34,905 nt of DNA from Alistipes sp. (GTDB lineage Bacteria; Bacteroidota; Bacteroidia; Bacteroidales; Rikenellaceae). Both the position numbers and the translations under genes were made by a program. The notes under the pieces are model-generated. The model saw nothing but the letters and a program-made list of their open reading frames with translations. It did no database searches and was not told where the DNA came from. Shown in pieces: positions 1-34,905 of the stretch (positions are counted from its first letter, which is position 1; each line of letters begins with the position of its first letter). The stretch is from positions 1 to 34,905 of the forward strand of contig JAGBFA010000002.1 of NCBI GenBank assembly GCA_017936685.1, written 5' to 3'.

Positions 1-12
1 TTTATTATAGTT

Positions 13-121
13 CATTCTGAGGAGTGCGGAATGCACGACGTGAGAATCTCTCTTTTGGACGATAAACGCGCTTCCGACCGCGAGACTCCCACGTCGCAAC
101 TACGTTGCTCCTCGGAGTGAC
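13..121. repeat. imperfect inverted repeat (intergenic palindromic element)
   Basis: Two arms, at about 13-50 and 82-121, are imperfect reverse complements: CATTCTGAGGAG and CGACGTGAGAATCTC on the left face GAGACTCCCACGTCG and CTCCTCGGAGTGAC on the right. The element could fold into a long hairpin. It has no coding signal of its own. It resembles dispersed intergenic palindromes known in many bacteria, but its copy number cannot be judged from this window. Confidence 0.6.
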
Positions 122-164
122 AGAAATGTATGAAAATACTGCCGCTCGGCAATGCTCAAATAAA

Positions 165-196
165 TTTGGCATTGCGCTGGCTTATTCGTATCTTTG
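165..196 (+). promoter_or_regulatory. candidate Bacteroidota promoter upstream of the U32 gene
   Basis: TTTG at 165-168 and TATCTTTG at 189-196 are separated by 20 bp. This matches the Bacteroidota -33/-7 consensus TTTG-N19-21-TAnnTTTG. Transcription would start near 203 and run through the downstream hairpin. Prediction by motif only. Confidence 0.4.
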
Positions 197-272
197 GCTT
201 CGCCGAAGATACTTCGCCTCGGAAAAAATGCAAGCGAGCTTGCTTTTTTCTCTCGGCTTATTCGTATCTTTG
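179..272 (+). repeat. 18-bp direct repeat flanking two hairpins, carrying promoter-like boxes
   Basis: The string GGCTTATTCGTATCTTTG occurs exactly twice, at 179-196 and 255-272. Between the copies lie a palindrome at 188-212 (GTATCTT paired with AAGATAC) and a hairpin at 223-249 whose A-run, GCAAGC/GCTTGC stem and T-run look like a rho-independent terminator. The 16-bp hairpin core at 228-243 recurs at 6149-6164. The arrangement suggests a small repeated module that may stop upstream transcription and restart it. Confidence 0.5.
265..272 (+). promoter_or_regulatory. second -7-like box immediately before the U32 start codon
   Basis: TATCTTTG at 265-272 repeats the upstream box and ends only four bases before the ATG at 277. 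If it is used, the transcript would be nearly leaderless. No clear TTTG lies at the expected -33 distance, only a T-run at 244-249. It may instead be a passive part of the direct repeat. Confidence 0.3.
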
Positions 273-276
273 TCAC

Positions 277-2094
277 ATGCGAAAGATCGAATTGCTTGCG
301 CCTGCGCGCAATTTCGAGACGGCCGTGGTGGCTGTCGATTGCGGTGCCGATGCCGTCTATATGGGAGGCAGCGGTTTCGGGGCGCGTCATGCAGCGGCCA
401 ACTCCACCGACGATGTGCGGCGTGCGGCCGAGTATGCCCATATGTTCGGCGTAAGGCTCTATGCCACGCTCAATACGGTCGTCTACGACAACGAACTCTC
501 CGAGGCGGAGCGGCTTGCGCACGAGCTGATCGATGCGGGCGTCGATGCCTTGATCGTGCAGGACATGGCCTATCGGCAGATGAACCTGCCGGTGGAGATG
601 CACGCCTCGACGCAGATGTGCAACATGCACCCGGCCGACATAGCTTTCTTGCAGGGGTGCGGATTCTCGCGCGTGATACTCGAAAGGGCATTGTCGATCG
701 ATGAGATACGCGCGATACGGGCTGCCGTGAGTGTCGATTTGGAGTGCTTCGTGCATGGCGCGATATGTGTCGGTCATAGCGGACGATGCTTCCTGTCGCG
801 GTCGATGTCCGACAGATCTGGCAATCGCGGCAGTTGCAGCCAGCCGTGCAGACTTACTTACGACTTGGTCGACAGTCGCGGCGAGAGGATAATCGCCGGC
901 CGGCATCTGCTGTCGGTGCGCGACATGGATCTCTCGGCTCGCATAGGCGAGATGATCGATGCCGGCGTGGGGTCGTTCAAGATAGAGGGTCGTCTCAAAG
1001 ACGAAACATATATACGCAACATAGTGAGTCACTATCGCCGTCAGATCGACGCTGCGCTTGCCGCACGTCCCGATTGCGTGCGTGCATCGGTCGGCCGTTC
1101 GGTCGTCGACTTCATGCCCGATCCTGCCAAGAGCTTTACGCGCGGAGCGAGCGAGTATATGTTCGACGGCAAGAGGGCAGGGGTGGCTTCGTTCGACACA
1201 CCAAAGGCGATAGGCGAGTCTGTCGGACGGGTGAGCAGGGTAGATGCGCGCGGATTCGTGCTCGACGGCGATGCCGATCTTGCCTCAGGCGACGGACTCT
1301 GTTTCCTCTCGGGCGGCGTGCTGACCGGCACCAATATCAACCGTGTCGAGGGGCGGCGCATAGAGCCCAACCGCATGGAGGGCATCGTGCCGGGTGCGGA
1401 GGTATTCCGCAACTACGACCGCCGGTTTGCACAGGCCGTCGAGCGCGGCAAGGTGCGCCGGCAGATCGATGCGCGGTGCCGTGTGAAGTTCGATGCCGGC
1501 TCTATCGCTCTGATCTATACCGACGAGGAGGGGTTGCAGGGCGTGGCGCGGCGCGATATGGCTCTCGATGCGGCGCAGAATGCGGAGCGCATGTCGGCGA
1601 CCCTGCGCGAGCAGGCGGCACGCAGCGGTGCAACCATATTCCGTGTCACGGAGGTGGAGATCGAGGGCGAGGTGCGTTTCGTGCCGTTGTCGCTGTTGGG
1701 CGAGCTGCGGCGCGAGGCCTTGGAGGCATTGACGCTGCGGCGGGCATCGCAGCTGCCTGAGCGGCGTATCGTCGGCGACGACGGCACGGCACGCTATCCG
1801 CATACGGAGGTCGGCGAGCATGGCAACGTGGTCAACTCGCTTGCCGAGAATTTTTATCTCTGCCACGGCGCGCAGCGTGTCGTGCGGGGTTTGGAAGCGG
1901 CGGCATCGACCGTCGGACACTGCGTCATGCGGTCGAGTTATTGCATTCGTCGCGAGATAGGCGAGTGTCTGCGCGAGGGATCACACCTGCGCGGTGACCT
2001 ATATTTGGTGCGCGGACGGCACCGCTATCGGCTCGACTTCGACTGCCGCCGGTGCGAGATGTCGCTCACGGATTGCAGTGAAAAACAAGATTGA
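277..2094 (+). CDS. peptidase U32 family protein (collagenase-like; RlhA/TrhP-type)
   Basis: A 605-residue U32-family protein. The family signature is visible at about residues 155-180 (ECFVHGAICVGHSGRC), with conserved cysteines and further Cys (CSQPC) just after it, typical of U32 proteins that bind an iron-sulfur cluster. Members such as E. coli RlhA and TrhP hydroxylate 23S rRNA or tRNA uridine/cytidine bases; collagenase activity is the historical name. The length and the long C-terminal part fit the RlhA-like subgroup with an extra C-terminal region. An in-frame ATG at 130 exists, but the intervening codons run through repeat DNA and do not look like protein. MRKIELLAPARN is the classic U32 N-terminus, so 277 was chosen. 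First gene of a tight four-gene run. The family is sure, the substrate is not. Confidence 0.9.
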   Translation: MRKIELLAPARNFETAVVAVDCGADAVYMGGSGFGARHAAANSTDDVRRAAEYAHMFGVRLYATLNTVVYDNELSEAERLAHELIDAGVDALIVQDMAYRQMNLPVEMHASTQMCNMHPADIAFLQGCGFSRVILERALSIDEIRAIRAAVSVDLECFVHGAICVGHSGRCFLSRSMSDRSGNRGSCSQPCRLTYDLVDSRGERIIAGRHLLSVRDMDLSARIGEMIDAGVGSFKIEGRLKDETYIRNIVSHYRRQIDAALAARPDCVRASVGRSVVDFMPDPAKSFTRGASEYMFDGKRAGVASFDTPKAIGESVGRVSRVDARGFVLDGDADLASGDGLCFLSGGVLTGTNINRVEGRRIEPNRMEGIVPGAEVFRNYDRRFAQAVERGKVRRQIDARCRVKFDAGSIALIYTDEEGLQGVARRDMALDAAQNAERMSATLREQAARSGATIFRVTEVEIEGEVRFVPLSLLGELRREALEALTLRRASQLPERRIVGDDGTARYPHTEVGEHGNVVNSLAENFYLCHGAQRVVRGLEAAASTVGHCVMRSSYCIRREIGECLREGSHLRGDLYLVRGRHRYRLDFDCRRCEMSLTDCSEKQD

Positions 2095-2096
2095 TT

Positions 2097-2981
2097 ATGA
2101 TAGAGCAACTTACACCCGATTTTCCGGATTACGAACTCATCGACACGGGCGACTTCGAGAAGCTCGAACGCTTCGGCCGTTACACCACGCGCCGCCCCGA
2201 GCCTCAGGCCATCTGGCACCGCTCGCTGTCGGACGATGTGTGGGCTTCGGCCGATGCCTCGTTCGTCAAGGACGCGCGCAGCGACGACCGCGGGCAGTGG
2301 CACCTGCGCCGCGGCGTGCCGCAGAGCTGGGAGATAGGGTATGGCCATGCCGACATGCGACTGCGCATGCGTCTGGCCTTGACCTCGTTCAAGCATGTGG
2401 GCATATTTCCCGAGCAGGCTGCCAACTGGGATTTCATCTACGACTCGTGCCGCGAGTTGCAGGCGCAGAGCGGCTCTCAGCCGCGCGTTCTGAACCTGTT
2501 TGCCTACACCGGAGGTGCCACGCTGGCCGCACGTGCCGCCGGTGCGCATGTGACGCATGTCGACTCGGTGAAGCCGGTGGTGACATGGGCACGCGAGAAC
2601 ATGGAGCTGTCGGGCATGGATTCGGTGCGTTGGATCGTCGAGGACGCCTTGAAGTTCGTGCGCAGGGAGGTGCGCCGCGGCAGCCGCTACAACGGCATAA
2701 TCCTCGATCCTCCGGCATACGGCCGCGGTGCCGACGGCGAGAAGTGGGTGCTCGAACAGAACATCTGCGAGATGTTGGAGTGCTGTGCCGCACTGTTGGA
2801 GCCGAGAGGGGCGTTCCTCGTGCTCAACCTCTACTCCATGGGCCTGTCGGCTATGCTGGCGCGCACGGCCGTAAGGCAGGCATTCGGCATACCGGCGACG
2901 GAGCAGCTGGGAGAGTTGTATTTCGAGGACCGCTCGCACAAGGCTATTCCGTTGGGTACATATTACCGTTTCAGACGATAG
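2097..2981 (+). CDS. class I SAM-dependent methyltransferase (RlmK/RlmI-like)
   Basis: A 294-residue methyltransferase. The SAM-binding motif I is LNLFAYTGGATLAA in the middle of the protein, followed by an acidic motif (HVDSVKPVVTWAREN) and the catalytic-type motif ILDPPAYGRG. This order is typical of the rRNA m5C/m2G methyltransferase group (RlmI, RlmK C-terminal domain), which acts on 23S rRNA in the cytoplasm. It lacks the PUA domain seen in RlmI. The start is the ATG two bases after the U32 stop; a TTG two codons earlier overlaps that stop and is less likely. Translational coupling with the U32 gene is probable. Pairing with another likely rRNA/tRNA modifier suggests a ribosome-maturation theme. 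The exact target base is unknown. Confidence 0.85.
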   Translation: MIEQLTPDFPDYELIDTGDFEKLERFGRYTTRRPEPQAIWHRSLSDDVWASADASFVKDARSDDRGQWHLRRGVPQSWEIGYGHADMRLRMRLALTSFKHVGIFPEQAANWDFIYDSCRELQAQSGSQPRVLNLFAYTGGATLAARAAGAHVTHVDSVKPVVTWARENMELSGMDSVRWIVEDALKFVRREVRRGSRYNGIILDPPAYGRGADGEKWVLEQNICEMLECCAALLEPRGAFLVLNLYSMGLSAMLARTAVRQAFGIPATEQLGELYFEDRSHKAIPLGTYYRFRR

Positions 2982-3524
2982 ATGAAGATGTTGTTGCAGA
3001 TATTCGTCACTTTCTTCAAGATAGGCGTATTCACCTTCGGCGGCGGCTATGCCATGATCCCGCTCATCGAGGCCGAGGTGATCGACCGCCGCGGCTGGAT
3101 TGCACGCAAGGATTTCTTGGAGCTGCTGACCCTCGCGCAGTCGGCTCCGGGGCCGATAGCGTTGAATACGGCCGTATTCGTGGGCTACAAGATGAACCGC
3201 TATGCGGGTGCCCTGGCGGCCGTGATGGGCGTGGTGGTGCCGTCGTTTACGATCATATTGCTCATTGCCATGTTCTTTGCCGACGTGCGCGATAACGTGT
3301 GGGTCGATGCGGCGTTTCGCGGCATGCGTCCGGCTGTGGTGGCATTGATCGTGGCACCCATTATAGGCCTTGCGCGCGGCATGTCGGCCGTGATGATGGC
3401 TGTGGCGGCTGCCGTGGCTGTGGCCGTATGGTACTGGGGACTCTCGCCCGTATGGCTCTTGGTCGCCGGAGCTGCGGCAGGTGCTCTGTGGGCGGCATAC
3501 GCAGGAAAGGAGGTGAAGCGATGA
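2982..3524 (+). CDS. chromate transporter family protein, half-size subunit A
   Basis: A 180-residue integral membrane protein of the CHR (ChrA) family. The N-terminal signature FKIGVFTFGGGYAMIPLIE is followed by the family hallmark SAPGPIALNTAVFVGYK. The rest consists of hydrophobic segments. Full-length ChrA has two homologous halves; here the halves are separate genes, a short-chain CHR pair expected to work together as an antiparallel heterodimer. Members export chromate or related oxyanions, but the natural substrate in anaerobes is unclear. The ATG follows the preceding TAG stop directly, and its stop overlaps the next start (ATGA), so the four genes appear co-transcribed. Confidence 0.9.
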   Translation: MKMLLQIFVTFFKIGVFTFGGGYAMIPLIEAEVIDRRGWIARKDFLELLTLAQSAPGPIALNTAVFVGYKMNRYAGALAAVMGVVVPSFTIILLIAMFFADVRDNVWVDAAFRGMRPAVVALIVAPIIGLARGMSAVMMAVAAAVAVAVWYWGLSPVWLLVAGAAAGALWAAYAGKEVKR

Positions 3525-4069
3525 TCTCTACATTGTGGCAGCTCTTCGCCAGTTATCTGAAAATAGGATTCTTCGGCTTCGGCGGCGGTTACGCCATGCT
3601 GTCGCTCATACAGAACGAGGTGGTCGAGCAGCACGGCTGGCTCACAGGCGGCCAGTTCGCCGACATTGTGGCCGTGTCGCAGATGACCCCCGGCCCGATA
3701 GCCATCAACTCGGCCACATACGTGGGCTACGAGGTGGCAGGCGTGTGGGGCTCGTTAGTGGCCACGTTCGCCGTCTGCCTGCCGGCATTGACGATCATGA
3801 TGCTTGTGACGCGGTTCTTCCTGCGTCTGCACGACAACCGCTATGTGAAGGGCATAGTCCGGGGCATGCAGCCCGTGGTGATAGGCATGATCGGCGCGGC
3901 GGCATTGCTGCTGATATTCCCCTCGTCGGACGATGCGCGCAGCTTCATCGACGCATGGAGCTGGATCCTTTTTGCACTGACGCTCTACGGCTCGATGCGC
4001 AAGGTCAATCCCATATTGTTGATAGTATTGTCGGCCGCGGCAGGCGTGCTGATCTACGGCGTGTTCTGA
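3521..4069 (+). CDS. chromate transporter family protein, half-size subunit B
   Basis: A 182-residue partner of the preceding gene with the same signatures: FGFGGGYAMLSLIQNEV near the N-terminus and TPGPIAINSATYVGYE after it, then several membrane segments. The ATG at 3521 overlaps the upstream stop by the ATGA arrangement. An unusually complete Shine-Dalgarno sequence (AAAGGAGGTGA, about 3507-3517) lies just before it, inside the end of the upstream gene. An earlier in-frame start at 3299 would only read through the upstream gene in a wrong frame. The pair probably forms one transporter in the inner membrane. Its stop lies two bases from the end of the convergent oxidoreductase gene. Confidence 0.9.
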   Translation: MISTLWQLFASYLKIGFFGFGGGYAMLSLIQNEVVEQHGWLTGGQFADIVAVSQMTPGPIAINSATYVGYEVAGVWGSLVATFAVCLPALTIMMLVTRFFLRLHDNRYVKGIVRGMQPVVIGMIGAAALLLIFPSSDDARSFIDAWSWILFALTLYGSMRKVNPILLIVLSAAAGVLIYGVF

Positions 4070-4071
4070 TC

Positions 4072-5640
4072 TCAGGCCGTGTGTCGTTTGGCGACGTATC
4101 CGACCACCGCGTCGGCAATCTTCTCGCCGTCCAATGCCGCCGACACTATGCCGCCGGCATAACCCGCACCCTCGCCCGAGGGAAACAATCCCTCTATCTC
4201 GACGTGCATAAGCGTCTCGGGGTCGCGCGGAATGCGCACGGGGGTCGATGTACGCGACTCCACGCCCACGACGATCGCTTCGTTGGTGACGAAGCCGCGC
4301 ATCTTGCGGCCGAACGAGGCAAGGCCGCTGCGCAGGCTGCCCGACAACGGTTCGGGGATCCACTTATCGAGTCGCGAAGGTGTCAGTCCCGGAATATACG
4401 ATGTCCGCGGCAGCGAGCCGCTTGCGCGTCCTGCAACGAAGTCGGCCACACGCTGTGCCGGAGCCACTTGCCGCTCGCCGCTGTTGGCGCGCGCCAGCTC
4501 CTCGAAATATTGCTGGTATCTCAGTCCCGCCAGCTCGCCCCATTTCTCACGCAGATGGGCATAATCCTCCTCGCGCACCTCCGTGACGATGCCCGAGTTG
4601 GCGAATGCCGAGTTGCGGCCGCTGGGCGACATGCCGTTGACCACCGACTGTACGGCATCGGTCATGGCCGGCACGATGAAGCCTCCCGGACACATGCAGA
4701 ACGAGTAGACGCCTCGTCCGCCCTCCTGGCTGACAAGCGAATAGGAGGCTGCCGGCAGCCACTCGCCGCGCTCTGAGCGATGATACTGTATCGAGTCGAT
4801 CAGAGCCTGCGGGTGTTCGATTCTGACACCCATGGCAAAGGGCTTGGCCTCGATCCTGACACCCGACGAGTATAGCAGCTCGTAGATATCTTTGGCCGAG
4901 TGACCCGTGGCGAGCACCACGGCGGCACCCTCGATAAGCGTATCGCCCACATAGACGCCTGTCATGCGCTTGCCGGCGATGCGGAAGCCCGTGACCTTGT
5001 GATTGAACAGTATCTGTCCGCCCGATTCGGTGATGGTGCGGCAGATGTTCGATATTATGCGCGGTAGTTTGTCGGTGCCTATGTGCGGGTGAGCCTCGAC
5101 GAGTATGTCGGGGTTGGCCCCGTGAAAGACCAGCACCTGCAACGCCTTGTTGTAATCGCCGCGTTTCTTGCTGCGTGTGAATAGCTTGCCGTCGGAAAAG
5201 GTGCCGGCACCGCCCTCACCGAAGGCGTAGTTCGAGTCGGGATCGATTTCCAGATTGCGGTTTATCTTGGCTATGTCGTGCTTGCGCGGCAGCACAGACT
5301 TGCCGCGCTCCAAGACTATGGGCTTGTAGCCTAACTCTATGAGACGCAGCGCAGCGAAGAGTCCGGCAGGACCCGAGCCCACCACGATGACCTCCGTCGA
5401 GTTGCCCACCTGCGGATAGTCGAAGTGCACGGGTGCGGGCTGCGGCTCGGTGTCGATATAGAGTTCGAGCGTGAGGTTGACCTTGGGCATGCGCTGGCGG
5501 GCATCGATCGAACGCTTCACGATGCGTGCCAGTGCTATGTCGCTCTGCTTTACGCCTATGCGCCGCGCGGCCAGCGGAATGTAGAACTTCTCGTCGGCGG
5601 ATTGTTTCGGTGACAGTTGCAGAGTGACGGTCTTGGGCAT
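4072..5640 (-). CDS. FAD-dependent oxidoreductase (uncharacterised NAD(P)/FAD dehydrogenase family, COG2509-like)
   Basis: A 522-residue flavoprotein. A dinucleotide-binding Rossmann motif (VVGSGPAGLFAALRLIELG) begins at about residue 85 and is followed by an acidic residue ending the second strand (VLERG). A glycine-rich second FAD motif lies near the C-terminus (LFPSGEGAGYAGGIVSAA). The extra N-terminal segment of about 80 residues before the FAD domain is characteristic of this uncharacterised dehydrogenase family found widely in Bacteroidota. The electron donor and acceptor are not known. An ATG eight codons upstream (5664) would lie inside the -7 promoter box, so the start at 5640 (MPKTVTLQL) is preferred. 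Convergent with the chromate-transporter operon with only two bases between stops, so transcripts probably overlap. Confidence 0.85.
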   Translation of the reverse strand: MPKTVTLQLSPKQSADEKFYIPLAARRIGVKQSDIALARIVKRSIDARQRMPKVNLTLELYIDTEPQPAPVHFDYPQVGNSTEVIVVGSGPAGLFAALRLIELGYKPIVLERGKSVLPRKHDIAKINRNLEIDPDSNYAFGEGGAGTFSDGKLFTRSKKRGDYNKALQVLVFHGANPDILVEAHPHIGTDKLPRIISNICRTITESGGQILFNHKVTGFRIAGKRMTGVYVGDTLIEGAAVVLATGHSAKDIYELLYSSGVRIEAKPFAMGVRIEHPQALIDSIQYHRSERGEWLPAASYSLVSQEGGRGVYSFCMCPGGFIVPAMTDAVQSVVNGMSPSGRNSAFANSGIVTEVREEDYAHLREKWGELAGLRYQQYFEELARANSGERQVAPAQRVADFVAGRASGSLPRTSYIPGLTPSRLDKWIPEPLSGSLRSGLASFGRKMRGFVTNEAIVVGVESRTSTPVRIPRDPETLMHVEIEGLFPSGEGAGYAGGIVSAALDGEKIADAVVGYVAKRHTA

Positions 5641-5661
5641 AACACAAAAATTCTTATGCGA

Positions 5662-5669
5662 CAAAAGTA
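5662..5669 (-). promoter_or_regulatory. -7 promoter box for the FAD oxidoreductase gene
   Basis: Read on the minus strand, 5669-5662 is TACTTTTG, matching TAnnTTTG. The start codon at 5640 lies about 22 bases downstream, leaving a short leader. The -33 box is not clear. Confidence 0.45.
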
Positions 5670-5720
5670 ATAAAAATAAAATAAATCGTCATATCGCGGG
5701 GCTATTTATAAAAAAATATT

Positions 5721-5728
5721 TACCTTTG
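5721..5728 (+). promoter_or_regulatory. -7 promoter box for tRNA-Leu
   Basis: TACCTTTG at 5721-5728 matches TAnnTTTG and sits in an AT-rich stretch 43 bases before the mature tRNA 5' end. No exact TTTG is seen at the -33 distance. Confidence 0.45.
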
Positions 5729-5771
5729 TCGGCGATTATCCGATCGGTTTTCACCGACGGACAACGCTTAT

Positions 5772-5853
5772 GCGGATATGGTGTAATTGGTAGCCACGTC
5801 AGACTTAGGATCTGATGCCGAGAGGCGTGGGGGTTCGAGTCCCTTTATCCGCA
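5772..5853 (+). tRNA. tRNA-Leu (anticodon UAG)
   Basis: A class II tRNA of 82 nt. The acceptor stem GCGGATA pairs with TATCCGC, and the discriminator base is A. The D arm has AATTGGTAG. The anticodon stem TCAGA/TCTGA closes the loop CTTAGGA, giving anticodon TAG. A long variable arm (TGCCGAGAGGCGT region) and a T arm with TTCGAGT follow. CCA is not encoded. A hairpin with a T-run follows 18 bases later. The last 21 tRNA bases plus two more are copied exactly at 6066-6088. Confidence 0.95.
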
Positions 5854-5855
5854 CT
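5833..5855 (+). repeat. tRNA-Leu 3' end, first copy of a 23-bp direct repeat (att-like)
   Basis: The 23 bases from the T-loop through the acceptor end of tRNA-Leu recur identically at 6066-6088, 233 bp downstream. Such duplication of a tRNA 3' end is the usual footprint of integration by a tyrosine recombinase. No integrase gene lies between the copies. Confidence 0.6.
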
Positions 5856-5871
5856 ATATTTATGACATGCG

Positions 5872-5898
5872 CGGCCGACTTACCGTCGGCCGTTTTTC
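5872..5898 (+). terminator. rho-independent terminator after tRNA-Leu
   Basis: The stem CGGCCGAC (5872-5879) pairs with GTCGGCCG (5885-5892) across a five-base loop and is followed by TTTTT. A further inverted repeat lies just downstream (CAAAACGCG at 5906-5914 with CGCGTTTTG at 5930-5938). Confidence 0.75.
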
Positions 5899-5986
5899 GT
5901 TGCAGCAAAACGCGTCAAGTCAAGTCTTGCGCGTTTTGTCGCATCTCAAATTCCCATCTTCGATGGCGCGCGCATGTCTTTGATGT

Positions 5987-6072
5987 GTGCGGTAAATGTT
6001 ATATGTTATTGGGTTGCCGAATTATCTATATTTTATTTCAGCGGTAATTCGGCTACGGCTCCGCCGTTCGAG
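5987..6072 (+). repeat. 86-bp direct repeat, copy 1 (contains a gene-end remnant on the minus strand)
   Basis: This stretch, beginning GTGCGGTAAATG and ending CGCCGTTCGAG, recurs with few changes at 6209-6293. On the minus strand its middle encodes a short tail ending ELPLK-stop. That resembles the last codons of the gene at 30102 (ESPLK-stop), and 25 of 28 bases match between 6031-6058 and 30100-30127. It therefore looks like debris of gene ends from this family. Confidence 0.6.
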
Positions 6073-6088
6073 TCCCTTTATCCGCACT
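6066..6088 (+). repeat. tRNA-Leu 3' end, second copy (att-like)
   Basis: Exact 23-bp copy of 5833-5855, embedded at the end of the 86-bp direct repeat and followed shortly by its own terminator-like hairpin. No upstream part of a tRNA is present here, so this is a fragment and not a second tRNA gene. Confidence 0.6.
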
Positions 6089-6102
6089 TTTTGCAGTGCG
6101 TG

Positions 6103-6132
6103 AACGACAGAGAATGCTCTCGGTCGTTTTTT
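6103..6132 (+). terminator. terminator-like hairpin after the second tRNA 3' copy
   Basis: AACGAC with AGAG (6103-6112) pairs with CTCT and GTCGTT (6117-6128) with a small bulge, running into a T-run. It sits 14 bases after the partial tRNA copy, as a real tRNA terminator would. Confidence 0.5.
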
Positions 6133-6208
6133 GTATGCAGGCGGTTGTATGCAAGCGAGCTTGCCCAACCTCTTGCATACAAATCCTCCTTGCAGTCGGT
6201 TCACGCCC

Positions 6209-6293
6209 GTGCGGTAAATGTTATGTGTATGGGGTTGCCGAATTATCTATATTTGATTTCAGCGGTAATTCGGCCACGGCTCCGCCGTTCGAG
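6209..6293 (+). repeat. 86-bp direct repeat, copy 2
   Basis: Second copy of 5987-6072, one base shorter. Here the minus-strand stop of the gene-end remnant is changed, so the copy is more degraded. It is preceded by a palindromic stretch (6130-6183) whose 16-bp core also occurs at 228-243. From 6294 to 6467 the DNA is AT-rich, and no gene is recognisable. Confidence 0.6.
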
Positions 6294-6467
6294 CATTGTA
6301 TTCAGATTGTATGTTTTTGGGGTGAAATAATATAATATTGGTTATTTATTGTAATTTAATATAGCCAATAGTATTACCGTGACCAACCCCGTTCGAGCAC
6401 CGTAGCCGGATTGATGTAAATCCTCATTGAGTTTTTTAGAATAATCCAAATACACTTAAGATAATTT

Positions 6468-6914
6468 ATGAAACCGACTATTGTAATTATAATACTTATT
6501 GTACTCGACGGCTTTGTGATAGCCGTCGTGTGCCGTATATATGCCATTTTACAGAGAGAAAGTGCATATAAACGCGATGTCGCCCTCGGTGATGACAGGC
6601 TGATCTATATCCGTAAGATGATCGATACACTATACACGTATAATCACAATGCAGAGAAGCTGCGCAAGCATATCGTCGAGCTGATGACAGTCGATGTCCT
6701 TATGGCCTATCATGTAATCACGCCGTCGGATAGGACCAAATACGACAAGATGAATTGCCGAAAGGCCGATAAACTGTTGTGCAAGCTCTCGGATATGGGC
6801 TTTACACCCCGAGAGCTATGCGTGATCTTCTCGCTTAACAACATCAACAGCGTATACGTAAAGATCTCCCGAATGAATAAGAGACTCAAAGAGTCCGGAG
6901 CGGATTCGGTGTAA
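6468..6914 (+). CDS. small membrane-anchored protein with a C-terminal HTH-like segment
   Basis: A 148-residue protein. Residues about 4-26 form one hydrophobic transmembrane segment. The soluble part ends in MGFTPRELCVIFSLNNINS followed by VYVKISRMNKRL. This resembles the degenerate LuxR-type helix-turn-helix found at the C-terminus of Bacteroidota membrane-linked regulators, where a basic recognition helix follows a VY pair. It lacks the sensor or TPR domain such proteins usually carry. It could be a short membrane-tethered regulator of the neighbouring Rhs locus, but that is only suggested by position. It ends before a strong terminator. No named family is recognised with certainty. Confidence 0.7.
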   Translation: MKPTIVIIILIVLDGFVIAVVCRIYAILQRESAYKRDVALGDDRLIYIRKMIDTLYTYNHNAEKLRKHIVELMTVDVLMAYHVITPSDRTKYDKMNCRKADKLLCKLSDMGFTPRELCVIFSLNNINSVYVKISRMNKRLKESGADSV

Positions 6915-6935
6915 CGCAGTTATAGATGAATAGAC

Positions 6936-6973
6936 CCGAGGCTGTCTGACAAGTTGCAGACAGCCTCGGTTTG
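6936..6973 (+). terminator. strong rho-independent terminator
   Basis: The 13-bp stem CCGAGGCTGTCTG pairs perfectly with CAGACAGCCTCGG across an eight-base loop and is followed by TTTG. It lies 21 bases after the stop of the small HTH-like gene and separates it from the convergent Rhs locus. Confidence 0.8.
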
Positions 6974-7028
6974 TAGATTCGGATAAAACGTGATAGTTAT
7001 AAATTATTTCGTACTCAATTTACGAACT

Positions 7029-7553
7029 CTATTCATGCTGGATAATCTCAATTAATTCTCCCTTATCATTATAGAATTTTTCTGCGCCAACTTGAACGAA
7101 ATCAATTTCTGGACTTCCATCATCAAGGAGATATTCAAGCGATTCACTTCTAATAACGCCATTCTTATGAAAACATATACATTTGTACCTTAGTCCAGAA
7201 TGCAGGTTGGGGGCATAATTCTTGGCATTCAATAATGTATCGACTTTTACGAAATCAGTAAAGATATACCTTAATTGTCCGTCATCGTCCAATGCTATTA
7301 AATATTTATAATCACCATTATCATATTCAATAATGCCATCAAGCCGCATATTAAAATATGTTAACGCAATACCATCTTTTTTCCCATGTTTATAATTTTT
7401 AATGTACCTGTCACGTCCGTCTTCTTCAACCCACTGTCCATGTTTATTTCCTTGTTCGTCGTATCGATTAAGATACGATGTATCAGGTTGTTGTGCAATA
7501 ACAAAATGTGTGCAGACAAATGCAAATAGCATTGAAATAATCGTTCTAATCAT
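7029..7553 (-). CDS. exported YwqK/MORN-like protein, candidate immunity to the second Rhs tip
   Basis: A 174-residue protein with a Sec signal peptide (MIRTIISMLFAFVCTHFVIA, cleavage before QQ). The body has repeats of the MORN-variant type: YDEQGNKHGQWVEEDGR, then YKHGKKDGIALTYFN, and a late YNDKGELIEI. This pattern marks the YwqK antitoxin/immunity family, often encoded directly after polymorphic toxins. The gene overlaps the stop of the Rhs tip gene; ATG codons exist at 7562 and 7553, and the second gives a normal signal peptide length. It is AT-rich compared with the Rhs core. An exported immunity protein implies a toxin acting in the periplasm. No direct proof of pairing beyond order and overlap. 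Confidence 0.7.
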   Translation of the reverse strand: MIRTIISMLFAFVCTHFVIAQQPDTSYLNRYDEQGNKHGQWVEEDGRDRYIKNYKHGKKDGIALTYFNMRLDGIIEYDNGDYKYLIALDDDGQLRYIFTDFVKVDTLLNAKNYAPNLHSGLRYKCICFHKNGVIRSESLEYLLDDGSPEIDFVQVGAEKFYNDKGELIEIIQHE

Positions 7554-7555
7554 AA

Positions 7556-9517
7556 TCACCATAAATAATTAAAAAATGATACATATTGATCTCTGTTTGT
7601 CGGCTTTGCAACGCCGCTTCTCGATGGAATAACTCCGACAACATTATGTTTTTGCTGGTCATTGTCAAATAGCTTGATAAATTTGTCCCAATCTTTCATC
7701 CCTATTACAAAACATGCTTTTGAAATGAATTTACCATCTTTTCCTTTTCCTGTTAACTCGCCATTTCCGGCATGATGAATATTAGCACCTTCCACATAAT
7801 CTCTGCTCGGGTATTTCGGGTGCTGGTATCCTAATGATATACGGCTTTGAGTATCTCCAATATCGTGCATTCGTAATGCTGGATACTTTTCATTGTGCAT
7901 TCCAACCGTTGCTTCAATTAATTTCTCGGGAATAGTCGGGAACTCCTCTCTTGAAGGATGTGTACAAGCATCGAATTCAACTATCCTGCCATCGCTCAAA
8001 TAAACATAAGCTGTAGAAGAGCCTAAATTATAGTCACTATTCGGATCAAACGTGCCGTTGTCACTAAAAAAAATAGCCTGCTCATATAAACCGGATTTTA
8101 AATGTCCGTTATCATCATATGCATCGCTATCATCTACCCATTCAAATCCTGTATAGTATCGTTCGTCTTTTAAAGGATTAATATGCAGAGTAGGCCGCCA
8201 CGCCCTACCATCAGGATCGACCCAATTAATCGGATCCCCTCCACAATACATATACGGGCTGGTGTCGGAGAAATCACCCGATAGCGGATCATGCGACATG
8301 AAACTACCGTCAGTCACATACTGGAATCGTGCCTGCGAGTCGTAGAGGTTGTCGAGCCCGAAGGCTGTTTGCTGCTCCTTGCCGGTGTACTTGTAGTCTG
8401 CCTCCGTTATCGGAACACCAGCCACGGCATGCTGCGTGCCGTATGGCATGTAGTCGAATTCGGCCACCACGGTCGCATTGGGCTTTACGACGGCTCGTGT
8501 GCTGCCCAGATGATCTGTGATGTAGTATTGCGGCTCGTAGCCGTTCGATGTCTTGACTATCCTGCCTCCGGCAAAGGGTATGCTCTCCACCTCGGCACTG
8601 CTGCCGTTTACACTTAATCTCAATGAACCTAAATACTCGTACCCTTGCCCGGTTTCACCTATTGCCTGCACCTTCGTCCCGTCTGCAAGATAGATGTAGC
8701 TTGCTGTGGGACGTGTCACGCCTACTACGTATGTCTGTGCGCCGCTTCTCGGTGTACCGGTCTTGGTTATTATCTTCGGCAAGTTAAGATAATTATAGGA
8801 AATAAGCAAATTTTCTGCCTCTATTTTCGAGATATTGCCCATAATATCGTATTGATAACCATAGTCGGCAGTGATGTCGGCCGATATCTCGCTTGTCACC
8901 GACTGCTTGCGGTTACCGTCGTATGTGTATCGGTATTGCGTTCCGATGCGTGATCCGTTGTACCTTGTCAGCGACAGAATATTCGTGTTCTTGTCGTAGG
9001 AGATGTTGCGTTCGCCGTATTGCTTTGTAAGGAGCCGCTCGCCGGCTATGTACCTGCTGTCAACGAGGCGTCCGAGGCGGTCGTATGTGTAGGCGTATGT
9101 GTCGGCCTCGGCATTGCTTCCCCGCTTCCACGAAGTCTCGGCAATATTGCCGGCATACCTCGGCTGGGCATGTTTTGGCGAGAAGTACTCCAATGTCTGC
9201 TCGAAGATCGGCGGATCGGACTGTATAGGTATTATCGGTCTGTCGGGGAGTGTTATGGTCGGAGCTTTGAGGTCTTGGCCTGTATCTAAAACACCCCCGG
9301 GCTTTATGACTTTCAGCGAACATTTCTCAGTTCTTTTTTTCGTCAGCCAGCCCTGTATGTTGTATGTGTATGATGTCTCGATGTCGGACCCTGCCTTTAC
9401 CGTTTTGAGCTGCCCCAGCTCGTCGTAAGAGTACGCGATGTCGGTTATCTGCTCGCCGTCGACGGCCGTCGTAGGAGTATGCAAATTATGTATTACACGA
9501 TTATTTATAAGTTGCAT
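7556..9517 (-). CDS. 5'-truncated Rhs protein with an L,D-transpeptidase-like tip (silent or alternative tip cassette)
   Basis: 653 residues. Its first 420 or so are nearly identical to the C-terminal core of the Rhs protein encoded at 9914-14137, including YD repeats and the core ending in DPDGR. It lacks the signal peptide and N-terminal half. The homology begins abruptly at about 9472. The unique tip (215 residues, 7559-8203) is AT-rich and contains NIHHAGN followed about 20 residues later by SKACFVIG. That His/Cys spacing recalls L,D-transpeptidase-like folds or related peptidoglycan-active domains, so an envelope target is plausible but unproven. The ATG at 9517 lies within a perfect palindrome. 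It is most simply a stored tip that could recombine into the full gene. Independent expression is uncertain. Confidence 0.7.
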   Translation of the reverse strand: MQLINNRVIHNLHTPTTAVDGEQITDIAYSYDELGQLKTVKAGSDIETSYTYNIQGWLTKKRTEKCSLKVIKPGGVLDTGQDLKAPTITLPDRPIIPIQSDPPIFEQTLEYFSPKHAQPRYAGNIAETSWKRGSNAEADTYAYTYDRLGRLVDSRYIAGERLLTKQYGERNISYDKNTNILSLTRYNGSRIGTQYRYTYDGNRKQSVTSEISADITADYGYQYDIMGNISKIEAENLLISYNYLNLPKIITKTGTPRSGAQTYVVGVTRPTASYIYLADGTKVQAIGETGQGYEYLGSLRLSVNGSSAEVESIPFAGGRIVKTSNGYEPQYYITDHLGSTRAVVKPNATVVAEFDYMPYGTQHAVAGVPITEADYKYTGKEQQTAFGLDNLYDSQARFQYVTDGSFMSHDPLSGDFSDTSPYMYCGGDPINWVDPDGRAWRPTLHINPLKDERYYTGFEWVDDSDAYDDNGHLKSGLYEQAIFFSDNGTFDPNSDYNLGSSTAYVYLSDGRIVEFDACTHPSREEFPTIPEKLIEATVGMHNEKYPALRMHDIGDTQSRISLGYQHPKYPSRDYVEGANIHHAGNGELTGKGKDGKFISKACFVIGMKDWDKFIKLFDNDQQKHNVVGVIPSRSGVAKPTNRDQYVSFFNYLW

Positions 9518-9558
9518 TAACAAATCAAGGTGTCATTTGACACCTTGATTTGTTAATG
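9515..9558. repeat. perfect 21-bp palindrome at the Rhs cassette junction
   Basis: CATTAACAAATCAAGGTGTCA (9515-9535) and its exact reverse complement (9538-9558) are separated by two bases. It sits between the membrane immunity gene and the truncated Rhs copy and contains that copy's ATG. It could be a terminator for the upstream minus-strand genes, though no T-run follows, or a structure or recombination site linked to cassette acquisition. Confidence 0.7.
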
Positions 9559-9614
9559 GGAATGACTGTTTTAAGCGCATCTTATTTGTATCCAATGCAG
9601 TCACTATTTTCTGA

Positions 9615-9923
9615 TTAATTGCGATCCGTAGAATTTGTCTGCCTATTATTTGTAATCAATAAAATTATAAATAGCACAAAAATAGATATAAGGAATATCA
9701 ACTGAATTATCATATCGTCATATAAACTCTCAATAAAAGAGTGATATTGCCGCAGTGGTATTTTATTATCCAACGACGCTAATGATAACGAAACTCCTAT
9801 GCCATCATAATTATTAAACATGCCTATTCTAATATAATTGAGCACAATCAATATTATATTGACAATAATAATGATGATAATAAGTATCTTTGATATGTTA
9901 AATAAATTCTTTTTCACTTGCAT
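9615..9923 (-). CDS. small two-TM membrane protein, candidate immunity to the main Rhs toxin
   Basis: A 102-residue, strongly hydrophobic, AT-rich protein. One membrane helix lies at about residues 12-31 (KILIIIIIIVNIILIVLNYI) and another at about 72-91 (MIIQLIFLISIFVLFIILL), with a polar segment of about 40 residues between. It starts inside the last codons of the Rhs gene, so the two are translationally coupled, the usual arrangement of toxin and immunity. A membrane-embedded immunity protein fits a toxin acting on the envelope. No family is recognised. The assignment rests on position, overlap and composition. Confidence 0.65.
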   Translation of the reverse strand: MQVKKNLFNISKILIIIIIIVNIILIVLNYIRIGMFNNYDGIGVSLSLASLDNKIPLRQYHSFIESLYDDMIIQLIFLISIFVLFIILLITNNRQTNSTDRN

Positions 9924-12900
9924 ATCAATTCATCGATTAAATTTTTTATAAATTCTTGTGGATTACTAATGCTAATTATGCTGTGACCAGTGTGTGGATT
10001 TAACCCCGTATGTGAATTTAAATATGAACTCAATTCTCCCGGAGAATTGATCATATATTCAATAGAGGACTCACCGTACATAGTAAAAATTTCATAAAAT
10101 TGATTCTCAATTATTGTTTCGTTGACATTAATACTGTTAATTGTCATTGTAACACAATTATTATTTAACAGGTTATAGTCGTCAATGACATAAGCATTTG
10201 GATCTCCATATGTATCCTTTTTTTTGTCAGATGGTCCATGTATACTATTATAGATTAGGTCATCGTAAAATTTAGCAACTGCTTTTTCGCTTACATCAGG
10301 AACTTCGTATATTTCTATTGATTCGTAATCCAAAAACTCATCCAGATATTCTACAGCATCATTTCCTTTTTTTCTCATTAATACGCCTTCCCCCACTGGG
10401 GTATATCTACCAGATGTAATGGCTGATGAACTCCCAACAGCACCATATCTCCCATATGTATATACAACAGTATTTTTCCCTTCACCAACAGTAACAAATG
10501 CATGCCCTAAATTATTTGTTCGTAAATAAATACGAGTGATCCTCCCGTCCGGATCGACCCTATTAATCGGATCCCCACCGCAGTACATATATGGGCTTGT
10601 GTCGGGGAATGTGCCCGATAGCGGATCATGCGACATGAAACTACCGTCACTCACATACTGGAATCTGGCTTGCGAGTCGTATAGGTTATCCAGCCCGAAA
10701 GCTGTTTGCTGCTCCTTACCGGTGTACTTGTAGTCAGCCTCCGCGATCGGAGCACCTGCCACGGCATGCTGCGTTCCGTATGGCATGTAATCGAACTCTG
10801 CCACCACGGTCGCATTGGGCTTTACGACGGTTCGTGTGCTGCCCAGATGATCTGTGATGTAGTATTGCGGCTCGTAACCGTTCGATGTCTTGACTATCCT
10901 GCCTCCGGCAAAGGGTATGCTCTCGATGTCGACGCTGCTGCCGTTAACGCTCAGTCTCAAAGAACCCACATACTCATAACCTTGCCCGGTTTCACCTATT
11001 GCCTGCACCTTCGTCCCGTCGGCAAGATAGATATAACTTGCCGTGGGGCGTGTCACGCCTACTACGTATGTCGCGCCGTCGCTGCTTCTTGGTGTACCGG
11101 TCTTGGTTATTATCTTCGGCAAGTTAAGATAATTATAGGAAATAAGCAAATTTTCTGCCCCTATTTTCGAAATATTTCCCATAATATCGTATTGATAGCC
11201 ATAGTCGGCAGTGATGTCGGCCGATATCTCGCTTGTCACCGACAGCTTGCGGTTTCCGTCGTATGTGTATCGGTATTGCGTTCCGATGCGTGATCCGTTG
11301 TACCTTGTGAGTGACAGAATATTCGTGTTCTTGTCATAGGCTATGTTGCGCTCACCGTATTGCTTTGTAAGGAGCAGCCCTCCGGATATGAACCGTCCGT
11401 CTACGAGCCGTCCGAGGCGGTCGTATGTGTAGGCGTATGTGTCGGCCTCGGCATTGCTTCCCCGCTTCCACGAGGTCTCGGCAATATTGCCGGCATACCG
11501 CGGCTGGGCATGTTTTGGCGAGAAGTACTCCAATGTCTGCTCGAAGATGTTTTTTTGCAACGATTCGGCAATGCCACCCGGAGGCATTATCAAGCTGTCG
11601 CGATCGATTATCAAACCCGAGTTTATACTCGCTAACCGCGGTTTCAACGGGTTGGTGTTCGTGCTCTTTCTTGTCAGCCAGCCCTGTATGTTGTATGTGT
11701 ATTTGGTCTCGATATCGGACCCTGCCTTTACCGTTTTGAGCTGCCCTAACTCGTCGTAAGAGTACGCGATGTCGGTAATCTGCTCGCCGTCGACGGCCGT
11801 CGTCTCGGCCGTCACGCGTCCTCGGCTGTCGTAGGCGTATGTGTAGACAACGACTGTCGTCGTGCCGCCTATGGTGTACTGCTCGTGACGTATCAGAGGA
11901 TTTCCGGTGTAGTCGTACTTGCAGCTCACGCGCACTGTGCGCCCCATGGGCGATGTCTCCACGCTCTGCACGATGCGTCCGCGCATGTCGTAGTAGAACG
12001 TTCGCAGAGACGATCGTGCTGCTGCGGTGCTGCTCTTGTCGTATACCTCATACACGCGCTCGTGGGTCTTCATGCCTCGCGGCACGGCCAGGATATCGCT
12101 CTGCGCAACTACGCCCTCTACGGGCCGGAAGCCGTGACCGAGCCACTCCGGTGAGCTGGAGTAGCTGTCGTAGAGGTATAGCATGTTATCGCGCAGCGCG
12201 CCCGTCGTCGCCGACGTTTGCACGGCCGTCACGCGTCCTAAGCCGTCGTAGAGGTATGTGTCCCGTATGCCGTCGCTGCGCATTGCTGCCGTGGAGGAGG
12301 CCTCGGGGCGGCCGGAGCTGTCGTAGGCGGTTATGTCCGGCTCGTCGCGCCCGGGGATATATGCCTTGCAGACATTGCCCATGCCGTCGTAGAGATATCG
12401 GAAGCAATACTTCTTAGCCATGTCGCAATTGATGGCGTATGATGCGCCCGCTACAAGACGGTCGCTGCCCTCGGGAGATATGATCCACCTCAGACGACCC
12501 ATGTTGTCGTATACGCGGTATGTATCGGCGGTATCGCCCTCGGCAATCACGCGGCGCGAGAGTATCTCCCGCCCGTAGCTGTCGGTAAAGGTCTCTGTCA
12601 CGGCGCCGTCCTCGTCTGTGGCTGTTGTCTTGTATAGCCTTGCCGCGGGGTGATACCCCTTGACCTGAATGCCGCCGGCGTTGTTGAGCTGCGTGCTCAT
12701 GACTATGCGCAGCACCTCGCCCGAGACGTTTGCGCCGTATGCCTGCTCCGCGGCATGCCCGTCTCCGGCGCGATACTCCGCCCCGGGTTGCATGACCGAC
12801 AGCGGGCGGTCGAGGGGCGAGGCCTCGTACTCGGTATGGGTGTAGGCATAACGTGTGCTCGTGGCGGAGTATCTCTGCTTGTAATATTTGTCCTGCTTGT

Positions 12901-14137
12901 ATGCGGTGTTGCTCAGATACGTGCCCTCTCCGCTCCATGCAAAGGGCAGATATGCCTCGGCCTCGCGTCCCTTGCCGTCGTATCGATGCAGCGATACGAT
13001 GTCGCGGCCGTCGGGAGCGGCAGCCACGGCTACGCTCTGCATCTGCCGTCCCAGTCCGTCGTAGTATGTGCGGTCGTCGACGTATGTGCTGCCGGCGGCA
13101 TCGGTTGCCGTTCGCACGCGAATGGATACGGGTGTGCGCATGTTGTATATGACGGTGTTGGAGGGGTATTCGTCGTTGCCGTCGAGCGATGCGGCCACAC
13201 GACGGTAGAATGTCATCACGGTGGGCTTGACCACCGTTGCGGTATACGATCCGCGACTTATTACCGTCCATGTCTCGTTGTCGGCAGATCGCTCCCAGCG
13301 ACACTGCGCAGCGGGCATGGTGGGCGACTGCACGTTGGTAAGACGTATCGTCGTCGCGTCGTCCTCATACTCCATGCCTATGGTGCCTGCGCTTGCAAGG
13401 GCTCGTATCTCCACCTCGTTGGAGTATGCCGTGGCGTAGCCGTCGTATGCTGCGCGGCGGTAGTACTCCGACACCTTGCCTATGGGCTGCGGCGTGTATA
13501 CTTCGCCCGTCGCACCCTCTATCGTCTGCCATGCCGAGCCTGTGCGCCTCTGCCACGAGTATGTTATATCGCGTCCGGGTACGCTCATTGCGGGCATCTG
13601 GGACCGTATCTGTCCGATCATCTGCCCCGGCTTGTAAGCCTCGTTGGAAGCGGATATAAGACCTCCTATGACACCGTTCAGGGCGGGATATACGTATGAG
13701 AGCTCGCATTGGCAGAACTGCTCCACGTACTGCGACGTGCCGGAGGACGAGGAATCGACCACCTCGGGTCCGGAGAGTCCGGGCAGCCCACCCGCAGGCA
13801 CGCGCAGGGTGAAGCCGAACGACACCGTGCCTTCGGTTCGTGCGCCGTCGGGACGGTGACGGAATGTTATGACGGCCGTGGCCGAGGTGGGGAACTCGAT
13901 CTTTTCGATATGTTCGGTGTCGTATGTTACGGCGTTGCGCCGTATGATGTCGGGTACGGTGGATACGCCGCCCGAGGTGTTGTCGTATGTGACGGTCACC
14001 GAGCGTCGGCCGCCGTTATTGGGTGCGGTGCATGTCTGGGGCTGGCACTTGATGGCCACCTGCTGCGCTGCGGCACGCGCAAAGCCTGTGATCGACAGCA
14101 CGATCACCGACAAGATAATGCTTATATGGAGTTTCAT
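9914..14137 (-). CDS. Rhs protein with Sec signal peptide and permuted papain-like C-terminal toxin tip
   Basis: A 1407-residue secreted Rhs protein. The signal peptide covers residues 1-24 (ends ARAAAQQ). A beta-rich N-terminal region follows, then a Bacteroidota Rhs entry domain (DDRTYYDGLGRQMQSVAV). YD repeats (RYDGKGREAEAY, YDGLGRVTAV, YDSRGRVTAE) build the shell. The Rhs core ends at DPDGR, residue 1199. The 208-residue tip is AT-rich. It has LGHAFVTVG (His1212), then a YTYGRYG stretch, then NNNCVTMTIN (Cys1328). The His-before-Cys order resembles permuted papain/NlpC-P60-like enzymes (YiiX/LRAT group), which act on peptidoglycan or lipids. Start ATG overlaps the preceding gene's stop (ATGA). 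The first half of a normal Rhs shell is probably supplied by that upstream gene. Confidence 0.85.
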   Translation of the reverse strand: MKLHISIILSVIVLSITGFARAAAQQVAIKCQPQTCTAPNNGGRRSVTVTYDNTSGGVSTVPDIIRRNAVTYDTEHIEKIEFPTSATAVITFRHRPDGARTEGTVSFGFTLRVPAGGLPGLSGPEVVDSSSSGTSQYVEQFCQCELSYVYPALNGVIGGLISASNEAYKPGQMIGQIRSQMPAMSVPGRDITYSWQRRTGSAWQTIEGATGEVYTPQPIGKVSEYYRRAAYDGYATAYSNEVEIRALASAGTIGMEYEDDATTIRLTNVQSPTMPAAQCRWERSADNETWTVISRGSYTATVVKPTVMTFYRRVAASLDGNDEYPSNTVIYNMRTPVSIRVRTATDAAGSTYVDDRTYYDGLGRQMQSVAVAAAPDGRDIVSLHRYDGKGREAEAYLPFAWSGEGTYLSNTAYKQDKYYKQRYSATSTRYAYTHTEYEASPLDRPLSVMQPGAEYRAGDGHAAEQAYGANVSGEVLRIVMSTQLNNAGGIQVKGYHPAARLYKTTATDEDGAVTETFTDSYGREILSRRVIAEGDTADTYRVYDNMGRLRWIISPEGSDRLVAGASYAINCDMAKKYCFRYLYDGMGNVCKAYIPGRDEPDITAYDSSGRPEASSTAAMRSDGIRDTYLYDGLGRVTAVQTSATTGALRDNMLYLYDSYSSSPEWLGHGFRPVEGVVAQSDILAVPRGMKTHERVYEVYDKSSTAAARSSLRTFYYDMRGRIVQSVETSPMGRTVRVSCKYDYTGNPLIRHEQYTIGGTTTVVVYTYAYDSRGRVTAETTAVDGEQITDIAYSYDELGQLKTVKAGSDIETKYTYNIQGWLTRKSTNTNPLKPRLASINSGLIIDRDSLIMPPGGIAESLQKNIFEQTLEYFSPKHAQPRYAGNIAETSWKRGSNAEADTYAYTYDRLGRLVDGRFISGGLLLTKQYGERNIAYDKNTNILSLTRYNGSRIGTQYRYTYDGNRKLSVTSEISADITADYGYQYDIMGNISKIGAENLLISYNYLNLPKIITKTGTPRSSDGATYVVGVTRPTASYIYLADGTKVQAIGETGQGYEYVGSLRLSVNGSSVDIESIPFAGGRIVKTSNGYEPQYYITDHLGSTRTVVKPNATVVAEFDYMPYGTQHAVAGAPIAEADYKYTGKEQQTAFGLDNLYDSQARFQYVSDGSFMSHDPLSGTFPDTSPYMYCGGDPINRVDPDGRITRIYLRTNNLGHAFVTVGEGKNTVVYTYGRYGAVGSSSAITSGRYTPVGEGVLMRKKGNDAVEYLDEFLDYESIEIYEVPDVSEKAVAKFYDDLIYNSIHGPSDKKKDTYGDPNAYVIDDYNLLNNNCVTMTINSINVNETIIENQFYEIFTMYGESSIEYMINSPGELSSYLNSHTGLNPHTGHSIISISNPQEFIKNLIDELICK

Positions 14138-17100
14138 AGATTCTCAGATTCGGATACGGGTTTATGTATAAATTCGAAGTTAATGTCAAGGCCGAGATCG
14201 TAGTTGTATTCTTGCAGTCGTCCCATGGGATCATCGGTGCGTATGAGCCGTCCTGCGGTGTCGTACAGGTAGGTGTATGTGCGTCCTGCCACGTCGGTGT
14301 GGCGCGTCATGCCCACGCACGGCTTGTAGTCGTACGTGTCGACATATATGCCCGTGATTTGACGCACGGCCGCCTCCTGCGCGGCACTCAGGGCCCCGCC
14401 GAGCGGGTCGTTGCCCGTGATTGAGAGCGCGGCCTTCAACGCCTCGTATGTGGTGCCTGCGGCACGCAGCACGGGATAGCGTCCGCCGTAGCCCCAGATG
14501 TAACATGTCACCACGCCCGCGGCATCTTCGATCTGCGTGGGGTTTCCGTGACTGTCGCGCGCCTGATACTGCACCGCGGTGCGGTATGCCAGCTGCGGCA
14601 GTCGGGGGGATATGGCCGGCTCGTCGAGCAACGCCTGCTTCACGCAGCGAGGTCTGAGTACTCCGCCGAAGATGTCATACTCGTATTTTACGGCCGATGT
14701 GATATATTGCGATGCGGCCGTGGCCTGTGGGCTGCCGGCATAGAGTGTCCTCACCGAGGCAGGATAGTCGAGCATGTGAGACGTGGAGTCGCTCTGGGGG
14801 AGAGTCTCGTGATAGTATGATGTCAGCGTCCGGAGTATCGAGTTGTCGGGCGCGATGACTGTCTGGCTGTTTATCTGCCCCAGGTCGTTATAGGCGTATC
14901 TGGTCACGGTAGATATGGAGTCGCCGCCGAAGTAATCCGTCGATCTCTTCTCCACAAGACGGTAGTCGCCCGTGTAGAGCTTGACGGAATAGGCATATAT
15001 GCCGCTCAGTGTCACGTATGTCGAGTAGTCGACCTCCTCGCCTGCATTGTGCTCGGCATACTTCATGCGTTCGATCCTTACCCGATTGTGCGAGGCATCG
15101 TAATAACCCACGCCGCGCAGCTTGCCGCGGCGATAGTGGTGCGAGTTGGGCTGACGCATGATGTTGTTGATGTAATTAAGCGGGAGATGGGTATCCGCCG
15201 AGTCGGCTATTTGTGTGCTGTTCTGATCCTCCGGCTCGTCGGGATATTGCAGATAGTCGGTATAGCAGTACTCGGTGTACGATCCGTCCGAGAGTATCTC
15301 CCTGACTCTGCTGTAACCTATATGCACGCGGTCGAATGTCGATGACGGGATATTCAGATAGGGATTGCGGAACTGGAATGAGGGGCTGTATTCGAGCTGG
15401 TATCGCGGGAACGACGATACGATGCCCGTATCGTACTCGAATTCGCGTATTACCGGCTCGCCGTATGCGTCGCAGTCGGTGATGCGCCGTATGCGCACGC
15501 CGCCCGTAAGGTCGCTGCCGTTGAAGAAACTCTTGTAGGAGTGGAGCCGCGCAAGGTAGGGTGTAGTGTTCTCGGCCGAAGATATGCTGTCGAGTTCTAT
15601 GGGCAGCCTGTCGTCGGACGCATACAATATTCTTTTGCGTCGCAAGATGATGTATTTTGCTTTGTTGGCCTCGTATGCGAACTCGGTGTAGCCTCGTGTG
15701 GGATATGTTATCCGTTTCAGACAGCCCGAGAGGGCATACTTCCAGTCGGGGTTGTTGAATGTACTGTCTTGTATGATATTCTCGTTGCGATCACAGTCGA
15801 CATTCATGGGACAATATGCGTTATAGTGGTTGCCCGTGCCGTTCTGATAACCCCAGAAATCGACATCGGAGGTCGTCAGACCGGCAAATGACTTGTCTTG
15901 ATAGTATGACATTCGATAGCTGCCCAACTCATGCAGATTGATGCTTGCCAGCAGTGTCCGGTTGTCCTTTATGTTATACGAGAACGTGCATTGGCGTATC
16001 TGCTCGTTATCCGAGGTTACGGTTATCGTGTCTATCCGATACAGATTCTGCACGATACGGGCATCTTCCACCATAGTCTCCGGGATATTGTCAGACTGCT
16101 CCTTGTCGACATCGTAGCAGCCCTTGCGGCCGTAGTCGAATTCGATCTCCACATTGCAATCCTCGACATCGATCTTGTCGAGATACGAGGTGCGCACCAC
16201 GCTGACATGGCGCATGTGGTCGCGAGAGCCGTCTTTGGCAATCTTGTTGGGTCCCACGGCGAATGTCATCACGTAGAACGGATTGTTGGTATCTACGGTT
16301 ATCGGATTCACATTCGACAGCAGTTCAACCGGCTTATACGTAAACGTTACGCGCCGGCCGTTGGGTGCGACGATCTCTTTGAGGTTCCATGTGACGATAG
16401 GGTATTGCGATTCGCCGCTGACCAAGGGATCGCGTTCGAAATCGAACTGCCCCTCATATCCGAAATTACCCTTTATATGACGCTCTACGGCATTGTTGTC
16501 ACCGCCGAAAACGTACTTGTATCCGTCCGCCGTGCGAACAGTAAAGCCGGATATATGACCGTCTTCCCTGTTTGGCGTGATCTCGTATGTACCGTGGCTG
16601 CCGTCGGTGCCGTAGACGCATATCTCGCCGCGGCCGTTGAAGTGGAACCTGCCCGAGTGCCCCAGAAAGTTGAAGTAGTAGAGATCCGACTCGGTCTCTA
16701 TGTAGCATTTCTCTGTGCCGTCAGCTTCTTTGTAGCCTATTAAATACCTGTCCTTGTATTGCGATATGTCGCCGTGCTCCATGTTAAACAGTTCTTGGTC
16801 ATCGAACTTTGTGAATTCTGTTGCGAGAAATCCCACGCATACGCCATCAGCTCCATTATAGTCGTCCGGCAGTCCGCGTACCTCGCGCGTGATCGAGCCG
16901 CCGCAGTTGAGAAACCAGTTCAGACCCAGAATACCCGTCTGACGCTGCGGCTGAAAGCCCGTGGAGGCGTAGCTCGCCGAGATGGGAATGTCGAAGTCGT
17001 TGTCGGAGTAGGTGTAGAGGGGCACATCGACCCGTGCCGTGCCCGTATAGTAGTCGACGGGCGTTGCGCCGTAGCGCATGAATGACCATGTCTGAGGCGT

Positions 17101-17208
17101 GGGGACATACTCCGCCTGCTCCGGCGCGGACTGCCCCCGCGCAGGCGTAGACAGGAAAAGCCCGAGCAGATACGGGCAGCACGATGCAAACAGTAAGATT
17201 CGTTTCAT
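14134..17208 (-). CDS. secreted Rhs/YD-repeat protein, N-terminal-half partner of the split Rhs pair
   Basis: A 1024-residue protein with a signal peptide (MKRILLFASCCPYLLGLFLS, cleavage near ARGQSA). After it comes a Bacteroidota Rhs N-terminal region (YTGTARVDVPLYTY, GILGLNWFLNCGGSITREVR) and many YD-type repeats to the end (YDTAGRLIRTDDPMGRLQEY). There is no core-closing DPDGR and no toxin tip. It overlaps the next Rhs gene by four bases. This recalls the TcB/TcC split of insecticidal toxin complexes, in which two proteins jointly form the cocoon holding the toxin; here that is inference. An in-frame upstream ATG at 17361 would add 51 residues that run over the promoter and do not look like a leader, so 17208 was chosen. 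Confidence 0.85.
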   Translation of the reverse strand: MKRILLFASCCPYLLGLFLSTPARGQSAPEQAEYVPTPQTWSFMRYGATPVDYYTGTARVDVPLYTYSDNDFDIPISASYASTGFQPQRQTGILGLNWFLNCGGSITREVRGLPDDYNGADGVCVGFLATEFTKFDDQELFNMEHGDISQYKDRYLIGYKEADGTEKCYIETESDLYYFNFLGHSGRFHFNGRGEICVYGTDGSHGTYEITPNREDGHISGFTVRTADGYKYVFGGDNNAVERHIKGNFGYEGQFDFERDPLVSGESQYPIVTWNLKEIVAPNGRRVTFTYKPVELLSNVNPITVDTNNPFYVMTFAVGPNKIAKDGSRDHMRHVSVVRTSYLDKIDVEDCNVEIEFDYGRKGCYDVDKEQSDNIPETMVEDARIVQNLYRIDTITVTSDNEQIRQCTFSYNIKDNRTLLASINLHELGSYRMSYYQDKSFAGLTTSDVDFWGYQNGTGNHYNAYCPMNVDCDRNENIIQDSTFNNPDWKYALSGCLKRITYPTRGYTEFAYEANKAKYIILRRKRILYASDDRLPIELDSISSAENTTPYLARLHSYKSFFNGSDLTGGVRIRRITDCDAYGEPVIREFEYDTGIVSSFPRYQLEYSPSFQFRNPYLNIPSSTFDRVHIGYSRVREILSDGSYTEYCYTDYLQYPDEPEDQNSTQIADSADTHLPLNYINNIMRQPNSHHYRRGKLRGVGYYDASHNRVRIERMKYAEHNAGEEVDYSTYVTLSGIYAYSVKLYTGDYRLVEKRSTDYFGGDSISTVTRYAYNDLGQINSQTVIAPDNSILRTLTSYYHETLPQSDSTSHMLDYPASVRTLYAGSPQATAASQYITSAVKYEYDIFGGVLRPRCVKQALLDEPAISPRLPQLAYRTAVQYQARDSHGNPTQIEDAAGVVTCYIWGYGGRYPVLRAAGTTYEALKAALSITGNDPLGGALSAAQEAAVRQITGIYVDTYDYKPCVGMTRHTDVAGRTYTYLYDTAGRLIRTDDPMGRLQEYNYDLGLDINFEFIHKPVSESENL

Positions 17209-17265
17209 AGAGTTTGGGATTTGGTTATACGTATGGGAATACCGCCTTGCGGCATTTCCTCTCGA

Positions 17266-17273
17266 CAAAGATA
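17266..17273 (-). promoter_or_regulatory. -7 promoter box for the Rhs operon
   Basis: On the minus strand 17273-17266 reads TATCTTTG, matching TAnnTTTG, about 57 bases before the ATG at 17208. No clear TTTG at -33. It drives the four- or five-gene Rhs run, divergent from the secretion operon. Confidence 0.4.
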
Positions 17274-17570
17274 TGTGCCGTGCGGCCGCCTCCTGCGCAG
17301 CATCTCGTGAAATCCAGCGTTGCAACCCTACGGCCAACACCCTGATAATCAACGCCTGCAACGAATAAAAACCTTATCCGCAGGTTTTACCGCCATATAT
17401 CGGTGACAATTAGCGCATTGCACACCGCAAACACTTCTGTAAACGCGCAATAGGCTAATACTCAATATATTGCAATCCTGAAAATCGCAGATAAGATTTT
17501 GACCTTGGAGTACCGCTGCAAATCAGACCGTTGCGCCGCTATTTGCAAGATTGCATTTGGCCGTATTCGC
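17274..17570. other. divergent intergenic region between the Rhs and secretion operons
   Basis: No gene is supported here. It contains a small hairpin (AAAACCT at 17368-17374 with AGGTTTT at 17382-17388) and otherwise unremarkable, moderately AT-rich sequence. The Rhs genes and the secretion genes share this region as their common upstream DNA, so coordinated regulation is possible. Confidence 0.5.
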
Positions 17571-17601
17571 TTTTCGATGGCCGGTGCGCATCATACTTTT
17601 G
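17571..17601 (+). promoter_or_regulatory. promoter of the secretion operon
   Basis: TACTTTTG at 17594-17601 matches the -7 consensus. TTTT at 17571-17574 lies 19 bp upstream, at the right distance for an imperfect -33 TTTG box. The first gene's ATG is at 17627, giving a leader of about 20 bases. Confidence 0.55.
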
Positions 17602-17626
17602 TATATACATTCAACAACCCGAACAG

Positions 17627-18049
17627 ATGAAACACAATCACACGACACGACACCTTATCTATCTGCGAGGCTTCTCGCTGCCCGAACTGCTGGTGGTCCT
17701 GGTCATTATCGGCATTTTAGTCTTGATTGCCCTGCCCAACCTCATGCCGCTTATCTCGCGTGCCAAATCTTCCGAAGCGCAGCAGCAGCTTACCTACCTG
17801 CACACGTTGCAACGTTCGCACTTCTACACCTCGTCGCGCTACTGCTCCTCGCTCGATGAGCTGGGCTTCGAGCAGTCGACGCTGGTTACCGACGGCGGTC
17901 AGGCCAACTACCGCATCGAGGTGGTCGAAGCCTCGGAGCAGGGCTTCCGCGCCACGGCCACGGCCGTAGTGGATTTCGACGGCGACGGCATCTACAACGT
18001 CTGGGAGATCGACCAGGACAAGACGCTGCGCGAGACGGTCAAGGACTGA
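17627..18049 (+). CDS. type II secretion/type IV filament major pseudopilin (GspG-like)
   Basis: A 140-residue prepilin. The class III signal RGFSLPELLVVLVIIGIL is complete: cleavage after Gly, Phe at +1, Glu at +5, then a long hydrophobic helix. The globular part ends with VVDFDGDGIYNVWEID, a Ca-binding-like Asp-rich loop typical of GspG-type major pseudopilins. After processing by the prepilin peptidase encoded next, it would polymerise into the periplasmic pseudopilus. The start at 17627 follows a good promoter; an earlier in-frame ATG (17531) would precede that promoter. It heads the operon. Confidence 0.85.
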   Translation: MKHNHTTRHLIYLRGFSLPELLVVLVIIGILVLIALPNLMPLISRAKSSEAQQQLTYLHTLQRSHFYTSSRYCSSLDELGFEQSTLVTDGGQANYRIEVVEASEQGFRATATAVVDFDGDGIYNVWEIDQDKTLRETVKD

Positions 18050-18070
18050 CCCGGCATCTTTCTCACCGCC

Positions 18071-18529
18071 ATGCTCCTATCTTCGTATCCATATCTGTTT
18101 CTGCTGCTGCCCGCTGCCGTGCTCGCGCGTGATGATTTCCGCACGCGGCGCGTAGGTGTCGTGTGGCTGGCCGTGCTCGGCATTACGGCCGTCGTCAGCG
18201 CGTGGCTGGCTCAGGGGTGGCACGCTATGGCCGAGCACGCGCTCTGCAATGCACTGCTGTTGCTGCTCTCGGCCGCGCTTCTTACGCTCTGCCTGCGGCT
18301 GCGCGGACAGAGGATAGGGCGTGCCGCCGGTGCCGGCGACGGAGTGTTCCTGCTCTGCGTCGCACCTCTGTTTGCGCCGACAGAGTATATGCGCTTTATG
18401 ATCGCCTGCTGCACGGCGGCACTCGTGTGGTGGGCATGCGGCGGCCGCCGCTACCGCACCATACCCTTTGTCGGCACGGGCGGCATCGTGCTGGCGGTGT
18501 GGGTCGCAATACAACTCTTACGCCTATGA
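18071..18529 (+). CDS. short prepilin peptidase (A24 family, GspO/PilD-like)
   Basis: A 152-residue polytopic membrane protein with about four to five hydrophobic helices. Two A24-type aspartate sites are visible: ARDDFRTRRV near the N-terminus and GAGDGVFL in the middle, which matches the GxGD motif. A late IPFVG matches the family's C-terminal IPFGP-like segment. It is much shorter than PilD because it lacks the N-terminal methyltransferase and zinc-binding part, as in archaeal or Tad-type peptidases. It would cleave the pseudopilin just upstream and the minor pseudopilins downstream. It overlaps the ATPase gene by ATGA. Confidence 0.8.
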   Translation: MLLSSYPYLFLLLPAAVLARDDFRTRRVGVVWLAVLGITAVVSAWLAQGWHAMAEHALCNALLLLLSAALLTLCLRLRGQRIGRAAGAGDGVFLLCVAPLFAPTEYMRFMIACCTAALVWWACGGRRYRTIPFVGTGGIVLAVWVAIQLLRL

Positions 18530-19956
18530 CAATGACATCGACACATATCCCCACGGAGATAGTACGCCTTCTCACGGCGCAGGAGGCTGCCGAGTACCGT
18601 CTGGTGCCATACGCTCGCGAGCAGGAGCATGTGCGCTGCTACGCCGAGGCGGGACGCGACTGCACGGCCGCCGTCGAGGAGCTTGCAGCGATATACGGCT
18701 GGCGCATCGAGCTAACGCCCGTTCCGGGCGACGAGCTGCAACGGCTGCTGCTGCAATACTACCGTCCCGGGGCGCAGCGTGCGAGCGTCGCGGCAGGCCG
18801 CACCTCCGACATAGGACAGGGGCGTCAGTTCCTCTTCTCGCTCGTGGGCGAGGCTCTGCGCGACAACGCCAGCGACATACACTTGGAGCCTTACGAGGAT
18901 CGCTGCCGCATACGCATGCGCATCGACGGCAAACTGACCGAGCGTTACGTCGTCGAGCGGTCGCAGTACATGCCGCTCGTGAATCAGATCAAGATCCTCT
19001 CCAACCTCGACATCTCGGAGAAGCGGCTGCCGCAGGACGGACGCATCGGCTACGACCGCGACGGGGAGCGGTTCGACGTGCGTGTCTCGACGCTGCCGGC
19101 GATCTACGGCGAGAAGGTGGTGCTGCGCCTGCTCACGCGCCGCATAGAGCTGCTGGAACTGTCGAACCTCGGGTTCTTCCCGCGGCAGTACGACGACTAT
19201 TGCCGCGCCATATCGCAGCCCTTCGGCATGGTGCTGATATGCGGTCCCACAGGCTCGGGCAAGAGCACGACGCTCTATGCCACGCTCCGCCGGCTCAACA
19301 CGCTCACGGAGAACATACTCACCATCGAGGACCCCGTAGAGTACACGCTGGAAGGGGTCAATCAGGTGCAGTTAAAAGAGGATATAGGACTTACGTTCAC
19401 GGCGGCCCTGCGCACGTTCCTGCGTCAGGACCCCGACATCATCATGCTGGGCGAGATCCGCGACGGTGCCACGGCGGAGATGGCCGTGCGCTCGTCGCTC
19501 ACCGGACACCTGCTCTTCTCGACGATACACACCAACACGGCGTGGGGTGCCGTGGCGCGACTGACGGATATGGGCGTGCACCCATACTTGGTTGCCGACA
19601 CGCTCGTGATGACCGTGGCACAGCGTCTGGTGCGGCTGCTGTGCCCGCACTGCAAGCGTGAGACGGCCGCAACGGACGAGGTGCGACGCCTGCTGGCCGG
19701 GGTCGAGATCGGGAGCATGGCGGAGCCTGTGGGCTGCGAACACTGCTTCTACACGGGCTATGCCGGACGACGTGCCGTGTACGAGGTGATACCCATGGAC
19801 GACGAGCTGGCCGCCGCAGCCCGCGCGGGGCGGACAGATGTAACGCCGCTGCTCGCAGAAAGAGGCATATCCTCGCTCCGCGATGCCGTCATCGATCTCT
19901 TCCGCCGCGGCGAAACATCTCTCGAAGAACTGATTTCACTAATTAACTGTCATTGA
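18526..19956 (+). CDS. type II secretion assembly ATPase (GspE/PilB family)
   Basis: A 476-residue cytoplasmic ATPase. An N-terminal MshEN-like domain of about 85 residues precedes a region with SDIHLEPYEDRCRIRMRIDG. Walker A is GPTGSGKSTTLY at about residue 240, the Asp box is ILTIEDPVEY, Walker B is IIMLGEIRDGAT at about 305, and the His box is LFSTIHTN. The tetracysteine zinc motif typical of GspE is CPHC at about 373 with CEHC about 30 residues later. It powers pseudopilus extension. The start ATG overlaps the peptidase stop. All catalytic residues appear present, so it should be active. Confidence 0.95.
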   Translation: MTMTSTHIPTEIVRLLTAQEAAEYRLVPYAREQEHVRCYAEAGRDCTAAVEELAAIYGWRIELTPVPGDELQRLLLQYYRPGAQRASVAAGRTSDIGQGRQFLFSLVGEALRDNASDIHLEPYEDRCRIRMRIDGKLTERYVVERSQYMPLVNQIKILSNLDISEKRLPQDGRIGYDRDGERFDVRVSTLPAIYGEKVVLRLLTRRIELLELSNLGFFPRQYDDYCRAISQPFGMVLICGPTGSGKSTTLYATLRRLNTLTENILTIEDPVEYTLEGVNQVQLKEDIGLTFTAALRTFLRQDPDIIMLGEIRDGATAEMAVRSSLTGHLLFSTIHTNTAWGAVARLTDMGVHPYLVADTLVMTVAQRLVRLLCPHCKRETAATDEVRRLLAGVEIGSMAEPVGCEHCFYTGYAGRRAVYEVIPMDDELAAAARAGRTDVTPLLAERGISSLRDAVIDLFRRGETSLEELISLINCH

Positions 19957-19957
19957 T

Positions 19958-20998
19958 ATGAAACACATTGAAAATTTAATTGCATCTCTGCTTGTCCTCG
20001 TTGCCGTGCACGGCTGCACATGCCTCTGCGCAGCAACACCCGAATACGAACAGGCATACGAAGAAATGGCGGCCATGCTCGACGGGCAGCAGCCTCTCTC
20101 GATACGGCGTGCCGTATTTCTTGCCGAACAGGCATACTACGACGGACAACTGGATTACGAAAAATACTGCCGCACGATAGACTCCGCGGCCGATTTCCTG
20201 CGCCGGTTTATTGCCGTCAACGGATTCGACCAGTACAAAACGGGCAAGAACATGGCTCTTGTCGAGTACTTCTTCAATCCATACTCGGGCAACGGCTACC
20301 GTCCGTTCACATACGAATACGACCAAGACCGCAGCAGCTTCGAGCGGCAATTTGTCACACCGCTGATGGAGACTCACCGCGGGCAGTGCCGGTCGCTGCC
20401 GATGTACTACCGCATACTGGCCGAGGCGATCGATGCCGAAGCATACATAGTGCGCGCACCTCTGCACACGTTCATACGCTACCGCAACGAGGACGGACGC
20501 TATCCCGAGCCGTGGGTCAATGTCGAGCTTACTACACACCAGATAATCCCGACATTCCACATAAAAGAGCATTACGGCATAACCGACAAGGCCATCGAGG
20601 GCAAGATATATCTTTACGAGCTTTCGGCGCACGAGACGGTGGCTTTGCAGCTCGCCGATCTGGCATTCGGGTATGCTTCCAAGTACAGGTGGTACGACAG
20701 CTTTACGCTGCGATGCACCGAAAAGGCACTCGAATACTATCCGTATAATCCGAATGCGATGATAATAAAAGGTAAGAGCTTGACATTTATCTATTTCCAA
20801 TATTTATTAACCGAAGGCGGATCTATCGACGATCCGTATGCCGTATCGTTGGCACGATATATAGACCGTACCTCGCAGCAGCTCAATTCTTCCGGCTGGG
20901 AGAAGATTAGCGACGAGGTGATGGCCCGGCTCGAAGAGGGATACAAACATGCCGAACAGGTTTTCCGGCAACAGCAACAATCTGAGAATAACCATTAA
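19958..20998 (+). CDS. exported transglutaminase-like protein within the secretion operon
   Basis: A 346-residue protein with a hydrophobic leader containing VHGC (possible lipobox, Cys20) or a Sec site near CAATPE. The transglutaminase-like core shows Cys144 in HRGQCRSLPMYYRIL and His170 in RAPLHTFIRY, with WVNVELT following as the possible third catalytic position (Asn188). The C-terminal part is helical, like TPR-bearing SirB1/transglutaminase-like proteins. It starts one base after the ATPase stop, so it is co-transcribed with secretion genes although it is not a known core component. It could be a substrate, a processing enzyme, or a carried accessory gene. Activity cannot be inferred from the motif alone. 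Confidence 0.75.
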   Translation: MKHIENLIASLLVLVAVHGCTCLCAATPEYEQAYEEMAAMLDGQQPLSIRRAVFLAEQAYYDGQLDYEKYCRTIDSAADFLRRFIAVNGFDQYKTGKNMALVEYFFNPYSGNGYRPFTYEYDQDRSSFERQFVTPLMETHRGQCRSLPMYYRILAEAIDAEAYIVRAPLHTFIRYRNEDGRYPEPWVNVELTTHQIIPTFHIKEHYGITDKAIEGKIYLYELSAHETVALQLADLAFGYASKYRWYDSFTLRCTEKALEYYPYNPNAMIIKGKSLTFIYFQYLLTEGGSIDDPYAVSLARYIDRTSQQLNSSGWEKISDEVMARLEEGYKHAEQVFRQQQQSENNH

Positions 20999-21009
20999 AA
21001 TAAACGATT

Positions 21010-21753
21010 ATGAAGACTGAAAATTATCTTTTCGCTTGCATCTTATCGATGCTTTTCGTAAATTTGGCATACGGATATCCGCCATTGTCACCCTATTCGT
21101 ATTGTGCCGCCAATCCTGTAAATGTCGTCGATCCCGACGGAAGGGATATTTATCGGTTCGACAATAAAACGGGAACAATGGTATTATATGCGAAAACAGA
21201 GGATAAGTTCGACCAAATAGGTGTTTTTAAAGAAGTTAAGGACAAAAAAACAGGACAGGTTTCATATGAACCAAAGGAAGGCAAACCAGGAAAAGTTAAA
21301 ACAATGATCGATAAAATAGAAAAAGGTATTTTAAGCGACGGTATGAATTTAATGACAAGTGCCAATGTTATTGAGACCGGTAATCCCGGTCAGCCTACGA
21401 TTGACGGGTTCCAAGACTTTATTATACAATTTGCGGATATGATAGGTCGGGAAATGAGTGGATTTTACTTTACCCCGACCGGTTCGGATCAAATAAGATA
21501 TATACATATTGGCAGTTACGAAAATAATAAGCATAATCATTCTACCCCTAATCCGCCATATCCCACTGTACGTCCCGATTTGTTGGGGCATATAGAACCC
21601 CATACGTCATGGCATACCCACCCGTCTATATTGCCGTATTCCGACAGAACACAGCCCTCTGGCCAAGATATGAAATCTAAGAAGCGGCAGGTAACACAGG
21701 GAGTTAAACATTTCATTATATTAACCGACGGATATTCGCCTATCGTCTATTGA
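21010..21753 (+). CDS. signal-peptide mini-Rhs tip with JAMM/JAB metalloprotease motif (putative effector)
   Basis: 247 residues. A Sec signal peptide (MKTENYLFACILSMLFVNLA, cleavage near YGYPP) is fused directly to the last bit of an Rhs core, PLSPYSYCAANPVNVVDPDGR, and then to a tip domain. There are no YD repeats. The tip ends with SWHTHP (His202, His204) and, 12 residues later, PSGQD (Ser217, Asp220). This matches the JAMM signature HxHP...S..D used by zinc isopeptidases and by JAB-type polymorphic toxins. Glu148 (GREMSG) could be the upstream Glu. The body is AT-rich, unlike the neighbouring secretion genes. It lies 11 bases after the transglutaminase-like gene and is followed by two lipoproteins that may be its immunity. 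The role as toxin is inferred. Confidence 0.75.
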   Translation: MKTENYLFACILSMLFVNLAYGYPPLSPYSYCAANPVNVVDPDGRDIYRFDNKTGTMVLYAKTEDKFDQIGVFKEVKDKKTGQVSYEPKEGKPGKVKTMIDKIEKGILSDGMNLMTSANVIETGNPGQPTIDGFQDFIIQFADMIGREMSGFYFTPTGSDQIRYIHIGSYENNKHNHSTPNPPYPTVRPDLLGHIEPHTSWHTHPSILPYSDRTQPSGQDMKSKKRQVTQGVKHFIILTDGYSPIVY

Positions 21754-21763
21754 TTATGTAATT

Positions 21764-22348
21764 ATGAAAACCAGATTTTACCTATTATCGATTTTATCGG
21801 CACTTATGGTGTCGCTTATGAGCGGTTGCGCTTCATGGAGGCAGAGCCTGCAATCCACCGGCAATATCGATGTCGCCATCGATAACTGCATAACCGATTT
21901 CTGTCATACTTCGAGACTGCGCAAGGCGGGCGACATATTCGATATATCATACTATGACGAAAAACCGGATATCTATGAGATTGTCATAATGTTGGCCATC
22001 GACAAAGTATATCCTGTCTCGGACAAAGGTTCCGATCCCAAAGACCCGTGTATCCCCAACCGGTACAGGATCTGCGGCGACAAACTGTTCTATTGGAGTA
22101 TCCCGGGAGATGTGATTCCTGACGAGATGATAGATATTCTGCAACGATACGATCATATTGATCTCGATTGGCGAGCGACATATTACGATATACCACCGTG
22201 TACGTTTGATGATGGTGCCGTTGAAGTGCATTACTATGTATGTCGCAGCGATTTGACCAACTATAAGAAATGGAGTTATCGTCATATTGTCAAACATCGC
22301 TTCCTACGTCGCAGAAATCCTCCGACAGTCAGATGCAGGATCGAATAG
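21764..22348 (+). CDS. lipoprotein paralog 1, candidate immunity to the JAB tip
   Basis: A 194-residue lipoprotein: hydrophobic leader and lipobox LMSGC (Cys22). The mature part has WRQSLQSTGNIDVAIDNC, a central DKVYPVSDKGSDPKDP, and a basic C-terminal end (KHRFLRRRNPPT). No known family is recognised. It begins ten bases after the JAB-tip stop, the normal place for an immunity gene, and is followed by a near copy of itself. A lipidated, periplasm-facing immunity protein fits an envelope-acting toxin. It is equally possible that it is an unrelated accessory lipoprotein. Confidence 0.7.
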   Translation: MKTRFYLLSILSALMVSLMSGCASWRQSLQSTGNIDVAIDNCITDFCHTSRLRKAGDIFDISYYDEKPDIYEIVIMLAIDKVYPVSDKGSDPKDPCIPNRYRICGDKLFYWSIPGDVIPDEMIDILQRYDHIDLDWRATYYDIPPCTFDDGAVEVHYYVCRSDLTNYKKWSYRHIVKHRFLRRRNPPTVRCRIE

Positions 22349-22445
22349 TAATGAGCGGCATGGTCGGCTTGTCTGGTATGCCAATCGATGAGTCATAATA
22401 GATCACAAACCATAACGTTTTATTTGTTAGATCGTAAGCATTTTT

Positions 22446-23033
22446 ATGAGAAACAGATTTTACCTATTATCGATTTTATCGGTACTTGTCGTGTCGCTTA
22501 TGAGCGGTTGCGCTTCATGGAGGCAGAGCCTGCAATCCACCGGCAATATCGATGTCGCCATCGATAACTGCATAACCGATTTCTGTCATACTTCGAGACT
22601 GCGCAAGGCAGGCGATATATTCGATATATTATACTTTGAGGAAAGTCCGGATCTTTATAAGATTGTAATAATGGTAGCCCACGACAAAGTATATCCGGTC
22701 TCGGACAAAGGTTCCGATCCCAAAGACCCTGGTATCCCCAACCGGTACAGGATCTGCGGCGACAAACTTTTCTATTGGAGTATCCCTGAAGATGTGATCC
22801 CGGACGAGATGATAGGTATTCTGCAACGATACGATCATATCGATCTCGATTGGCGAGCGACATATTATGATTTACCTCCGTATACGATTGACGATGGAGC
22901 CCTTGTCATAAGGTACTATGTCTGTCGCGACGATCTGACCAACTATAAGAAATGGAATTATCGTCATATTGTCAAACATCGCTTTCTACGTCGCAGAAAT
23001 CCTCCGACTATTAGATGCAGGACCGAAAGGTAA
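22446..23033 (+). CDS. lipoprotein paralog 2 (tandem duplicate)
   Basis: A 195-residue lipoprotein that duplicates the preceding gene. The leader, lipobox (LMSGC), and first 65 or so codons are nearly identical at the DNA level, as is the segment around DKGSDPKDP. Differences cluster in the middle (LYFEESPDLYKIVIMVAHDK here against SYYDEKPDIYEIVIMLAIDK) and near YYDLPPYTIDDGALVIRYY. Local divergence on an identical frame suggests recent duplication followed by selection or gene conversion, as expected of immunity variants. A spacer of about 100 bp separates the two genes. Confidence 0.7.
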   Translation: MRNRFYLLSILSVLVVSLMSGCASWRQSLQSTGNIDVAIDNCITDFCHTSRLRKAGDIFDILYFEESPDLYKIVIMVAHDKVYPVSDKGSDPKDPGIPNRYRICGDKLFYWSIPEDVIPDEMIGILQRYDHIDLDWRATYYDLPPYTIDDGALVIRYYVCRDDLTNYKKWNYRHIVKHRFLRRRNPPTIRCRTER

Positions 23034-23153
23034 TCGGGACAGAGAAATAATAATAACTAAACACTAAGCTGTCGATTCCTTGATACACAGGGAATTAGGA
23101 GACCGTGCGCGTTTTTGTGCGAGTGCTGAATCTGTAAAATACTAACCAACAAT

Positions 23154-25037
23154 ATGATACGATTAATATACTTGTCGTTGCTTTCACTATGGCTGCTGTT
23201 TCCTCTGCGTGCGGCGGCACAACAGCCCGATTCTGTACGTCTGTCTGGCATCGAGTCACGGCTTGCGATGCTTGTGGGTCGCGACTCGACGTTCTGCCGC
23301 GAGGTCGACATCACCTCGGGGCGGCTGTCGCTATCGGAGCTTCTGCGCAATATAGCCCGCGCCAGCGGTGTGAACCTCTCCGTGCGCAGTGTTGACAATA
23401 TCCCCGTATCGTGCAACTTCCGCCGTGCCCGTGTCGACGATCTTGTGCTGTTCCTGTGCCGCGAGTACCGGTTGGATATCGCCGTTGCGGGCAATATCCT
23501 CTCTATCTTTCCTGCGGCCGCAGCCCCCTCTCCGTCGCCCGATCCCGACATCGTGTACCAGGCCTCGGACTCTACGCTGAGCTATGATCTGCGTGGTGAT
23601 CGTCTGATCGACGTCGTTAAGAAGATCGTGCGTCTGTCTGACCGCAACATCATCGTCCCGGAGCCGCTCTACGATAGCAAGGTCTCGGGCTACGTGCGCC
23701 GCATGCCCTTTTCCGAGGCTATGGGCACGCTTGCCGCAGTCAACGGCCTGCAATCGGCGTGCGACGCGGACGATGTCTGGACCGTGTGGCGCGAGGATCC
23801 CTCCTCGCAAGAGGGCCGCCGCTCGGCCGCGCCCTACCTGCGGCAGCGGCAGTTCACGCCCGACGAGCTGCATGTGGATTCGCTGGGCCGCATCACGGCA
23901 CATATCTCGCGCAGCGACGTGCAGGAGGTTATCCTCGATCTGTGCGACGAGCTGAAACTCGACTATCACTTCCTCTCGCCCATCAACCTCACGGCGGGCA
24001 TCTGGGTCGACGACACGGATTTCGAGACGCTTCTCTCGGTGCTTCTCAAAGGCTCTCCGTACAGCTACTACACCGAGCGCGGCATCTGGATCTTCGGCGC
24101 GGCCGCCACGGACCGCCTCACCTCGACCTGCGTGCTGCCGATGGTCTACCGTGCCGTCGATCATGTCGAGCAGATCATACCCGAGGCCCTGAGGCAGAAC
24201 GTCGCCGTGAAGACCTTTGCCGACCTTAACGCCCTGATCCTCTCGGGCGACCGGCGCGACGTGGCACGCGTGGAGTCCTTCCTGCGCTCGGTGGACAAGC
24301 CCGTGCCGATGGTAACGATGGAGATCCTTATAGCCGACATCACCAAGAGCAGGATCCACGAGATAGGTCTCGAAGCGGGCATCGGCGAGTCGGCCGTCCG
24401 GACCTCGGGCACGCTGCTTGGCGGTGTCGACATGACCTTCAGTGCCTCCGCCGTCAACAAGCTGCTGCAACGCGTCAGCGGCACGGTCAACCTGGGCCGC
24501 GTCACGCCCGAGTTCTACCTCAGCCTGCAAGCCTTGGAGGAGGACGGCACGATACGTCTGCTCTCCACGCCTAAGCTGTCGACCTTGAACGGCCACGAGG
24601 CCGTCCTCACCAGCGGCGAGACGCAGTACTACAAGGAGGTGCAGAACAACTACTACGGCACGCAGAACCCCATCTCGTCGGAGTCGTACCAGTGGAAGTC
24701 GGTCGATGCCAACCTCTCGGTCAAGGTCACGCCCTACGTCTCGGAGGACAGGCACATCACCCTCGACATAGAGTTCGAGCAGACGGAGTTCACCGACCGC
24801 AAGATCGGCGATGCGCCGCCCGGCACGGCCACACGCAGCTTCCGCTCGATCGTCAAGGTGCAGAACGAGGAGATGGTGCTGCTGGGCGGTCTCGACCGCA
24901 ATACGTTGGAGAACTCCTCGCGCGGTGTGCCTCTGCTGGCGCGCATACCCGTCATCAAGTGGTTCTTCGGCAAGGAGAAGCGCAACAAGGTAGAACGCAC
25001 GCTCAACATCTTCATCAAACCCACTGTCATCGAATGA
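23154..25037 (+). CDS. outer-membrane secretin (GspD-like)
   Basis: A 627-residue secretin with a signal peptide (MIRLIYLSLLSLWLLFPLRA, cleavage near AAAQQ). Several N-type ring domains follow: LSLSELLRNIARASGVNLSV and LIDVVKKIVRLSDRNIIVP, then RDVARVESFLRSVDKPVP just before the channel. The C-terminal secretin domain spans about residues 380-627, with LLSTPKLSTLNGHEAVLTSG and VPLLARIPVIKWFF. It would form the outer-membrane channel for the pseudopilus system. It ends shortly after the secretin domain, without an obvious pilotin-binding tail. Its stop overlaps the next start. Confidence 0.9.
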   Translation: MIRLIYLSLLSLWLLFPLRAAAQQPDSVRLSGIESRLAMLVGRDSTFCREVDITSGRLSLSELLRNIARASGVNLSVRSVDNIPVSCNFRRARVDDLVLFLCREYRLDIAVAGNILSIFPAAAAPSPSPDPDIVYQASDSTLSYDLRGDRLIDVVKKIVRLSDRNIIVPEPLYDSKVSGYVRRMPFSEAMGTLAAVNGLQSACDADDVWTVWREDPSSQEGRRSAAPYLRQRQFTPDELHVDSLGRITAHISRSDVQEVILDLCDELKLDYHFLSPINLTAGIWVDDTDFETLLSVLLKGSPYSYYTERGIWIFGAAATDRLTSTCVLPMVYRAVDHVEQIIPEALRQNVAVKTFADLNALILSGDRRDVARVESFLRSVDKPVPMVTMEILIADITKSRIHEIGLEAGIGESAVRTSGTLLGGVDMTFSASAVNKLLQRVSGTVNLGRVTPEFYLSLQALEEDGTIRLLSTPKLSTLNGHEAVLTSGETQYYKEVQNNYYGTQNPISSESYQWKSVDANLSVKVTPYVSEDRHITLDIEFEQTEFTDRKIGDAPPGTATRSFRSIVKVQNEEMVLLGGLDRNTLENSSRGVPLLARIPVIKWFFGKEKRNKVERTLNIFIKPTVIE

Positions 25038-25969
25038 AACTGTTGGCCCATATCCTCTCTTCCGTTCAGGTGTTGGAGGTCACGCTTACTGCCGACAGCC
25101 ACAGCGTCGCGGCATGGCACTGCACGGCCGGCGGCGAGATAACACCCGCGCCGTATGACCCGGCATCGGCAGCCAGGAACTTAGTGGCAGTTACCGTCAG
25201 CGGCCACGGCACGATCTTCAAACCGGCCGACTCCGACGTCGCCGCCCGCGTGCGCCGCGACAGCGATACCTTCCTTTGGAGCGAGCACGACGGCGATGTA
25301 GGCTTCGTTCGCCGCGAGCGGCTGCAAGATGTCTTGTCGGCACTTGCCGCGGCAGAGATACACCCCCAGCGGATCGCGATAGGCCTTGCCCCGACAACCC
25401 TCGCCCGGACACTCTTCGACTCCTTGCGCTGGCGCGATATGCTGCGACCTACGGCCGAGGGCTCGGCATTAGCGCAGCGCGCCGTGCGCCGCACGGGACT
25501 GCCCGTGCTGGGGCTGTTCCTCTGCCTGCTGACGGCCAATGTCCTGCTCGCCCCGAAGGTGGGCACACGGCGGCAGATGTTGCATGCCCGGCTCGCTGCC
25601 CGCGAGCGCACGGCCTCTGCCGCGGCCGATGTCACCGCACGCCAGCGGACACTGCTTGCACAGTTCGATGCCCGCCCGGAGGTGGCACGCGCCCTGCTGT
25701 GCGACCGCATCGCCGCCGCCGTGCCCGAGGGTGTAGTGCTTACGCAGCTTGCCGTCGAGCCGCTCGCCCGGCGTTTCGAGGCGGATAAGCCCTTGCAGCG
25801 TCATGAGCGTACGGCCGTGGTCGCGGGCACGGCACCCATCGCGGGCGATGTCTCGGCATTCGTCGAGCGGCTTACTGCCGAGATGTGTTGCCGCACGGTG
25901 CGGCTTACCAATGTCGAACGGGAACGCGACGCTGCGCGGCTCGTGTTCCGCATAGAGATAGGGCTATGA
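25034..25969 (+). CDS. GspL/PilN-like inner-membrane assembly protein
   Basis: A 311-residue bitopic protein. The N-terminal 150 residues are cytoplasmic (VLEVTLTADSHSVAAW resembles the start of an actin-like PilM/GspL fold, but degraded). A single transmembrane helix lies at about 155-174 (LPVLGLFLCLLTANVLLAP). A periplasmic coiled coil and a ferredoxin-like domain with VPEGVVLTQLAVEPL follow, as in PilN. It overlaps the secretin stop (ATGA) and the next gene. Such proteins couple the ATPase to the periplasmic platform. Family assignment is by topology, motif and gene order. Confidence 0.7.
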   Translation: MKLLAHILSSVQVLEVTLTADSHSVAAWHCTAGGEITPAPYDPASAARNLVAVTVSGHGTIFKPADSDVAARVRRDSDTFLWSEHDGDVGFVRRERLQDVLSALAAAEIHPQRIAIGLAPTTLARTLFDSLRWRDMLRPTAEGSALAQRAVRRTGLPVLGLFLCLLTANVLLAPKVGTRRQMLHARLAARERTASAAADVTARQRTLLAQFDARPEVARALLCDRIAAAVPEGVVLTQLAVEPLARRFEADKPLQRHERTAVVAGTAPIAGDVSAFVERLTAEMCCRTVRLTNVERERDAARLVFRIEIGL

Positions 25970-26481
25970 AGCTGCCATACGAATATCGCGGCGTGTGTCT
26001 TCTCGCGTTGCTCTTCGTGGTGCTGCCGTGGGCCGGGTGGCGTTTCGCGCTTCACGACACCTGCGCGACATGGCGTGAGTGCCGACACCTTGAAAGCAGA
26101 CTCGACGCGCTCGGCCCGATACCTGCCGCAGATGCTGCCATGCCTCGTGCCGCCGCTATGCCCGAGCTGATCCTCTCGGGCGCGCTGCTCGACTCTGTGC
26201 GGCGCATGGCACCCTCGGGCGTGCAGGCCACGGGATACACGCCCGCCACCACGCTGCGGCAGGACGGCATCGAGATCCGCACGGCACAGCTGACACTTGC
26301 GGATTCATTCGCCGGTCTGCTGCGCACGGTCGACATGCTCGAACGACGCCTTACGGAGTGCCGACTGCAATCCGTCGAGTGGCGCACGACGACAGAGTCT
26401 CGCACCCGCCGCGTGCAGCTCACGGCGACGATATACATACAGCAACTGATAATGAAACCCGAAACACCCTCCGAGCCATGA
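25966..26481 (+). CDS. GspM/PilO-like inner-membrane assembly protein
   Basis: A 171-residue protein with one N-terminal transmembrane helix (about residues 10-27, VCLLALLFVVLPWAGWRF), a short coiled segment and a small periplasmic domain (GIEIRTAQLTLADSFAGLL). This is the usual GspM/PilO layout: a partner of the preceding GspL/PilN-like protein. Both ends overlap the neighbouring genes by ATGA. No catalytic residues are expected. The name rests on layout and position rather than on clear sequence identity. Confidence 0.65.
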   Translation: MKLPYEYRGVCLLALLFVVLPWAGWRFALHDTCATWRECRHLESRLDALGPIPAADAAMPRAAAMPELILSGALLDSVRRMAPSGVQATGYTPATTLRQDGIEIRTAQLTLADSFAGLLRTVDMLERRLTECRLQSVEWRTTTESRTRRVQLTATIYIQQLIMKPETPSEP

Positions 26482-26939
26482 AATCGCGTTGGACGACACG
26501 GCTGCTGCTCGCGGCCGCAGTGACTGTGTGGAGCATTGTGGCATGGCGTATCTTTGCGCCGTCCGAGCCTGCCGCACCACAGATGCGCCCGACGGCCGAT
26601 ACTGCACCGGTGCAACTCTGTACTGCCGACACACTGCGGCTGGACTATCCCGATCCCTTCCTGCGAGATAAGGCTACACCCAAGCCGGCATCACGACCCA
26701 CGGTGCGCCCGCTGCCGCTGCCGAAAAAGAGTGCGCCGCAGCGCGACCGCACGCCGATAGTACACCTGGCCGCGGTGACGGCCGACGGACAGACGCTCCA
26801 CGTGCTGATGATCGGCGAGGTGCAGTACGAGCTTCGCCGGGGCGAGGCGGCCGAGGGCTGGCGTCTGACAGGCTCCGACAGCGACTCGCTCTACCTCGAA
26901 CACGAGGGGCTGATCTACGGTGTAAAACGATGCCAATAG
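26478..26939 (+). CDS. GspC/PilP-like inner-membrane to secretin linker
   Basis: A 153-residue protein: an N-terminal transmembrane helix (LLLAAAVTVWSIVAW), a proline-rich linker, a YPDPFL motif (the DPF hallmark of PilP and related HR-domain proteins), then a C-terminal beta domain (LHVLMIGEVQYELRRGEAAEGW). GspC and PilP link the inner-membrane platform to the secretin. It overlaps the GspM/PilO-like stop and is followed immediately by the next gene. Confidence 0.65.
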   Translation: MKSRWTTRLLLAAAVTVWSIVAWRIFAPSEPAAPQMRPTADTAPVQLCTADTLRLDYPDPFLRDKATPKPASRPTVRPLPLPKKSAPQRDRTPIVHLAAVTADGQTLHVLMIGEVQYELRRGEAAEGWRLTGSDSDSLYLEHEGLIYGVKRCQ

Positions 26940-28160
26940 ATGAAACACACAGCAACACACCTCTCGGGTGCCGTCCTGCCGACGGTGGTGGCCGTCACGT
27001 TAGTCATGCTCACGGCCATGCTGGGGCTTATTGCACTGTGGCAGCAGCACACGCTGCTCTACGCCCGCACCCAGCGGCTGCGACAGGCGCGCGCCGATGT
27101 CGCCTCCGCCGTGACGCTCTGCCTGCGACACCCCGACCGGGAGGCCTTGACCGCCGCCGAGGGCTACCTGCTCTACGACTCGCTGCCGCAGTCGTGCATC
27201 GTCGCGCGGCGCGAGCGGTGGGGACTCTACGGGCTGCTGCATGTGGCCTCGGCCGACTCCATCGTCTCCACCTGCCGCCTGGTGGGTGTCGAGCCCGATG
27301 CCCGGCACACGCTCTTCTATGCCGACCACCGCGCCGCCGTGACCCTTGCGGGCGATACCCGTCTGCACGGCGTGCTGCACCTGCCGCAGAACGGACTCGC
27401 ATACGGCCGTATGGGCATGACCTTCTTCTGCGGCCGGCAGATACCGCACACGGCCATACGGCGTGCCTCGGCGGCTCTGCCCGCACCCTCGGCCGAGGCC
27501 GTAGCACACATCGATTCGCTGTTTGCCGTGGCCGCAGATGTCCCGCTGTCGGAGTCCCTGCCCGACAGCCTCGGCGCAGGCTTTCGCGACCGGACGCTGC
27601 TGCTGCGGCTCGGTGCGGCCGAGATCGGCGGCTGCATGCTGCATGGGCGCATCATGCTCGCGGCCGACGAGCTGCGCATAGACTCCACATGCCGCATGGA
27701 ACATACGATCGTTGCGGCACGCAAGATCACCCTCGGCCGCGGAGCGCGCATCACGGCACAGCTCATAGCACGCGATACGGTCGTCGTCGAGCCGCACGCT
27801 GCGCTGGAATACCCGTCGGGCATCTATGCAGGCCGTTATGCCGAGCTGGGCGATCACGCGACGGTGGACGGCTGCGTCATAGTGCGCGATACGGCCGTGA
27901 GGACGACCACGACGGCATCATACCGGCAGTGTCGCACGGCACGCGTGCGGGGATTGCTCTATGTCGACGGCGCGGCACAGGTGCAGGGTATCGTCGCGGG
28001 CTGCGCCGTGCTCCGGCAGGCCGTCTGCTTCTCGCCGCAGGGGTACTACCCCGACATGCTGTGCGATCTGACACTGCTCGAAAATCCTGCTACGGCACAG
28101 CCTCTGTGGCTCGCGGGGTGCGACAGCGTGCCCGGAAAGGAGGTGCTATGCGTCGAGTAA
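26940..28160 (+). CDS. GspK/PilX-position membrane protein with beta-helix-like repeats
   Basis: A 406-residue protein with one N-terminal hydrophobic segment (LPTVVAVTLVMLTAMLGLIA), no prepilin-type Glu+5 signature, and a large C-terminal part. The region LHGRIMLAADELRIDST through ITLGRGARITAQLIARDTVV and YAELGDHATVDGCVIVRDTA shows short regular turns, like bactofilin or other polymer-forming beta-helix proteins. Its place before the minor pseudopilins fits GspK/PilX, which caps the pseudopilus tip, but the domain is unusual. It starts directly after the upstream stop and overlaps the next gene by 13 bases. Function not recognised. Confidence 0.6.
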   Translation: MKHTATHLSGAVLPTVVAVTLVMLTAMLGLIALWQQHTLLYARTQRLRQARADVASAVTLCLRHPDREALTAAEGYLLYDSLPQSCIVARRERWGLYGLLHVASADSIVSTCRLVGVEPDARHTLFYADHRAAVTLAGDTRLHGVLHLPQNGLAYGRMGMTFFCGRQIPHTAIRRASAALPAPSAEAVAHIDSLFAVAADVPLSESLPDSLGAGFRDRTLLLRLGAAEIGGCMLHGRIMLAADELRIDSTCRMEHTIVAARKITLGRGARITAQLIARDTVVVEPHAALEYPSGIYAGRYAELGDHATVDGCVIVRDTAVRTTTTASYRQCRTARVRGLLYVDGAAQVQGIVAGCAVLRQAVCFSPQGYYPDMLCDLTLLENPATAQPLWLAGCDSVPGKEVLCVE

Positions 28161-28510
28161 CGGCCGGCAGGCTGCGAGCCGCATCGCTCGTGGAGGCCGT
28201 CGTAGCGTCGATAGTCCTTCTGGTAGTATTCGCCGCGACGATGGAGCTGCTGCCGCGCCTGAGCGTGCATGACGACGATGCCGAGGCTGTGGCCGAGGCG
28301 GAGTACCGCGCGGCAGGTGCTTTTGTCAAATACTCGTCGGGGCTGTGGCCGGAGGGCACATACGTCGAAAGCTGCGATGGCGGCCGGACGACGGTGCGCG
28401 TGGAGCCCTACCGCGACTACGGCGACATGCAGCTGATAACCGTTGTCGCGAGCGTCGACGGCAGCACGAAACAGGTTGTACACAAACAGGTGGTGGTATG
28501 CGGAGAGTAA
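28148..28510 (+). CDS. minor pseudopilin 1
   Basis: A 120-residue prepilin-like protein. RAASLVEAVVASIVLLVVF matches the class III signal with Glu at +5 if cleavage falls after the first Ala. The usual Gly at -1 and Phe at +1 are missing, as is common in minor subunits. A short globular domain ending KQVVHKQVVVCGE follows. It overlaps both neighbours by 13 bases. It would be part of the tip complex (GspI/H-like). Confidence 0.75.
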   Translation: MRRVTAGRLRAASLVEAVVASIVLLVVFAATMELLPRLSVHDDDAEAVAEAEYRAAGAFVKYSSGLWPEGTYVESCDGGRTTVRVEPYRDYGDMQLITVVASVDGSTKQVVHKQVVVCGE

Positions 28511-29007
28511 AACACGGCCTGCGTGCCTCGACACTCGTGGAGACATTGGTGATGATGATCGTGGCCGGTATTGTCTTTCTGGCCGCTATGGAGGCCTTGA
28601 CGCTTCTCGGGCGGCTTGCGGCACGGCACATGACCGTGATTGTCGAGACGCGGCGGCAGAGCGAGGGTATACACCTCCTCGGGCAGCTGCTGGCCACGGC
28701 CGACAGCATCGGCGGCGGACAGGATACGCACGATGACATGATACTCCTCTACCATGCGGGACGGCAGAGGGAGCTTGTCGTGCGCGACTCGTCGGTGCTG
28801 CTCACCGCGGGAGCTTTCTGCGACACGCTGCTGCGCGGCGTAGGAGGCATGCGGCTTATGCAATACGCTGCCGAGGCCGATACGGTAGAGATCGGGACCT
28901 GCCGGCATACGCTGAAATTCCATGTGCGGCGACCGGCGCGGGAGCTGTACCAAACGGATATTATGAAGATCGAAAACGGATACGGATATGAAGAAGAACG
29001 GCCATAA
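28498..29007 (+). CDS. minor pseudopilin 2 (GspJ-like)
   Basis: A 169-residue prepilin-like protein with RASTLVETLVMMIVAGIVF (Glu at +5, cleavage after Ala) and a larger globular domain. Size and order fit GspJ. It overlaps the preceding pseudopilin by 13 bases and GspF by 20 bases. It has acidic and disordered-looking ends (GYGYEEERP). Confidence 0.75.
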   Translation: MRRVKHGLRASTLVETLVMMIVAGIVFLAAMEALTLLGRLAARHMTVIVETRRQSEGIHLLGQLLATADSIGGGQDTHDDMILLYHAGRQRELVVRDSSVLLTAGAFCDTLLRGVGGMRLMQYAAEADTVEIGTCRHTLKFHVRRPARELYQTDIMKIENGYGYEEERP

Positions 29008-30040
29008 GCTCTCCGACGCACGCCGCCAGACGCTCTACGCACAGCTGCACGCGCTGCTCACGGCGGGGCTCGACTTCTCGGCGGCATTCCGGCTGCTTAT
29101 AGACAGCGAGGAGGAACGGCGCACGAAGGCTTTGATAGAGGAGATATACGCTGCCGCCGTGCGCGGTCTGCCTCTGGCCGAGGCCATGCGCGACAGCGGT
29201 GCATTCAGTGCCATGGAGTGTGGCGTGATAGGCATCGGCGACAGGACGGGACGACTCACCCAGACGCTCGACTTCCTGCACGACTATTACCGCAAGCGTG
29301 CCGCGCAGCGGCGCATGATCTCCTCGGCCGTGAGCTACCCGGCGGTTATCCTCGCCGTGGCAGTAGCTGTGGTGGCCTTCATGCTCGCCGTGGTGGTGCC
29401 TATGTTCGAGCAGGTGTACGCGCGTATGGGCGGCGAGCTGCCTGCGCTCACGCGGTGGATCATCACCGTGTCGCGGGCGTTTCCCTCTTGCGCCGCCGTC
29501 ACGCTCACCGCGGCGGCAGGAGCGTATCTGCTCTACCGCATGAACAGGCAGCGCGAGGAGGTGCAGCGCAGGCGTGCATGGCTCGTGCTGCGAATACCCT
29601 TCGCGGGTATGATCGTGCGAAAGAACATGCAGGCGCACTGCTGCAAGCTGCTATGCCTGCTGTGTGCCTCGGGCATACCTCTGCTGGCGGGCATCGACAT
29701 GCTGCGCGATGTCATGACGTTCTACCCCTACCGGAAGTCGCTGGGAGAGATCGCACGAATGCTCGAACGGGGAGAGACCCTCGCCGCTGCGCTGGCACGC
29801 TATCCCGAGCTGTACGACCGCAGACTGGCGGCCATAGTCCGTGTGGCCGAGGAGACCAACCGCCTGCCCGAGATGCTGCGGCAGCAGGGCGATGCGCTCA
29901 CGGCGGAGATGGAGTATGCCATAAGACGCATGGGAACAATGCTCGAACCGATGCTCATAATGCTTGTCGGGGTGCTCGTGGCGGTGATACTCGTAGCCAT
30001 GTACATGCCAATGTTCTCGCTCGGAAGTATCATGGGGTAA
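28988..30040 (+). CDS. type II secretion inner-membrane platform protein (GspF/PilC family)
   Basis: A 350-residue protein with two T2SSF domains. The first contains LHALLTAGLDFSAAFRLL and GVIGIGDRTGRL; the second contains LCLLCASGIPLLAGIDML and IVRVAEETNRLPEML. Each is followed by hydrophobic helices, and the last helix lies at the C-terminus (MLIMLVGVLVAVILVAMYMP). It is the polytopic core that links the ATPase to pseudopilin assembly. Last gene of the operon. A weak inverted repeat (30044-30050 with 30074-30080) follows, without a T-run. Confidence 0.92.
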   Translation: MKKNGHKLSDARRQTLYAQLHALLTAGLDFSAAFRLLIDSEEERRTKALIEEIYAAAVRGLPLAEAMRDSGAFSAMECGVIGIGDRTGRLTQTLDFLHDYYRKRAAQRRMISSAVSYPAVILAVAVAVVAFMLAVVVPMFEQVYARMGGELPALTRWIITVSRAFPSCAAVTLTAAAGAYLLYRMNRQREEVQRRRAWLVLRIPFAGMIVRKNMQAHCCKLLCLLCASGIPLLAGIDMLRDVMTFYPYRKSLGEIARMLERGETLAAALARYPELYDRRLAAIVRVAEETNRLPEMLRQQGDALTAEMEYAIRRMGTMLEPMLIMLVGVLVAVILVAMYMPMFSLGSIMG

Positions 30041-30101
30041 AGGCTCGGCAGTGCCGATGCCGCGCTGCAAGTGTGCCGAGGGCAGACGGATTATTTCTGT
30101 T

Positions 30102-30473
30102 TTATTTCAGCGGTGATTCGACTGCGGCGGTGCTCGTGTCGTCGGCCAATGAATCTTTGATCCAGAGTCTTATATCTTCCGGCAGACAGGCAATGTCATC
30201 TGCATTCAGATAGCCTCTGCTGAATAGAGAAAGAAGCCCTATTGGTAGCATTGAGGTGCGACAATACTCCTCCATCTGCATGGCCTCGTTATAGAATTTC
30301 CGCGAACGGGCGGTTATCTCCATCGAGCGGTCGAATTCATTGCCGGTATTATAGTCGATAGGGGTGTCAAGCAGTTTGCGCATATCTGACTGCCACCTGA
30401 CATGCCGTCTTAATATCCCCCTTTGTATCAACTCCTTTGCCTGTCTCTTCTCGGCTTTCGTCAGTTCTCTCAT
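30102..30473 (-). CDS. small hypothetical protein (member of a locally repeated gene family)
   Basis: A 123-residue basic, helical protein (MRELTKAEKRQAKELIQRG at the start, DIRLWIKDSLADDTSTAAV near the end). No family is recognised. ATG at 30473 is preferred; an in-frame upstream ATG (30527) adds a basic stretch of 18 residues. It lies downstream of the 30552 gene on the same strand, so both are probably co-transcribed. Its last codons resemble short remnants inside the repeats at 5987-6072 and 6209-6293. It may be an orphan immunity gene of the Rhs type, but that is inferred from neighbourhood only. Confidence 0.55.
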   Translation of the reverse strand: MRELTKAEKRQAKELIQRGILRRHVRWQSDMRKLLDTPIDYNTGNEFDRSMEITARSRKFYNEAMQMEEYCRTSMLPIGLLSLFSRGYLNADDIACLPEDIRLWIKDSLADDTSTAAVESPLK

Positions 30474-30551
30474 AGCGATGCAATCGTTTTTATTATGTCC
30501 GACGCGGGTGCGATGTCTCGCCGTCACATGTTTTGTAAATATTTCTACGTT

Positions 30552-31271
30552 CTATTTCAACCCCTTCAATTTCTTTTCCAGGTCGCAATAGGCCGCCGCT
30601 TCAAGAAGCATACGAACTTCTTGTTCTCTGATCTGCTGTATCGGTATATGGCTCCAAAGATCTGCCAAGCAATAGCAATCGAACGCATCGCAATAAAAAG
30701 TATTGCAGCACACCAAAGCATTATAGCTGTCGTCGTCCGCACGCCCTGCTTTATCCGCGGGGATAGTCCCGGAGATATAGATATCTGGATTTGTTCGCAT
30801 ATTGATATGCTTTTGAATCAAATCCGAGTTGTAGTTCAAAACCGCATGGCAAAACTCGACTTCATTTTCATCGTATCCCAACGCTTTCAGTTCGTTCATG
30901 TTTACATCAAACAAATCCTCAATATCCCAACCGTCGAAATGGGCGCAGGCATCTTCATACTCGCCAAAATCCAATGGAATATCAGTAGGATATTTCCAGC
31001 GGTTTTTCCAATAATCCAACAGATCCTTACAACCAAGTCTATTTCGATCGACTATCGGTTGAAAATCTTCCCGCCAGTCGTCTGTGCTTAATAAAATATC
31101 ATTGCATAAAGACAATTTATATAGCGGTAAATCGGATTTGCAAATACCTATATCATTCATCATATTTGCGTCGAATCCGCCGGACTCGATTAAATCAATA
31201 GCTTCCTTTGCCCGATTTTGCATCACTAACAAGATCAGATCCTCCAACTCCGGGTGCCAATTGCCATACAT
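30552..31271 (-). CDS. hypothetical protein with weak ankyrin-like N-terminus
   Basis: A 239-residue acidic, soluble protein. The N-terminus (DLILLVMQNRAKEAIDLIES followed by GGFDANMMNDIG) resembles one ankyrin-type unit. The rest (DWREDFQPIVDRNRLGCKD, CCNTFYCDAFDCYCLADLW) has many cysteines and acidic residues. No signal peptide. No family recognised. AT-rich, in a run of same-strand accessory genes. Soluble acidic proteins are common among immunity proteins of nuclease toxins, but no cognate toxin is seen here. Confidence 0.55.
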   Translation of the reverse strand: MYGNWHPELEDLILLVMQNRAKEAIDLIESGGFDANMMNDIGICKSDLPLYKLSLCNDILLSTDDWREDFQPIVDRNRLGCKDLLDYWKNRWKYPTDIPLDFGEYEDACAHFDGWDIEDLFDVNMNELKALGYDENEVEFCHAVLNYNSDLIQKHINMRTNPDIYISGTIPADKAGRADDDSYNALVCCNTFYCDAFDCYCLADLWSHIPIQQIREQEVRMLLEAAAYCDLEKKLKGLK

Positions 31272-31329
31272 AATTAATTTGATTGTTTTATATCACCTAT
31301 ACTCTTAAATTAATATGTTTTGCCGCAAC

Positions 31330-31902
31330 TTATTCTCCGCTTATGGTAATACTTTTCCAGTCCAGCGGTTCGGAGACTACGGTCATACCTTTCGGTCTGT
31401 GTAATTCCAACTCGATCTGTAATGTCGGGATTATCTGCCAGATATTTTTTGCATAATTCTCAACCGAGAATGCATATTCTGGCAATAATCCGAATAATAA
31501 TTGGAATTCAAGCGTTTGTTGTGGCTGGATATTAATCACTTCACCAGGAAGAATGTCATTGGAGAATATCTCCAAAGAGTTTTTTGTATACTTTTTCCCA
31601 TTAAACTCATATCTCAAATACGAACGTGCATGTTCTGTCAATATAGTCAAAGTATCTGTTGTGTCATTAATTAATGATACATTTAATACGATTCCTGGAC
31701 CATTGGTTACAAACGTAAAATAATCGACATCTTGCATACCCATAAAATAACCGTATGAAATATTTTGGTCCACGGTATTGCTGCTATCGATGTTCATCGA
31801 CATTATATCAAACTTTGGGGCATACGAATCATGCGCTGCTGCGACCGACAGAGATAATCCCATAAGGTATTTAATTATTCGCAAATATATTATCAAGTGC
31901 AT
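31330..31902 (-). CDS. exported hypothetical protein
   Basis: A 190-residue protein with a hydrophobic leader (MHLIIYLRIIKYLMGLSLSV, cleavage near AAAHD) and a beta-rich body (FTFVTNGPGIVLNVSLINDT, LPGEVINIQPQQTLEFQLLF), similar in style to small Ig-like periplasmic proteins. A promoter-like box lies just upstream at 31942-31949. The initiator at 31902 leaves a complete leader; an internal ATG (31863) would cut it short. AT-rich. Function unknown. Confidence 0.55.
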   Translation of the reverse strand: MHLIIYLRIIKYLMGLSLSVAAAHDSYAPKFDIMSMNIDSSNTVDQNISYGYFMGMQDVDYFTFVTNGPGIVLNVSLINDTTDTLTILTEHARSYLRYEFNGKKYTKNSLEIFSNDILPGEVINIQPQQTLEFQLLFGLLPEYAFSVENYAKNIWQIIPTLQIELELHRPKGMTVVSEPLDWKSITISGE

Positions 31903-31941
31903 ATCTTAAAACAATTAATTTATATTCTTTGGTTGTTTTTG

Positions 31942-31949
31942 CAAAAGTA
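31942..31949 (-). promoter_or_regulatory. -7 promoter box for the exported protein gene
   Basis: On the minus strand 31949-31942 reads TACTTTTG (TAnnTTTG), about 40 bases before the ATG at 31902. No clear -33. Confidence 0.4.
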
Positions 31950-32054
31950 TCTGTGCTTATAGCAGATCACTTGTAATAATTATGGCGAAACGATATTGCT
32001 CAATCGCTCGTTATGCTGTATCAGTCTTTTTTTCATCGTAATTATATGGATCAA

Positions 32055-32405
32055 TCAAAAGTAGTTCTCGCTGACATACAGTAATGCAATCGAAAGAATA
32101 ATATATAGAATAACTGCCTTGGTGCCTCTTGACGAGGCTTCGTCTGATTCCAATTCATATTTGGTCATGATTTGTTCATCTTTACATAGGTAGTAAAATG
32201 CCATAAAGATAGAGACTATTGCACTGATGGTAATCCTTGATTCCTCTGTTATCCTGGTTGTAATATTCAATATACATGATACATTGAATCCCAACAGCAA
32301 GGACGGAACCCAAAGACCTCCTGATGATTGGCCGCTAATTGTCAAATATGAAAGCCATGTATTTAACTTGTAATATAAGTAATCTATCGTATTGACCTTG
32401 ATCAT
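32055..32405 (-). CDS. small multi-TM membrane protein
   Basis: A 116-residue protein with about three hydrophobic stretches (LWVPSLLLGFNVSCILNI, ITISAIVSIFMAFYYLC, AVILYIILSIALLYVS). No family recognised. It has its own -7 box at 32431-32438. It lies between an Rhs remnant (32634-32690) and further accessory genes on the same strand. A membrane protein in this position resembles the immunity gene after the main Rhs toxin, but the two sequences are not obviously alike. Confidence 0.5.
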   Translation of the reverse strand: MIKVNTIDYLYYKLNTWLSYLTISGQSSGGLWVPSLLLGFNVSCILNITTRITEESRITISAIVSIFMAFYYLCKDEQIMTKYELESDEASSRGTKAVILYIILSIALLYVSENYF

Positions 32406-32430
32406 TACTGTATCGTTATTATTACAATCG

Positions 32431-32438
32431 CAAAACTA
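32431..32438 (-). promoter_or_regulatory. -7 promoter box for the small membrane protein gene
   Basis: On the minus strand 32438-32431 reads TAGTTTTG, matching TAnnTTTG, about 26 bases before the ATG at 32405. Confidence 0.4.
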
Positions 32439-32633
32439 TATATGTCGGTGCATAGTATGATGGCTTTCTTTGAGCAAAGGACGCATCACTCGCCATTTAT
32501 AATTAAATCCTTTCAACCCTTCGCCATAGGCATGCCTATATGCGGATCAGTTTGTCGTCATAGGCCTTGTTGTTTTTTTCGACTATTTACTGTTAAATTA
32601 CCTCTGGTGCTCCTGCCACGCATGAAGGCTGGC

Positions 32634-32690
32634 GGTTTTCTATCTGCAAGTTAGGATAATTATACGAGATTTGCAAGGATCTGATATGAT
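32634..32690 (-). pseudogene. short Rhs-core remnant
   Basis: The plus-strand stretch around 32646-32680 (GCAAGTTAGGATAATTATA...) matches, with few changes, the Rhs-core DNA near 8778 and 11118. On the minus strand it reads LQISYNYPNL against LLISYNYLNL in the intact Rhs proteins. No longer open reading frame surrounds it. The rest of 32439-32870 shows no gene, only this remnant and a terminator. Confidence 0.45.
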
Positions 32691-32798
32691 AAAATATTGT
32701 TTATCGGGCTTGCAGGTTGCCCATGGCTATTGAATTTGAAAGATGCGGCAACGGTGTGTCCGGCGATTGGCGACCGGATAACGATGATTATTCACAAA

Positions 32799-32828
32799 AT
32801 CGCCACCGTCCCGAAAGACGGTGGCGAT
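32799..32828 (-). terminator. terminator of the rubrerythrin gene
   Basis: ATCGCCACCGTC and GACGGTGGCGAT form a perfect 12-bp stem with a six-base loop. Read on the minus strand it is followed by TTTTG, about 50 bases after the rubrerythrin stop. Confidence 0.7.
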
Positions 32829-32875
32829 ATCGGTTGCTGGTCTGCCGCACGATTGCCGCAGACGACCGGACGTTC

Positions 32876-33427
32876 CTACTTGAAGAAACGGTTGTAGAGA
32901 CCCTCGAAGCCCTTGCCGTGACGAGCCTCGTCCTTGGCCATCTCGTGAACGGTGTCGTGGATAGCGTCGAAGTTGTTCTGCTTGGCAATGCGTGCCAGAC
33001 GCATCTTGTCCTCGCAGGCACCGCACTCGGCATTCTTGCGCTTCTCCAAGTTGGTCTTGGTATCCCATACGCAGTCGCCTAACAACTCGGCGAACTTGGC
33101 GGCGTGCTCGGCCTCCTCGAAAGCGTAACGCTTGAAAGCCTCGGCGATCTCGGGATAGCCCTCGCGGTCGGCCTGACGGCTCATGGCCAGATACATGCCC
33201 ACCTCGGTGCACTCGCCGATGAAGTGGTTGTTGAGTCCCTCCATCAGCTCGGCGTTGTCGACCTTGCCGTCGCCGATCTTATGCTCGGTCACGAACTGCA
33301 AAGCCTCGTCGCTCTCCTTCATCTCGACGAACTTGTCCTTGCCTACCTTACACATAGGGCACTTCTCGGGTGCCTCGTCACCCTCGTGGATATAACCACA
33401 AACGGTGCAAATCCATTTCTTTGCCAT
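32876..33427 (-). CDS. rubrerythrin with N-terminal rubredoxin domain (reverse rubrerythrin)
   Basis: A 183-residue protein. The rubredoxin Fe(Cys)4 site comes first: Cys7, Cys10 (CTVCGY) and Cys23, Cys26 (CPMC). The diiron four-helix bundle follows with [24 protein letters not shown] and DEARHGKGF. In classical rubrerythrin the order is reversed. It reduces hydrogen peroxide in the cytoplasm and protects anaerobes from oxygen. Codon use is strongly biased, as for a highly expressed gene. Monocistronic, with a terminator downstream. A weak -7-like AAATTTTG lies near 33485-33492. Confidence 0.92.
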
Positions 33428-33577
33428 AACTAATAGTTTTTATCGTTTTTCTGTTTGTTTGTTAATTTCACTTGCGAAGTTACGCAAAATTTCGAAACGG
33501 ACGATAAAAAAACGTTAACAATTATTTATAATATCATAAGCGATGCTTATGTCGAAACCCTAATGCCCGAGAATCCG

Positions 33578-34546
33578 TTATCGTCGCGCCTCGCTTTCGA
33601 TAATGGCGTATTCGACCTGCTCCACGCTCGTCCCGTCCTTGATCATCACCCGTTTGTCGCTGTCGAGCAGATACATGGCCGGTATCGCTTTCAAGTCGTA
33701 CAGTCTCTCGGAAGATATGGTCTGCTCACGGTCGTAGGCGTTGATCCATGCCGTCGGCATGTTGGCGGCATAGTCGCGCCATGCGTCGATGTCTTCGTCG
33801 GGATATATGGCCAGCACGCGCAGGGTGCCGCGCTCGGAAAGCTCGTTGAGCATGGGCGACGAGGTGATAGCCTCGGTGATCTGGCGGCACATGGGACAGC
33901 CGGGGTTGTTGATGAATATCAGCAGGTAGTCGGCCTCGATATCCGACATGCGTGCGCTGCGCCCCGATGCAAGCGTGTAGACGAAGTCGTTGGCTACGTG
34001 CCCCGGACGGTTCTGCAAGGCCATGCGCAGATCGTACTCGGGGGCTATGCGGTCGTATTCGTCGTATAACGGCGACGATACGAGCACGCGCAGTACCGGT
34101 ATGTAGTACTCGTCGTCGCGCACGGGCGAATTGGGATCGTGCAGCACCTTCTCGGTGATCATGGCGAAGTAGTCGAGCACGGGGCGGCTCGCCGATGCCC
34201 TGCGCATCAGACGTGTCATAAGCGTATCGGCATTGTCGCGATCGACGCATGTCACCACATATTCGGTCATGGCACGGCAGATGTCCACCGTATCGTATGA
34301 TGCCACGGCTTCGTTCGCATTGAAGTCGAAGTTGTCCCAATAGTGCTCCGCGAGATAAGCGCGATACCTCTCCATCGTGACGCTCTCTGCCGCCGGCACC
34401 ACCACACGCGTCATCGGACGCACTCCCACGGCAGCTGTCGGCTGCGATGCCTCATTTGCAGGCATCTCGGCCGCATTTTTCTTCCCCTTGCCGCCGCATG
34501 CCGTCAACAGCAGTGCGACGATCGAATATGTCAACAGGCGTTTCAT
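33578..34546 (-). CDS. thioredoxin-like lipoprotein (DUF5106-type)
   Basis: A 322-residue lipoprotein: leader MKRLLTYSIVALLLTAC with lipobox LTAC (Cys17). A helical N-terminal domain of the DUF5106 type (YRAYLAEHYWDNFDF, LMTRLMRRASASRPVLDYF) precedes a thioredoxin fold with the active motif CPMC at about residues 216-219 (FINNPGCPMCRQ) and cis-Pro segment KAIPAMYLLD. Such proteins are common periplasmic thiol-disulfide lipoproteins of Bacteroidota, of uncertain substrate. A -7 box lies just upstream. Confidence 0.85.
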   Translation of the reverse strand: MKRLLTYSIVALLLTACGGKGKKNAAEMPANEASQPTAAVGVRPMTRVVVPAAESVTMERYRAYLAEHYWDNFDFNANEAVASYDTVDICRAMTEYVVTCVDRDNADTLMTRLMRRASASRPVLDYFAMITEKVLHDPNSPVRDDEYYIPVLRVLVSSPLYDEYDRIAPEYDLRMALQNRPGHVANDFVYTLASGRSARMSDIEADYLLIFINNPGCPMCRQITEAITSSPMLNELSERGTLRVLAIYPDEDIDAWRDYAANMPTAWINAYDREQTISSERLYDLKAIPAMYLLDSDKRVMIKDGTSVEQVEYAIIESEARR

Positions 34547-34570
34547 ATCGCAAATTATGTTTAATAGCTA

Positions 34571-34578
34571 CAAATATA
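34571..34578 (-). promoter_or_regulatory. -7 promoter box for the thioredoxin-like lipoprotein
   Basis: On the minus strand 34578-34571 reads TATATTTG (TAnnTTTG), about 25 bases before the ATG at 34546. Confidence 0.45.
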
Positions 34579-34593
34579 CTCATTTTTCGTGAA

Positions 34594-34905
34594 TTTTTCG
34601 TGAAAAGCGGCATTCTACTGCCGCTCCTCGTCGCTCGACAATGGGCAGTACGCCAGTACAGCCCATCGTCTCGCTCTGTCGTCGCGTGGTATAATACCGC
34701 TTTTGACGAAAAATTGGGTTGGTGGTTCTTGGGTTGTTTTTCGTGAAAAGCGGCATTCTACTGCCGCTCCTCGTCGCTCGCCAATGGGCAGTACACCAGT
34801 ACAGCCCATCGTCTCGCTCTGTCGTCGCGTGGTATAATACCGCTTTTGACGAAAAATTGGGTTGGTGGTTCTTGGGTTGTTTTTCGTGAAAAGCGGCATT
34901 CTACT
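34594..34905. repeat. 143-bp tandem repeat with inverted-repeat ends (runs off the window)
   Basis: The unit starting TTTTTCGTGAAAAGCGG repeats at 34594, 34737 and 34880, so the period is 143 bp and at least two full copies are present. Copies differ at only about two bases. Each unit holds a 120-bp palindromic core: the left end (34594-34610) is the near-perfect reverse complement of CCGCTTTTGACGAAAAA (34697-34713), followed by a 23-bp spacer. Inner hairpins (AGCGGC/GCCGCT) are also present. Open frames here are created by the repeat and are not supported as genes. Confidence 0.8.

Follow-up and report, generated by a model that had tools for sequence, protein, structure and literature searches.

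A pilus-like secretin cluster of Bacteroidota is recurrently linked to two-part Rhs toxins and probably exports them

Introduction

The BC component of Tc/ABC toxins and the Rhs effectors of the type VI secretion system (T6SS) are built from Rhs repeats, an Rhs core and a variable C-terminal tip. The locus described here differs from both in having two proteins, each with a signal-peptide-like N terminus. Polymorphic toxins bearing signal peptides were assigned by Zhang et al. in 2012 to a 'T2SS/Sec-dependent' class, as the default pathway (PMC3482391). That class resembles the present proteins in combining a signal peptide, Rhs and an exchangeable toxin tip, and it includes Tox-JAB-1 paired with the lipoprotein immunity protein Imm65 in Bacteroidetes. 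Table 1 of the study, however, marks the class by the signal peptide and gives no signature neighbour genes (PMC3482391), whereas the present genes are linked to one particular secretin machine.

The so-called T2SS of Bacteroidetes, including t2s of Cytophaga hutchinsonii, combines GspD, GspE and GspF with a pilin set, as does the present locus (PMC5553014, PMC6668835). Denise et al. placed the system on a branch with the type IVa pilus (T4aP) and raised the possibility that it is a novel secretion system (PMC6668835). Experiment on such a machine concerned cellulose use in Cytophaga, in a paper whose text nowhere contains 'Rhs' (PMC5553014), and the literature consulted gives little cargo beyond this role. 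In the fish pathogen Flavobacterium psychrophilum CC-ST10 the T2S genes lie in two opposed loci within a single 35-kb cluster, which is like the present locus in also encoding two Rhs-like products, with structural domains known from the Yersinia entomophaga ABC toxin (PMC5808330). It differs in being described from one species, in a section (17) that makes no general claim of Rhs secretion and gives no tips or immunity genes (PMC5808330). A general linkage between machine and Rhs genes was not found in the literature searched.

Results

The secretion machine gene cluster

The window is a stretch of 34,905 nucleotides from Alistipes sp. (assembly GCA_017936685.1, contig JAGBFA010000002.1, positions 1-34,905, forward strand), in which the locus described here occupies positions 7029..30040 (Table 1). 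GC content is uneven along the window, and a tRNA-Leu lies at 5772. An earlier note on this DNA had described a near-complete secretin, GspE, GspF and pseudopilin operon divergent from an Rhs locus, with a mini-Rhs gene and two lipoprotein genes between those for the ATPase and the secretin. All the named elements of the operon were found, and the mini-Rhs and lipoprotein genes indeed lie at 21010..23033, between gspE and gspD.

Table 1. Features of the locus, with positions in the window
Position (strand)	Feature	Evidence
7029..7562 (-)	Putative immunity gene for rhsC tip	Directly downstream of tip; signal-peptide-like N terminus from translation; no family above cut-off
7556..9517 (-)	rhsC, a displaced, truncated Rhs cassette that has its own C-terminal tip	TIGR03696 1.8e-12; no signal peptide
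9615..9923 (-)	Putative immunity gene of rhsB tip, 102-aa membrane protein	By position; no confident family
9914..14137 (-)	rhsB, with variable tip	DUF6443 (PF20041, 4.2e-29); Rhs core (TIGR03696, 4.1e-11); signal-peptide-like N terminus
14134..17208 (-)	rhsA, 1024-aa Rhs partner	PF05593 1e-7; TIGR01643; signal-peptide-like N terminus
17627..18049 (+)	Major pilin/pseudopilin	PF07963; TIGR02532
18071..18529 (+)	Short A24-like prepilin peptidase candidate	GxGD motif by eye; homologues at same place in relatives
18526..19956 (+)	GspE-type assembly ATPase	PF00437 1.3e-119
19958..20998 (+)	Transglutaminase-like lipoprotein (TG)	PF13369, weak, E 0.037
21010..21753 (+)	Mini-Rhs	Leader resembling a signal peptide; last part of Rhs core; JAB-like tip
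21764..22348 (+)	Lipoprotein 1, putative immunity	Lipobox from translation; no Pfam match
22446..23033 (+)	Lipoprotein 2, putative immunity	No Pfam match
23154..25037 (+)	Secretin, GspD/PilQ-like	PF00263 1.3e-37
25034..25969 (+)	GspL/PilN-like	PF05137 E 0.003, under cut-off
25966..26481 (+)	GspM/PilO-like	By position; homologues at same place in relatives; no family match
26478..26939 (+)	Small GspC/PilP-like protein	By position; homologues in relatives; no confident family
26940..28160 (+)	GspK/PilX-like minor pilin	Homologues in relatives; no confident family
28148..28510 (+)	Minor pseudopilin, start approximate	Prepilin-like N terminus from translation; homologues in relatives
28498..29007 (+)	Minor pseudopilin, start approximate	Prepilin-like N terminus from translation; homologues in relatives
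28988..30040 (+)	GspF/PilC-like platform protein	PF00482 9.6e-45

A single cluster holds the secretin, ATPase, platform protein and pseudopilins, as in a type II secretion system of the proteobacterial type. The ATPase, secretin and platform protein scored far over their Pfam cut-offs, and the major pilin carries an N-methylation motif; a family search with the prepilin peptidase candidate gave no match. The curated NCBIfam cut-offs were missed by GspE (TIGR02533, 472 of 630 bits), GspD (136 of 351), GspF (221 of 424) and GspG (33 of 89). Pilus models, also under their cut-offs, scored close by for the ATPase (PilB, 456 bits) and the secretin (PilQ, 117 bits), and the best model for the major pilin was of the PilA type (62 bits). 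On these model scores the machine fits the account of Denise et al., and a GspD/E/F/G set that is presumably homologous to the 'T2SS' of Denise 2019 and Wang 2017 is present in Bacteroidota. Cellulose utilization is the known role in C. hutchinsonii (PMC5553014), whereas the neighbours of the window's machine are Rhs toxins. The retraction ATPase of type IVa pili, PilT, was not found in this genome (88.8% complete), where only GspE and its copy on an overlapping contig exceeded the PF00437 cut-off; a retracting pilus is thus less likely.

Rhs genes, tips and relatives of the locus

Window positions 11606-34905 recur at 99.98% identity on another contig of this genome (C16:1-23299). In another metagenome-assembled genome (MAG; locus L035), matches of 88-91% to positions 12032-21151 and 22380-30040 keep the order of the window. 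Since the arrangement is repeated in both, it is not an assembly artefact, and a chimera was rejected. An apparent second secretin proved to be the overlapping contig C16, and the idea that the genome carries the operon twice was likewise rejected.

The Rhs proteins have the hallmark of Rhs polymorphic toxins, namely repeats and a conserved Rhs-associated core ahead of a variable tip (PF05593, PF20041, TIGR03696). Sec signal peptides had been claimed for them; the translations of RhsA, RhsB and the mini-Rhs bear signal-peptide-like N termini, and the truncated rhsC does not. The mini-Rhs matched the end of the TIGR03696 model (E 0.001) and DUF4329 (E 0.0017), each under cut-off. PAAR, VgrG, SpvB and TcA domains were not present in the window proteins scanned. 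Sequence searches of the PDB were uninformative: RhsA matched Tse5 weakly (E 0.0085) and nothing else, and RhsB had no match.

Tip exchange and a displaced tip cassette were observed. Positions 8204-9208 of rhsC are 91.5% identical to 10541-11548 of rhsB, the identity ending before the tip, and the mini-Rhs of the MAG has nearly the same leader as that of the window, but a Toxin-JAB1 tip (6.3e-13). Lipoprotein 2 is kept in the MAG at 94% amino acid identity despite the different tip there. Lipoproteins 1 and 2 are 90% identical at the nucleotide level; neither they nor the MAG copy matched any Pfam family up to E 10, and a lipobox and a YxC motif were seen by eye. On domain evidence, namely Toxin-JAB1 in the MAG, the tips are putative toxins; their neighbours are putative immunity proteins. 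The TG gene between gspE and gspD, missing from the list in the earlier note, encodes a protein in which Cys144 and His170 are invariant in an alignment of three sequences.

Besides the window, L035 was the one locus among 80 gspE loci to show an Rhs gene between gspE and gspD. That the operon in general includes the mini-Rhs insertion was rejected, since gspE adjoins gspD in loci L036 and L037. In L043, Rhs-core frames immediately follow gspE, with no gspD within the stretch examined. In Flavobacterium gawalongense (L079) the gsp cluster also contains a TG and mini-Rhs pair, with another tip and elsewhere in the cluster than in the window; against the rhsB profile this mini-Rhs scored no more than 35 bits, and it matched no Pfam or NCBIfam family.

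Homologues of rhsA were found beside gsp clusters. The order gspF-rhsA-rhsB, co-directional and separated by 11 to 49 bases, occurs in Alistipes montrealensis, Zagget8 and G064, and in other genomes the rhsA-rhsB pair precedes the gsp genes, lies among them or follows them (among or directly after them in several genera). A position within the cluster would suit an accessory subunit, and the pair could serve the filament structurally or in adhesion, for example as a surface-displayed shell at the pilus tip, and not be a released cargo. The tip exchange, the displaced tip cassette, and lipoprotein genes next to a JAB-type toxin domain fit toxin-immunity pairs instead, and we regard a structural or adhesive role as very improbable.

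Association of machine and Rhs genes across genomes

A set of GspE loci was assembled, of which 80 out of 147 were kept, 78 of the 80 having Bacteroidota record titles. Within the class of the window's organism, GspE was found in 47 of 295 genomes. The survey of co-occurrence proposed in the earlier note bore out the link: DUF6443-Rhs proteins were present in 40 of the 47 GspE-positive genomes (missing from seven), against 47 of 248 GspE-negative ones (odds ratio 24, 295 class genomes), and by genus in 33 of 37 against 35 of 119. Among the matches listed, Rhs lay within 25 kb of gspE in 18 of 77 cases (0.9 expected), and this proximity spans 16 genera and 12 families. Profiles trained on the gspE loci detected Rhs sequence at 54 of the 80 and in one of 29 control windows. 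Because these loci had themselves contributed to the profiles, the test was rerun with the window's three Rhs proteins as sole queries, giving 32/80 against 1/29 at E 1e-4 (p 1e-4) and 20/80 against 1/29 at the stricter E 1e-8 (p 0.012). Chance adjacency was rejected by the co-occurrence, the proximity, the genus counts and the locus searches with profiles and with window proteins, and the machine and Rhs genes are associated beyond chance. Operons lacking Rhs genes nearby, which had been named as evidence against the link, do exist in part: 26 of the 80 gspE loci have no Rhs above 40 bits in flanks of at most 10 kb.

One explanation of the association is that the filament cluster has a function separate from that of the Rhs genes and that the two travel on the same genomic islands, with no substrate relation. 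GspE over the cut-off and DUF6443 are both missing from the 36 other searched genomes of the window's genus, a joint absence that also agrees with the co-occurrence, and the uneven GC content and the tRNA-Leu would also suit an island; in F. psychrophilum, the T2S cluster with its ABC-toxin-like genes forms an island of 35 kb that is specific to a lineage (PMC5808330). Ten stretches (from eight genus-mates, G061 and A. montrealensis) were compared for an island boundary. The left-flank U32 and RlmI genes were together in all ten and the chromate genes in nine; the right-flank window genes matched none of the ten, and no boundary was placed. Shared mobility is opposed by proximity across those 16 genera and 12 families, in differing arrangements and with the closely spaced, co-directional gspF-rhsA-rhsB order. 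Linked RhsB proteins, moreover, are not a single clade: they fall in several clades of the RhsB tree, with five label changes, at least three of them forced by supported branches. The label is nevertheless clustered, five changes comparing with a shuffled mean of 12.2. We consider shared mobility unlikely.

Rhs pairs in genomes without the machine

Pairs of rhsA and rhsB also occur without GspE, in the 15 class genomes inspected (14 of them with rhsA) and in the same-order genomes G038, G049 and G054, and exclusive dependence of the pairs on the machine was rejected on these grounds. Linked Rhs proteins bear signal-peptide-like N termini in 37 of 41 RhsA and 27 of 32 RhsB sequences, against four of 79 for GspE and two of 65 for GspF; such N termini are equally frequent in unlinked Rhs proteins (13/15 and 15/16). 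With signal-peptide-like pairs in machine-less genomes, the machine is not the sole route.

The T9SS marker GldM was found in all 15 gspE-negative, Rhs-bearing class genomes examined. The T9SS or another general route could export the Rhs pairs, and the filament machine could have a different task, for instance secretion that aids polysaccharide use: TANFOR, another class of Bacteroidetes polymorphic toxins, has been proposed as T9SS cargo (PMC7073777), and in Cytophaga the machine functions in cellulose use (PMC5553014). Yet GldM (TIGR03517, one T9SS marker) was found in none of 11 gspE-bearing genomes, namely the window genome G000 and G061-G070 (loci L035-L038 and L040-L045), ten of which have DUF6443, and the window's tips gave no match to a T9SS sorting domain. 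We judge such a division of labour to be decidedly unlikely. The T6SS marker VipB (PF05943) was found in none of 38 genomes, a count that does not prove T6SS absence because the model may miss the Bacteroidota type (T6SSiii).

Discussion

The machine lies repeatedly beside, or within the same cluster as, signal-bearing two-part Rhs genes, which suggests that it releases the toxins. We therefore favour, with a probability of roughly 0.64, the reading that the type IV pilus-like 'T2SS' of Bacteroidota is an exporter with two-part Rhs toxins as its characteristic cargo. The proposal in the earlier note of a polymorphic toxin system served by a type II-like machine is partly supported: the co-localization reaches far wider than one locus, and export through the secretin, though probable, would not be the sole route.

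In the favoured reading, the cluster would be a secretin-dependent type IV filament machine, the Bacteroidota 'T2SS'. RhsA and RhsB would be exported separately via Sec and together form a periplasmic shell that encloses the toxin tip at the C terminus. The complex would then be driven out through the secretin by the pseudopilus. The mini-Rhs, with its own signal peptide, may be a small additional cargo of the same machine. The toxins would be directed against bacteria, and the lipoprotein and signal-peptide-bearing neighbours would be immunity proteins shielding the producer's periplasm. In its favour stand the co-occurrence and proximity, the gene order, the spread of linked RhsB over several clades, the signal-peptide-like N termini, the tip exchange, the recurrence of a TG and mini-Rhs pair, the ten DUF6443-bearing genomes with gspE and without GldM, and the single PF00437 ATPase of this genome. 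Counting against this model are the Rhs pairs without GspE, the equally signal-bearing unlinked Rhs proteins, the Rhs-less gspE loci, the gspE genomes without DUF6443, the cellulose role of the Cytophaga machine and the clustering of the link label on the tree. An Rhs shell would also be large relative to a secretin channel.

A more far-reaching version, to which we would give somewhat less than even odds, is that Bacteroidota have a separate toxin-secretion machine, derived from the type IVa pilus independently of the proteobacterial T2SS. Its ancestral and main cargo would be a two-subunit, periplasm-assembled Rhs shell toxin, with mini-Rhs effectors served by a dedicated maturation factor, the transglutaminase-like lipoprotein. 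If true, this would answer what the main purpose of the Bacteroidetes 'T2SS' is.

The finding of Rhs genes no more than 25 kb from gspE in 16 genera joins two questions, the cargo of the Bacteroidetes 'T2SS' and the route taken by signal-peptide toxins, and both thereby become testable in laboratory strains. Should the export reading be true, a filament-driven secretin would be the way out of the cell for a large class of toxins in Bacteroidota, with neither a T6SS nor a T9SS.

Results

As contig C13, the window belongs to a 2.28 Mb genome (88.8% complete), and the closest named relatives of its GspE carry the label Alistipes. As described in the earlier note, a filament cluster lies beside a divergent Rhs locus, with a mini-Rhs gene and two lipoprotein genes between gspE and gspD. 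Several smaller parts of the cluster were named from position and homologues only. The rhsB and rhsC cores were 91.5% identical, the identity ending before the tip; core identity that stops before the tip is a known pattern of Rhs tip displacement. A 44-bp palindrome (95%) at 9515-9558, between rhsC and the small membrane gene, may be a terminator or a recombination hairpin. An 86-bp direct repeat (5987-6072 and 6209-6293; 94%) just downstream of a tRNA-Leu gene (5772-5854) is a possible island end.

Features of the window
Feature	Position	Strand	Remark
Secretin-filament cluster	pilin 17627-18049 to GspF end 30040	+	family profiles and translations
Pilin	17627-18049	+	first gene of cluster
Short peptidase-like protein	between pilin and GspE	+	
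GspE	ends 19956	+	
TG, transglutaminase-like lipoprotein	19958-20998		between gspE and gspD
Mini-Rhs	21010-21753		signal-peptide-like leader; between gspE and gspD
Two lipoproteins	between gspE and gspD		near-identical
Secretin	23154-25037	+	
GspL/M/C-like proteins	3' of secretin	+	
GspK-like protein	3' of GspL/M/C-like proteins	+	
Two minor pseudopilins	between GspK-like protein and GspF	+	
GspF	ends 30040	+	
rhsA		-	1024 aa; divergent from filament cluster
rhsB		-	1407 aa; DUF6443 and Rhs core
Small membrane protein	between rhsB and rhsC	-	
rhsC		-	truncated cassette with another tip; Rhs core
Signal-peptide gene	beyond rhsC	-	

A second contig, C16, matched window positions 11606-34905 at 99.98%, so the 'second' secretin of this genome was rejected as a duplicate of the same DNA. 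A direct repeat at the contig end (34594-34905; 143-bp offset, 98.8% identity) was matched in C16 too.

The window's gene order was repeated at 88-91% identity in another MAG (L035). The leader of its mini-Rhs was nearly identical to that of the window and the tip was different, a Toxin-JAB1 domain (6.3e-13). Next came a further putative immunity gene and the second of the two lipoproteins. The TG frame of this MAG (L035:7905-8944) was broken into a 267-aa frame with the remainder in another frame, through either assembly error or pseudogene formation. In the sister genome, a 1206-aa unannotated frame adjoined gspF (L209/L210; G061:C23:17989-21609), where the window has short frames only.

TG homologues were found inside such clusters in Flavobacterium gawalongense (L079; 31%) and genome G064 (52%), and Cys144 and His170 were invariant across the three aligned sequences; a maturation role for TG would be a guess. 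A mini-Rhs with a signal peptide and a tip of another kind came next after TG in F. gawalongense, in the interval from pilin to gspE; its Rhs core was weak by profile (35 bits) and recognised by eye. At another locus (L043), Rhs-core frames lay directly 3' of gspE. Rhs-core frames of ~340 aa were also seen a few kb from gsp genes in Flavobacterium and Aquimarina (L082:3715-4773, L086:3499-4515, L088, L092, L093, L103, L106), and the L082 and L086 tips differed.

The earlier note had proposed a survey of machine and Rhs co-occurrence, and 295 evenly drawn Bacteroidia genomes, window genome included, were searched for DUF6443 (E up to 0.001) and, with profile A1 at E up to 1e-50, for GspE. GspE was present in 47 and DUF6443 in 87 (75 over cut-off); 40 genomes held both, 7 GspE alone, 47 DUF6443 alone and 201 neither (odds ratio 24, Fisher p 3e-18, uncorrected for phylogeny). 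With one vote per genus, the corresponding counts were 33, 4, 35 and 84. Among the matches listed, which covered 37 of the 40 double-positive genomes and were counted without C16 and with any frame in pieces entered once, 18 of 77 DUF6443 matches lay no more than 25 kb from gspE, where 0.9 would be expected (17 of 76 with the window genome left out).

Loci of 3 to 21 kb (flank at most 10 kb each side) around the best 80 of 147 gspE relatives were examined. For comparison, 40 control stretches were taken from the starts of contigs in genomes that carry gspE; 11 proved too short, leaving 29 of 10-20 kb. Rhs sequence over 40 bits was detected in 54/80 loci versus 1/29 controls with rhsA and rhsB profiles built partly from the same loci. 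Using window RhsA, RhsB and RhsC as sole queries gave smaller counts with the direction unchanged (32/80 versus 1/29 at E 1e-4; 20/80 versus 1/29 at 1e-8). Further gspE genomes carried DUF6443 in 43 of 48 cases (41 over cut-off), a presence count. Within the operon genomes G061-G070, DUF6443 matches were near gspE in G062, G063, G064, G065 and G067 and apparently not in G068, G069 and G070.

In Alistipes montrealensis, gspF, rhsA and rhsB were consecutive, 25 and 11 bases apart, and the same order was found in Zagget8 and G064 (gaps 12 to 49 bases). Around the operon of Zagget8 stood three Rhs pairs, and in one of them rhsA was split over two frames; in an Odoribacter genome the pair closed the cluster. 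Nine further genomes, picked for DUF6443 near gspE, all contained rhsB, and seven contained rhsA over 100 bits (the other two 13 and 19 bits); in some, the pair lay between parts of the gsp cluster. On an RhsB tree of 40 rows (25 linked to gspE, 15 not; quick search, long branches), the label had to change five times, and supported branches forced no fewer than three of these changes; the linkage is therefore not one inherited synteny. The label was still clustered (shuffled mean 12.2 changes; 0/500 shuffles as low as five). The machine-Rhs association is real and recurrent.

A simple, self-devised rule (several Met starts tried; Rhs frames under 400 aa left out) recognised signal-peptide-like N-termini in 37/41 linked RhsA and 27/32 linked RhsB. 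GspE passed in 4/79 cases and GspF in 2/65. Unlinked Rhs passed as often as linked (RhsA 13/15, RhsB 15/16).

Counting against exclusive use of the machine, Rhs pairs exist without GspE: of 15 genomes of the class, selected because DUF6443 was strong, 14 had rhsA, and the T9SS marker GldM was over cut-off in all 15. GldM was absent from all 11 operon genomes G000 and G061-G070 (Alistipes, Odoribacter, Bacteroidales and one Bacteroidetes), 10 of which had DUF6443; it was over cut-off in 17 of the 19 remaining gspE genomes tested. One or the other machine can thus accompany Rhs pairs, and a possible reading is that filament machine and T9SS may each offer an outer-membrane exit. Among same-order genomes, 5/24 lacked a clear gspE but had DUF6443 (over cut-off in 4), and G038, G049 and G054 had Rhs pairs and no GspE. 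Several Rhs-core frames stood in a row in L298 (G055:C78:211-10122), whose genome belongs to the same order and showed no GspE above cut-off.

Discussion

In the portions of the sources consulted, the Bacteroidetes 'T2SS' is placed with T4aP by its branching and raised as a possible new kind of secretion system (PMC6668835), Cytophaga mutants were impaired on cellulose (PMC5553014, whose text has 0 occurrences of Rhs), and a Flavobacterium psychrophilum island combines T2S genes with two ABC-toxin-like genes (PMC5808330). 'T2SS/Sec' was the default assignment for signal-peptide toxins without signature neighbours, and an Imm65 lipoprotein was paired with Tox-JAB-1 (PMC3482391); T9SS was proposed for another toxin class (PMC7073777). 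The portions seen of PMC4793230 and PMC5561996 held nothing on a machine-Rhs link, and no general link was stated in the titles and abstract starts searched, from a library with few subscription papers.

Gene content, recurrent linkage, signal-peptide-like N-termini and tip exchange were observed directly. Rhs export by this machine, as proposed in the earlier note, would be the best explanation of the association. Both Rhs halves would be exported by Sec and the shell put together in the periplasm; the pseudopilus may then drive passage through the secretin, so that the tip could act on rivals, and exported neighbours would give immunity. A danger point for the producer in the periplasm would be consistent with the JAB-type tips and with putative immunity proteins that are exported or lipidated.
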